From: Tachypleus tridentatus
Taxonomy: Eukaryota > Arthropoda > Merostomata > Xiphosura > Limulidae
Direction: 5' to 3'
NCBI RefSeq assembly: GCF_004210375.1
Contig: NW_027467782.1
Coordinates: 32,043,771 to 32,107,770 of the forward strand
Length of the DNA: 64,000 nt
The notes beneath the pieces are model-generated. The model worked only from the letters and a program-made list of their open reading frames with translations. It did no database searches and was not told where the DNA came from. Positions 1-64,000 of the stretch are shown piece by piece. Every line of letters begins with the position of its first letter. Within the stretch, counting starts at the first letter, position 1. A program made the translations under genes and the position numbers.

Positions 1-1647
1 GACATAATTTCAGTGCATGGTATCCTTGAAATAACTTATAATGCCATTCATTTTTTCCAAAAGGGCGTTTAATTTTGTAAAGACAAAAGTATCATTCAAA
101 CTACACACTTAGTCATTTTTACTGATAAAATAAATTTTGAAAGATAACCACAACCATAACACACCGACAGAAAATGTTTTAAATTATATGCACACAAAAA
201 ATATCCTCCACTGAATGTTCATATTATTTACAAAACAGAATGGACATCTGCAGATTTAGACATCTAAACAATTACCTTCATAACTTAGGCTTCCAAAAAA
301 TACTACTAAACACAAATAGAACCTGTTATTTCTTTCCCATAACCAAAAGACTGAAATAACTTACTTTCATTAAATGTTTCTCAAACCAAGACATCTTTTG
401 AAATTTTCTACTTCAAATAAAAAAATTGCAGAAAGAAGTATTATAATAATAATAATAATAAACACTAATAAGATGAAGAAAAAATATTCTCATATTGTGT
501 CAATATTAACCAAGATCAACAAATATAAACATTAATTTGAGAAAATCAGTGTCAAAATACAAAGAACAAAGGCAACATCATGTCACAGGGTACAGCAAGG
601 ATAAGATCAAGTAATGTACACTTTTTTTTTCTGCATGTGATGACCATTCATGATAGGTTGGCTATCCTTGCTTCCTCGGCTGGTTTAGTAAGTCTTCATT
701 GAAATTCGCCCTTTTCCACCTAAGTAATAAATAAACAAAAATGCCAAAAATGTATTTTTTTTTTTTACAAAATACCTACATCGATGAAAATTATTACAAA
801 GAATTGATATTTTAAATATCTAACACAGGAACAGTCCATGAAGACATGATAAATAAAAAACCTTGACAGTAAACAAATTGTTAATACTACATTACCTACA
901 AGGAAAAATAAAAAAAGAGGAATATTGTATGTGATTCTACAGTACTTTAGATTAGTGGGAAACTTCTTACACATGAAAACAAAGAATAGGACTAAGACTG
1001 TGTTAAAAGGCAAACTATTTTAAGAAAAGAAAAAGGACTGAGTTTACCATAGGCATTTAATGAAGCTTTGTGGAACAGGTATCCCTAATTAAATCATTTG
1101 TTTGTTAAAGATGAAAAATGTCAAATATCAATGCTAAATCAGATAAATTAAATTTATTAGTTTTAACATTTGTTAGTGCACGTTAAAATATCCACCTTAC
1201 ACCTGGGGCCATACGGACCCCTCGTATATTTAATGATCATAATGTTGAAGCTATGATTTAGATGTTGAAATGTTAGCCTACTGTAGAAACCTTCAACAAA
1301 TCGCATACAAGCCGTTGTAAGCAAAATGAGGTGTTTTATAACAGATGAAAATCTACGGGCAGTAAAATAAACAGTAATAAAATAAATACTCCCGATGAAA
1401 GAAAGTCCACTTTCCAAAAGCGTCTGGGTTATTGATTTTTCTATTCTTTTAAACGTTAGGTTTAAAAAAAACACAATTAGTCTACCTAGTCTGCAATCGT
1501 AAACCTAAACCAAAGAATTTTCTTTGTGCTCACAACTAATTATCTAAACATAGTATATATGATACGTCTATAAAGTACCTGTTTAAAGTTTTAAACTTGT
1601 CATGCAGCTAAATATTTAACATACACGTACATTGGGCAGAAAATCAT
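1..1647. other. AT-rich sequence, no gene recognised
   Basis: No coding region is convincing here. A short (TAA)n run lies near 443-463 and several T/A homopolymers are present. Because the secreted-protein gene on the minus strand ends at a strong splice donor at 1648-1653, its downstream exon or exons should lie here or beyond the window edge. I could not identify one with confidence. Confidence 0.5.
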
Positions 1648-1653
1648 ACTTAC
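1648..1653 (-). promoter_or_regulatory. Splice donor GTAAGT of the secreted-protein gene
   Basis: On the minus strand the last coding bases read ATTGAA followed by GTAAGT, a consensus 5' splice site. If it were not used, the frame would end one codon later at a TAA. The exon ends in phase 2. Confidence 0.55.
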
Positions 1654-2785
1654 TTCAATGGTATAACAGTAGTAGGAATCTCGGTTGATGTGCTTCTTGT
1701 GTGTTTGATACCAGTAACGCTTCGCTCTTTAGCCATTTCATTAATTAAACCTTTCATAATATAATTAAGAGTTTCTTTCAGTACAATATCATGCATAAAT
1801 TTCTTTCTTGAGCGAAAGGAAAATTGTGAATTGTTTTTAGTGTGCTCTTCTGTGCTTCTTGTATGATTGATACCAGTAACGCTTCGCTCTTTAGCCATTT
1901 CATTAATTAAACCTTTCATAATATAATTAAGAGTTTCTTTCAGTACAATATCATGCATAAATTTCTTTCTTGAGCGAAAGGAAAATTGTGAATTGTTTTT
2001 AGTGTGCTCTTCTTTGTTGGCGTCTTTGTTCACGGGTATATCAATTTTCTTTAATTCAGAACTACTTCCGTACGAAGGCCGCTGGTCTAGTCTGTAATCG
2101 TGGTTATACTTTTCAGGATTATTACGATTAGATCCAACTAAATCACGATATTTTTTTGAAGCATTCATTATCCAATTGGCTAAATATTGATACATTTGTT
2201 TATTTTTATGCGTTACTGGAGGGATGCCATTCTGTTTATTGTACCCTTGATTTGCTCTTTTCAGTAGTTCGATTTTATCCCAAAAAAGTTTCTGGATTGT
2301 CCCATTATAACTGAAATTGTTTTAGTGTGCTCTTCTTTGTCGGCGTCTCCGTAATTAAACTTTTTGTAATGTTTATTATGAGTTTTGTTTAGAAATTTGT
2401 ATATACTTTGATCTTTCATGGGTATATCAATTTTCTTTAATTCAGAACTACTTCCGTAGGATGGCCGCTGATCTAGTCTGTAATCGTGGTTATACTGTTC
2501 AGGATTATTACGATCAGATCCAACGAAATCAAGATATTTTTTTGAAGTATTCATTATCCAATTGCCTAAATATTGATACATTAGTTTATTTTTATGCGTT
2601 ACTGCAGGGATGTCATTCTGCTTATTGTACCCTTGATTTGGTATTTTCGGTAGTTCGTTTTTATCAGTGGAAGAAGACTTGTCAGGATAAAGATTGTCAT
2701 ATATCTTCTGTCCTTCCACCACTGTGGCAACCAAAACCAGGCAAGCAAATCTAAGAATACGTTGCCAAAACATGGGTTTGTAATT
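1654..2785 (-). CDS. Unrecognised secreted modular protein; coding exon with a one-base frame break
   Basis: Function unknown; I recognise no family. The start ATG is at 2773-2771 and opens a typical signal peptide (MFWQRILRFACLVLVATVVEG), cleavage likely before QKIYDN, so the product is probably secreted. No cysteine follows the signal. The protein consists of a module (DK.EL.K..NQGYNKQN... to GSSSELKKIDIP) present twice. The second module is followed by two nearly identical 54-residue repeats containing FRSRKKFMHDIVLKETLNYI. The first module runs from 2773 to about 2323. The second is open from about 2320 to 1654, in another frame. A homopolymer of four T at 2320-2323 is five T in the paralogous segment near 2003; that one-base difference accounts for the frame break, and the reading would otherwise be continuous at about 370 residues. 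A 3' splice site (TTTATTTTCAG) lies 12 bases before the ATG and a GTAAGT donor follows the last repeat, so this looks like one internal exon. It could be a living gene with a sequence error, or a recent pseudogene. Confidence 0.6.
1690..2013 (-). repeat. Tandem duplication of 162 bp inside the coding sequence
   Basis: Two copies, 1690-1851 and 1852-2013, are nearly identical; the visible differences fall in the first ~15 bases of each (gtgtgtttg versus gtatgattg). The unit is 54 codons, so the duplication is in frame and encodes two copies of the STEEHTKNNSQFSF...SVTGI segment. The near identity suggests a recent event or gene conversion. Confidence 0.9.
2034..2660 (-). repeat. Diverged tandem duplication of the protein module (offset 386 bp)
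   Basis: The segment from gggtatatcaattttc at 2034 to about 2270 recurs at 2420 to about 2660 with scattered substitutions. Both encode the module with MYQYL.NWIMN.SKKY and YNHDYRLDQRPSYG. It is older than the nested 162-bp duplication. The proximal copy also carries a segment (IYKFLNKTHNKHYKKFNYGD) that the distal copy lacks. Confidence 0.9.
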
Positions 2786-2797
2786 CTGAAAATAAAG
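2786..2797 (-). promoter_or_regulatory. Splice acceptor upstream of the secreted-protein start codon
   Basis: The minus strand reads TTTATTTTCAG, then 12 bases, then the ATG of the signal peptide. This implies an upstream 5'UTR exon. A possible donor (CTTAAAG before GTTCGT) lies near 2938, and the transcription start may lie around 2940-3050; neither is proven. Confidence 0.5.
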
Positions 2798-2939
2798 TGA
2801 ACAAATAGATAAATATTAGTGATGATAATCACCTTTCTTTTCATAATAGTAATAAAAGATTTAATAAAAGGACAATGATGAGTGGAGTGTAATACGACAA
2901 TAATATTCGAGTTTTGTTTCTTATAATATAACACGAACC

Positions 2940-3316
2940 TTTAAGACTTGAGTGTATAATGTAGCACGTTGTAGAAGCTGGTGGTCGCTAGCACAGTGTT
3001 TAATAGATCACTAAATACATTACACTAACGTAAAGTGGCCTGAGTGTGGCATTGTCGTTACCATAGCAGATTAGGGAATCGAGGATCTCGAGTTCGAGAT
3101 ATGATGCTGACAAACACGATCTGCGTTTTATGTTGTGGTGTGTTATAAAAGTATCAGCGAATAGTGCTATATATTTAAGGATAGCCACCCCAAGGATTCA
3201 TATCCATTGGGACCATGAGATAAAGAAGCCAAAAACACGTTACTTCGTGCCACCCCATACGTGTAAGAGAAAACTAAATGTTTGTCAAAAGACTTGTTTA
3301 AACTAAGATTAAACCT
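2940..3316. other. Upstream flank of the secreted-protein gene, nothing recognised
   Basis: Unique-looking AT-rich sequence. It should contain the promoter and first exon of the minus-strand gene. I see no unambiguous TATA box or initiator. Confidence 0.35.
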
Positions 3317-4266
3317 AATGTAAAACATTAAAATGATATATATAACGGAGAGAAAATGAAACGTATCGATTATTTAAGAAAACACTGACAAGGTGTTGGA
3401 AGTGTTAAAACTTGTGTATAAATAAGGGAACAATTAATAATATATTACTCAAAGCTGTCCTCGTATGTTTGCTAACTAAAGTATTAGGTTTCGCGCGGAT
3501 TATTAGGTTGATAACTATGTCGGCATTTAGTTTGTTTTTGAATTTCGCACAAAGCTACTCGAGGGCTATCTGTGCTAGCTGTCCCTAATTTAGTAGTGTA
3601 AGACTAGAGGGAAGGCAGCTAGTCATCACCACCCACCGCCAACTCTTGGGCTACTCTTTTACCAACGAAAAGTGGGATTGACCGTCACATTATAACGCCC
3701 CCACAGCTGGGAGGGCGAGTATGTTTGGCGCGACTCGGGCTCGAACCAGCGACCCTCAAATTACGAGGCGCACGCCTTAACGCGCTAGGCCATGCCGGGC
3801 CCCGTTGGCATTTAGTAAACAGATTTTAACATAAAGGAAAAACTATACACTTTTGTTGCTCATTCATGGGATGTGATACGTTTATAAAGGTAACCTTCAC
3901 TCTGACTTGTCCTACAATTTTAAACTTAAAAAACCAAAACAAATAATAAAAAACAAACCTCTTTAATTGATGGACTCTCTGTAGTAGCAAACAGCAAATA
4001 TTTGATCAACTTCATAGCTCAAGTTTTAATTCGATACTTTCAGCCTATTTCTTAACAACAATATAAGGTTAATCATTATTTCTAGGCAACATGACGTATA
4101 GACTATTGTTGGAACGCATTGTTACTAAAACGCGCTAGCTCTCCAATATATATATTGTTATATTGGGAATCATTTTATTTTCTCTTTCCGTAGATTGTCT
4201 TATTCAAAACATTCGAAATCATGCACGTGCATGTCTGTCTGTCGATTTGCAAGTACAATAATACTG
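3317..4266. repeat. Segmental duplication, copy A (contains a SINE)
   Basis: 3317-3450 matches 5309-5442, and 3478-4266 (without the SINE at 3531-3804) matches 5785-6282. Shared blocks include GGAAGTGTTAAAACTT, TGTGATACGTTTATAAAGG, CAACATGACGTA.AGACTATT and GTCGATTTGC.AGTAC. I see no protein coding in either copy. Confidence 0.85.
3531..3804 (-). repeat. SINE-A copy 1 (tRNA-Thr-like head)
   Basis: This is a full-length copy. Read on the minus strand it has a tRNA-like head (GGCCCGGCATGGCC A-box region, anticodon-loop CTCGTAA, B-box GGTTCGA), then the conserved body ending in GCGAAATTCAAAAACAAA. It is flanked by GGCATTTAG at 3522-3530 and 3807-3815, a target-site duplication. The related segment at 5785-6282 has the empty site. 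Confidence 0.95.
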
Positions 4267-4289
4267 AACTTTTACAGTATTAAGGGTTT

Positions 4290-4530
4290 CTTTATTATTT
4301 AATTTCGCGCAAAGCTACACGAGAGCTATCTTCGCTAACCGTCCGTAATTTAGGACTGTAAAACAAGAGATAACTCTTGGGCTACTCTTTTACCAACGAA
4401 TAGTATGACTAACCGTCACATTATAACGCCCCCACTGCTGAAAGTGCGAGCATGTTTGGTGTGACAGAGATTCGAACCCGCGACCCTCGGATTACGAGTC
4501 GAGTGCCTTAACCACTCGGCTATTCCATAT
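4290..4530 (-). repeat. SINE-A copy 2, internally deleted
   Basis: The head (ATTCGAACCCGCGACCCTCGG on the plus strand) and the 3' tail (AATTTCGCGCAAAGCTAC) are present. The stretch normally reading GGGAAGGCAGCTAGTCATCACC is missing. It abuts a SINE-B fragment. Confidence 0.85.
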
Positions 4531-4650
4531 TTGTGTGTTTTTCTTAAAGCAAAGTCACATCGGGCTATCTGCTGAGTCCACCAATGGGAATCAAAATCCT
4601 GATTTTAGCGTTGTAAATCTTAGACTTACCCCTATACCGGAGGGGGACAT
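4531..4650 (-). repeat. SINE-B copy (second tRNA-derived family)
   Basis: Reads on the plus strand as GCAAAGTCACATCGGGCTAT, CTGCTGAGTCCACC and GATTTTAGCGTTGTAAAT, then a degraded GCTAGTACAGCGG-type head. The same order occurs at 54637, 59240 and, on the other strand, 6470. Confidence 0.8.
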
Positions 4651-4664
4651 TAGAGAAGGAAAAC

Positions 4665-4745
4665 TTTGTCTATTGTTAAGAACAAAGTTTCATCATGATC
4701 CCTCTGTGCTCTGCCCACTGCCGATATTAGAACCCTAATTTCAGT
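4665..4745 (-). repeat. SINE-C fragment
   Basis: A third short repeat, recognised by CTGTGCTCTGCCCACTG followed by a degraded tRNA-like head. The same motif occurs in opposite orientation at 4785-4900 and 24513-24640. Confidence 0.55.
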
Positions 4746-4784
4746 TGGAAAGAATGGGTATATATAATTAGTATTAAATTTGAT

Positions 4785-4900
4785 GTCCCCTAAGTGGCAC
4801 AGAGGTATGTTGGACTTATGATAAAGCTAGAAACCGGATTTCGATGCACGTGATGGGCAGAGCACAGATAAACCATGGTTTAACAATGTTCTTAGCTTCA
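4785..4900 (+). repeat. SINE-C copy
   Basis: Begins GATGTCCCCTAAGTGGCAC, continues with GGGCAGAGCACAGATA and ends in CTTCAAACAAACGAAAAAC. It is diverged. Together with the previous fragment it forms a head-to-head pair. Confidence 0.6.
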
Positions 4901-5308
4901 AACAAACGAAAAACAACATTTGACTGTTTCGACGTCGGTATATTGAGTAAAATAAATAAAGATATAAATCTATAAAGATCAGTATGGCCGTAATATTCAT
5001 ATGCGGCTGAGCTGTATACGTTAATTGTTCGTTTCTTATGTAAACCAAATCATTGACATATTCAATTTATAATGTTTGAAATTTTGTCAATTAATCATTT
5101 TGTTTGTTTGTGGTTTTATAGTAAAACCACAATGGACTGTTTGCGATGTCTACCTTGAGGAATCGCGGATAATGGCGTTGTGTGTGTGTGAGTGTTTTTC
5201 TTTCAGCAAAGCCACAAAGAAATCGAACTCCCGCACTACACTGAAGTGGTAGACATAATACAAGAATTAGTGTTATACTGTGTGAAGAATGAAAAGACAG
5301 AAACTTTC
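4901..5308. other. Spacer between the duplicated segments
   Basis: Nothing coding. A GT-rich stretch at 5178-5210 followed by TTTCAGCAAAGCCACAAAG looks like the tail of a SINE-B or SINE-C remnant. Confidence 0.35.
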
Positions 5309-6282
5309 TGTTAATACTAAAATGATATATATAAGAGAAATAAAATGAAATGTATGAATTATTTAAGAAAACACTGTCAAGGCGTTGGAAGTGTTAAAAC
5401 TTATGTAGAAGTACGGGAACAATTAATGATATATTACTCAAAGGTTTAACATGCACCACACTGAAGTGACAGAGATAATACGAGAATCGGGCACAAGTAC
5501 TTTTTCATTCAGTTTCGATAAATATATTGTAAATATGGTTTATAATAATACAGCCGTTTCTCTGATAGACTGATGGAGATTGATTTGGCGTTCTTTGGCT
5601 CAAAACAACTAGACTATCTGCATGACTGTAGAGGAAGTATTTACTAACATTGTAAACTTATACTGAAATGCTACGTGAGAAAAACATTTAGTAGCTGTAG
5701 ACAGTAATCAGAGTAGAAAAAAACACTTAACAGAAAGATTTTGTCTTCACACTTTGGGGCCAAAGCTCTCCATGTTTACAAGGGAAAGTATTAGGCTTCG
5801 CGCAGATTATTAGGTTGATAACAATGACGGTGTATACTGAACACATTTTAACATGAAAGTATAATCTATACACTTGCTCTTTCATGGAATGTGATACGTT
5901 TATAAAGGTTACCTTCACTCTGACTTGTCCATCAATTTTAAACTTAAAAAATGAAAACAAAGAATGAAAAACAAACCTCTTTAATTAACGTAATATCTGC
6001 AGTTGGAAACAGCAAAGATTTGTTAAACTTCATAGCTCAAGTTTTAATTCGATACTCTCAGCGTCTTTCTTAACAACAATATTAAGTTAATCATAATTGC
6101 TAGGCAACATGACGTACAGACTATTGTTGGAACGCATAATTACTAAAACGCGTGGCTATTCCATACATACATTGTTATATAGGGAATCGCGTTGTTTTCT
6201 CTTCTCGTAGATTGTCCTATTAAAATAATTCACAATCACGTTCGTTCGTGTCTGGCTGTCGATTTGCTAGTACGATAATACT
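5309..6282. repeat. Segmental duplication, copy B (SINE-free, with extra sequence)
   Basis: Paralogue of 3317-4266. Between its two homologous blocks it carries about 340 bp (5443-5784) that copy A lacks. At the position matching the SINE in copy A it reads straight through, with no tRNA-like sequence, so that SINE inserted after the duplication. Confidence 0.85.
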
Positions 6283-6469
6283 TAAATCTTTATTAAATAT
6301 AAACCAAACTCGTAAGTTATAGTTAAAAAATACAGTAACTTTCTGTTTTCATAATGTCGCAATGTTTGGTATATTTTAGTCAAATATATCTTTACTCTCA
6401 TTTAACAGCAGACTACTCTAAGTAGCAGTAAGCTACACTGTTTAAGTCACCTAATAAGTTTCTATGACA

Positions 6470-6570
6470 TCAGTGCATGACCGATTTACAACGCTAAAAT
6501 CAGGGATTTGATTCCCCTCGGTGGATTCGGCAGATAGCTCGATGTGGCTTTGGTAAAAGAAAACACACAC
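6470..6570 (+). repeat. SINE-B copy, 5' truncated
   Basis: Contains GATTTACAACGCTAAAATCA, CCCCTCGGTGGATTCGGCAG, ATAGCTCGATGTGGCTTTG and an ACACACAC tail. It directly precedes a SINE-A copy. Confidence 0.8.
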
Positions 6571-6573
6571 ATA

Positions 6574-6834
6574 TGATATAGCCAGGTGGTTAAAGCAATC
6601 GACTCGTAATCCGAGGATCACGGGTTCGCATCCCCGTCGCGCCAAACATGCTCGCCCTTTCAGCAGTGGGGGCGTTCAATCACACTATTCGTTGATAAAA
6701 GAGTAGCCCAAGAGTTGGCGGTGGGTGGTGATGACTAGCTGCCTTCCCTCTAGTCTTACTCTGCTAAATTAGGGACGGCTAGCGCATATAGCCCTCGAGT
6801 TGCTTAACGCGAAATTCAAAAACAAACAAACAAA
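6574..6834 (+). repeat. SINE-A copy 3
   Basis: The head begins at ATAGCCAGGTGGTTAAAGC and the body is complete to the (CAAA)n tail CAAAAACAAACAAACAAAC. The LINE remnant starts just downstream. Confidence 0.9.
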
Positions 6835-6986
6835 CGTTTACGGGATTCTTTGGCGACAGTGAGAAAGTTACAGACGTGTTCTCTCGACGCTGAAAAGGAA
6901 AGATTGAATAGATAGACTTCCCCAACTAATACAGCTGAAAAAATATGTAACACATTACCAGTGCGATTGACTACAAAGACTACTAG

Positions 6987-7319
6987 TACAGCAGCGGCCA
7001 CCTGAAGAAATCACTAAAGAAAGAACAAGGCATTCCACATAATAATATACAGCGAATAATCTCAAAGAAAACACAGGCACCCACTAATCTTATACATATA
7101 GACATAGACGACAGTTACAACATTCTAAAACTACTAAATAATGGAATAACGCTTTGGTATCAAAAATACCAAGTAGAACAACTAAGAACTCTGGCAATTG
7201 TAGTAACACAATGCTACAATTGCCAAAGATATGGACATGTTTCTGTAGCCTGCTTAGCAACACCGAGGTGCTGCGGCTGTGGCAGGGAACACCATATCTC
7301 CCAGTGCAAAAAAAGATAA
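6987..7319 (+). pseudogene. LINE copy 1, ORF1 (gag-like) C-terminal part
   Basis: Open from 6987 (after a TAG at 6984) to a TAA at 7317. It encodes a basic segment, then two CCHC-type knuckles, C-YN-C-QRYGH-VSVA-C and C-CG-C-GRE-H-HISQ-C. These are RNA-binding motifs of jockey-type ORF1 proteins. A third knuckle (CCNCGQTHTANYKGC) continues downstream in the next frame, so an indel in the A7 tract at 7308-7314 broke the frame. A further break probably exists near 6985-7002. Confidence 0.8.
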
Positions 7320-9336
7320 AGAAACACCCAAATGTTGTAACTGTGGTCAAACCCACACAGCCAACTATAAAGGATGTGATAAATACAAACAAATAAAACA
7401 ACGTATATATCAGATAAGAACACCATCATCAGAACAGAATCAACCAAATACAAACAGACAACCAAAAAGAGACATATCAACAGAATTTAATAAAACAACT
7501 AAAACCACATATGCAGAAATGTTAAAAGGAAAAGAACCCCACAAACAGCAAGAACAGAACATTATTACTCAGGAAAAGAATACCTCAACACAAACACAAA
7601 AGCCACAAGAAAACAGCACCACCTTCGAAGAAACGAATACTAACACACCAGATAAAACAAGCCTTTTCACAACCATAATCAAAAACATATTTTCAGAATT
7701 TGTAACAGAATACACAAAACCGAACCAAACAACCAACTGCTTCGAATTACTGATTAATATCTCCAAAAAAACACATCACACCACACATACCCTTCATAAT
7801 ATCAACACTTACTGGTTACATGCTCACAGCATAATGTTCACAGTAGTATATATCAACATCCAAGGTGCAATAGCTTCCAAGAAACATGAGATCGAAGACC
7901 TAATACAAGAAACTAACCCCCACATTATAATAGTAAGCGAAACTCTGATATACAATAACAATAGATTTAAAATACCAAATTATTCAACAATAAGGAAAGA
8001 CAGAATAAATAAAAATAATGAAAACAGAGGCATTATGCTGCTCTACAAAATGGAGCTATCAGTAATAGAAATTAAACTGAGCAGTAACAACGAACATGTT
8101 ACTGTCGATATCCTGCAAAGAAATAAAACAAAAGTAACTGTAGCAGGAATTTACTGCTCACCTAATAAACAAATAGAAATAGCATTACTCAGCAACATCT
8201 TTTCCCACAACCAAAACTCCATAGTTATGGGTGACTTAAATAGTAAAAATGTTACCTTTGGATGCCGGAGCTCAAACAACAATGGTAGAAGTCTATTACA
8301 ATTCATAGATGATAACGATATAGTCTTATTAAATGATACCACCCTACACATACAGCGTATGCCAGTGACTAACTCCAGTGACATACTAGACCTGTGCATG
8401 TGTACATATAATCTGAGCCAAAAAATAATAAAATTTCAAGTGGGAAAAGATGCTGACAGTGATCACCTTCCAATATATTGTGTCTTCGATCTCGCCCCCA
8501 TAAAAAATATAACACTTAGGAAAGAAAAATTTAATAACAGAAAAGCAAATTGGCAAAATTACAAACAGGAATTAGACAACCTATTACCTAATAAAGTTAT
8601 AAAAGAAGTTAAAACCCATATTGAAATGGATAACTACTGTCAAACAATTACGGAGTGCCTTCAGAAAGCAGCCAAGTTAACAATACCAAAACAACACCAT
8701 AAAACAACAAACAACACATGGAAACCCACCACAGAAATAATCAATCTAATCAAAAAACGAAGACAATTAAGAAAACAGTACATGATAACAAGAGACAGAG
8801 AAACCAAAACGCAAATAAACAACATTAGAAATCACATCAGAACACAAATAAAACAACAAAAACAAGATAAATGGGACAACTACTGCTCAAAACTAAATGA
8901 TAAAACTGACCCGAAAAAATTCTGGTCACATCTTAAAAGACTCACCAATGAAAATACAGTCACAAAGAAATATCCTGCACTCGAACATAATAACACTATA
9001 GCACACACAAATAAAGAAATAGCCAAAGCTTTCAAAGATCAACTTCAAAATACTTTTAAAACTCATACTGATCCAGATATGGATACAAATTTCTACAATA
9101 AAGTCACTAATCACATATTAAACAATAAACATCAATTTGAACCAATTTTTCCAATAAGCATAACTGATACAAATAGAAGTTCCAACACAGATTATACAAG
9201 CACGTTACTAACAAATGAAATATCCCTTCAAGAACTACTCGAAGCAATAAAAAACACAAAAAACAAAGCACCAGATGAAGATGAAATACAAGCTACCCTT
9301 CTAAAAAAGGCACTCCGAAATTGTTTGACCACCTAA
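7279..9336 (+). pseudogene. LINE copy 1, ORF1 end plus endonuclease and start of reverse transcriptase
   Basis: This long open frame starts with the third zinc knuckle of ORF1, runs through a Thr/Gln/Asn-rich linker, and passes without a stop into the apurinic-like endonuclease of ORF2. An ATG at 7834, written TAATG, precedes FTVVYINIQG and is the likely ORF2 start. Endonuclease landmarks are INIQG, SETLI, GIYCSPN, GDLNS (about residue 318 from 7279) and SDHLPI (about residue 395). The Asp and His of SDH and the Asp of GDLN, catalytic in this family, are present. The frame ends at a premature stop after KAPDEDEIQATLLKK, where the RT domain begins. Confidence 0.9.
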
Positions 9337-9782
9337 ATTCACTTTTTAACCTATCTCTATCCTCAGGATACATCCCAGTTTCTTGGAAGCTTGCAAATGT
9401 ATTAATGTTCCATAAGGAAGGAAAGGCAGCAAATAAACCTAATAGCTACCGACCAATCAGCCTGACCAGCTGTGTAGGAAAAATTCTTGAAAGAATAATC
9501 AGTAATAGACTCTCCACATTCTTGGAGCTAACATCAAAATTACCAAAAGAACAAAATGGATTCAGGAAATTTAGACAAACGACAGACCACCTAATCAGAT
9601 TAACCGAAACCATAATAGATAGCTTCAATAAAAAAGAATGTACTGTCGCTTGCTTCCTTGATATCGAGAAAGCATTAGACACTGTATGGCACGATGGTCT
9701 AAGGTTCCGAATGAATGAAATGGAACTACCGCGAGGAATTATTCGCTGGTTATCTAACTTTTTTGGAAAACAGAAAGTGTAG
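9321..9782 (+). pseudogene. LINE copy 1, reverse transcriptase N-terminal half
   Basis: Continues the RT after a frameshift near 9315. It contains the fingers/palm blocks ANVLMFHKEGKAANKPNSYR, PISLTSCVGKILERII and FLDIEKALDTVWHDGL. The Asp in FLDIEKALD (GAT at 9660) is the first catalytic Asp of RT motif A; the usual KAFD is KALD here. The frame is lost in a T run near 9760, after IIRWLSNFF. Confidence 0.9.
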
Positions 9783-10173
9783 AGTAAATGTTGAGGGAAC
9801 ATTTTCTGAATACTTTACTCCTGAAGCTGGTGTCCCTCAGGGAGGGGTAGTTAGCCCTATACTCTTTATCATGTATGTAAACAATATGCCACTGAAGGAT
9901 CCGAATCATGGATTCTCCTCACAGTTCGCAGATGATGTGGCAGTCTGGAAAAGTGCCGCAACACCCACGATAGCAGCCACTAACATACAACCGCAACTAA
10001 ATAGAATAAGTGAATACTGTCAAAAATATAGAATAAAAATAAACACAGCAAAAACACAACTCGTAGTCTTTACGAAATTGACAAAACACAAAAAAACAAC
10101 AGCCAGAATTATATATGAATGGCACACTACTCCAGACTGCCCCATCGGTAAAAGTTTTAGGTCTGGCCTATGA
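9715..10173 (+). pseudogene. LINE copy 1, reverse transcriptase C-terminal half
   Basis: Overlaps the previous frame and takes over after about 9760. It holds RKCRVNVEGTFSE, GVPQGGVVSPILF (motif B) and SQFADDVAVW, whose FADD box at 9925-9936 is the catalytic motif C, intact. It ends by frameshift near 10140. Confidence 0.9.
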
Positions 10174-10633
10174 TTCAAAACTAATTTGGATCAATCATGT
10201 GAACGAAAGTAAAAATAAAGTCTGGCGAAGAACTAACTATGCTAGGAGTCTAACTGATAAAAACAGTGGAGCATCTACATATAACATACTAAAAATCTAT
10301 AAAACATATATTAGACCTGTAATAAATTATGCAGCTCCAGCATGGATGACTGTAAGCAATAAAATAATTAAAACCAAACTACAAACAATCCAAAACACAC
10401 TCCTCACAACTGCATACAGAGTTCCAAGAACTATATCATCTCAGTTCATTTACAAATATTCGAACATACCAACCATACCAGATAGACTCCTACATAGTAC
10501 AATAATGTACTTTAATAAGAATTGGATGATAAACGAAATACTATGCGAACTGGACAGGTACATCATACATGATGAAGCTAGTCCTAAATATCTCTCCCCA
10601 GTTAATTTATATTTTAAATATAAAAATAAATAA
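10115..10633 (+). pseudogene. LINE copy 1, ORF2 C-terminal domain
   Basis: Carries KVLGLAYDSKLIWINHV, then the thumb and C-terminal region to SPKYLSPVNLYFKYKNK and TAA at 10631. The KVLGL...L.W..H block is typical after the RT of jockey/CR1 elements. The residues around HDEASPKYL match the source of the 29-bp minisatellite in copy 2. Confidence 0.85.
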
Positions 10634-10735
10634 ATATATATATAAAACAATAAAAATATACATATATAAATATATATATAAAATAAAATAAATATATATA
10701 TAAAATAATAAAAATATACATATATATATATATTA
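10615..10735. repeat. AT microsatellite at the LINE 3' end
   Basis: Alternating (TA)n and TAAAA tracts directly follow the ORF2 stop. They may be the element's simple-repeat tail, later expanded. Confidence 0.8.
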
Positions 10736-10740
10736 AACAA

Positions 10741-13690
10741 TTTTAAAAAATGCCGCCAACAAACTTGACATTCTGCTGACAGAATAAAATAATCACTATA
10801 TATGAGCCACAATACATGGAAATTGCCCTGAAAAGTATCAAAATAATATTCAGTTCTGTAATTATAAATACCAATCCGACAAGAACATAAGTACAAGAAC
10901 ATAAGATCACAGAGAACCTGACCCTCCACGGTATGAACTTTTCTTACCCAAACACCGACAGAGATTCGAACGTTTTTCTGCACTACTGGCGTACGTGGAG
11001 AGAGATGTACAAGTTTATAAATCACTTGCAGCAATACAGTGTGGTGTAAACACTGGAGCAAGTGAGATATAATTCATATCAATTCATAGATGGGAAAAGA
11101 AGAGAAAGTTTTGTTAGGATAAAGCTAAAGTGTGAAAGGAGGTAAGTATTGTCTTAAATACTTGTTTAGAATAAGAAAATGTAAACTTGCACTGAATCTA
11201 TCAGGGAATTTTGCAAAAGGCTACTTAAACTTTATGATGAATTATGCTTCTCAGTCTTGTTCCTGCTAAATTAGAAAAGTGTACATCAAGTCCCATCTGT
11301 TTACCATGCTGTTCCTGAACACCTTTAATGTGAAATTTATGTCATGTATTACTATTTTACAATTGCAGGATCCTTTAAATATTCTGCAAGCTAATATATT
11401 GAAGAATCTGAAAACTTAATCAGATTTTAATTATATCACATTGATGTGTCTTCAGGTTTGAAATTTTATTTGTTCTAGTTGTGATTCATTAAGCCAAATG
11501 GAGTCTTTAGCAGGTGAATCATTCTCTGTTACCTGTATAATTACCACTTGGAACCATGCCTGTTGTGTACATGGAAGTCTTTACTAGGTAATTTCATGTT
11601 TGAATGTATTCGTCTAGTCAAGATATGTTACTTGAATGTCAACAGTTGTTCTAGACAAAACTTCATCAAACAGAACCAGCTTTTATTCTGCTTCTGTATT
11701 CTACTCAAACTTTGCTTGATATATCTTTCATTTTATGTGATTTTGATTTACCTTTCTGCTAAAGAGCCCAACCTGTAAAGTTCAAATCAGATATGTTAGT
11801 GCAAGTATTCTGACATTTAACATTTCAGAGGAAAGCCTCAACTGATTCGAACTGTCTATTTTAAGAAATAAAATGAATTTAAAAACGTACCTATATCTTT
11901 TTACCTCTACACATCCATGAGTTTTGTGGTTCCTATCATAACTGTAACTAAGAAATCTGGATTGTTGTGAAGAATTGGAGCTTGTGTACATTCTTCTGAT
12001 GCACACTCAAGAAGTCGTGAGGGTGGAGAATTCTGGGGGTGTTGATCCATGCTGTATGTTGTGTTAGAGCACTCAAAACCTAAAGTCACGATTGTTGACA
12101 ACATGAGAGTAAACTCAACAAGCAAATAAGTATCTGCATGAAATTTATTTTGATTCTAAAATTTCAGAAATTATGAATCCCAATTGTGTTAGTCCAGTTA
12201 CAGTGTATTTAGTCTTTGAAGGGTAACTGTTTTCCTATACCAGCATTTAAATTATTACATAAGAGTGATGTTAAAAGTCATTTTAGCTAAAACCTTTAAC
12301 CAAGTTATTTATCATATACTTCAGTCACACCTAATTTTGAGATAATTTAAACCTCATGTCTACCTATTGAATATTTTGATAGGTGGCAAACCAAACCAGT
12401 TTACATTATACTAGTGTAATGATGACATTAAACATTTATATTTTTGCTTACGTTCCCTCTTTTTAAGTTTTTGAAATATTCTATATTAGAATTACTGAAA
12501 CAGAAATGAAATTTTTGATTAACTTGAATTTATTAATAAAACTTCTGAATTAAAATTAAGAAGAGTATATAATTTGTCAATCATATTGTATGTGCTTTAT
12601 ACTGTGTTGACTAGGCCTTTTACCTAATATTAGTAATCTTGAGGCTGGGTGGAATATGAAAGATGTAGTAATGGCTTAGATTCTATTTATATTAGTAAAC
12701 CACTTAACAACAACTCTGTGGAAAGTAGGCTGAGTTTGTTAAGTGTAATTTCATGTAATTTATTCATATCATAACACATCAGGTTCAGTGTAAGGATTTC
12801 TTAAGACTGCTATTGGTTTGTTAACTTATCATCATATATTGTTATTTCCTTGCATTATTGACTTGCTCTTTATTCAGAAGAATTGGTGAAACAACAAATT
12901 AGTCTTTCTTGATTCTAAAGTTGGTTAAGCAAACACAGCATCAATGGGAGACTACTACATTGGTAACTATTCATAAAAACTTTAAAGTGAAAGTAAAGAA
13001 TAATGTGTGATCATTTAGCTCGGTTAACAAATTATTATACTTTTGTCTTTACTGATCTAATGTCAGTACGGCCTTTCATGAAAGGCCAGCAGGATATGAC
13101 AGACACTGGTTGAGATGTTATTAGTATTATCAAATTGATGAACACCAACTTTCACAGTGTTAACTGGATTGTTTGAGAAGTGTAATTCTTTTTATTAATT
13201 TTATATTTGTCACAACACATCCAAATTAGGGTAATAACATGTATGTGTTTATATAATGTTCAGCCTTGACTTGATTTGTAGATCACTTTCAACATAGAAG
13301 TTGTAATGTTGCAAAATAACAATTGTTAACTACATTTCCAATCTTTCGTGCATATAATACACAAAATATGCAAACCAAATATTATATTTGGTTATAATAA
13401 AAAGAATCCTTGCACATAAATAGATTACAGCTAGCAGTAAGTGAAGATTTCTTTGTTGAAGTAATTTAAGTCAGTTTATGCATCACCATAGAAGATTACT
13501 TCTTTTATTAATAACGTTATGGAAGAACCAATACATATTGTCCAAACATCATTTATAGTTACTTTGTGCCAGGCCATATACACTTGTTTAAAGAATGGTG
13601 AATCAGCTTCTTTGAATTCCAGACAGAAAAGCAACTACCATAAAACTAGTTTCCTCATGGTGACGAGAAACCCACTTGAAATAAAAAAAT
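10741..13690. other. AT-rich non-coding stretch before the PA2G4 exons
   Basis: No exon recognised, including the missing PA2G4 first exon (conserved TIAEDLVVTKYK region). An 18-bp perfect palindrome (GGCCTTTCATGAAAGGCC) lies at 13070-13087. A donor-like GGAGGTAAGT lies near 11148 without a convincing coding exon before it. Confidence 0.4.
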
Positions 13691-13704
13691 GCATCTCAGA
13701 ACAG

Positions 13705-13835
13705 CTGGTATGGGTATTAACACTTATTGATAAGGAGAGAACAACGTTTTGACTTTCCTAGCATCTTCAGGTTAACCTTTGTTGAAACATTGTTTTCTCC
13801 TTATCAGTAAGAGTGTTAATACCCATACCAACCTG
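13705..13835. repeat. Inverted repeat of Penelope-type terminal sequence
   Basis: The arms 13705-13751 and 13785-13835 are inverted copies, sharing GGTATGGGTATTAACAC and GATAAGGAGA.AACAA. The spacer contains CATCTTCAGGTTAACC. On the minus strand the left arm and spacer read CTGAAGATGC..AAAACGTTGTTCTCT, the same motif as beside the Penelope-like remnant near 42 kb. Confidence 0.75.
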
Positions 13836-13940
13836 TTTTCTGTTGCTACTTAAAGGAACAGTTTATTAATAGCATGAAATCTTGGTATTTTTATAATAGA
13901 ATGTGTTGAAAATGAAAATTTTTCTCTTGTATGTATAAAG

Positions 13941-14069
13941 GTGTTTTAAAGAGACTGATAGAAAAGTGTAAAGATGGAGAAAATGTACTAAGCATATGTG
14001 AACTTGGTGACAGTCTGCTATTAGAAGAAACTGGAAAAGTCTTTAAAAAAGAAAAGGAATTAAAAAAAG
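13941..14069 (+). CDS. PA2G4: PA2G4-like exon a
   Basis: Acceptor AAG at 13938-13940; the first two bases complete a split codon. Encodes [20 protein letters not shown] then [22 protein letters not shown] and the first base of Gly. Donor GTAATT at 14070. It corresponds to the region after the conserved N-terminal TKYK segment of PA2G4, whose exon I could not find upstream. Confidence 0.93.
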
Positions 14070-14071
14070 GT

Positions 14072-14990
14072 AATTTCAGTGCTTCTATTTTTATCTGTCT
14101 AAAAATCTTTGTTTTATTTTTAAATTATGCTTCACAGATAAGACCAAAATATTGTTTAAAATAATGTTTATTGTTCTTCTTTTTAATATCAGTTTTAGTA
14201 ATTTGATTGAGGTCTTAAAAATTCATAACATTTCTGCTACCAGGTTATTTATTGACTTTTGAGTAAAACCAGCAAACTGGTGTCTGCAAGAACTAAAGAT
14301 TTTAAAAAAGCATTTTTGAGCTCAGGAAGCCATTATACAGACATATTAGCATAATATTTTCACAAATAATAATCATACTTGAGCATTTTTCAGAAATTAT
14401 CTACTTATGTTTATAAGGGGCATGAAAATGCTTATTAAAATCTGTAGATTTACAAACTTATACTGTTAAATTAGAACTATCTAGAACAGTAGAATCTGTT
14501 TTACTTTTTAGAGAAACTTGTAACAAAAGAAAGTCTTTTTTTTGTGTACAGAAAAAGTATTCAATACCTTGAAACAATCCATTTATCTCTCATCACATTG
14601 TAGCTATTTTTCAAAGAAACATCTTAACATGAACTACACTAATCTGTGATATAATCATTGTGCAACAATAGCTCTCCACCAGCAGGAGGGTGACACATAC
14701 CTTGTATGCAGTCTATCCCATAAAGCAGTTTAGCTCAGGAATAATTTTATCCTTTAACTTGCTACTGTAATGAATGGACATGTTTATCATTGTTCAGTTT
14801 TTTTTTCAAATAAGCAAGATTTGCACAGCCTTTATTCCAGTATTAATTTTCATTCATTTCACTTCATATGGTTTCAAGTTCAATTTCAAACTACACTGTC
14901 TTTTGATTACTGAATTATAAAACTTGATTTGGAGCAATTCTTTAACAAGTAAATTGTTTAGTGAATGTGACTGTTACTTCCTCCTAAGAT
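14072..14990. other. Intron sequence, AT-rich
   Basis: No repeat or gene recognised. Confidence 0.4.
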
Positions 14991-16769
14991 TCTTGTGATG
15001 TTGCCAACACTGCTTCCACTTTGTTTGTGGCCACTGGAGGCTCATTGATTGTGAAGGATGTTACTACCATTGTTCAGTGCATCATGGATTTGTTAGTTCT
15101 TTTCCTGCTTCATCTCTTTCTTCTTGTGTTGAAATTGCCTTCCACCATTTCTGAACCCAATCACGGGGATAGTAATTGTGATAGTCCTTTATACCTCCTA
15201 GATTTGCAATAAGCTCCTCTTTACGTGTTGAGGATACTTTTACTCTTCCATGTCACTTTCTAGATCTTATTTCTCAGGTTTGTTTACTTTCACTTTCACC
15301 TATGCCTTTTATTCTTCTTGTTTCTTAGTAACCTGCTCTTGTGCCAAAGGTTATGTGGCTTTTCCTCATTTTTCAAATATGTGTATCCATACTGACCATT
15401 TTCTGAAACAGTATTTTGTGTGCGTGCACACCCACACAGACAACTTGTGCTTCTTGAGTCCAGGATTCCTTTGCTATAACTCTTGGCTGTTCTTCTGTTC
15501 CATTTGTGTATGCCATAGAATTACTTTTACTCACTTGTGGAGCTGATCCCCTGTCTCCAGTAATTTTCTCTAATGCTCAATTTTTCCATTCTCACCTTTT
15601 TACCTGCCCATCTTTTTCCTTGCTCATCTTCTCTTTTTCTCTTCTATGAAGCCTTAAACTTTGATCTTGAAACGTTTTCTAGGGATTTACAGTTGGTACT
15701 TTTCAATTACTTGGCCAAGGTTTAGTCAATCATCTGGAGACTTGAGCTGAGGCTATCCATCACCAGTCCTTTTTTTCCTCCTTGTTTTGTTATCTCTTTG
15801 CTTCTTTTCATTGCCTTCCCTCTCTTCAAGTTAGCTGTCACACATTCCATAGACAGCTTACTACTTTGTGCCTACTCAGCTCAGGCCTTTTGGGGAGTGA
15901 ATTTCTGTTTTGATTTGCAAACCCCTGGATGACTCCATTTGAAGCCAAACAGTTACTGTTATTCAATTACTTACCCAAATCATTTTGTTTCTCATCTCTA
16001 TTTTTCCTCTATTTTCCAAGCTTAAGTGTCTTCTGTGTTTCAAAGTTGTGGTATCAGATCTTTTGAACAGGAGAGTCATTAAGCTATGTGCTTAACTTCG
16101 AAACAAAATAAACTACAAAAGTAAGGATGCTGTGCTCCTCTCCAGGGTTTTATTCTCATTTTTTTTGTTTCCCTTGAAGAGATTGAATACTAGTGACCCA
16201 TCGTCAGTTATCAACCTTTTTTGCAACTACTGTCTTGTGGTTCCTTAGTTCAAGATGGAGATATTTCTTCCACTCAGTTGGTTTTTTTTTCCCTGGACAA
16301 TTCCAGTTGCCTCATTCTCCTGCCATTTTCATAGATATGTTTACCAGGATAAGGTATATATGATTTTCAAGTTTTTCCCTTTAGCATCAGTTGGGTTTTT
16401 TACGTATTCAGATGAGTCATTGTGATATTTTCTCACCATGTTCACAGTCTTCTCATTTTGTCCACATCACTTCTTTTCTAAGATACTTTGATTCTCAGGC
16501 TTAACCTTCCCAGTTTGTCTGTGAAACAAGGAACAGTTAGTGACTTTGAGTCTTAGAAAGATAGATAAGAAAATTTTTTCTGTATTTTTACAAACATGTC
16601 CACAAATCAGAATATCTAGTTCAGATAAATTAAATTAAAAAAGTGATAAGATGAGAAAAATATCCCTGATAGCTTTGAAAAATGTATTTTTATCTCAGCA
16701 AATGAAGAATATAGGAGCCTCAAATTCCGAAACATACTTACCAGCCATTGACAATATAACTTTTCACTT

Positions 16770-16945
16770 ACATTGGTTTTGCTTATCTAATCATTGGTGT
16801 TTCATTTTTAATTCTTATGTACTTTGCATAAATGCTCTTCACAACATCTAATTTGTAAGTTACTCCACCCTCTCCAGTGCACCCTCCATTCTGGTATTGT
16901 ATATAAGCACCTCACTTAGATAATGTAATCACTTTTTTTCAACCA
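16770..16945 (+). repeat. Left arm of a long inverted repeat
   Basis: ACATTGGTTTTGCTTAT ... CACTTAGATAATGTAATCAC pairs, with substitutions, with the reverse complement of 19480-19658. The strongest match is CACTTAGATAATGTAATCAC here against GTGATTATATTATCTAAGTG there. Confidence 0.75.
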
Positions 16946-19479
16946 AGAATTGTACACAGTTTTTTCTGTCAAAGAGTTATGCATCATCCCATTATAGATT
17001 ATGATTTATGTGCTATTTCATGCTTTTTCACTGTAATTATAATTTTAAAAAAATCATCAAAGTAGACATGATATTTGCAGGTGTTAATTTCCATGATACT
17101 CTTGACAGCAAGATGGTTAATTTAAGCTTCCCTACTCCTTTGTTATCTAGTATCTCTCTAAGTCAAGGAAGGATTACATTTTGTTGGGGCTGTCCATATT
17201 TTTATCTGTTGAGAGATGGAGGCATTCATTTGTTCTGGGGTCTTTTTTTCCTAGGCTTCTGAAGTTGCCTTTCTTGTTGATACTAGGGAGTATTTGGATT
17301 CTCTTTTCTAAGATTCTTGGAAGTCTAATTTGGATCCTATATTTTTCTTCAGTTAGCCATTTGGATTTGTGAGATTTTGGGTTGTTTTTTTTTGTTCCCT
17401 TAGAGTGTACTTTTACTTTGTTATTAGAGGTGTGGAGGAGATTAATTAGTTTCTCCTCCTTAAGTTTCTGGTTAAGGCTGGGATGTATATTGTTTTATGG
17501 GATAGATAGTCTTTTTACATGTGTTTCCTTGCCTTGATTTTCCATCTCCTGGAAAAGTATCCTTCTTGGCTGCTGATATGTTGATGTCATAAGTGGAGTG
17601 GTTAGCATGTTTGTAGGACTTTTTCTCTCCCCTTAAGTCCTGCCATATACTTATAGGTCCTTTCTAAGTTTCTTGCAGTCAATGAAGGAGATACATTCAT
17701 CTCTTTACTTCTCTTGCCATCTGTTTCTCCTCAGCAATCGATTGTAAACTGATAATTTGTTTTGATTTATCAGGCCTGGAAGTGTTATGTGAACCACTTT
17801 ATCTTCTCTAGTGGTGATTGTCTTGACTGTATATTAATTGGGATCCTTCAGCTTCCCTTGATTTTTCTCATTTTCTGATAGGTGGATTACCAAATATCCA
17901 TTTGCATATTTTGGTCTCTACAGGTGAGGTATCTGCCGAGTTAAATCTCATCAGATTCAACACATTTGCCATTTGCTGTCTATCATTTAACCAGTGGGAG
18001 ACATTTTATGGGCTTGTATTTTGGTTGTCAGACTAATCCAACTGCTTTTCTCTTATGTTCTTTATATGCTTGGGAAGCTATTTCTGGAATTATTTCCCTA
18101 CCTTTTGGCCATTTTTAACAACATCTGCTAGATTACAAGGAGTAGGAAGTTATTTTATATTATTTTGTCTATTTCCCAAGGTCCATTATATCTTGCTTTT
18201 ACTGGATCCAACTTTGTGGTGAATGTTGCTCAGACAGGTGTGCTTCTCTCATTCCAGTTTCATACTAGCACCAGTTTTCTTATTCTTACTGCTGGTTGCA
18301 ACATGACTTCTAGAAATGAGATGTTCCACAAGACCATCTAGACACCTTCAAAATGGTATTATTGTGGTATAGATTGCCACTCATGGACAATCATGAGTAA
18401 AGCTAAAGGGGATCCTGTCTGTTCCCACTGATATTTAGGTTGAATAAAATGTGGTTAGTTTGCTTTTTAAAAATTTAGGGAACTTGTTTCACTTATTGCA
18501 CTGTTTTCAGAACACTGTTCTTCAGGTCTCCCTGAATTGCTGTAACCCACAGATTCTAGTAGTGTAGTTAGGGAGTCCTAACCAAACCAAATTTTCAGTC
18601 ACTTTGGTTGTGGACAAAAGTTTTTCCTCCAGAGTGTTAGTATGCTCCTCCAGTTTTTAAGAAGAGGGGAAAGTTGGAGACTTGGATCCCTGGATGTCAG
18701 GAAGCCTACTCATAATTCTTGTTCAGATTTGACACCAGGCAAACAAATTGAGATCTGCATGGCCCTTCTCTTTAATCATTGGTGCTTTTGTATGTTATTC
18801 GTGGAAGAAAGTCCATTATCTTCTTGTAATTCTGAAAATGAAATGGTCTTATCCCAAGTCTTTAGTTGAGCACAAGTTCCATGTCCTCTCCTTAGTTCCA
18901 GGGGTAAATGGAATACATCTTGCTCACTTGGATGAGGAGTGAGGATGAATGTTCATAATTCCAGACTGGATAAGTTCTGTTGTTTTGGTTGAGTACAGCA
19001 TGTGTGATCTCATTGTTCTAAGCCTGGAATGTTGCTTTTTGGACTTTTTTCAGGTAGAGGAGAAAGTTTGCTTACTTCAGTGTTGCATACTTTCTCATTT
19101 GATTCTGGTGGCATGAAACACATCACTATAGGGGTACAGGTACGATCCAATCAAAAGTTCAATTGCCCTAATCACCAACATTGGGTACAGGAATCAAGAC
19201 CACTTAATTCCATCCCCAAGTTGTAGAACTTTTGTTATCTGGTAAGGGTTGGCCTATAATGATGATTACTCATGTAGTATTCCACCCTTGATACAGGAAC
19301 TAGGCTGCAGGTGAAGGGCATAGCATACCTGTTCTGGATGTAGTGTGGTTTCCCCTGCTCGTGTGCTACTTTTATTTTATTTTCTGTATGGATTATGCTC
19401 TCAAAAGCCCCTCCACTTTCTTGGTGTGGGATTCTAGCTGCACAATCTCCTGCCCTACCTCCCCACTAAGAGCTGGTGC

Positions 19480-19658
19480 AAGTCTTGAAAAAAGTGATTA
19501 TATTATCTAAGTGAGGTACTAAAATGCAGTACCAAAATGGAGGATACATTGATCAAGGAAGGGGTAATCTGTAAATTGGATATTGTTCAGAGCTTTTAAG
19601 TGGGGATAAATGGTTGGAGCCATACGAGACCAATTCTAACATAAGAAAAGCCAATGTC
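19480..19658 (-). repeat. Right arm of a long inverted repeat
   Basis: Inverted partner of 16770-16945. Similarity covers about 170 bp with moderate divergence. DIRS elements have inverted termini, but the RT-like segment lies left of both arms, so this could also be two oppositely inserted copies of one repeat. Confidence 0.75.
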
Positions 19659-19660
19659 TG

Positions 19661-20132
19661 AGAATAATTATGTTGTCAATGGTGGTAAGTGTTAATGGAA
19701 ATACATTTTTAGTCAAAGGAAATATTAACTTCAATATTCTGGTTTGTAAGTATCTGTACTTTGTGTTTTTTAATTGGTTGGATATTCTTGTAAGTTGTAA
19801 TGTAAGAGAAAATTTAAAAATGAAACTTCAAAGAGGAAATTTGTCATGTGACACAAAAGTGAATATTGAGAATCAATTTCAGTATATCCTCCTGAAATTA
19901 AGAACATAAACTTTAAATTATAAACTGTTTTGATGCCAAGTTTATTAACATACGTTGATAATAAAGCTGTTTAAATGTCACAAAGTATAAAAAATAACGT
20001 ATTTAAGTTATACATGTCTAATAGCCCAAGCTTAATACATTCCAACTATAAACTGAATTTTAAGTTTTCTTGGGTAGCTTGTACTATCTTAGTTTAATTC
20101 CATAAATTGTATAGCAGTATCCTTTCTTCCAG
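19661..20132. other. Intron sequence, nothing recognised
   Basis: AT-rich sequence ending in the acceptor TTTCTTCCAG of the next exon. Confidence 0.5.
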
Positions 20133-20238
20133 GTATTGCTTTTCCAACATGTGTTTCTGTGAACAACTGCATCTGCCATTTCTCACCTCTGAGAAGTGAT
20201 CCTGATGTCATATTGAAAGATGGAGATGTTGTAAAACT
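20133..20238 (+). CDS. PA2G4: PA2G4-like exon b
   Basis: Acceptor CTTTCTTCCAG at 20122-20132, donor GTATGT at 20239. Encodes (G)[17 protein letters not shown] and [17 protein letters not shown] plus the first two bases of a Leu codon. It is very close to known PA2G4 proteins and shows no lesion. Confidence 0.95.
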
Positions 20239-20699
20239 GTATGTATAACACTATTGCTTTTATCTAACTAGATTTTTAATGTTTATTAAAGAATGTTGTG
20301 ACATGTACAGAAAAATATGCATGGGGCTAGTGCTAAAATTATATTATTTATCCTCAACAGAAAGCCAAGGTTTTAATCTATCAGATGACAGTATTTTACT
20401 TTTTTTTTCTGTAGAGAAATTTATATATTTCCTTTTGAGTGAAAACTTTATTTCCCCAGGAAACAAATCAACAAGCTCTTGTCACATAGTGATGAAACTG
20501 GAAAAGTTGGGGTAATTATGGGACATTGTCAGCATTTTGTATGTGATTATTTAATTAAACGAAACATTATTTAGGGCAGTAATTCCAGTAATATAAAAAC
20601 ACCGCAGTAAAGATTTTCTCTCTCTAAACTAAACCCCTACGCTTGTTTGCGCCATCTACAGTCAAAAACAACAACAACAGAAAAGACTGAGTTAAGTAC

Positions 20700-21010
20700 T
20701 TGATGTTTTTGTCCTTCCTGTGTATTTTTTGGTTATTATAATAAAAGTAACTAAAATGCAAAAAATTACAAATTTTTAGGTTAGTCAAGATTAGGTAAAA
20801 TAAAGAAAAATAAGATATTTTCATGAGGTATGCTTCTGAGTAGCTTTTGTGTTATGTAATTCTATAGAGTAACACAAACTGTACGTTTTATAGTGATTTC
20901 CAAACATTATGCCAAACAAGTCATTTTAAAGGGTAATAAAACAGCAAACATCAAATATAAAAAGATGTATACTGTTACAAGTTTAAAGCTAATTAACCTT
21001 AGGTCATGGG
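20700..21010 (+). repeat. Unclassified interspersed repeat, copy 1
   Basis: Similar along about 300 bp to 29860-30150. Shared blocks are TTATTATAA.AAAAGTAA, TTTTTAGGTTAGT, TTTCATGAG, TTTTTAGTGATTT and AAAGAGATGTA.ACT (with substitutions). Confidence 0.65.
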
Positions 21011-21182
21011 TTAAAGAACCTGTTATTGCATTTGTTGACTTACATTCAAAATTTTATTCAACTACTATTTTATGAACATATATCCTTAAGCTGTTGGTAT
21101 CAAGCTGTAGAATATAATTCAAATTTTCTTATCATACATTAAATATTAAACACATTGGTCATTTTCCTTTTGCATTCTTTGA

Positions 21183-21746
21183 TTGTTTTTATATCTCATA
21201 TTCATTACTGGAGCTTTATTCTCTTGTCTTTACCTTCTCTTCACTCTCATCTCTTCACAATTGTTTTCTTCTTATTTCCTATTTGACCCCTCCACCAGGT
21301 TCTGGATAGTTTTTCTGGGGTGTCTGTGGTTATTCCTTGTCCCTACTCAGATCAGGATCTCATCTTTGGCTTTCTCTCTCTTCATACAGTTTCTGTGTAG
21401 TTGGCATCTATTCAGATATGACACCCTTTTTCTTCTTGTTCATCTCCTTAAATCCTTCGTACGTGACTTGCATCTTTCTTCTCTCTCATTTGCCATGAGG
21501 TATCTAAGGCATTGCTCTCACCTTGGTGACTCAAGCAGAAAGTGTTTATCAATTTATTTTCACTTCTTAGCTCACCCGTCGTGTCTATTCCTGCATATTC
21601 TTACACATTACTTGACTGCACCTTGTTTTTTATGTTTTACATTTCTTTTTTCTTTGCCTCCTCTCACTACTCTCTCTCCTGGATGGTTTGCTTTTGTCTG
21701 TCATCCTGATGATTACAACTCTTTGTACCCAATCAACTTAGGATAG
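21183..21746 (+). pseudogene. DIRS-type C-terminal remnant, possibly tyrosine recombinase
   Basis: An open frame of 187 codons, rich in Leu, Ser, Phe and Cys. The order LVPTQIRISSLAFS, AMRYLRHCSHLGDSSRK, HPSCLFLHILTHYL resembles the end of DIRS tyrosine recombinases (alternating CP..AL..YL.R and SRKRLF, then H.L..YL). Its composition matches the DIRS-like stretch upstream, and TACTCAG.TCAGG occurs in both. The family call is tentative; the frame could be open by chance in pyrimidine-rich DNA. Confidence 0.35.
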
Positions 21747-21759
21747 GGGCTCGTATTTT

Positions 21760-23638
21760 TTTCTTTGTTAACCTATGTAAAAGATCTCACTATGTAGATC
21801 AAGTGAGTGAAAACAACTTGATTTAAAGAGAACATCTCACACTTAGTTTATTTTAACTCTTTTGAATGCCTTTGCTTTGTTGATAAAATCTGTTGTTCAG
21901 TTCTGGTTGTTTTAGTGTTTTTATTTCTCAAAGCATGCAAATTGTATCACTACAAATTCTGTATCTGATGAAGCCCATCTGTATTTCACTAATTTAGTTT
22001 GATGGTAAGTTTAATTATTTTTTCAGTGATTTTGAAATGGAAAGCATTTTCCCTTTGAGACTTGGAAATGAAATTCATTTGTAATTTGTTTGTTGATAAG
22101 TCTGGTAATGTTCCAAATAGCAACGCTATTGACTTTTCAGTTTTGGAGTCATTTTCTAGTTTGTAAAGCATTTGAATCTGTCTTCTCCACATTGGTTTTG
22201 CAGCAGTGGATATCTACTGTGGATATATTTAATGGTTTTTCTAGACCTTTCAGTGCCTTTTCATATCCTAGTTTGTCAGTGTGTTTTCTATGTTAGATCC
22301 AAACATGTTTTTGTGGCTACCATTGCAGCTTATACAAAATAAACCCCCTATTACACTTTGCCTTGGTCACTAACCTTGTACTTTACTTAAGGTTTATTTA
22401 CATGTAAAAATTAAAGTAAGATCTTAACTTAGTGTAATAGCCTTTTAACTTGTATAAACAAACACAAATTGTTTATACTTAAAGTTTATGAGTGTATGAG
22501 AACTACACCTCAGCAGTATTGTATAATAAAACTCCAAAAAATAAGTTTTGTATACAAAGACAACTTTTTGCAATCAAGTAAAATTAATTTAGGACTGAAT
22601 TTTCAATGTTATCCATGTTCAGTGAGTTTGCTGGTTTTTGAATAAAAAATACACAATTTCAAAAATTATTTTTCTCCTAGTTATAAGACCCATATTTAGT
22701 TTTTTGTAGTTTAATTCAAATTAATTTTCACACCATGTATTTTGTAAAATAATCTATTATTTATCACACGTAATCTGTTTAATATGATTATCCATTATTT
22801 TCTGAAATTTCTGTTATGATAAGTTTGAAGAAGAAAGAAAGATTAATTGTAAACTGCACATTATTACAGTCTTAGTGATGACTCTGTTGTGCATAGATGC
22901 AACTTCCTGGTCTACACTTAAGCAGACCAGAGGCTCAGAAGTCCATTGGGATATGTTAGAAACTTTACAGTTACGTTTGAATGAGAGTATTGTGGTTTCA
23001 GTTTCTGTGGTCATATTTCTTATGGGAAACAGTCTCTGGTTTTGAGATGTAACTGGAAGCTTTTGGCTTAAAAACCTTTGTCAGTTTTAGTACTTGTTTG
23101 TATTCTTGTTAATTGCACCAAGAAGTAGGTCCATTTTTTTGTTGTAGTGACATTTCAGGTGTGGGGTCGTTCTTTGTAATTATGGCCTTGATTTTGAAGA
23201 TTAGGGTATTTTTGTAGATTGTAATGTAATTTTTGGATTACATTGCAGTGTTAAATACTTAGTGTTGTGAGTTTTTTCACATCCATTGGAAAACAATGAA
23301 GCCTTCTTTCTTTAAAATGTTATTTGAATCTATATGGTTGACAATCTCACCATGTGTAAGTCTATTTTTGAAAGAGCTGTGGTATGTTCTTGTAGACATA
23401 AACCTATCCTAGTGATATTGAGTGGTTGGGAATTTACCATGAATTAAATAAAGAAACTAAACATAGCTCTGTGACTTCTATCTGTGGTGGATGTCACTTC
23501 ATTCATATAAATCTCCATTTGTACAAAACATGTAAGGTTATATTTATTGTATTTTAATTTTTTATTTAATTTATTCATGAACAAAAAGATTAACTTTATG
23601 TTTTCAACTACATACGTTGTGTGTTTTGTACATTTCAG
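21760..23638. other. Intron sequence, no gene recognised
   Basis: AT-rich. No exon. Ends in the acceptor TACATTTCAG before exon c. Confidence 0.4.
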
Positions 23639-23708
23639 AGGCCTTGGAGCTCATATTGATGGTTTTATTGCTGTTGTGGCCCACACCTTAGTAGTTGGTA
23701 GCTGTAAG
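23639..23708 (+). CDS. PA2G4: PA2G4-like exon c, donor site damaged
   Basis: Encodes (L)GLGAHIDGFIAVVAHTLVV then GSCK. The first complete codon, GGC at 23640-23642, is Gly where PA2G4 and methionine aminopeptidases have Asp (K-I-D-L/F-G); in active aminopeptidases that Asp binds metal. By homology the exon should end after AAG at 23708, joining ENKVTGRK in the next exon with exactly the family's length. The intron then begins GAAAGA instead of GTAAGA. A GTAAGG four bases earlier would put a TGA in frame. A GT at 23718 would stay in frame and add three residues. Confidence 0.88.
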
Positions 23709-24512
23709 GAAAGAAATGTGAAAAAAGTTCATTTAGATCAGACGTGGTAAATATTTTCAGATGCAGGAACCAGCCCCAAAATAGAGGAACCTGATATGCC
23801 TAACATTACTTCACTATTATTTGTACATGGAAATGGGGGCTACATTAGTGCCTCAGTTACCAGCACCTCTGTTACCTACAATCTTCGATTATCTGTTATT
23901 GTTTATTTTCCCATATTTTTTAAAATAATTGTGCTATTACAATTGTAGACAATAAGTTACATATTTTGGAGAAATTGTCACTCAGAAATTGTGGTTGCAA
24001 AAGTTTTAGGTGTTGGACAATATCTAGGGTTTATTTATGTTGAATCTGGCATTTGTTCAAATCATAAATTAGCTGGTTCAAACATAACTTTGCTTCTTTT
24101 ATTTTTAGCTGTTGAGGTAAGAATACAAAATATTGAAAAATTGTACTTAGATTAAACAATGGGCTAACTACTGAAATATAAAAGTGCTTCAATTATCCTA
24201 TGTTTTTTTTGTTTTTGTTTTCCATGGACTAGTGGGATAATTAAGTCAGCAATGTGTATTTACTTGTTTTCAGGACAACAAGTGAATGTTAATGATCTCA
24301 TGATATCAACAATCATTTAATAGTATTGCCTTAACAACCTACCTTTGGTATCATTAGAATCTAAACATATCTACTGATTGGTTGAGCTAATAATAATAAT
24401 AAAAAACAACAATAACAGTGGAGCAAAATTTCTAATGTGTTGTGTAACTGCAGCATTTCATTCCTGAAAAAACCATTAAGTGCTGATTCCACTGTTAAAT
24501 TCCTAGAAGTCC

Positions 24513-24645
24513 CCCCCATTGCACAGTGGTATGTCTGCAGACCCACACTGCTAAAAACCTGGGTTTTGATACCTGTGGTGGGCAGAACACAGACAGCTCA
24601 TTATGTAGAGTTGTGTTTAATTCTAAAACAAACAAATTCCTCGAA
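24513..24645 (+). repeat. SINE-C copy
   Basis: TTGCACAGTGGTATGTCTGC ... GTGGGCAGAACACAGACAGC ... TTAATTCTAAAACAAACAAA; the same architecture as 4785-4900. Confidence 0.7.
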
Positions 24646-24727
24646 ACAAAGCTCATTTTAGAACTCAAAGAACATGAAAATAGTTCTGGACTTCCAAGAT
24701 GTGAGTTCTATTTCGCACAACTCTATG

Positions 24728-24988
24728 GCCAAGCGCGTAAGGCGTGCGACTCGTAATCCGAGGTCGCGGGTTCACACCGCGATCGCTAAACATGCTCGCC
24801 CTCCCAGTCGTGGGGTGTATAATGTGATGGTCAATCCCACTATTCGTTGGTAAAAGAGTAGCCCAAGAGTTGGCGGTGGGTGGTGATGACTAGCTGCCTT
24901 CCCTCTAGTCTTACACTACTAAATTAGGGACGGCTAGCACAGATAGCCCTCGAGTAGCTTTGTGTGAAATTCCAAAACAAACAAACAA
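24728..24988 (+). repeat. SINE-A copy 4 with 13-bp target duplication
   Basis: Begins GCCAAGCGCG, slightly 5' truncated, with a complete body and a CAAACAAACAA tail. It is flanked by perfect direct repeats GCACAACTCTATG at 24715-24727 and 24989-25001. Confidence 0.95.
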
Positions 24989-25324
24989 GCACAACTCTAT
25001 GCACGAATAAAATGGGAGAAAATAGTGGTGCCACATGAAATGTTTGGTCACCATGGCAACTCAGTGTCCAGTATTTGTTGAGGCTTGATAAACACCATTG
25101 CATTAAATTACTTGCTGGTAAATTTCTGAATTAACCAATTACAAAACATCATTCTCACAATGCAACATTTTTTGTATGACTTACATTTTAAATATATACA
25201 CATTCAGATCTCTTTCTGAAAGTATAAGATCATGAACAAGTCTAATAATTTTTCATTATTTGTGTGCAAAAGAAAAAATTATAACCATTATTTTGTTTTG
25301 TGTTTTCATCTACTGCTTATGTTT

Positions 25325-25775
25325 AAGAATACTAGCTGTGGTACCCATGCCCTGGTCAGAAGTTATGTAAATTCATGATTAACCCTTAAACAGTGAGAAT
25401 GTTATAGGTAGAAGCATCAATCGATTGATGATGGCCACCATCTAAGGATTAATGAAAGGTTATCTTCGGACATGAAAAGTTGTTTCCTTTATCTATAGTT
25501 TCTGAAAGACCCAAAATGGTCATAAAAACAGTGAAACTGTAAATTTGCATGTACCTCCTCATGGACCCAACAAACTTTCATGCCAAATTGTAAGATTCAC
25601 CAACGGGGATGAAGTAGTGGTAAGAAAAATACACACAAAAAAACTTATAAAAACTGCAATATTGAAAATTTGTGTGCATTTCCCCATGGAACTAATGAAC
25701 CTTCATACTAATTATGGCAAAGATCCACCAACACCCTGCTAAGTATTTACATGGACATACAACAGACAATACTGT
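25325..25775 (+). repeat. Probable interspersed repeat of unknown class
   Basis: Begins AATACTAGCTGTGGTACCCA and contains repeated phrases (TTCATGCCAAATTGTAAGAT; CTTCATACTAATTATGGCAA) ending near GGACATACAACAGAC. From memory this layout is a widespread invertebrate repeat, but there is no second copy in the window to prove it. Confidence 0.4.
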
Positions 25776-25779
25776 TATA

Positions 25780-26867
25780 TTTACATAGATGGCATCAATG
25801 CATTAAATCCACATGTGACATATTCATGACATCATATTTGGACCCTGAGTATGGAAGAAAAATAAAATTCTGTGATTGGAAATGGATGTGAAATGGGAAA
25901 ATTATGAGTCCCATTGCATATCTACATGCACATAGAATAAAAATTTCACAAAGTTAGTGGTTCCACATCACATAAAGTTTTTCCAGTACCATATAAACAA
26001 GAGTTCCATTATAGTGTGATGTATCATGTTTTGCATGTCATTGTAAAAATGCTTTCTGATATTTGAGCTTACAGTAAATGATGTGAAGTTGTATTATTAT
26101 TTTCCTATGTTTTTTTTTCATTTCTCAGGTGCAGAAGTAATAACTTTGAGTTCATACAAATCAGACATTAATGAAAAAACAAACTGAATTTAAGATATTC
26201 AATTAAACAATTTTTTCTTTTTCTTATTGCATAACAGATTTAAGGTTGTGTTTACAAAACTGGCATCAGTTTGTGTGATATATTTTTAAAATACTTATAA
26301 TACAACCAAAAGGTTGTTTTTTATTTAAGACTTGCACGTAAAGGTCAAACCTGACAAATTGTGTATCCATATCTCTTTGTGAGTTACTATTCCACAAACA
26401 ACTCTTGTACAAAGGTACAATTTACCCTTTCAACATTATAGTTTCTACCTTTCTTTTTCTTCCACTTGTGACATTATTTTTTAATTTGGTGTCTGAGAAG
26501 TAGCTTCAAAATGATGTAATTTAACATGAAAAAATGCTGTTATGCTCTTTTCTATGTGAGTTAAAATTAGCAAAACTGTTGTATGATGTTTATATTCCAT
26601 CGATCTTATCCTACATATATTCATACTGTATCTATTTCGACATTTTCCCACCACTGTGTCAAATAGTGTAAATATGTGCTTGTTAAATAATGTGTAAAAG
26701 TATTATAATAGAGTAGAGGAATACAAGACATTCATGATCCAACACTCACCATTTGTAGATATAAAAGTTGTGTGGGATGAATACTTGTAATTCTGGTGCT
26801 TGTAGGTATGTTAATACAGCGTGCATTAGGTTTGAGTAATGTGAATGTACTCGACATGTAAAGAAGT
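25780..26867. other. Intron sequence, nothing recognised
   Basis: AT-rich, no coding signal. Confidence 0.4.
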
Positions 26868-26880
26868 AGTCATGATTAAT

Positions 26881-26984
26881 AGGCCCGGCATGGCCAGGTG
26901 GTTTAAGGCATTCAACTCATAATCTAAGGGTCGCAGGTTTGAATCCTTGCACGAAATTCAAAAACAAAAAACAAAGAAACAAAG
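26881..26984 (+). repeat. Body-less short SINE-A with perfect 13-bp target duplication
   Basis: The tRNA-like head (GGCCCGGCATGGCCAGGTGG to AGGTTTGAATCCTTG) is joined directly to the family's 3' tail (CACGAAATTCAAAAACAAAA); the ~190-bp body is absent. AGTCATGATTAAT flanks it at 26868-26880 and 26985-26997. It therefore seems to have inserted in this short form. Confidence 0.9.
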
Positions 26985-26997
26985 AGTCATGATTAAT

Positions 26998-27824
26998 GAA
27001 GGGTTGTTGTGAATATAGTTCTTCAGGAAATGTTTTTGAGGCATCAAAATACTTTTTACGATACATATTGTTTTCTTGTGTAAAGAGCATTTCTTCTGTA
27101 ACATTTATAACCACATACATTCTTATGGATAAAATGTCCTAGAATCAAGACATTTCTCATACTACATGTGGAGAATATTGAGTACTTACTGCCAGATTCA
27201 TACACTTCCACCAAGTGTACAAACTTCCACAATGTAGTAGCACTCTGTTTTGCCATTTGCTATGTAGCTATTTAATTTGTCTAAAATGCACCCTCCAGGA
27301 CAAAGTAATATTTTTGTTTGTTAATACTTGTTAGTTGTGACTTTATTCCATGAAATAAAACTTGTTTTTACAACGACTTGAATCATTGTTGATTGGATGT
27401 ATGTCAGCAATTTTGTGTGATGCACATAAACTTGAATTATTATAAACATACATACAAATGGTACAGGAGAATTTGATCACAAAGATATGTTTAAAAATGC
27501 AGTTAATTACCTCAAAGTATAAAGAGAATATTCAAATAAACTTCTTTTTAATAATATTTTAAGGATAAAAGAGTACTGGTTATTTTAAGTTTAAAGATAG
27601 CTTTGTGTCCACTGTTTTGCTAACAAATTAAAAAAAGCTGTAAGTGTTTTGTAATTGATATACAACATGCACCATGTTATTTATCAATAGAGAAGTAATT
27701 TGTTAAAAGTTCTTTTCATCTAGCATCGACTGAGGTAATACAGATTAATTTGATATTCTAATATACAATCAAAGAAAATCCTTTTATGATACATAGTACA
27801 TGTTTTTTACACCAATTTATACAG
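26998..27824. other. Intron sequence, nothing recognised
   Basis: AT-rich; ends in the acceptor TTTATACAG before exon d. Confidence 0.45.
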
Positions 27825-27917
27825 GAAAATAAGGTGACAGGAAGAAAGGCTGATGTTGTATGTGCTGCACACTTTGCTGCAGAAATTGCTCTACGAATGG
27901 TAAAGCCAGAGGATGAG
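27825..27917 (+). CDS. PA2G4: PA2G4-like exon d
   Basis: Phase 0 at both ends. Encodes ENKVTGRKADVVCAAHFAAE then IALRMVKPEDE; donor GTGAGT. It is intact. The next family segment (about 22 residues, VTEAWNKV...CTPIEG) is absent from the 894 bases that follow. Confidence 0.95.
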
Positions 27918-28811
27918 GTGAGTATTTTTTATGTGTGGCTTTTATCATTTTACATAGTACAGCTGTTCTGAGAATATTTGCATAATTTTAAACAATCTAT
28001 GAATATTGTTTCTGAGAATAAGCTTTTTAATGTTTATTTGGAAAAGAATACAGTTTAAGTTAATTCTAAGCTCACGGATACTTTTGTTTTTCTGTTTATG
28101 TTTTAAGGTTTTACGGAGTTGCATTCAAAATTTAATTAAGCAACTTTGCTCTCTATGTATTGTTTGTTTGTTTATCATATCAGTGGTTTTCAGAGTAACC
28201 CCACATTTTCCATCCCTGTTTAGTACTAAAAGATCCTGGGCAGGTGTTAAGTGAGAAATGTCTTATAAATGAATAAATACAAGAGAAAACACATTTGCAT
28301 CACCCTTATTTCACTGATGTGAAGGCTACAAAATATCTTTTTCAAATTTTGCTTTTTATACATTGGAATGTGAATTGAGTTTAGTAAGTATAGTTTTAAT
28401 GTTAACAGTGTTTAATGCTAAAAGAAAGTGAGAAAAATTGGAATTAATATTTCTAATAGTAGGGCTGTAAAGTTTGACACAGAGAAACAAGAATTTAGTA
28501 CTTCCAGAAAACTGATGACACATAACACTTTACTTTTAATTCCATTAAGTCCCAGTTTGAACATGTTCATCTATTTAAATGCTTTATGCATTTTTGAGCG
28601 AAGAGTATAAGATAGTGGCTTTACCAAAAAATAAAACAAATGTGTGTTATTAGCTGAAATGTTTCTAGTTGGCTATTGTATCAAATCACTTTCATAATTG
28701 TGTGTATCATTATTATGAACTATTCTCAAAATAGAATAATGAATTCTAGATAATAATCTCTTTTTATAAAACACAAACTGTCTTTTAATTCTATTTTTAC
28801 TTTGCTTAAAG
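27918..28811. other. Intron lacking the expected PA2G4 exon
   Basis: An exon of length 3n+2 ending in GG should lie here to join exon d (phase 0) to exon e, which starts with the last base of a Gly codon. I read all three plus-strand frames and found nothing like N/T-V-T-E-A-x-N-K-V-A. Confidence 0.6.
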
Positions 28812-28889
28812 CATGCTGTCACATCAGTTGAAACAGTTTCAGGTTGATGGAGGAAAATCTATAATTCAAACTCCCACTGAAGCACAGAG
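28812..28889 (+). CDS. PA2G4: PA2G4-like exon e
   Basis: Acceptor TTAAAG, donor GTGAGA. Encodes (G)MLSHQLKQFQVDGGKSII and QTPTEAQ plus AG of Arg. Matches the family's MLSHQLKQ...IIQ.PT block without lesions. Confidence 0.94.
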
Positions 28890-29855
28890 GTGAGAAATAA
28901 TCATGATTATACATAGAAGAATACAGATTTCTCTGCTTTTTATAAAACTTCATCTAGTTTAGTACATATCTATCCATGTGTGACAAGGCTTGTGTAACAT
29001 AACTGCCCCATCGTCACCAAAACAATGTATGTGTTTATACCCAAAACACGTACAAGTTTTTGGGCATGTGGTATAAACCATAAAAGATTGATTTTTGAAA
29101 AATATTTCATAATGTGTTTTGATGCCACTTTAACCCTATCACCATGGGTATCCTTTACTGCAAATGGCAAAAAGATTGTTTCTTACAAAGTTTTATTAAA
29201 CTATTTGTTGTTTGTGTTATACCATATTTCAATAGTATACAAGTTTTAGATTCTATAAGGAAATATTTTCTAAAAATTTCTGAAGATCCTCTAGGGTGAT
29301 ATTTTTTCAAGGTGTCTTCTATTTTATACATCACCTATCACTATAAAATCATCATTGTTCAGTAAAACCATAATTTTTATAGCCTTCGATTTTGTTTGGT
29401 TACAGAGCTATTGAATAGAAAATTAGACTCTTTTTGCCACACCTTCCTGTCGTATCTTATGTCCATTCTCTCTTATGTTTGATTATATATTATCTATAAC
29501 CAGTGGAAACTCAAGGCTTTCATCTTTCAAATGACATGTGGTGCAATGTTGTGTTCTAGACAGATAAGAATTAATTTCATTCAGAGTACAAGCTTCTTTC
29601 CCATTGGAAATTTAACAACTAGCTGAATTTGTAATGGCTCTTTTTGTGTAGTTAGAAAGAAGTAATATTTTGAGAGTTAAGGGAAACTGTCTGGTTTGCA
29701 TGTTATTATTCTATGTTTTTGGTTTATTATTTAATGAAATAAAAAGTATTTAATGCATTACTGCCATTAGTATTAAAAATATGGTTAAGTGTCATTAACA
29801 ACTGATAGCAAGACAAAAGAAGATGGGGGACTAGTACTTTGTTTCTTTTTTTTCA
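28890..29855. other. Intron sequence, nothing recognised
   Basis: AT-rich, no coding or repeat identity established. Confidence 0.4.
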
Positions 29856-30150
29856 GGTTTATACTTCGTTATTATAAAAGTAATCAAAATGCTAAAATAG
29901 GAATTTTTTTAGGTTAGTTATGAAAATATTAGATAAAATAAATAATGATAATATCATTTTTCATGAGTCACATGTGAGCAGCTCTTAGTGGTTTATGGGC
30001 AATGTAATGTAAGCTGCATGTTTTTAGTGATTTATAACTAATAATGGCACAAATAGTAGTTATAAATGGTTCAAAGGGCATTAGAATAATAAGATTTAAT
30101 TATAAAGAGATGTACACTATTAAAAACTTATAGCTATTTGGGATAAACAA
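29856..30150 (+). repeat. Unclassified interspersed repeat, copy 2
   Basis: Partner of 20700-21010, with about 300 bp of recognisable similarity and many substitutions. Confidence 0.65.
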
Positions 30151-31242
30151 ATGGAAGGTCATGAAATGTAAATAAATAAATGTTTAAACACTCAAAATTC
30201 TAGAATTTCAATGGTTTTTATGAAAAGGACCTTAAAAAAGTCTAACCTATTTATTTGATGACAAACTGTATTATTGTGTTTGTCTCAGTTTTTCGAAAAA
30301 TGGTGTACAGAAAATGAGACATACACTGGTTTTGCATCACTGACTAGTAACAGACTTTGAATTGTGTACCTCTGCCTGCAAACAAACAGTTGTCATGAGA
30401 TTATTGTTGGAATTATGCTGTCAGTGTAAACTAAGCTCAAGACTCTTTGTAAATCATGAAATTATTGATAGGGTAAAAGAACATGAATGTTTCAGAAAGG
30501 TACTTATTCTACCTTCAACATAAGCAGAAAGAAGAATGCAAATAAAAGTATTACAGAATGAGTGTTATAAACTGAACCTATATGTATGAAATAGCTAACT
30601 ATTTGCCAGTTTAGAGTTTGGCAGTTTAATTGATAACATCAATTACATTGATTACTATGGTGTAGACTATTTAATGAATCAAAATTATTATTGGATTGAG
30701 TAATCAGAATTGGTGTTTTTGATTATCAGTGTTTTTAATCATTCCAAAAATTAAATAATTCAAATCACAGTGATAATAAAAACAGTAAATAGAGGGAAAA
30801 TTACGTGTAAAACAAAACATGGATAATTCTATTCTTAATGAATTACAAAATACAAGTCTTTGCTTGAGGATGAGCAGAAAAATTCTAAAAAAAATTAAAG
30901 TTGTATTATTTGTGAAGGAGAATCCTAAGAATTGTTTGACATCTTTAAAATTACTCCAAATGCATGCTATAAGGTATAAGTTTTAAAGTATTTTTGAGGT
31001 TAGTTATTGAAATAGAATTATTATTTGTATTTAGAATTTGAAATTTGATATATAAGTGTGTGTACTTTGCATCTCAAAAGTGCTCTGGCCTGAATATGTT
31101 CAAGCTCTATTTTTTGCAGTACTGTGTGCCCAACTTATAATAAATTGTACAACTGCATGAAAAGATGTATTATATAATATGAAAATTAATCTTTCTATTT
31201 GTAATACTCTATTATTAAATTGACTTCTTTTTCTTTAACTAG
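30151..31242. other. Intron sequence, nothing recognised
   Basis: AT-rich; ends with the acceptor TTCTTTAACTAG. Confidence 0.45.
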
Positions 31243-31321
31243 AAAAGAGCATGAAAAGTGTGAGTTTGAATTACATGAGGTTTATGCCATTGATGTCATC
31301 ATCCGTACAGGAGAAGGGAAG
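31243..31321 (+). CDS. PA2G4: PA2G4-like exon f
   Basis: Encodes (R)[18 protein letters not shown] and IIRTGEGK; donor GTAAAG. Phases fit exon e and the start of exon g. Intact. Confidence 0.95.
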
Positions 31322-33890
31322 GTAAAGTATTTTTAGTAAAGTTATCATATAAATTAAGTAATTATCATTTCCTCAAAAATTATATGAAATGTGTATATGT
31401 ATACAATTAGGTTATTGCATGACCTTCAAATTGCAATTTAAAAAAAAATAGTTTTGAGACTTTTTAAAACTGTTGTTTTATTTTTTTCTGTAATTTATTT
31501 TGAACATAGCAATGCCTTAGTGTTTTATGTATAAATGGTTTGTTACTTGTAAATCGTTTAATATACTACAGGCTTCGTATTTTGTCTTTTAATCAAAATT
31601 TAGTTTAAGGGGATGGGATCCATTATTAGAGGTTTATTACTGTGTGAGAGAAATAACTTTTTTCACATGTGTGGATGTGCATTATAGTAAGCTATATGTG
31701 ATTGGTAAGATTTATAAAACAGAAATGTGATGGAAGAAATTCAACCATTTAAAATTTGTTGGTATAATAAGGAATCCTAGTTAGATTTTCTTTGTGCACC
31801 ACTAACATCATTTTATCCATCAGCACTTTAGACAAGTAAATCTAGTTTGTTATATGATGTCCCTCACGTGGCAGAGTGGTTGATGAAGACAGTTGATCGT
31901 AAAATGTTGCAAATATTAAAATTTAAAATCTCATTTTACAAACCACACACATAGTTTCATCATCAGTATATGTGTATAAAAATATCAAACTATCTTTTAC
32001 CCAACTGTGCATTTTTTACTACAAGGTGGCAACTTGATATTCCTAACAAAAATATGCATTTTCAATTAACTAATGCTGCTTCTCTTGTATAAAGGCTGAA
32101 ACACAATTTCTAAACTTGTCAAAACTACCAAAAATAAAAATATTATATGAAGTTGTTTTTTTTCATTCTCTTCAGGCCATAATTAAACTGTACATTTTAA
32201 AGTTGGCAAAAACAACAGTTTTGATACACATGAATGGAAGTAGTTATGGGAAACACACAAGTAGTACATATACAAAAGTCACATACAATAAGTAGTAACA
32301 AATGGATGGTAAATTGTTTATTAATACAAATACTTGTCAGTGTAAAAAGTATTAAGTAGAATTATATATTTACAATTAAAAGCAACATAGTTTTTACCTG
32401 TTTTTATTAACTTGTCTGTAACATTGACATGAGATATTGCCCTCACCAGTTGTGATAACACTGCTTCATTTTTTACTTTGTATTTTTCTGCACCAGAACG
32501 TATGCATCTTTTTTCTTTTTTTTTAAGGCAAGTCTTTTTTAATAACTATTTATCAGGTAAGGATTTTAACACTATTGCTTTCAATTGTAAATAGATGTTT
32601 TATACAAGTGTCATTTCAATTGTTTAGAATTGTAAATGAGATCCATTTGTTTTATGTAGAACACCTTGTTTTCCACTGTCATATAGTTTATAAGAGTATA
32701 AATGTGGAAAATATTTCCAAATGTCTCCCAAATCTAGCCACTTGCTTGGTTTCCTGCCTACAAAGAATAATTACACAAGAACTTTTTACAGGCAAGGTCG
32801 TGGTTTTTGTCTCATTCTTTGTAGCATCACTTCAAAAACACCACAATTTGAAATTTTCATATACTCACTGCCATCTCAGAACTTAGAAGGTGCATATTAT
32901 TGAAGTTATTGATCCACATTAAGAAATATGTGGCAGTAATGCTAGAGTTAAGTAATTTCCATACAATAAAAACTGAGAAAACCATGGGACTAGGGATACA
33001 TCTCACTCATTATTAGCGAATTATGGACAATAATTGTTAGATCGTTAAAACAGTCATTGGTTGAAGAAATTTTTCTTTCTGCATTACAAAATCTTTTCTT
33101 TCACATTTCATCTTATGTACAATATATTTATGAATTTTGTGTGACTTTTCATATTGTTTTCAAACCTTGGTTTGGTTTATAGCTTATGGTGGTTGTGAAG
33201 ATTTGTTTCTGGTCTCCTGTTGGGTTTTCCTGCCTATTACATAGAGGTCTATTGCAGGGTGAAGATCAAAATGGCTTACCAGAGGCCATCAACAAAAATG
33301 ACCATCAGGACTGACTGTGTGTATCCCATCAGCCTTGTCTTGTTGTCACTTTTGATTCTCTTCGTAACTGAAAATTCCCTTTTAACATACTGCTGTATTT
33401 ATAGACAGAAAGAGTGCTGTTAGGACTAATTTGCCTAAGTGGAGAATAAGGTGAAACTCTTCACCAAGAAGTTTCTTTAACATGGGAAAAAATAAACTTT
33501 TATTTGCAGGGACAGGTTTTGATACATGATGTTTAATGTGTTCATATTCTTGTATCACAGTCTCCTTGGGTGGCTCACTTGAATGTTGGCCTCTCTCCTC
33601 TGAATCATGACCACCAGACTTACTGGAAAATAAACATTCAGTGTGGTAAATGATCAGATTCTTAAGCTAGTCTTTGCTATAGTTTGGCAGCTTGTTAGAT
33701 CCTGTTGGCCAGCACTTTGGATCTAAATTTTAGAATAATTATATACTTGCCAACATCTGATTGAAATCTAATTTGCATACCTACTCAAATACAAAATATT
33801 TACTCATTTCCATAATTTGATGTACATCTTGTGTATTCATTTGATTTAACTTTTGTAGGGTGGTTATGATCTCATTCATAGTGTCAGCAA
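31322..33890. other. Intron sequence; possible SINE-C trace
   Basis: No gene. GATGTCCCTCACGTGGCAGA at 31856-31875 resembles the SINE-C start, but the rest is not recognisable. Confidence 0.35.
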
Positions 33891-36000
33891 AGATTAAATT
33901 ATCTGACTAGGAAGAAGTTAACTGGTGCATAATTTTTAATGAAAGGTGCTGCATTGTGAGAGAAAGTAAAATAAATTGATTTGATCATCCTTAAGTTCCC
34001 CTTGGTAACAGAAGCTTCATCAGAGTTTGATCTAGAAGCAATATATATAAGGGGACAAACTGTGGTTTTCTAGTTTTTCATATTACTCATGAACCTGTGC
34101 TTAATAGCAGCCTATCAAATGATAATCCACTTCCCAAATTTTTCGGTCACTTTATTCAAGAAATCAGCAGTCTTCATTTCTTGCAAATGTATCAAAGTGT
34201 TTGAACAAAAATTGATTATGCTGCTCATTTTGGTTTGAAACTCGGTTACATGCTTCATCCCTTTACATGTATCCAAAATAGTGAGCTCTAATTAGTGTGA
34301 TATATAGTGAATTCCTACAAGATGCTTCATGTTTTTACAGGAAGATTACTATGCCACCATTTGAACCATAGTTGATACTTTCTCCATCTGACCTAAATTC
34401 TACAAGCTTTTTCTGCCATGCATTGCTAACATTTACAATCCTAAGCAAAAACTTTTGATGTTCATTATCAGTGAAAATATGAACTTGCACTATTTCTTGC
34501 CAGATACAGACATGTCATTTTTTGCAATGCAATATCCTGTTGAGTAAAGCTTATAAACTTCTCATTTTGCTCACTAGACAAGTAATTTAAGAGAAAATGG
34601 AGTTCTTCAGGCCATGTTAAAAACTGCTTTGCAATTAAGTTAAATTAGACTTGATTTTGAATAAGGGTAATGCTACTGGTCCTAAGGTTTTTTTGTGTGT
34701 TTTACAAAATTACTGCTCGGATATTTCATTTTCCTAAAGACATTTGTTTGAACTTAGTGAAATGAAAGTCATTGTAAGCCAATTGGAAAGATGGAATTTA
34801 TTAATTTGATTTTATTTCCTTGTTTGTCTCTACCTGAGTGGAATGTACTAATATTTGCACCTACTTTTTCATTCAAAATATTGTATTAGGGTTACACTAT
34901 GTTTCACTTTGGAGAAAGGTACCTTGTGACATTCAGAGTATGATAACTTTTAAGTGCATTGTGAAACTATGCTGTGAGTGTAATCAGGAAATTGCTAGTT
35001 TCTTGTGTAATATATGCATGTGTGTTTTTATTGTCACATATTTAGAAATTACAGTGAACTCACCTTTACAGATGTTTATGGTTTCCTATACTTTCTACAT
35101 TTGTTCACGTTTGAGGTCTTTAACATTTTCTCCATGTTTTTGAAGAGTTCATTGAAGGCATATAACTTACAAGACCCCACAAACAACTGGAAATGGCTAT
35201 GGGAGAAATTTGACCACTTTTCAAAAATCCACAGAATATATCTCCTAATCTACATTCAATTGCAACTAAGACCACTCATTCTTCCATGAATAGTCAAATT
35301 TTCTCTTTTTTTGAGAAGTGTGTATGTGAACACTTCCTTATTTGGGGAATCAAAGGCATGGGTGAGAATAAGTCTTTGTGGGTATTAATATCAGGTATGG
35401 GTTTAGAACAAGTACTGGAGAGTTTCTATATTTTTTCCTTTGAATCAGTCTCAGAATCACAAAGTTCATTCACATTTTGATTTTTTTCACCAGCCACATT
35501 ACTTTTCTTTAACCCAGTATGCTCCATTTTTGTTTCATTTTCTCACAAGAAGGCTTGGGTTACTGAATTACCATGAAGCCAAAATTGTAAGAGCAGCCCA
35601 CATGTATTAACACTTGAGGAAGTGCAAGTTTTATAACATTCCTGATGAAATTTTCATAAGCTTAGCAAAAGAATTAGCTGTTTTAGCCAATTGTGATTCA
35701 GCATTTAACCCAACTTGAAACAATGAACTAGTAGTTTTACCATATCTGTCCACTGCATTAGCTATGTACTGTGTCTGTTTGGAGGGTGATTGTTTTTCTT
35801 TGTGGTAATGGGGTTTCCTTTACCACAATTCTGTGGCCTGTGTAGTATTTCACATTTGAATGCTTCGTGCATGCATTGTTTTATGATATGCTTGTAACAC
35901 AGATTTGTGTGTTTGCAATGGCAGGAAGGTAATTGATAAAACTGTGAGTAAAAGGTGCCTCTTCTGTTTTTCAGTGCAAATTTAGGATGTTTTGTGGAAT
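33891..36000 (-). mobile_element. hAT-related relic (tentative)
   Basis: The minus strand yields broken pieces, in several frames: AWQKKLVEFRSDGESINYGS, FLFKHFDTFARNEDC, then farther 5' SNPSLL and VDRYGKTTSSLFQVGLNAES. The G.RSDG.S...GS.GG.V block followed by K.FDTF resembles hAT-derived transposase-like proteins of the ZNF862/KIAA1586 type. Stops and shifts are everywhere. No termini identified. Confidence 0.3.
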
Positions 36001-36990
36001 TTGGATGATCAATTGATTCTCCATTGTGTCAATATTTTGTGTTATTGTGAAGGACTACATATGTCATTTCCCAGATATTCAGACTGGTACACTACCTAAT
36101 GGATTTCTGTAGTGCCAAGAATTATGAGGTGCACTGTTTTGATACAGCTGCAGTTTTGTTTGGTTCATTAATGTATAGCAAAATTCGTACCTTGGTTGGA
36201 TGAGATGCAGCTCCCCACTTGTATTGATTCCCCACCATGCTTCACTGTAGATGTCATACATTGATATGATACCATACTTCTCTCTGTTGTCATTGTTGAA
36301 TAAACTATTGTTGATTGTACTGAACAATTATTACTTGTATTCATCTGTAAAAAGCATTCAGCTTTATCTTTGTTTGCTCCACTGTTGTGGTCAAATGCTT
36401 GTTTTAACCTTTAAACTGCCTTTTCTCAGCAGCTGTTTTCAAACAACTTCACCTCATCTCTGACCACTTTATGCCATTGAGTATCTTACTATTCTCAAGG
36501 TAACATTCACACCTTAAGGTTATTGGCCAGATCTACACTTAATTATCTACCTCATACTTATGTATCCTGTGATACCTACCACAAGTTATGGAGAGTCTGG
36601 GTTTTCTGTCTCAACCACTTTTATTATCAGAATGTCAGTTTCATGTATTGCATACAAATGCCACTAAAACGTGGTGTCTTGCCACTTCTTTTGCAAAGAG
36701 TATTCTAGACTTGTCAAAATTAATTTCTACCTACTTGTCATCAGTATTTTGGTCCTAAAAATTATGATTGAATTCATACTACTACTGGGCATAGTATAAC
36801 TGCTTGTACTTCATTTCACTTTCACATTATAAAGGAGTGGCATTCTCATAGTATTTGTCTTTTATATATTCTTTCTTAGTAACTGTTTTCACTGTTACTT
36901 CTAGTACTGTATTTACACTTGTTCTAGTGTAATAATGTCTATAATTCTTTATCTGTAAACAAACCACTATAAAAAAATTTAGTGAAACCA
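36001..36990. other. Intron sequence, nothing recognised
   Basis: Less AT-biased than its surroundings and possibly another decayed element, but I could not assign it. Confidence 0.35.
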
Positions 36991-37019
36991 CAATTTTTTG
37001 TCATTTCTTAGAAATATTC

Positions 37020-37905
37020 ATTACATGTCCTCTCAGTGTGGATGCTTGTATGTAGTGAGGGGGACCTCCCAGAGAAAGTTCTGTCTTTTCAGTTTACCTC
37101 CTCAGTGACCTAAACTCGCCCAAATGTTTGCTGTGCAGGGTGATCAATGAAGGCGAGAAGAGGATCCTGGTGGTTGAGGGGTCCAACCCCACTACATCAC
37201 TTTGACCTTGAATTCACATGAATTGATGGTTTTGGGTCCTCCACCTCCAAGGGTCAGTTGGCTAGTCCTGTTGGTCTAAGGTCAGCTGAGTACCAGTTTT
37301 GGGCATTTTCAACAGTTTTTTTGTGAATTGTATCTGATGCTAGTGTTTGGGTATACCTCTCACAAAACCCTGGTGTTGCTGCAGTGTCCTTATTTATCAT
37401 TGTGGTGCATTCCTTGAATCCATGGTTGACAGGGTCAATGGGCACTGAACCTTTCTCATTGTACTATGGATTTCCCAAATCTGAATGAAAATGAAATAGT
37501 AAAAAACAGCTCATTGGTAAATGACCACATCTTGAAGACTTTGAACAACAGTCTCCAAGTCATTCAATATCTTACCCTAAAGTGTGGTCAGACAAAGAAT
37601 GAAGTTTAAGAAAATTAGGTACAAAGTCTCCCTTTTAATCACAAAGGAATAAAGTGGTTTACTGACTCTTCACAGTCTGGCAACATCTTGGTGGAAACAC
37701 CTATGCTGAAACACACTAAACTCCTCCTCAGTTGTAAGTCCATTGGGGGTATACTCATGATGCACTCCCCATGATACATTGAATTTCTCATGAGGAGTTA
37801 TTATTGAGAGGGATTTGAAGAACATCCCTGAGTTCGAGATCCTTGCTGGTTTCTTCAGCCAAGGCATTTCATCTGTGCTCCATATCTCCACTTACTAGGA
37901 CTGAA
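37020..37905 (+). mobile_element. LINE fragment with 5' UTR-like region and ORF1 start, 3' truncated
   Basis: A relatively GC-rich leader is followed by ATG at 37466 (MDFPNLNENEIVKNSSLVND...) that stops after 47 codons at TAA 37607. Later, HKGIKWFTDSSQSGNILVET (about 37640-37700) and CTPHDTLNFS, IIERDLKNIPEFEILAGF (about 37750-37850) match jockey/CR1-type ORF1 proteins in the domain before the zinc knuckles. Frames change at least twice. The rest of ORF1 and all of ORF2 are missing. Confidence 0.65.
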
Positions 37906-38369
37906 TTACCTTGACATTTACATTACCATATCCACATGCCTCTCTTAAGGCAAGTTACCTAATATATAAGGTACGGTCATATGTTTCTAACCCTCTCCAA
38001 TGTTTCCAGTGTCAGTGGTTCAGATATTCAATGCATAAACAGGTGAAAAACATCTAAAGATATGTTATCAACCGGAATTGTTATGAATTGGTAAACCCTG
38101 AACAAGTTAGAAAATTTGCTAAAAAAATTATAATACATTAAATAATTCATTGGTTGCCAAACAAAAGTTTCAGATCTTTCTCATGACAAGTGCAGCAATA
38201 AATAATATTGAAAAAATGGATGATAATCTGTTGTAAACATGTAATAATAAAATTTCTTCACTAAAGTGAAATTTAAATTTACAAATATATCATTTTTGTA
38301 TTTTTACATTAAAATGAATTATTGAAAAATGTGTTTTAATCTTTTGTTTCTAACAAATTGTATTCACAG
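37906..38369. other. Intron sequence, nothing recognised
   Basis: AT-rich; ends in the acceptor TATTCACAG. Confidence 0.5.
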
Positions 38370-38448
38370 GGCTGAGAAATGGATACAAGGACAACAGTGT
38401 ACAAGAAGACAGATGAAATTTATCAACTAAAGATGAAAGCATCTATAG
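38370..38448 (+). pseudogene. PA2G4: PA2G4-like exon g with in-frame TGA
   Basis: Exon f ends in phase 0, so this exon reads GGC TGA GAA ATG GAT ACA AGG..., that is G-stop-EMDTRTTVYKKTDEIY then QLKMKASI. The TGA at 38373-38375 sits where relatives have a basic residue. A CGA-to-TGA CpG transition would explain it. The Arg expected before AFFSEV is Ile (ATA). The acceptor CAG and donor GTCAGT are canonical, and the exon ends in phase 1, matching exon h. Confidence 0.9.
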
Positions 38449-39388
38449 GTCAGTACACCTTTATTAAATGTAAGTAATGAAAAAACTATAACCCTAATAC
38501 GCATCTTTTCATTAAATAAGGGTTGCCAGAATCTCTGTATAACTCGCTCCTGTTTTCATTGAAAGCAGTTAATGGGGTCTGATCCCCAGTCCATCATACT
38601 AGTTTGTGATGATTGATATTAATGTTTTAAACTTCTTTAATACAATAGTCTGCCTGAAATACATCAGGAACTATTGAAGCTACAGTGAACTCAATATTTC
38701 TCTTATTGTTTTATCAAAACCTCATAAATTTCCTTTTCTTCAAAATTGTCAGCAAAAGATTTTATCAAGACACTGAGAAAGCAAACTATTTTAACTTTTT
38801 TGCTTTATGAATTGACACTTTTATTCTTCATGTGGGACAGACGCTATATCAGCCATATTTACACCGTGAACAACAATGCTGACTTTTTAGCTTGGATACG
38901 CAGTTATACCATTATGAAGAAAAGTTTTACACATGACAGTATAGAGATATTAATTAGATAAATATATGAGTCAATGTTTCCAACACTGTATACATTTAAT
39001 ACAAGAGGTATCAAAATATATACATAAATCAGTCCAAACATGATTCAGTAATATTGAAGATGGTGGAACTTAGCTTGTTTTAGGTTGGGAATATTTTTGT
39101 TGTATGTTCTGACTTCCTTGAGACTTGTACAACCTATATTTTAATGTATTTCATGTTTGCTTACTCACATTACTTTATCAAGTGTTTTAGGAAAAAAAAA
39201 TGAATATTTTTCCAGAGTAATATATAAGGTTTCTCATTTTGATGTCAGGAAACATTTAAAGCAGGATCTGTATAATGCACCTCTGAGACTTTATTTATAT
39301 AAAAATGGGATGTAATACAATAAATTAAAATTTTGGCAAGTTTTACATAACCTTACATTTTGAGCTTCTAGTTTTCTTTTGTAATATA
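38449..39388. other. Intron sequence, nothing recognised
   Basis: AT-rich, no exon or repeat identified. Confidence 0.45.
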
Positions 39389-39390
39389 TA

Positions 39391-40189
39391 CACTCAGTGG
39401 CTACTTCATTAGGTACATCTGCAAATAACCAAACAGTGAATAATGTGGCTGTGACTTGCTATATAAAGCATGTAGACACCATCAAAAAGTTCAGTTGTTG
39501 TTCGACCAAACATTAGAATGGGGAAGATGCAACTTTGACCATGGAATGATTGTTGTGTCAGGTGTGATGGTTCCAGCATCTCAGAAACTGAGATTTTTAT
39601 GTACTACAATCTCTAGAGTTTATAGAGAATGGTGCAAAAAGAAAAAAAAACATCCAGTAAGCAGCAGTTATGTGGGTGAAAACACCTTGTTAATGAGAGA
39701 GGTCAGAAGAGAATGGTCAGACTCGTTGAAGCTAAGAGAAATGCCACAAATATTAAAATAACCACTCTTTACAACATTGAGTTTCAGAGGGGCATCACTG
39801 AATGCACAACACATTGAAAGTTAAAGAAGTTTGGCTACATCAGCAGAAGATCTTACCAGCTTCCACTTCTGTCATCTAAGAACAGGACGACGAGGCTACG
39901 GTAGACATGGGATCACCAAAACTGGAAGATTAAAGATTGAAAAAACATTGCCTGTTCTGAAAAAATTTGATTTCTTCTGCAACATGCAGATGGTATGGTC
40001 AGAATGTGGCATAACCAGCATGGAGCTGGAATTGAATTATGATATTGAGTCAGTATAGACGAAAATCCCTAAGGAATGTTTCTAGCACCTTGTTGAATCC
40101 ACAATGTGAAGAATTCAGGTTGTTCGAGAGGCAGAAGGAGGTCCTATCTAGTAGTAGATAGGTGTACCTAATAAAGTGGCCACTGGGTG
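39391..40189 (+). mobile_element. Tc1/mariner element, internally deleted, with terminal inverted repeats
   Basis: The ends CACTCAGTGGCTACTTCATT (39391) and AATAAAGTGGCCACTGGGTG (to 40189) are inverted repeats of about 30 bp, each next to TA (39389-39390, 40190-40191), the Tc1/mariner target. Inside are broken transposase pieces: FDHGMIVVSG, TTISRVYREWCKK (helix-turn-helix), then in other frames DHQNWKIKD and ADGMVRMWHNQHGA near the DDE domain. The C-terminal catalytic half is largely deleted, so the element is about 800 bp. Confidence 0.85.
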
Positions 40190-40191
40190 TA

Positions 40192-40932
40192 TGTAGGTGT
40201 GGGTGTTAGGTAATATTTTAAAATTGTTTACTTTAATTTAGCATTAGGTACAAGGAATAGTTTATTCATTAAGACATCTTTACATCTTGTTAGATTTATT
40301 GAGACTTAAGTGTAGAAGAGAAACACGAGAAGAGTCTCTCAAAAGTATAGCTTTAATTTTTCATTAATTCGTTATTAGTAATCTGAACACAGTATTAAAA
40401 TAAAAATTTAGAAATCACTGTAGGCTTGCAGTAGTTGGCTGCAATTAGAATAATTCATACTGATTTTTAAAAAAATCATAAAACTTCAGGTTTTTCTAAC
40501 AAGGCATCTGAAACATGACTTCTGTAATTGTATTTTCTTCAAGAAATGTATCTAGTGACTTCATATGTAGGTGTGTATGGATTTGTTTTGTTTTTTTGAG
40601 ATCAACTAGTTTACCCTTGTATTTTTGGTAGAGGCATTTTACTTTGTTAGTATATTATCTAGGAAGAGAACTCTGTTTAAAAATATTGTATAAACAATAA
40701 GTATTTTGGAAATGCAACAGAATATGTAGACAAATAAATTTAATGTTAATAAAAACCCAAGAATGTTTGTACTGATAATTATCTTGAGCAAGTTCCGTTG
40801 TGCATAATTCTACTTGCTATCACTTACACATACATGTATGAAAAAATAAAATTCTACAGAAATGTAAACCTTTAGTGATTTAGAAGTTTCTTTGGGTAAA
40901 TGGGAATGTATTATGTTGGTTTTCTTTTGCAG
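40192..40932. other. Intron sequence, nothing recognised
   Basis: AT-rich; ends in the acceptor TTTCTTTTGCAG. Confidence 0.5.
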
Positions 40933-40979
40933 CATTTTTCAGTGAAGTAGAAAAGAAGTTTGGAAACTTTCACTTTGAG
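40933..40979 (+). pseudogene. PA2G4: PA2G4-like exon h with 5-base deletion
   Basis: Starts by completing Ala, then FFSEVEKKFGN. The family continues with about M-P-F-T-L-R. Here, after GGAAAC (to 40967), the text goes straight to TTTCACTTTGAG. Adding five bases restores F-T-L and the AG of Arg, and gives the phase 2 end that exon i requires. Without them the frame is lost. Donor GTTATT is weak but has GT. Confidence 0.88.
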
Positions 40980-41039
40980 GTTATTGTCAAGATTTTTTAT
41001 TTATGCATGTCTAATTTCAAATATAATACTTAAAACATA

Positions 41040-41449
41040 AGATAATAGATTTGAAAGTTCATACAAATTATTTAGTTGCTCTGTTGTACTTAAGAAACTT
41101 AAAAATTTTTATTGTAGGTTATATTGCTTTAATGGTTGATGATCATTGTTAATGAAATGTTTCTTTTATACACACAAAAAATATGCAACTATCACATACA
41201 AAGAATGATTTATTAAATATTTTATTTTCATATATTAATTATAAATGTGAGATATTTTTGTGTGTATGTGCTTGAATATTTGATATGCTCAGGAGTTCGC
41301 AAGGTAAATGTCGAAACGTTTTTCATTTTGTAACTAGTGTTATGTTAATAATTTACCTTTAAAATTTAGATTCTGTGGTCTGTTCTACACCAAGTGTTTA
41401 AGATGGGAATGATTTTTAGCACAAAAATGTATGTTAAGACGGCTGTTAT
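41040..41449. other. Intron sequence, nothing recognised
   Basis: AT-rich, between exon h and the Penelope-like remnant. Confidence 0.45.
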
Positions 41450-41882
41450 GGTTGTTAGAACTTATATTAAAATAAGTAGAGAACAACGTTTCCACCTTCT
41501 TAGGCCATCTTCAGGTTACCAAAGAGAAAGTTTGCAACTGACTGTTGCCAAGCACATGTCTTAGGAACGAGAGTGTAAACATGTAAGGGATTGTAGGTGG
41601 TGTTGCACTTAACATACCAATATCTAGGTGGCTTTTTTTAAATATTTCTGTTAAATTGAGAAATTAACTAACATACAGTACTAACATGTGGATTACATTT
41701 TACTGTTTCATATCAATCTTATTAACATTAGTTCATAAAATAGTAGTTGAATAACATTTTGAATGGAGTCAAGAAATACAAAAATGTAGCTTTTGACCCA
41801 CGTCAGTAGGGAAATATAAATGTATTCTTAAAACAATTGGTATGAATATTGAAACTTTAATTAAAATAATGTACATAACGGT

Positions 41883-41910
41883 GTTTTGACCTTCTTAGGT
41901 CGTCTTTAGG
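41883..41910 (-). ncRNA. Hammerhead-ribozyme-like core, degraded (tentative)
   Basis: The minus strand reads CCTAAAGACGACC, TAAGAA, GGTCAAAAC: a CUGANGA-like core (damaged), a GACC/GGTC stem and GAAA-like text (damaged). Penelope-like elements are known to carry hammerhead motifs in their terminal repeats. Cleavage competence is doubtful. Confidence 0.3.
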
Positions 41911-41939
41911 ACAACAAAGTTTGTAATTGACCATTGCTG

Positions 41940-42335
41940 GGTACATATCTTGGCAACAAGAGTGAAAAGGGCACAGAATTGTGGGGGATGTTGCAGTTAG
42001 ATGTTAGGTTAGTAATTAGAATAGCCATAAAGGTGTTCCTTTATATTGGTTTAACTATGGTTTTTTGTTTTATAAGTAGGGATTCTTTATTTTTATATAT
42101 TTGTATCTCTACTTAGTATCTTGGTATTTTTCATGGTTGTGTTGTGTTTATTTGATTTGCAATGTTCAAAAATGTGTGAAGGTGTTTTTTTTTTGGTGTT
42201 CATTGAAACTAGTTTCCATTTTTCTGCTTGTTTCTCCATTATAAAAGTTGTGGCATTTACACTGTATTTCATAAATAATGTTGGTGTTATTTTGTCAGTG
42301 TAGTTTTACATAGTATGGACTTTAGTTTTGTACCT
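41940..42335 (-). pseudogene. Penelope-like C-terminal region (GIY-YIG-type), degraded
   Basis: Follows the RT remnant on the same strand. In shifting frames it reads HKPGTKLKSILCKTTL, then THIFEHCKSN, MKNTKILSRDTN and KESLLIKQK. The H..KPGTKLKSIL link and the E.C.....NT.IL.....KE.LLI.QK order fit the endonuclease end of Penelope-like proteins. The CPYxxxxxG-type start is not visible. Confidence 0.5.
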
Positions 42336-42338
42336 GGT

Positions 42339-42671
42339 TTATGAATAAATTTGATGTATAGTGAAATGTTGTGTTTTGTTATAGTCCAGTATTGGTATTT
42401 TTCTGTGGATTTCTGTTTTGAATTGTGTGTCAGTTCTTGCAATATTGAGGTTGAGAAATGTTATTTGGTTAGTGTATGGAGTTAATGTGGTTGAAAAAAA
42501 AAAAAGTGTGCATCCAGCTGTTATATTGACACAATATCTGTACCAGTATAGTGGTGGGTGTAAGACTGAATTGATCACTTGAGATTCGATCTGTATCATG
42601 AAAATGTTGGCTAGAACTTGTGGCATGTGATTGCCCAGATTTAAGCCATTTATTTGTAGGTCAGTTTTCAA
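42339..42671 (-). pseudogene. Penelope-like reverse transcriptase fragment
   Basis: Encodes NHMPQVLANIFMIQIE, ESQVINSVLHPPLYWYRY then CVNITAG and TQFKTEIHRKI. The G.P..P.LANIFM..LE, L...P..WYRYVDD and F.TE..RK order is diagnostic of Penelope-type RT. The catalytic YVDD is destroyed (YCVN), and part of the block after it is missing. 110 codons remain open. Confidence 0.85.
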
Positions 42672-42688
42672 AGTTTTTTTTTTTTTAA

Positions 42689-42716
42689 CCTGAAGATGAT
42701 CTCAGAAGGTCGAAAC
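42689..42716 (+). ncRNA. Hammerhead-ribozyme-like core (tentative)
   Basis: CCTGAAGATGATC, TCAGAA, GGTCGAAAC: CUGAAGA fits CUGANGA, a short GATC/GGTC stem follows, then GAAAC. The flanking stem strands are not clearly complementary, so this is a resemblance only. Confidence 0.3.
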
Positions 42717-43128
42717 ATTGTTCTTTATGTTAGTTTAAAAGTTTTGTTATCCACACCAGTTTTCTTGAGAATACATTTTCAGTCATTTTCTTGTAATCAG
42801 GTAAATACAAGTATTTGGGCCATTTTCGATGCAGACATTAATAGTTTTACATAAAAGATGAAAACTTGTATTACTCATTGTGATAATGTTAATCGTTAAC
42901 ATATAAAGCTAATGTTATTGTTAGGTTTTTAAAGCTACATTGTTTTATGTGGTTGATTTGAATAGATAATGTGTTATAAGTATATGAAGATGTTTTAGTA
43001 AAAGTAAAGGAATTTATTTTTCACTGATTCATTGAATATGTATATCAAATCCAGGTAATATTATTTATAATAATTAAACTATTTGTTTTGCTATTGCACA
43101 TATACATACTTTTCTGTTCTATCTTTAG

Positions 43129-43223
43129 GGCCTTGGAAGATGAAAAGAAGGCCAGGATGGGTGTGGTAGAATGTGTTAATCATAAACTAATAGAACCTTT
43201 CACAGTTTTATATGAAAAGGAAG
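43129..43223 (+). CDS. PA2G4: PA2G4-like exon i
   Basis: The first base completes Arg, then [20 protein letters not shown] and [11 protein letters not shown] plus the first base of Gly. Acceptor ATCTTTAG, donor GTTTGT. Closely matches [15 protein letters not shown]...LYEKEG of the family; intact. Confidence 0.95.
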
Positions 43224-43290
43224 GTTTGTTGATTGCTGTATACTATTTTTTTTAAATTTATTGATTGTGGAAATTTAGCATAATCATATT

Positions 43291-43347
43291 TGTTATTTTT
43301 ATAAAAGATATTTAAGAATAAAAATCATTATTACAAGATAACTACAT
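43291..43347 (+). repeat. 57-bp near-identical direct repeat, copy 1
   Basis: Starts TGTTATTTTTATAAAAGATA and ends GATAACTACAT. It recurs at 44548-44605 with one extra A. Confidence 0.9.
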
Positions 43348-43405
43348 GAACAAAAATGTTGTAATTGTGTCAAAATTTTGAGAAAAAGAATTTCTGGAAT
43401 TATGT

Positions 43406-43428
43406 AAGTTGCTCTCTCTCTCTCTCTA
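43406..43428. repeat. (CT)n microsatellite
   Basis: About eight CT units inside intron sequence. Confidence 0.8.
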
Positions 43429-44014
43429 ATCATCTTGTTTGTTTCAACTTTTGAAGTTTTGCCAGCATATAACCATTTCAACTCAGGCATGGTCCCTGTG
43501 GTCGACCCTGTAACCCTTTGTGCTTATTACAGTTTTCATTCGATTACTTTTAAATTAGTAAACACATGTTCACAAAATTTAGTAGATTATCAGTAAACAT
43601 TTCAAGGCTTCCATATGCAAATTTTCATGTTTTTTTATCAACTCTTGATGTTTGTTTAATCATGTTTTTTCTCATCGCTTTTTTATTTTACATGTTGCCA
43701 ATCTAACATGTAAAGTAGGTTTTATTTTAAGATTTAACGTACTTTTCAGATTTCACATGCAATGTCCCTATAAAGTTCAGATAGTTTTATCAAGTATTTC
43801 TTGAGAAAAATTTTATATTTTTGTTATTTTGTAAATGAAGCTCTGTAGGGTTCATTCAATTTGACCAATCTTTTGATCACCATATCAATAAATTTAGGAA
43901 ATGAATATTAATTATGCCTTTTCATTCTACAATGACTATGGAATATAAAACAAAAATGTAAGTGTTTAGACCAAATAGCTTAGATTTATTATTTTTATTA
44001 TATTCACCTTTATG

Positions 44015-44270
44015 GCCAGGCATGGCCAGGTGGTTAAGGCACTCAACCCATTATCTGAGGGTCGTGGGTTCAAATCTCTGTCACACAAAACATGCTCACC
44101 CTTTCAACCATGGGGTGTTATAATGTTATGGTCAATCCCACTGTTGATAAAATTGGCAGTGTGTGGTGATGACTAGCTGCCTTCTCTCTAGTTTCACACT
44201 GCTAAATTAGGGATGGCTAGTGCAGATAGCCCTCATGTAGTTTTGTGCAAACTTCAAAATAAACCAAACC
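44015..44270 (+). repeat. SINE-A copy 5, diverged
   Basis: GGCATGGCCAGGTGGTTAAG head, GGGTTCAAATC B box, complete but mutated body, tail CAAAATAAACCAAACC. Several CpG sites have become TG or CA, which suggests an older copy. Confidence 0.92.
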
Positions 44271-44547
44271 GTATTAAACTTTAAGCCATCCTGAATTACA
44301 ATGCAGAAGTTACAGTGACACAGCACATGCACTCGTGTTACCATATCGAATAATATAAAACTGTTATTCGTTTTTACAAAGTGACCTATTTGGGCTTCGT
44401 TTTAGTGGACTAGTATTTGGTAAATTACAGTCATGTTTGAATAATTATAAATATATGTATTATTACTATTTACTAACAAGTTCTTAAACATATTTTTCTT
44501 AAAACATAGAACAGTAAATAAAGTAGTAAAGCAAACAATTATCTCTT

Positions 44548-44605
44548 TGTTATTTTTATAAAAGATATTTAAGAATAAAAAATCATTATTACAAGATAAC
44601 TACAT
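44548..44605 (+). repeat. 58-bp near-identical direct repeat, copy 2
   Basis: Second copy of 43291-43347, 1257 bp downstream. Just after it, TTTTAAATTTTTGTGTTGCTGCAAGA (split: TTTTAAATTTTTGTG and TTGCTGCAAGA) recurs near 46569. Confidence 0.9.
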
Positions 44606-44609
44606 AACA

Positions 44610-46365
44610 GCAGTTTTTGTGCAGTTTTAAATTTTTGTGTTGCTGCAAGAATTATATGTAGAAAATGTGAAGGAAAATTATTTGTTTTTGCTTTCAGATA
44701 TATTTACGGTTAAATAACCAAAAAATCATACATTTCTTCATTTGTACCATAGAATTCCATTATTAACTAGTTAATTACTTAGCAGCTTTCGTTTCCAAAC
44801 AACAACAAAATCTTGAACTGGCTGAAGACTGTACTTACCAGCACAAAGGTTTGTTTCGAAAAAAATGAAAGAAAACTGTTTTCTATGAAAATGGCTGAGA
44901 AAATCACTAAGGGGAAATTTTGAGCTTCCATTGGCTTACTGACATGGCATATTAGAAGTAAATGTATATAAGGGACCATTTCCAGAACTGAAAGAGGTGA
45001 GCTAGGACCACTGTGTTTGTTGCACTGCATGAATACAGTGATAGCTCAGCAAATAAAGATGAAAAGATTCTGTTTTACGTTCTAGTTTGTCAATATTTAT
45101 ATTTTGAGTTCCTAATTTATACGGAACTATAGACTTTGTATTTTGACATCACAATCAACTAATTTGAACCAGTACTGAGTTTAACATACCATGTGACACA
45201 CACAAATCAACGTTTAGATGCATTTGTTTGATATTTACTTTTACATTACGAAATTTAATAATGTTTAATATGAAGATGTGAATTATTGTGTACAGTTTGA
45301 ACCCAAACTTAGGGAGATAAGTTCACAGAATAATAGTTCAATAAAACTTTAAGAGCAAGTCAACAAATGCAATGACATGGCCTATGACTCATTAGCTGTT
45401 GAGATGGGGTTAATAATTTATTGTGCTATTAATATGCATATGAATAAGTAAAACAACGAATATTAAAGGATGTTTCACCAAATTTCTGTGAAAGTATGTT
45501 ATTTGTTAAAAAATATGTTGTAGTCAGTCAACACAACATGTCGGAGTACAATCATTGAAATCTGCTGGGATGTAGTACAGGAATATTCAAAGAAACTACA
45601 CTTCTGCAGGGATATAAAACTAAGTGTTTACTAAAAAATGCTAATACAATAAACAATATTCATGATAATTATGCTTTTTACTGGAAAACAAAAGTAATTA
45701 TCAGGCGAATAAAAACTTTTTAAAATACTTGCAAGTTAGTGTCAAACAAGGTTGATATTTATACAAACTTATGTTGCACCAAAGCTTACATTATGTAACA
45801 TCAATTCATAAAAGTATTTTTATTTAAGAGTTTTGGATTTTATTGTATCATCTATCTTGCTTATCGTAATTTGCACTACTTTATTTATTTAATATTTTTG
45901 GTAATATATTTATACAACTTTAAATTTCTGAACATTTGATAAATCGTTCATTACTTCTTTGTCTCTCTCTGAGAGACAAAACATGAAACCTTGTGCTTCC
46001 TTCCTAACAGTTTTGATAAGTGGTCCATAATGGCAAAGTGAAGAAGAATTTTAACCAGACAAGGCACACTGTTAACCACCAGCAGTGTAAATTAATGATG
46101 AAGTTTTTGTTGATATTTGTTGTCAAATTCCATGTGCAATACTGGCACTTTTATGAAGGATCCAAACAGTTACACAAGTCCACGTTTATGAACAGCATGC
46201 AGCTAATGTGAGATATAAGTTAACAAGTATCTTTGGTAGATATGCTTCAAACAGTTTACTGATCCATTCACTGTATGCGTGTTTCTACATAAACATTGCC
46301 TTCTGTTATTGTATGTGTTAATGCTATTATGACGTATAAAACATGCTCTACCTTTCTTCTCACAG
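44610..46365. other. Intron sequence, nothing further recognised
   Basis: AT-rich, ends in the acceptor CTTTCTTCTCACAG before exon j. Confidence 0.45.
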
Positions 46366-46493
46366 GAGAACTGGTGGCCCAGTTTAAGTTTACTGTATTA
46401 CTTATGCCTTCTGGCTTGCACAAAATAACGGGTGAAGCAGTGGATTGGGACATGTATGAAACAGAACATGACATTAAAGATGATACCATCAAG
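46366..46493 (+). CDS. PA2G4: PA2G4-like exon j
   Basis: GA completes Gly, then ELVAQFKFTVLLMPSGLHKI and TGEAVDWDMYETEHDIKDDT plus IK; donor GTAAAT, phase 0. Matches the family's VAQFKFTVLLMP.G...I and the acidic linker. The final exon, encoding the lysine-rich tail (KKKKKK), is not found in the 17.5 kb downstream. Confidence 0.94.
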
Positions 46494-47698
46494 GTAAATT
46501 TTTCAGCCACTTATATACAATTATAGGAGAGTATCATATAATAAAAAACAAGTCCTTCTCTGACAACAGTTTTAAATTTTGTGTTGCTGCAAGATTTGTT
46601 TTGTGTTATCCTTGTGGATAACCCTTTCCTTATGATATCCTTGTGATCTTTGTGTCCCTCGATCAGAGCAAAACTTTTGAGTTCACCACACATTTCTGTG
46701 TTTCGTTCTGGGGATGTGTGGCCTTCCTTCTGTTTTCGTCCAGTACGTGCAAGCCTTGTATACAACCACTTCGAGTATTGTTAAAATTGAGATTAAATGT
46801 TTATATATCCAAAAATGTTAAAAAATACACAGGCTTTCATAGGGTGTCATAACTTTTTCACATGACTGCATATTGTAAATACTAATAAGTATATATTTCA
46901 TGACTTTAAAATGTTGAATCGTTCTCAACACTCAATACCTTATTGCCTGAAGAGAGATTATAAGTAATATACAACTAAGGTGAAATAAATTATTTGTGCC
47001 TTGCTTAGAATGTTCATTTATACAGTGAATCTTACTACCTTTAATTAATTCACACGTGTCAATGAAGCACTTTTTAAAACCTAATTCAAATTATAATAAT
47101 AATAAAATATTTCACTTAATTGTTTAACTCTTTTATTTGTAAATTCATCTCTAATATATATTTTCTTATAGTTTGTAATAACGTAATTTTTTACTTTATG
47201 GTGTGTTTGTCACGCCGGCATATGCATAATTTTCATTTGGTTTGAAGTTTTGAATTACAGTGCTCTCTCTCTCAGTCGTTGTTTGGTATTTTTTATACTC
47301 AGGAGGGTGAGGTGCACTTGACCTCTTCCTCCTTCTTTTACCTTGTTTATCTCAACTGTTTAATGTATGGATAAATATTACATGAGGGTCAGAGTAACTC
47401 GTACTTACACAGTCCCTTATCAGGGTAATGCCATGTATCATTCACCAATACATTTTGTGCGAAAACTATATCTCTTTACAGTTCCATAATAAATTGCACT
47501 TTTCGTTCAAGTAATTAACTAAAAATCATTTACTTAATAAATAACTCTTTCAATGTTTATTAGTGAGTTCCTCACTAATGTGATGTCTAGTTCGTAGGTG
47601 GCCTGTTTTTATTTTATTTCATTTCATTTCTTTAATTATTTATTTATTTAAAAATGTTTATTTATTCTTTTCGACCTAATGTATAATGTAACAGGAGA
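46494..47698. other. AT-rich sequence; expected last PA2G4 exon not found
   Basis: No lysine-rich coding exon with a suitable acceptor. TTATCCTTGTGGATAA near 46606 can form a small hairpin. Confidence 0.45.
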
Positions 47699-48043
47699 GA
47701 GGTATTTTGGACTATCTTTATCATGTAGAGGTATTTTGGACTATCTTTATCATGTAGAGGTATTTTGGACTATCTTTATCATGTAGAGGTATTTTGGACT
47801 ATCTTTATCATGTAGAGGTATTTTGGACTATCTTTATCATGTAGAGGTATTTTGGACTATCTTTATCATGTAGAGGTATTTTGGACTATCTTTATCATGT
47901 AGAGGTATTTTGGACTATCTTTATCATGTAGAGGTATTTTGGACTATCTTTATCATGTAGAGGTATTTTGGACTATCTTTATCATGTAGAGGTATTTTGG
48001 ACTATCTTTATCATGTAGAGGTATTTTGGATTATCTTTATCAT
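47699..48043. repeat. 29-bp minisatellite, 12 units, derived from LINE coding sequence
   Basis: The unit (GAGGTATTTTGGACTATC + TTTATCATGTA) repeats at 29-bp steps from 47699. Eleven units are identical and the last (48018) has one change (GGATTATC) before it runs into LINE sequence. On the minus strand the unit encodes D-K-D-S-P-K-Y-L, the copy of HDEASPKYL near the C terminus of the LINE's ORF2. Confidence 0.97.
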
Positions 48044-48498
48044 AGCAGCACCTGACAAATTCGCATAGTAGCTCATTTTTCATCCACTTTTATCTAAATA
48101 ATTTATTGTACTATGCAGGAGTCTATCTACGATTATTGGTATGTTTGAAAGTTTATGCATGAACTTTGATGAGGTAGATCTAGGTACTTTATATGCGTTG
48201 TTAGTAGTGTATTTTGTATTATCTGTAAGTTTGGTTTTCAACAGTTGTTTACTTACATTAATCCCTGCTAGAGCTGCATAGTCTATTACAGGCTTTATGT
48301 ATGTTTTGTATATTTTAGAATATTGCCAGGTGATGCTCCACTGTTTTTACCAGTTAGACTCGTAGTATAGTTTCTTCTTCACAAGACTTTAGTTTTTATA
48401 TTATTTAGATGGCTTGTCCATGTTAGTCTCGAATCATAAGTTAATCCTAAAAAAATTGAGGACCCAGTAGTCTGAAGAAGTGTTCCAGTCATATAAAT

Positions 48499-48873
48499 CT
48501 ATGGTTGTACTTTTTGGTGTTTTGTTAACTTTGTAAATACCACTGGCTGGGTTTTTGCTGTGTTTATCTTGATTCTATATTTTTTATTGTATTCGCATAT
48601 TCTATTTAATTGTGGTTGTATATTTGTGGCTGCTATTGCTGGTGTTGAGGCACTTTTCCACATTGCTACATCATCAGCGAACTGTGATGAGTATCCATGG
48701 TTTGGATCCTTAAGTGACATATTGTTCACATACATAATGAAGAGTATAGGGCTGACTACCCCTCCTTGACGGACGCCAGCTTCCGGAGTGAAGAACTCCG
48801 AGAATGTTCCCTCAACGTTCACTCTACATTTCTTGTTTTCCAGAAAAGTTCGAGAGCAAGCGAATAATTCCAC
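48499..48873 (-). pseudogene. LINE copy 2, reverse transcriptase fragment
   Basis: Open frame of 124 codons with NKKCRVNVEGTFSEFFTPEA, GVRQGGVVSPILFIMYVNN and the FADD motif; closely parallels 9770-10090. Motif B has GVRQGG where copy 1 has GVPQGG. Frames break at both ends. Confidence 0.9.
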
Positions 48874-49249
48874 GCGGTGTTCCCATTTCAGTCACACGGA
48901 ACCGGAAGCCATTATGCCATACAGTGTCGAATGCCTACTCGATGTCAAGAAATCAAGTGACGGTGCATTCTCTTTTGTTAAAGCTGTTCCTCAGGTAATT
49001 TTGATGTTATCTCAAAGAATGTGGAGAGTCTATTACTATTCAAGAATTTTGCCTACACAGCTAGTCAGGCTGATTGGTCGATAACTGTTTGGCTTATTGG
49101 CTGTCTTTCCTTCTTCATGGAACATTAATATATTGGCTTTCTTCCAAGAAACTGGAATGTAACCAGAGTAAAATGATAAATTATAGATTTCTATTACGTG
49201 GTCAAATAATTTCGGAGTGCCTTTTCTGATGAGGATGGCTTGTATGCCG

Positions 49250-49674
49250 TCATCTCCTGGTGATTTGTTTTGTGTTTTTTACTGCTTGTTTAAGTCCTTG
49301 GATTGTGATATTTTTGGATAGCAATAAGTTATTGTAGTCGTTTATGATGTTAATGCTATTGTTGTTTATGTTGACTGGGAAAAGTGGTTTGTATAGTTCT
49401 GTGTTTTTGTTACATGATTGTTTACCTTTGTAAAAATAAGTGTTTATATCTGAGTCGTTATGTGTTTTGAAAGTGTTCTGTAGTTGTTGTTTGAAAGCTT
49501 CGGCCTTTTCTTTGTTTGTATGCGCCAAGGTGTTATTATGCTCTAGTGTTGGGTATTTTCTTGTGGATTCTACATTGGTAAGTTTTTTTAGGTGTGACTC
49601 AAACTTTCTTGAGTCTGTTTTCACTAACTTCTGACTTATGTTATCCCATTTTTCTTGTTTTAACAATCTAATTT
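49250..49674 (-). pseudogene. LINE copy 2, region before reverse transcriptase
   Basis: Matches the copy 1 segment with RKYPTLEHNNTLAHTNKEKA and FKQQLQNTFKTH, then IQGLKQAVKNTK. It is cut by the SINE at 49675. Confidence 0.88.
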
Positions 49675-49959
49675 CTGGGCCCAGCATGGCCAAGCGCGTT
49701 AAGGCGTGCGACTCGTAATCCGAGGGTTGCGGGTTCGGATCCCCGTCGCTTCAAACGTGTTTGCTCTTTCAGCCGTGGGGCGTTATAATGTGACGGTCAA
49801 TCTCACTTTTCGTTGGTAAAAGAGTAGCCCAAGAGTTGGCGGTGGGTGGTGACGACTAGCTGCCTTCCCTCTAGTCTTCCACTGCTGAATTAGGGACGGC
49901 TAGCACAGATAGCCCTCGAGTAGCTTTGTGCGAAATTCAAAAACAAACAAACAAACAAA
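49675..49959 (+). repeat. SINE-A copy 6 inserted in LINE copy 2
   Basis: Full length, starting near GGGCCCAGCATGGCCAAGCG, (CAAA)n tail. Flanked by AACAATCTAATTT at 49662-49674 and 49960-49972, a perfect 13-bp target duplication of LINE sequence. Confidence 0.96.
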
Positions 49960-50510
49960 AACAATCTAATTTTTGCTCTGATTTTGTTTCTTATACTATT
50001 AATTTGTGTTTTTATTTCTTTATCTCTTGTTGCCATAAATTGTGTTCGTTGTTTTTTTGATTAGTGTTATCAATTGTTTGTTTGGTTTCCATGTCTTGTT
50101 TTAGTTTTCTGTTGTTGCTTTGGAATTGTATTATTTGCTGCTTTTGAAGACACTCCGTGATTATTTGACTGTAGCTGTCAATTTCTGATTGTTTCTTGGC
50201 TGTGTGCTTAATATTGTTTGGTAACATGTTGTCTAATTGTTTTGGTATTTTTTGCCAATTTGCTTTTTTATAGTCAAATTTATCTTTTTTGTAGGTGAGA
50301 TCTTTATGAGGAGCGAGATCGAAGACACATCATACTGGTAGCTGATCACTGTCAACATCTTTTCCCACATTAAATTTCACTTACTTCTGACTATTGTTGT
50401 ATGAAGTGAGGCAGATGTTCAGTATATCACTTGTACTTGTGGCATACGTAGTACTGGCATATCGTCGTTTAATAGGGCTATGTTATTTTCATCTATGTAA
50501 TTGTAATTGT

Positions 50511-50721
50511 GGCCCCCGCTAGTCCAGCGGTATGTCTCCGGATTTACAACCCTAAAATCAGGGGTTCGATTCCCCTCGTTGGGCTGAGAAATTGTCCTCC
50601 AAGTTGGGGATTGTGCGGTAGGCAAACAACCTACTCACTTAAAAACCAGCCTGTTCATGAAACCGCAGCGTTTGCGGCCTTATGTTCCTTAAGGAATTTA
50701 GTGGTATTATTAGTATATATT
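50511..50721 (+). repeat. SINE-D: SINE-B-like tRNA head with a different body, in LINE copy 2
   Basis: The head GGCCCCCGCTAGTCCAGCGG ... GGGGTTCGATTCCCCTCG matches SINE-B. The remaining ~140 bp (TTGTCCTCCAAGTTGGGGAT ... AACCGCAGCGTTTGCGG ...) matches no other repeat here. Flanks AATTGTAATTGT at 50499-50510 and 50722-50733 are a target duplication. Confidence 0.88.
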
Positions 50722-50879
50722 AATTGTAATTGTCTTCTGCTTGTATTAGTGGATTTACATCCAAAGTTCGTATGTTAGCTGTTCAGATTACCTGTTACAA
50801 TTGTATTTTGGTCATGGGAAAGGATGTTGCGAAGTAGGTTTATATCTGTATATTTAATATGGGAACAATATATTCCTGC

Positions 50880-51162
50880 GGTTTTTTTTGTTTGTTTTTG
50901 AGTTTCGCGCAAAGATATCCGAGGGCTATTTGTGATATCCGTCCCTAATTTAGCAGTGTAAGACTAGAGGGAAGGTAGACTAGTCATCACCACCCACCGC
51001 CAACTTTTCGGCTACTCTTTTACCAACGAATAGTGGAATTGACTGTCACACTATAACGCCCCTATGGCTGAAAGGGTGAGCATTTTTGGTGAGACGGGGA
51101 TTCGAACCCCTGACCCTGAGATTACGAGTCGAACGCCTTAACCCACCTGGCCATGCCGGGCC
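50880..51162 (-). repeat. SINE-A copy 7 inserted in LINE copy 2
   Basis: Full length, reverse orientation relative to copy 6. Flanked by TATATTCCTGC at 50869-50879 and 51163-51173; the LINE endonuclease reading resumes on both sides. Confidence 0.96.
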
Positions 51163-51374
51163 TATATTCCTGCTACTGCAACATTTGAAAGATTATTTAA
51201 CAGAATATCAGTTATTTATTTTAGTTACTGCTGCTCATTTTTGTTTCTGTAACTGATAGATTGTTTTTGTATAACAACATGATTCCTCTGTTTATGTCGT
51301 GTTTGTTTAATCTATCCTTCCTGATTGTTGTGTAGTTAGAATTTACTCTGCTTAATGGCTGTTTTATACCAAGT

Positions 51375-54300
51375 TAGAGAGAGAGAGCGTCGGAAAATAA
51401 CTAGTTTCTTGATCACTCAGATCCACCACCCAATACTAGTCTGAATGATTTTATATCTAGGAAGAAGAAGATGTCACCCTCATTTTTGATTTGCGTTTAG
51501 TTAAGCACAAAACTATAGAATGGGTTATCTGTGTCGAAACCGATATTTTAACGTTATAAACCTTTCTTACCTTTTATTATTGTGCAAAATAATATCATGG
51601 TTAAATTCAATCGTAATGTGATAACGGTTTGTTGAATAATATATATTTGATATTGTTTATCATATCAGTAATTAATTATAATATAAATGAAACAAAATTT
51701 TCAAAATTAGTGGACTCAAATACACATTAGGTGTTTCATGTTTTAACTATTACATAAAGCAGATTTTTTTTTATTAACGTAAAGTGACGGAAATGTTTGA
51801 AACAAATAGCAAACTAATTCCTTTCTTCTTAGAAATAGAAAGTTTGAACTGATTATTCCAAATCCTGGGATAATCTCCGACAAATGGAGCATAATTTCGA
51901 CGTCTACCGAGAACAATGTTTCATTTTACGAGTGCAGTTAACAATTTATTGCTATATCTTTTATTGTTTGTATTAAGTTTATTAAATAACAAAAAAGTAA
52001 TTCTTTCAGGAAACAACAACAACGTTTATGTATATTTATCAGCCTCTCTGTCTTCTGTATTATAGCCGTTTTCAGGATTATTTTCTATATAGATTCTTTC
52101 TGACTGATTAAAATTTCGAATGAATCATGGTTAGCATAATTAGTCATTGTCTAGTAAAATAAAACTACATTCATTAGAATATAATAGTGTGTAATTAAAA
52201 ATAAAATATCATTACATTTGCGATTTAGAAGTTCGTAAAATGGTAACTGCAGAAATAAAACTAAATCATAGTTTATACAAAGTTCAGTGAAATGTACAGG
52301 TATCAAATGATATTCAAATGGATATCATTAAAATCTGATAACAAAAAATGTTGTAAGGTACTTGCTGTCTTTCTGTTAGTTTTTGTGAGGATATTAATAT
52401 AATCATACGTTACCCGTTCATAATAAATATAAAATTTATCTTAATAAAGGTATATTAATCTAAATCTTGGATAAATTTTCATACAATTGTTCAACATATA
52501 GTACAGCATATTCCTGGTAAACCAGATGTACGAGGGTGTTGTAAATATACATCAGTCCTGTTGTTTAGGTAAAAGTTACATACTATAAAGGAAACCTGTA
52601 ACAGCTTAACCCTATATTTTTATCTAATCTTTGTGGTGTAGCACAGATATCTGTATAAGTTAGTACAAGTTGGGGGATTCTTTCTCTTGTATATTTATAC
52701 TGGATAGTTTGCATAAAACAAAGTCTTCTCTATTTGTATTAATAAAAATGTTAATTTCTACAATTGTGTATTTGTATTTAATTATTGAAATATTACTCTG
52801 CATAACATTTACAGAACCTGCATTTTGTAAATGCTTGGTTCTGGTGGGCATCAAATAACCTGAACACCCTACTTTCTTAAAAGCATAACTCAGAAATGAC
52901 AAGAAGTGCTACTTTTAAACTTAATACAATAAATCATCATGATTTTTCTGCAAAATGCAAACTCTTTTGGATTTAAAGATGAACAATAATAAAACACCAC
53001 TAGATATATAAAATAATAAGTGGTATGAACTCATCAATTACATGAAATTGGTTACGTGGAACACGACATAAACTATAAAAACTTAAAGAAGTTATTTTCT
53101 TTTTTTTTTTTGAAAGACTAAATCAGTTAACTGAAATGAAGTAAAAATCCTATATCCGATCGCTTTCGAAAGGTGGACCTTTTTTCTTCAGGGGCAAACT
53201 TGTAGTGGTGGTGCAATAGAACGAGTGATGTATATAGAGGGAGTTTAGTGTCATCATGAAGTTCATCCGGTTTTCTCGAAAATGTTTATTTCTGTATGTA
53301 CTATTGTAAATGTCTCGTTTCTGGTACAATGCAGCCGATTGTGAGAGTGTATATGAAAAGGTGTTAGGAATATTTTAATTTCGAAGTGACTAAATATATG
53401 TATATTTAAAACTATACTTAGGTGTTTAAGTAAAATAAAGGTGATACCTGGAGACTGATTAAAGACACGTTATATCAACCAATTTATAAAAACATCTATG
53501 AAAAATTATCTTAAACAAATAGTTAATTAAAATTTCCCTATAAAATAAGATCTATATATGTTTCGGTAATTTATCAACTGTTTTTATATGCAGAATAAGT
53601 ATTGGAAAAGCAACATTTTGCTGGATATGTAAGACTGTTAAGTTTAAGAGTTATTATTAAGTTTATTAGTGATTTAATGATTATTTAGTTTTCATAACAA
53701 GTGTAATAAAAGATAATTATCTTAAAATCGATAGTTATGACATATTTTGTTACATAACTGTACGAGTTGTACGTGTTATACAGTTTAATTGCTGTACTAA
53801 CTTTTTGTAATATAGCTGACGTCATTTTAGTCGAAGCTTCCAAGTTTTATTCATTATGTGTAATATATTTGGTACTAGAGGGCTAGATAGCTCTAGATTT
53901 TTCTGTTGCTTGTTATACGTGCGTATACAGCAAGTTAAGCTAGTCAAAGTGAAGTGAGACTGCGTGGTAGTTAGTTTAGTTACAACGAGCTATATCTAAA
54001 GTAAGTTTCACAGTGGTATTGCAACAACAAAGATAAAGGAGAATAATTTGTCTTGTCAAAGGATGTTCTAAATCTAAAGTAACTGAACCCGCCTGTGTGG
54101 TTTTTGACGAATAGGATACAGCTATTTAAAGCACTGGATACAACTATATCGAGTTTTTGCACATATGCTTGACTTGTTTTGAATATATTATTTTAAAACA
54201 AGTGGACTGTGTGATGTTTGTTCACTGTTCGAATTTATCGCCAACAAGTCGCAGATACCTACTGTAAAGAATCCCTGTCCACATATATCCATGAAAACCT

Positions 54301-54636
54301 GATAGATTTAGTTCGGGTAATTGATAAAGTCAAAAGATGAAACCACTAATGTGAATCTGCTTGTATAAGGATTATTTTATGCATATACAGGTAAAATTAT
54401 CTGCACTATCATAATTTGTACTGATTAATCCAAACTAACAGGTTAAAATAAATACATAGTAAGTATATTTTTATCATTACTCACTTATAAGTACTTTGCT
54501 GTATTGTGCTCATAATAATAAAATTGTGTTTACATTGCATTCTTCTAAATAAATATTGACATTTAAAACAAATGTTTTTAGAGTATACACATAAGACATA
54601 AATCTCACATTTATAAATAATGATGAAAAAAGATGT
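51375..54636. other. AT-rich stretch, no gene recognised
   Basis: A possible SINE-C remnant (minus) at about 51483-51565 (TTAAGCACAAAACTATAGAA, then GGGTTATCTGTG). No exon-like conservation seen elsewhere. Confidence 0.4.
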
Positions 54637-54748
54637 ATGTGCTTTTTATAGCAAAGTCACATCACGCTATTTGCTGAGTCCACCGAGGGGAATCGATCCC
54701 CTGATTTTAGCGTTGTAAATCCGTAGACTTAATGCTGTACTAGCAGGG
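54637..54748 (-). repeat. SINE-B copy
   Basis: GCAAAGTCACATCACGCTAT, GAGTCCACCGAGGGGAATCG, CTGATTTTAGCGTTGTAAAT, GCTGTACTAGCAGGG. Confidence 0.85.
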
Positions 54749-55976
54749 AACGAAAGAGTTTTAAATTATCTTAAAATTCTTTGTTATTTTTAAAGTGTTG
54801 CACATTCTTTGTAATTACCAGTGTTTTCCCATTTTATATGAAAAAATAAACGATTATTGAAATAAAGAGATAACTATCTCTTTATCTCAAAGGTTTTCTC
54901 AAACCTTCCCTTTCTGAAAGTTTTCCCACATCTATATATTTTGCAATTACTATTAAAACTATTTTAGCTATTTTATTCTTATTTGATATCTATCTTATCT
55001 GATTTACATAAATAAAATATTATTATGAGTGAAGAAAACAAAATCAGGTTCTTATTCAAAGACTGGTTGATATAGGCTGCTTCTTTTTACTTCACTGGAA
55101 ACCTAAATCCAGTAACTGAGAGTAAAGGATAAAAAATATGAAAAGTGTTTGGTGCAGTATCTTGTCAAACATATACTTTATAATACCCTGCCATTCAAAA
55201 GAAGCTTCGTATTACACATGAACATTCCTTACGTACAAAAGACATTGTTAGAAAATCTTTCTTTAAACATCTTATACAATCACTGGAATTTTTTTATACG
55301 ATAAAAGAGGCCAGAAGAATAATTACAGTTATTATAAAGACTTATAGTCAACTATTATTGATATGTATATAAACCTAGCACCAGCAGTGGCCTTAGTCAT
55401 TCAGGAGTCTCAGACAGAATTCAGTAAATAGGGTCCCATGATTATAAGGAAATTCGGAAGTAGATTAAAGGCATAGCACTGTGAGTTCTTTCCATGTGTG
55501 AGGCCCTGAGCAATTGCCCAGTTTAAAAATAGGTAAGACCGCCTATGCCTAGCACTACCACTTGATGCTGGAAAATTCCTCTAGTAATATACTTTTACGT
55601 CCAGGTTTTAATTTCACTGATTAAGCCACCTTTAAAAAACTGGTTACTTGAACGTTGAACTGTTGAAAAGGATACCTAGGACAGAAAGATTGTCTTAAAG
55701 AGAACAGGTTAAGATCTTTGAAACCGTTTTCTCAGAAATGAAAAATAAGAGGACGTGATTGAGATGCTTATCATAAGACTGTTATAACAAGAGTTGAAAC
55801 TTTCGATACAATATGCATCAAAAAGTACTGGAGGCCACTTTCAAAAATTAATACCAATCAAGTAATCTAAATTGTGAAATAAAATCATTTTAAGATAAAT
55901 ACCACCATTAATTAATTTCATTCCCCTATTTAGAATATAGAAGTATGTTTCTTATTTGCCTTGTATGAATGGGTTT
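54749..55976. other. AT-rich stretch, nothing recognised
   Basis: No coding region or repeat assigned. Confidence 0.4.
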
Positions 55977-55977
55977 G

Positions 55978-56242
55978 GTCCGGCATGACCAGGTGGTTAA
56001 GGCGCTCGTAATCTGAGAGTCGCGGGTTCGAGTTCGCATCACACCAAACAAGCTCGCCCTTTCAGCCGTGGGGGCGTTATAATGTGACGGTCAATCCCAC
56101 TATTCGTTGGTAAAAGAGTAGCCCAAGAGTTGACGGTGAGTGGTGATGACTAGTTGCCTTCCCTCTAGCCCTAAACTACTAAATTAGGGACGGCTGGCGC
56201 AGATAGCCCTCGAGTAGCTTTGCGTGAAATTAAAAAAAAAAC
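55978..56242 (+). repeat. SINE-A copy 8
   Basis: Head TCCGGCATGACCAGGTGGTT with part of the anticodon arm lost (GCGCTCGTAATCTGAG), full body, tail replaced by an A10 run. Confidence 0.93.
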
Positions 56243-57150
56243 GCCCGTCAAAGGTAAAAGAATACTATTGAAATTAAATCGAATATTAATAGCTCTACAT
56301 GAACTTTAGAATACTTAATAAATAATATCAGTTTCAATTGGCTTAACATTTATAATAAAACATTTTATCACAAATTCTGACTTATAAGTTTTTAATGTTT
56401 CGCTGGCTTTCAGTATCTACACCGTAATAATAGTTTGAGTTTAACAACTGTAAATACGGTGACTTATAAACTGAACCAGTTCACCAGAAAAGGGCATTCT
56501 TAATGTTTATAACTCTCCTTAATCTAGCTATTTCTATTTTCAGGTGCTGTGGAAAACTAACTAATCTGAAATTATTTTACGATTTATACTTTTTTTTCCA
56601 ACTATAATTTTTATTAAGTGTTTCGAGTTAGGTTATTTCCAACAATGAATGTTTCATATTGAGCTTTACGCAATGTTTGAGCAGAAGTATTTTTGGATTA
56701 GATCTGTTTTAATAAATGAGTTTATTTTTGTGTTGTATTTCCACATAAAGTTAAAACGACAGGTAAACAATTCAAATGTCAAATTTGACCAAAGGAACAA
56801 TGGCTGGACAATCGTTTTACTTCGAAACAAATAAAGCACTTTAGTATCAAAACAAAATGAAAATATAGCAGAAAATGTTTTGCAGAAGGTCATTTCTCTG
56901 TATATTCAGTAAGTTACAAAGAAGTCTAGACAGCTATCTGACTATTTTAAGCTGAAGCCTTGTTTTTGGTTTAAAGCTCTCTACCAATAAATTCAAGGCT
57001 CCATCATACACACACTTACTAACTTGTACAAACCTTACTATCGTTTCATCAGTGGGGTGTAGCCCACACTTCAGAGAAGAGATAACACAAAAGCATGACC
57101 AAGATCTATAGAATGGCCATTGTCTTACGTTTAGCACACGGCGAAGATTA
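56243..57150. other. AT-rich stretch, nothing recognised
   Basis: No coding region or repeat assigned. Confidence 0.4.
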
Positions 57151-57199
57151 ACCCAAGTTGATACTATTTACATCTGAAACAGATGAACGCTTTGTTGGA

Positions 57200-58060
57200 C
57201 ATTTTCCCTATTCTTTGTGTAGAATCATGCCGCGTCACATGCCAAAAGTTATAGGGCATCAAACTGTTCGACTGTTCGGAAATTGTACGAAGCAAACGGA
57301 TATTGCTAGAACAGTAGGGCACCCCTCCTCCAGTGTACTGTATCGAGCATCCTGAAACGTCATCGGATTACAGGAAAGTCTACTAGTAAACGCTGAAAAA
57401 CTAATGTCGAGAGATGATCGTGTTTGATCAGGTTAACACGTGAAGGTCAACAGAAGTTCTGAAACATCTTATGACAGGAATAATATGATAACATATATCA
57501 CAGAGTATCCAGATAAGGTTGTTTTAGAAGATGGGTTATCTGTAACTCGAAATTAACCAGAATTCATCATCATAACCATATTACTTGGGAAAAACAGCAT
57601 GTGAACTTACAGTTAGGACAGTTGCAACATGTCATATTTTTATATAAGTCCTCTAGCTTCTTAAATTGATAGCAGGATTCACGTTCATCGTTTACCTGGA
57701 GAATCGATGAGAGAAAATGTCTTTTCTACAGAAAACAGAGGAGGTGGTGCAGTACAGGTTTTGGAAGCTATTCATCATGGTGGTAAAACTGCTCTTCATA
57801 TCTTCCAGTGAAACATCAATGGTGCCTCCTACGGGCATAGCATGGAGACGAAATTGATACCATATGCCAAGGCAAGGTTTAGTAATAATCTTTTGTCCCA
57901 GGACGACAGTTGCCACTGTCGATAGCGCATATTGTACAGGATCACCTTTACCAGAAGGATGTTAGAAGATTACCATGGTCAGCAGTCTCCAAATTGTAAT
58001 CTCATTGGGAACTGTCTAATAAATAGTTCATGATGCCCATAGAACATGTCCCATTATACA
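57200..58060 (+). mobile_element. Tc1/mariner transposase relic
   Basis: Broken pieces in several plus-strand frames: MPRHMPKVIGHQTVRL (N-terminal helix-turn-helix region), IHVHRLPGESMRENVF, then AIHHGGKTALHIFQ, INGASYGHSMETKLIPYAKA, RFSNNLLSQDDS. The W.A...GGK..L....G.....Y....L.P...........QDD order is the DDE core of Tc1-type transposases; QDD retains the second catalytic Asp. Terminal inverted repeats were not found. Confidence 0.75.
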
Positions 58061-59239
58061 AATTACATATGTAGATGTTTGATATAATAGCGTTAAGTAC
58101 ATTGGTATTCCACTCTTTATAATAGTTATTTTATTTGTTACAAAACTTGCAAACATTTTGTCCTAAACGGTAGCCAAATATTAAAGTTTTAGCTGCGACG
58201 AATCCGCGCATCTGTGGTTACATTGAACGAATGCAAAGATGCTTCTTATTTTTCTAATTATGGTCTAACACCTCCATCAAAATATACAGATTTTATTGAT
58301 AATTTCTTCTTTAAATAAATAATTTTTATTCTCAATTAAAAGTTACGCCATGTAAACATGTGTTTCGGTGTACAGTTTTTAACAGATTCGATGTTCTATA
58401 ATTAATGATATTTTAATTCGATGATAGCTCAACGTAAGAAGCTATGAACAGGTGGTTGTTTAATTTTCAACTTGGTTCAACAAAATATTTTTCCAGTCAG
58501 TACGTGGTGCTTTAGAAGGAAGGTTGATTACCACATTTACCAGGTACGCTCAACATGTGCTGCGCAGCTGTTCATAACTTTATCTCACATACGTGTGCGA
58601 TTTCTTGTTCCACTTCACATTCAGCGGTAATACAGCTTAGTTTACGTTGCTAATTAAGTTTGCCTGGTAAATATATAATTATACCCTTGTATATACGATT
58701 TTTAATGTTGTTTTTTCTACCGCTAACCTTACTATTGCGTGAAGAAGTGTTAATTAGGTCTCCAACGCTTCGCTTTTACTTTTTTCGTCTGCCTGTGCGA
58801 GAGTAGCAAGTGTAAATCTCGATATTCAATAAAATGGCTGTTCAACCAAACGCTCTAACATGTTCGTCATGAACCGATTGAATTTCTGAAGGTAACGATC
58901 ACATATCTATTTGATTTATTGATTCCTTGCCTATTTTATATTTCTACGTTCCTTTCTAAATCTCGTGAATAATAGGTATTACGATTACCAAATTTTTAGT
59001 TAGTATATTCATTATTTCCAATTAGGATATCCACTTTGATGCCTATCGTTGTGATTAATAAATAGATATTGAAATGTGTGAATACGTTATTTAAACATTT
59101 ATGACACGAATGTTTTTAAATCGACAATTGTTTATTTTTATGATTCATAAGTCTTCGAAAGGTGAGTTGTATATGCTTACATAAACAATCCAGTTTATAT
59201 TTTATTTTAAGATTATAATTCACACATGTTGTTGGTATA
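58061..59239. other. No gene recognised; slightly CpG-richer at 58540-58900
   Basis: An ATG in good context (AAAATGGCT at 58832) opens only 12 codons, with GTAACG later at 58893. It could be part of a first exon, but nothing else supports it. Confidence 0.25.
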
Positions 59240-59368
59240 GGGTGTGTGGATGTGTGTGTTTTCTTACAGCAGAGACATATCGGGCTATCTGCTGGAGTCC
59301 ACCGAGGGGAATCTAACCCCTGATTTTAGCGTTGTAAATCCGTAGACATACCGCTGTACTAGCGGGGG
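59240..59368 (-). repeat. SINE-B copy, full length
   Basis: TGTGTGTTTTCTTACAGCAG, GGGCTATCTGCTGGAGTCC, GATTTTAGCGTTGTAAATCC and GCTGTACTAGCGGGGGGC are in family order. This is the best-preserved SINE-B here. Confidence 0.9.
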
Positions 59369-59508
59369 GCAGTGTTGGTATAGGAAAAGACTATGCATCA
59401 TATTGATCATTAATGTTTTTCTATTTTTGTGAAATATATTTTAATTCTATTTTTGTGTGTTTTAAACACATTCAACCATTTCTTTCCTAAGTAGTTGAGT
59501 ATTTACAG

Positions 59509-60040
59509 GGGTTGGACAAAAAAATGGAACTTTGTATATATATATATACATGTATGTATTCAATGGTTGAATAGAACAAAATAAAGAATTCAGTAAAACC
59601 AGCTTAATAACCTGTGATTTCACTTTTGACTACAAGAATTCTTCAGTTCTTTGTGATAGAACATCTGCAAGTTCCTGAAAGACACACTGAAGAAACAAGT
59701 TCCGTTTCTCGAGAGCAGAAGTTTACACGAGTAACTGTGATCTTGTTCACTCATAATGATCTTCCATTATATTTTTAACCACAGGTTAAATTAATGTTCT
59801 GAAAGAGACGAACCTGTTTTGTGATCCCTTTTATAGTAACAGAAAGTGTATTTTTGAAAATAACATAGCCTTGGGATCCTCTGAAAGCTGGTCTTCCTGA
59901 AGCTGCCTTTGTTGTTATCTTTGACACTTTTACCCTTTTCATTAAAATTCAGTACTTGCTGAATACTCCAACACCAAAATTGGAACATTTTGTTGGTAGT
60001 ACCTTTACATTGCATTATTTATAGCAATACCCTCTCGCAC
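59509..60040. mobile_element. Possible Tc1/mariner-type end (tentative)
   Basis: TACAGGGGTTGGACAAAAAAATGGAAC (59505-59531; split as TACAGGGGTTGGACA and AAAAAATGGAAC) resembles terminal inverted repeats of some Tc1/mariner elements. I could not find a matching inverted end, and the interior is not clearly coding. Confidence 0.3.
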
Positions 60041-60737
60041 CGGCGTATAATATTAAAACATTGCTGTAACTTGTTCAGTTGGTGGTTTTTCTTCCATTGC
60101 CATTGGCACTTTTTCTTTCAATAAGAGGACCAGGACTGTTAATGGTCTCAACTAAAAAGAGATGTTACATCAATACAGTACACTTTAACCTCTGTGAAAC
60201 CTCAACATAACAATTAAATTTCGCAATTTTAAGATCAAAGTAAATCACTCTAACAAACTCTAAAATCAACGTTAAACGCTGTAGGCTAATATTAAACCAA
60301 AACATAAACAAGTTTAAAAATAAAGTTTAAGTTTCTCTAAAACGTTATTTTCAAAGGAGCAAACTTGGAATTAAATCCCAAGTATGACAGCACTAATAAA
60401 GCCAAGTTTACATATAAATGCACCTGGCATACATAAATCTTGTCCAGTAACAGGAGCTTGCTTTTATTTAGCACATCTTTTTCTTTAGTTTGGTTTTATG
60501 ACATGTCATTAACATAATTACTCTAAAATAATTTCTTACCCTTCGACAAAGAACTTTAATTAAGAATAACTAATGTTTGATTCCCATAACGAAATTTTAA
60601 GCACATCATTTTCAAATAAGTTGAAATATAACTTAACCTAAAAAATTCGCAACATTGCTGGTAGAAGAGAATGGTAGCACTATCCTGTAGCTACTGCATT
60701 AGCGTATAGGTTGTTGCTGTCTAGTGTCTTGCTACGA
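60041..60737. other. No gene; contains a segment duplicated at 62.6-62.8 kb
   Basis: 60490-60715 (CATTAACATAATTACTCTAA ... CACTATCCTGTAGCTACTGC) recurs at 62625-62825, both beside SINE-A copies. Confidence 0.7.
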
Positions 60738-60738
60738 C

Positions 60739-60978
60739 GGCCCGGTATGGACAGGTGGCTAGGATGCTCAATTCGTAATAATCTGAGGATCGCGGGTTCG
60801 AATCTCCATCGCACTTTTAGCCGTGGGGCGTTATAATGTAATGGTCAATCTCACTATTCGTTGGAAAAGAGTAGTCCAACAGTTAGTGGTGGGTAGTGAT
60901 GACTAGCTTCCTTCCCTCTAGTCTTATACTGCTAAATTAGGGACAGCTAGCGATATATCCTAAATATTTTGTGTAAAA
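60739..60978 (+). repeat. SINE-A copy 9, diverged
   Basis: GGCCCGGTATGGACAGGTGG head with duplicated AAT in the anticodon arm, shortened linker, complete but mutated body. Confidence 0.9.
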
Positions 60979-61003
60979 GTACAGGCTATTCATACTCCAG
61001 CCC

Positions 61004-61115
61004 CTCAGCCCCTCTACAGTAATTCCATGGACTTCCAATGTTAAAATCTGGGTTCAATTTCCCGCGGTGGACACCTCAGATAGCTCAATGTGGATTTACT
61101 CTAAAACAATCCACA
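61004..61115 (+). repeat. SINE-B copy, diverged
   Basis: CCCCTCTACAGTAATTCCAT ... TTAAAATCTGGGTTCAATTT ... GTGGACACCTCAGATAGCTC, followed by AATGTGGATTTACTC. Confidence 0.65.
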
Positions 61116-61850
61116 TTCGAATCACGATGATCAAATATATTCAGCTATACAAATTTATGAATTTAAACACTGTTTCCAACTGTACTGTCGTAGAATTATT
61201 GCTTTATTGGTATTTTATTTTAAAATTAACAGGTGAAAATAATCTAATTTCTGGTCCATGTAATGATGTCAAGTTAGTTTATTTTCTCTTTTAACAATTA
61301 CAAACTTAAGCACTGATAAGTTGTAGGCAACATTTGCAATTGTACTAACTGTACTATAACAATGAAAAAAATCAATTTATACAAATTAACTTACAATATA
61401 TGCAATAGTTAATACAGATCAAAATAATTCACTAACAAATTGATTGATTCACTCTATTGGCTGGAAACATCTCTCTATCTTCCCCGAACTTTGTATTTAT
61501 AATTTACCTTTAAATTTACTGGAAACTTGACATTAAATCTCTAGAACTTTATAGGCCTACGTTATTAATTTTTTATTTCTGTGTAAATCTGGCTTTATTG
61601 GTCATCATTACGACCCGCAATTTTCATCAGCTAAGAAACAAATTAAAACTTTAAAGTTATAGCTCAGAACAATATTTTGGAATCTTAAAAATAACATATT
61701 CGGTGTGTTAGAAAAAGTAACTTCTGTATAAATATACCAACGGGGAGGGCAAGCCACTACATAACTTTAAAATATTTTGTTTCCAAAATATTAATGCTGC
61801 CGATAACAACTGGTAATAGCATCTATTTTCGTATTTACACCAAGAGCTAC
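61116..61850. other. AT-rich stretch, nothing recognised
   Basis: No coding region or repeat assigned. Confidence 0.4.
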
Positions 61851-62118
61851 GGCCCGGCATGGCCAAGCGTGTTAAGCCGTGCGACTCGTAATCTGAGGGT
61901 CGCGGGTTCATATCTACGTCGCGCCAAACATGCTCGCCCTTTCAGCCGTGGGGGCGTTATAATGTGACAGTCAATCCCACTATTCGTTGGTAAAAGAGTA
62001 GCCCAAGAGTTGGCGGTGGGTGGTGATGACTAGCTGCCTTCCCTCTAGTCTTACACTCTAAATTAGGGACGGCTAGCGCAGATAGCCCTCGAGTAACTTT
62101 GTGCGAAATTCAAAACAA
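61851..62118 (+). repeat. SINE-A copy 10, well preserved
   Basis: GGCCCGGCATGGCCAAGCGT head to the CAAAACAAACAAACC tail. A short imperfect flank ACCAAGAG (before 61848 and after 62117) may be the target duplication. Confidence 0.95.
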
Positions 62119-62360
62119 ACAAACCAAGAGTTGTTACAGGAAACGATTTTAGTTTTATTCTTCAGGTAGCAGAAGCTACGCTACATATATGTGAAAACGG
62201 CTGGTGTGGATTGAGAAAAATTTTTATGGGTTTTCTCGTCATCACGGAGAAGAAAGCCATATTTCAGGTTAATTTTAACTACGGCCTTATTTATTGCTAT
62301 AACAACTTGATACATTTTCACTTTTAAGTACAATATAAATGTGATAATGGTTGAACAATA

Positions 62361-62552
62361 AACGAGGGCTATCTGCGCTAGCCGTCCCTAATTTAGCAGT
62401 GTAAGACTAGAGGGAAGGCAGCTAGTCACCACCACCCACCGCCAACTCTTGGGCTACTGCAACAAATAGTGGGATTGACCGTACATTATAACGATCCCAC
62501 GGCTGAAAGGCGACCATGTTTGGTGAGATCGGGATTCGAACCCGCGACCCTC
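62361..62552 (-). repeat. SINE-A copy 11, truncated at both ends
   Basis: ACGAGGGCTATCTGCGCTAG to ATTCGAACCCGCGACCCTCGG; lacks the (CAAA)n tail and the 5' half of the head. The loss at both ends is unusual. Confidence 0.93.
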
Positions 62553-63322
62553 GGAAATTTTGTTTGAAGCAAAACCTTGCTTTTAATAAGAATATCTTCT
62601 TGTTTAACCCGATATTCTGGTATGCCATTGACATAATTACTCTAAGGTAATTTCTTAACTTTCAATAAATAACTTTAATTAAGAATAACTAATGTTCGAT
62701 TCCCATAACGAAATTCTAAGCACGTCATTTTCAAAGCAGTTGAAATATAACTACCCTAAAATTTTCAACACTGCCAATAGGAGAGATTAGCGCCATCCTG
62801 TAGCTACTACATTAGCCTATAAGTTGTTGCTTACAGTCTTTATGATGCTCGGTAGTTTGAATCTTGATATACAGGTAAAAGGTTGGTTTGAGTAAGATTT
62901 TTCTTATGCTTGGTTATTTCAGTTACCGCTAGAAGCTGATATTTTGTACAAATACTCCTCAAATAATTATTGTTCATTACTGGTTAATAATTATGTTAAT
63001 ATGACAGTCTGAAAATAGAAGGACCAGCTCAGTTTGCGTGTAACTCTATGTCAATTTTTTTTTTAAATGTTGTGACCTGTTTAGACGTAGCATAGTCTTA
63101 CTTAGAGAGATTTGAATAAAATTTCCAATTATAAGCTAGATTCATTATGGTCTATTTTTGCTTTCTTTCTGGGTATTTTAAATTATGGCAGCTGTAATTT
63201 GTAAGTTGCTTTTACATGAATCCCGAATAATATTATAAGTCAACGCTATTACTTTATTACTTCAATTTCTTGAAAACTAACTATTATTAATAACACCATA
63301 CTACTGATATTATTTAATGATG
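62553..63322. other. AT-rich, includes the duplicate of 60.5-60.7 kb
   Basis: 62625-62825 repeats 60490-60715 (ATTACTCTAA.GTAATTTCTTA, TTAATTAAGAATAACTAATG, ATTCCCATAACGAAATT). Confidence 0.7.
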
Positions 63323-63608
63323 CTTGTTTTGTTTGTCTGTTTTGGAATTTCGCACAAAGCTACTCGAGGGCTATCTGTGCTAGCCGTCCCTAATTTTGCA
63401 GTGTAAGACTGGAGGAAGGCAGGCAGCTAGTCATCACCACCTACCGCCAACTCTTGGGCTACTCTTTTACCAACAGAATAGTGGGATTGACCGTCACATT
63501 ATACGCCCCCACGGCTGGGAGGGCGAGCATGTTTAGCGCGACGCGGGCGCGAACCCGCGACCCTCAGATTACAGGTCGCACGCCTTACGCGCTTGGCCAT
63601 GCCGGGCT
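63323..63608 (-). repeat. SINE-A copy 12
   Basis: Full length; ends GCGCTTGGCCATGCCGGGC on the plus strand. TTTAATGATG at 63313-63322 and 63612-63621 is the target duplication. Confidence 0.95.
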
Positions 63609-64000
63609 AATTTTAATGATGCACTGAAGAGTTAGACGATGCTATGCGATTGTGTCAAGTCGGCTCTTTAAGGGTTGTTTTTTTTTTTAATTTTATTTCA
63701 CGGTTACGAGTTTTAGGTGGTTTGATTGTTGTAAAACTCAAAGCCTACCACGAGTATCGAAACCAGATTTTTTAAAGTTAAAAAACCTGCAGAATTACTG
63801 CTGAGTCATTAGGTGGTTATTGAGACAGGCCTATTTTATATGCATAACACATTACCTAGAATATATTTTATAGTCAATTTGACACAGCTACCTATATTTC
63901 ATGAATTTGCAAGATCGGAGACATAAAATATCGTTTGGGATCCGATATATTGTGCAATAATATTATGACGTACTAAAATTGTACATATTTGTAATTAGAT
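63609..64000. other. AT-rich flank with a possible SINE-C trace
   Basis: TATCGAAACCAGATTTTTTA at 63758-63777 resembles the reverse complement of the SINE-C head. Nothing else recognised. Confidence 0.35.

Follow-up and report, generated by a model that had tools for sequence, protein, structure and literature searches.

Unprocessed pseudogenes in primate segmental duplications show a "core duplicon" pattern. The pseudogenes of human PA2G4 (EBP1) are processed retrocopies without introns. PA2G4P4 is named as a human PA2G4 pseudogene in an excerpt of PMC7235711. For horseshoe crabs, three rounds of whole-genome duplication have been proposed (excerpt of PMC7815833), and Limulus paralogues are given Ks peaks of 0.71 and 1.34 (excerpt of PMC4066314).

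Here we describe a PA2G4/EBP1 copy in the horseshoe crab Tachypleus tridentatus which, with high confidence, we regard as an unprocessed (duplicated) pseudogene derived from a dead copy that was itself duplicated again. It lies in a 64,000-nucleotide stretch of DNA, called the window. Like the primate core-duplicon pseudogenes, it has introns, duplicated flanks, an intact parent and re-duplication of the dead copy; unlike them, it belongs to a horseshoe crab, derives from a conserved ribosome-associated factor and has no identified core element. Human PA2G4 pseudogenes such as PA2G4P4 are also dead copies of the same gene, but in contrast to the intronless human retrocopies the window copy retains ten exons over 32.5 kb. 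The ohnologues of horseshoe crabs, as described in excerpts of PMC4066314, PMC7210998 and PMC7815833, are duplicates in the same lineage; an open-frame pair of PA2G4 copies on contigs C11 and C13 fits them in age, whereas the window copy is far younger. We re-read the locus as the young product of segmental duplication of a gene that was dead beforehand, not as an old relic of whole-genome duplication.

The ten PA2G4/EBP1 exons lie in protein order on the plus strand, and their spliced limits, 13941 and 46493, are identical to those of the first-pass annotation. They are listed here with their lesions and the duplication that contains them; C11A denotes a sister copy at C11:43.95-44.00 Mb.

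1956..54299, no strand: segmental duplication, least extent, with its counterpart at C11:43950000-44003220 (sampled by two end probes and the intervening exon loci)
13941..14069, plus strand: exon 2, open frame; 25 of 42 residues identical to human
20133..20238, plus strand: exon 3, open frame; 26 of 34 residues identical to human
23639..23708, plus strand: exon 4, donor lost (GA at 23709-23710); glycine for aspartate at the human D109 position
27825..27917, plus strand: exon 5, open frame
28160..28180, plus strand: exon-6 deletion junction, the same in C11:43.96-43.99 Mb
28812..28889, plus strand: exon 7, open frame; acceptor region lacks 2 nt relative to the intact C11 gene, likewise in C11A
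31243..31321, plus strand: exon 8, open frame
38370..38448, plus strand: exon 9, with TGA as second codon (38373-38375)
40933..40979, plus strand: exon 10, lacking 5 nt present in the five other aligned copies; frame broken
43129..43223, plus strand: exon 11, open frame
46366..46493, plus strand: exon 12, open frame
46608, no strand: breakpoint, where homology to the intact gene ends before exon 13; common to C11:43.96-43.99 Mb

When human EBP1 was searched against the window by tblastn, nine exons were matched on the plus strand in protein order (E 4e-14 to 2.0, exon 10 being the weakest); exon 9, the tenth exon of the copy, was placed at 38370-38448. Over 280 aligned residues, 183 are identical to human EBP1, and the concatenated exon peptides match human EBP1 in the PDB with E 1.5e-102, so that the homology is not due to chance. 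The EBP1 equivalog model TIGR00495 was the best match of the three exons tested out of ten, at 57, 41 and 32 bits, which as single-exon fragments each fall under the whole-protein cut-off of 430. By sequence origin, the locus belongs to the PA2G4/EBP1 family. All ten exons align with those of the parent, including flanking intron bases on both sides; the exon-intron structure of the parent is thus retained. The window contains no Rfam match at gathering scores and no ARAGORN gene, and no relative was confirmed when human EBP1 was compared with viral_contigs and genome_contigs.

The first-pass annotation had expected a second functional PA2G4 copy elsewhere and proposed a search of the same assembly, in which an intact copy came to light. 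An intact 13-exon gene (C11B) occupies C11:46466199-46538986 on the minus strand, with a consensus donor at exon 1, open exons 2-12 and exon 13 present; the protein spliced from its exons 2-13 reaches 536 bits with TIGR00495 (cut-off 430). A further copy, on C13 (C13c), is open over exons 1-12. The two differ by a dS of 1.37, which is near saturation, with a dN/dS of 0.036, and this constraint suggests that both are functional. The same dS fits the age of ohnologues, making the pair the better ohnologue candidate. The annotation had described the window copy as a "unitary or duplicate" pseudogene: the intron-bearing duplicate half of that description stands, while unitary loss of PA2G4 was rejected given the open-frame copies on C11 and C13.

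Judged against the intact copies, the coding capacity of the window copy is disabled by a stop, a frameshift, a donor loss and missing exons, the four kinds of lesion that the annotation had noted. The exon-4 donor is changed from GT to GA, the end of this exon at 23708 having been set by comparison with the intact C11 gene (D109, the human position that carries glycine here, is named in an excerpt of PMC11266112). Exon 6 is deleted, a single-base change creates the exon-9 stop, and 5 nt are missing from exon 10 at about 40966/40967. Exon 1 was found neither upstream of exon 2 in the window, nor in the preceding 60 kb, nor on C19 in the genome search, and exon 13 neither in the rest of the window nor in the next 80 kb. 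Two candidate lesions were rejected: exons 10 and 11 have weak donors (gttatt, gtttgt), but so do their counterparts in the intact C11 gene, with identical letters, and valine in place of human N120 also occurs in C11A, C11B and C13c. If the gene were otherwise intact, errors of sequencing or assembly might produce a single-base stop or a 5-nt gap, but exons 6 and 13 are absent with clean junctions and three lesions recur in the independently placed C11A, which leaves this explanation almost no weight.

It is also very improbable that the locus is still alive as a gene, yielding a transcript that is non-coding or is shortened by in-frame skipping of exons. Most splice sites are intact, and 26 stop-free exon chains keep the family frame, a count made with an exon-4 end other than 23708; the longest, 2-3-7-11-12 (179 residues), does not include exon 4. 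These in-frame chains, however, omit most of the fold, exons 1 and 13 were not found in the searches above, and the substitution pattern is relaxed. No tested chain runs from exon 5 to a later exon in frame without a stop. A PA2G4 protein is unreadable from the window copy, which lacks exon 1 and hence a start codon, has lost the exon-4 donor and offers no in-frame route through exon 5, and we infer that none would be made.

The flanking DNA was duplicated together with the window copy. The duplication shared with C11A spans at least 52 kb, as sampled by the exon loci and by end probes at about 1956 and 54299 (91.4% and 99.5% identity). C11A and the window copy share the exon-4 donor loss, the exon-6 deletion junction and the exon-13 breakpoint, while the exon-9 stop and the exon-10 gap are absent from C11A and private to the window copy; a dead copy would thus have been duplicated again, with the last two lesions arising later. 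The window also lacks a further 3.7 kb of the intron with the exon-6 deletion. At eleven sampled loci, which give 10,527 aligned bases without gaps, divergence of the window is 1.4% from C11A and 3.6% from the intact C11 gene.

A rival reading takes the window and C11A as two haplotypes of one locus, assembled onto separate contigs. Three 500-N gaps surround the window, one of them flanked on either side by segments with 99.4-99.6% identity to others nearby, so that unpurged haplotigs are likely in the assembly. We nevertheless consider an allelic or assembly duplicate unlikely: against the 99.4-99.6% identity of the suspected haplotigs, the window and C11A differ by 1.4% overall and up to 2.7% locally, differ also by kilobase indels and sit on different chromosome-scale contigs. 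Even if the two were allelic, the window copy would remain a pseudogene distinct from the intact gene.

Divergence speaks against the further proposal of the first-pass annotation, made for the case of a horseshoe crab host, that this is an ohnologue decaying since a known whole-genome duplication. The host is indeed a horseshoe crab, as its coagulin shows, and its lineage has three proposed rounds (PMC7815833, excerpt) and the Ks peaks (PMC4066314, excerpt), but dS between the window copy and the intact C11 gene is only 0.069, compared with peaks at 0.71 and 1.34, and identity across the sampled loci is 93.2-98.6% when gapped columns are excluded. With a single stop among 293 codons, neutral substitutions can amount to no more than about 0.10-0.15 per site, whereas the round at Ks 0.71 corresponds to about 0.35 per lineage. 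The dS of 1.37 belongs instead to the open-frame C11/C13 copies. For the copy to be an ohnologue, gene conversion would have to have covered the entire locus together with its introns and flanks, and we hold this origin to be highly unlikely.

Substitutions were compared with the intact copy, another of the annotation's suggestions. On the dead branches, the ratio of non-synonymous to synonymous changes is 15:8. This is close to what neutrality predicts (N fraction 0.74-0.80; P 0.07-0.22) and departs strongly from the dN/dS of the open-frame pair (P 1e-10 to 7e-9); judged by these substitutions, constraint there is relaxed. The ratio lies slightly below neutral, so selection may have acted along some of the shared branch. 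The intact C11 branch carries 0:3, a contrast with the dead branches that is not significant (Fisher P 0.06). Divergence from the intact C11 gene is uneven, at 5.4% in the region of exons 2-8 and 2.2% in that of exons 9-12, and with gaps counted, intron pieces beyond the sampled blocks drop to 82-92% identity. The history is therefore a mosaic with no single clean split, and the 5' part of the window copy may be older than the average suggests.

For the re-duplicated pseudogene we propose the following order. PA2G4 on C11 (46.47-46.54 Mb, minus strand) would have been copied with its introns, the exon 2-8 part splitting from it perhaps 17.5-23.7 My ago. While still a single locus, the copy would have lost the exon-4 donor, exon 6 and exon 13. 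The dead copy would then have been re-duplicated within the segment, at least 52 kb long, to produce the C11:43.95-44.00 Mb copy and the C19 copy in the window, perhaps 4.6-6.2 My ago, both ages being rough and based on a borrowed rate. After this split, the window copy alone would have acquired the exon-9 stop and the exon-10 deletion.

The window copy is an ordinary pseudogene within an unusually much-copied family, and the repeated dispersal is its mildly interesting part. PA2G4 occurs at about 18 places on C1, C11, C13 and C19, most of them fragments. Exons 11 and 12 each recur at 12 places (grouped by eye), against five exon-level matches at three places, with no more than three per exon, for eIF6; the contrast is weak, with eIF6 the sole other ribosome factor counted and searched with a profile query where PA2G4 was searched with a protein. 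An M24 profile search of the genome gave 17 matches, and eight excised loci had no human-EBP1 match at E 1e-3. Tentatively, and with somewhat less than even confidence, we suggest that PA2G4 could be a seed of recent interspersed segmental duplication, in which the living C11 gene gave rise to several large intron-bearing copies on C1, C11, C13 and C19, dead copies re-duplicated (in three groups that are each marked by a separate shared lesion) and living and dead copies exchanged sequence. Copies marked by lesions offer markers for tracing interspersed duplication in horseshoe crabs. Some C19 copies are probably unpurged haplotigs, and dead fragments together with haplotigs inflate the number of PA2G4 genes counted in assemblies of this kind.

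The PA2G4 exon array in the window is real and stands well above chance. Searching human EBP1 against the window identified nine colinear PA2G4 exons on the + strand, with E-values from 4e-14 to 2.0, and local alignment recovered a tenth, exon 9. The window copy is identical to human EBP1 at 183 of 280 aligned residues, and its joined exon peptides match the human PA2G4 chains in the PDB (E 1.5e-102). Exon mapping gave exactly the limits, 13941-46493, that the first-pass annotation had proposed for a ten-exon locus. By base counts the window has a G+C content of 33.0%, like the 33.3% reported for Limulus in the available text of PMC4066314.

When the window exon peptides were searched against the genome at the protein level, at least 77 exon-level matches were obtained, grouped by eye into about 18 places at least; exon and place counts are lower bounds because only the best candidates were scored. 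A match at C13:105.5, with only 40% identity, was excluded. The places are as follows (positions in Mb).

C11:43.96-43.99, +, C11A, the dead sister copy of the window copy
C11:46.47-46.52, -, C11B, the intact 13-exon gene
C13:268.46-268.49, +, C13c, a second copy with an open frame
C13: 96.01, 97.23, 97.27, further PA2G4 places
C1: 83.1, 102.66, 102.71, PA2G4 places
C19: 2.22, 31.20, 31.22, 31.37, 32.02, window, 32.17, 32.21, 32.28, PA2G4 places

Exons 11 and 12 are each found in at least 12 places. The exon-1 query matched at least three (C11B, C13c, and a stray at C11:46.65) and the exon-6 query at least four (C11B, C13c, C13:97.28, and C13:96.02, the last at E 0.9); among the best candidates scored, neither query matched C19. 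The stray exon 1 (C11:46653909-46653992) has 91% DNA identity, and its similarity to the intact locus starts at the start codon.

A functional copy had been expected elsewhere, and a whole PA2G4 gene, C11B, was found in the same assembly. It contains exon 1 with donor GTAAGT, a frame open over exons 2-12 including exon 6, and exon 13 with a lysine cluster and stop; the protein read from exons 2-13 matches TIGR00495 with 536 bits, above the cut-off of 430. C13c has exon 1 and an open frame over exons 2-12, and exon 13 was not found within the 1.5 kb examined. Between C11B and C13c, dS is 1.37 and dN 0.049, a ratio of 0.036 (Nei-Gojobori, near saturation), and both are therefore under strong constraint. 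Their dS is about that of the older Limulus paralogue peak, at Ks 1.34 in the available text of PMC4066314.

The stop, frameshift, donor loss, and missing exons claimed in the first-pass annotation were all borne out by comparison with the intact copies. In the window copy the exon-4 donor and exon 6 are gone, codon 2 of exon 9 is a stop, exon 10 is five bases short, and homology with the intact gene ends at 46608, ahead of exon 13. In C11A, too, the exon-4 donor is lost, exon 6 has been removed by a deletion with the identical junction (1.44 kb when measured against C11B), 2 nt are missing ahead of exon 7, and homology breaks off at the 46608 breakpoint. The exon-9 stop and the 5-nt exon-10 gap are absent from C11A, which has lost the exon-4 acceptor that the window retains. 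Because the C19:32.21 copy joins the exon-4 donor loss and the C11A-type acceptor loss to exons 2 and 3 identical to those of the window, the dead copies appear to be mosaics. The weak exon 10 and 11 donors of the window, also found in C11B, were rejected as lesions. EBP1 keeps two of five zinc-ligand positions, including aspartate 109 (PMC11266112, available text); the window has glycine there, and C11A, C11B, and C13c all have aspartate.

The available text of PMC7005732 describes EBP1 as a protein with a MetAP fold but no catalytic activity, bound at the exit of the ribosomal tunnel, with a lysine-rich helix at its C-terminus and an N-terminal helix in contact with rRNA. Because the window copy lacks exons for both protein ends and internal parts as well, we would not expect a working product from it.

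Changes were assigned to branches using C13c as outgroup, leaving out gapped exon-10 codons and three ambiguous changes (1:2).

Non-synonymous:synonymous changes by branch
Window, 6:4, stop included
Common to window and C11A, 6:3
C11A, 3:1
C11B, 0:3

The summed 15:8 on the dead branches is compatible with neutrality (P 0.07-0.22) and incompatible with constraint as strong as that between C11B and C13c (P 1e-10 to 7e-9); compared directly with the C11B branch, the difference does not reach significance (P 0.06). From the single stop in 293 codons, neutral change in the window copy is put at less than about 0.10-0.15 per site, computed with an earlier, since-corrected exon-4 end.

Divergence across eleven sampled loci (10,527 ungapped aligned bases, chosen where C11B aligns well) is 1.4% between the window and C11A and 3.6% between the window and C11B; outside these loci, with gaps counted, identity of the pieces drops to 82-92%. 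At a borrowed rate implied by the available text of PMC4066314 (Ks 0.35 over 114-154 My), window and C11A would be separated by 4.6-6.2 My, and window and C11B, in the exon 2-8 part, by 17.5-23.7 My. The window differs from C11B by 5.4% in that part and 2.2% in the exon 9-12 part, with C11B-specific differences at 197/4517 and 90/6010, respectively (P 7e-19); the closer exon 9-12 part suggests that living and dead copies have exchanged sequence. Two probes place the block common to C11A at least from ~1956 (91.4% identity, repeated sequence yet colinear place) to 54299 (99.5%). Both duplicated pseudogenes and segmental duplications belong to a known kind; among the papers listed in literature searches (PA2G4, Limulus/horseshoe crab, pseudogene, duplication), none reported the present family.

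Other copies carry lesions of their own: a common exon-5 stop at C13:96.01 and C13:97.23, an exon-8 stop at C13:97.27, and an exon-12 frameshift at C19:31.22. In all three C1 copies the acceptor of exon 13 is lost; past the lysine cluster, an identical in-frame stop is retained in two, and the third is frame-shifted at that point. Among matches listed, the C19 fragments at 2.22, 31.20, 31.37, 32.02, and 32.17 contain exons 9 and 11, four of the five also exon 12, and are 99.7-100% mutually identical around exons 11 and 12. Three 500-N gaps flank the window (C19:31994697, 32110632, and 32154426), and the segments adjoining the last, on both sides, are 99.4-99.6% identical to others nearby.

C19:32154926-32187770, near-identical repeat of 32006733-32039576
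C19:32131905-32154425, near-identical inverted repeat of 32028745-32051288, including window 1-7518

The segments adjoining this gap are probably unpurged haplotigs, and part of the C19 PA2G4 count (32.17, perhaps others) is therefore probably haplotig duplication.

Coagulin is not known from outside the horseshoe crabs. In the host assembly (2.17 Gb, 205 contigs), where the window occupies C19:32043771-32107770, coagulin profile PF02035 gave 19 matches (best E 1.5e-25), and one C11 place spans the whole profile in four pieces; matches were found in 0 of 14 control genomes.

Other features of the window are listed below.

1650-2773, -, ORF that looks secreted, its start resembling a signal peptide; a second, diverged copy follows in a different frame; the region holds a 162-bp tandem repeat (98% match)
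7279-10633, +, non-LTR retrotransposon relic with endonuclease and reverse transcriptase domains
about 48080-50900, -, non-LTR retrotransposon relic with reverse transcriptase
47698-48043, 29-bp minisatellite, 11.9 copies, 99% alike, also in C11A
3526, 6673, 24806, 49767, 50888, 56060, 61940, 62363, 63340, starts of a short SINE-like repeat

For 1650-2773 no Pfam match was above cut-off; its arrangement suggests a prepropeptide gene that has been duplicated and is decaying. The SINE-like repeat, with many copies and matches of about 150-280 bp, is also carried by the C19 fragments.
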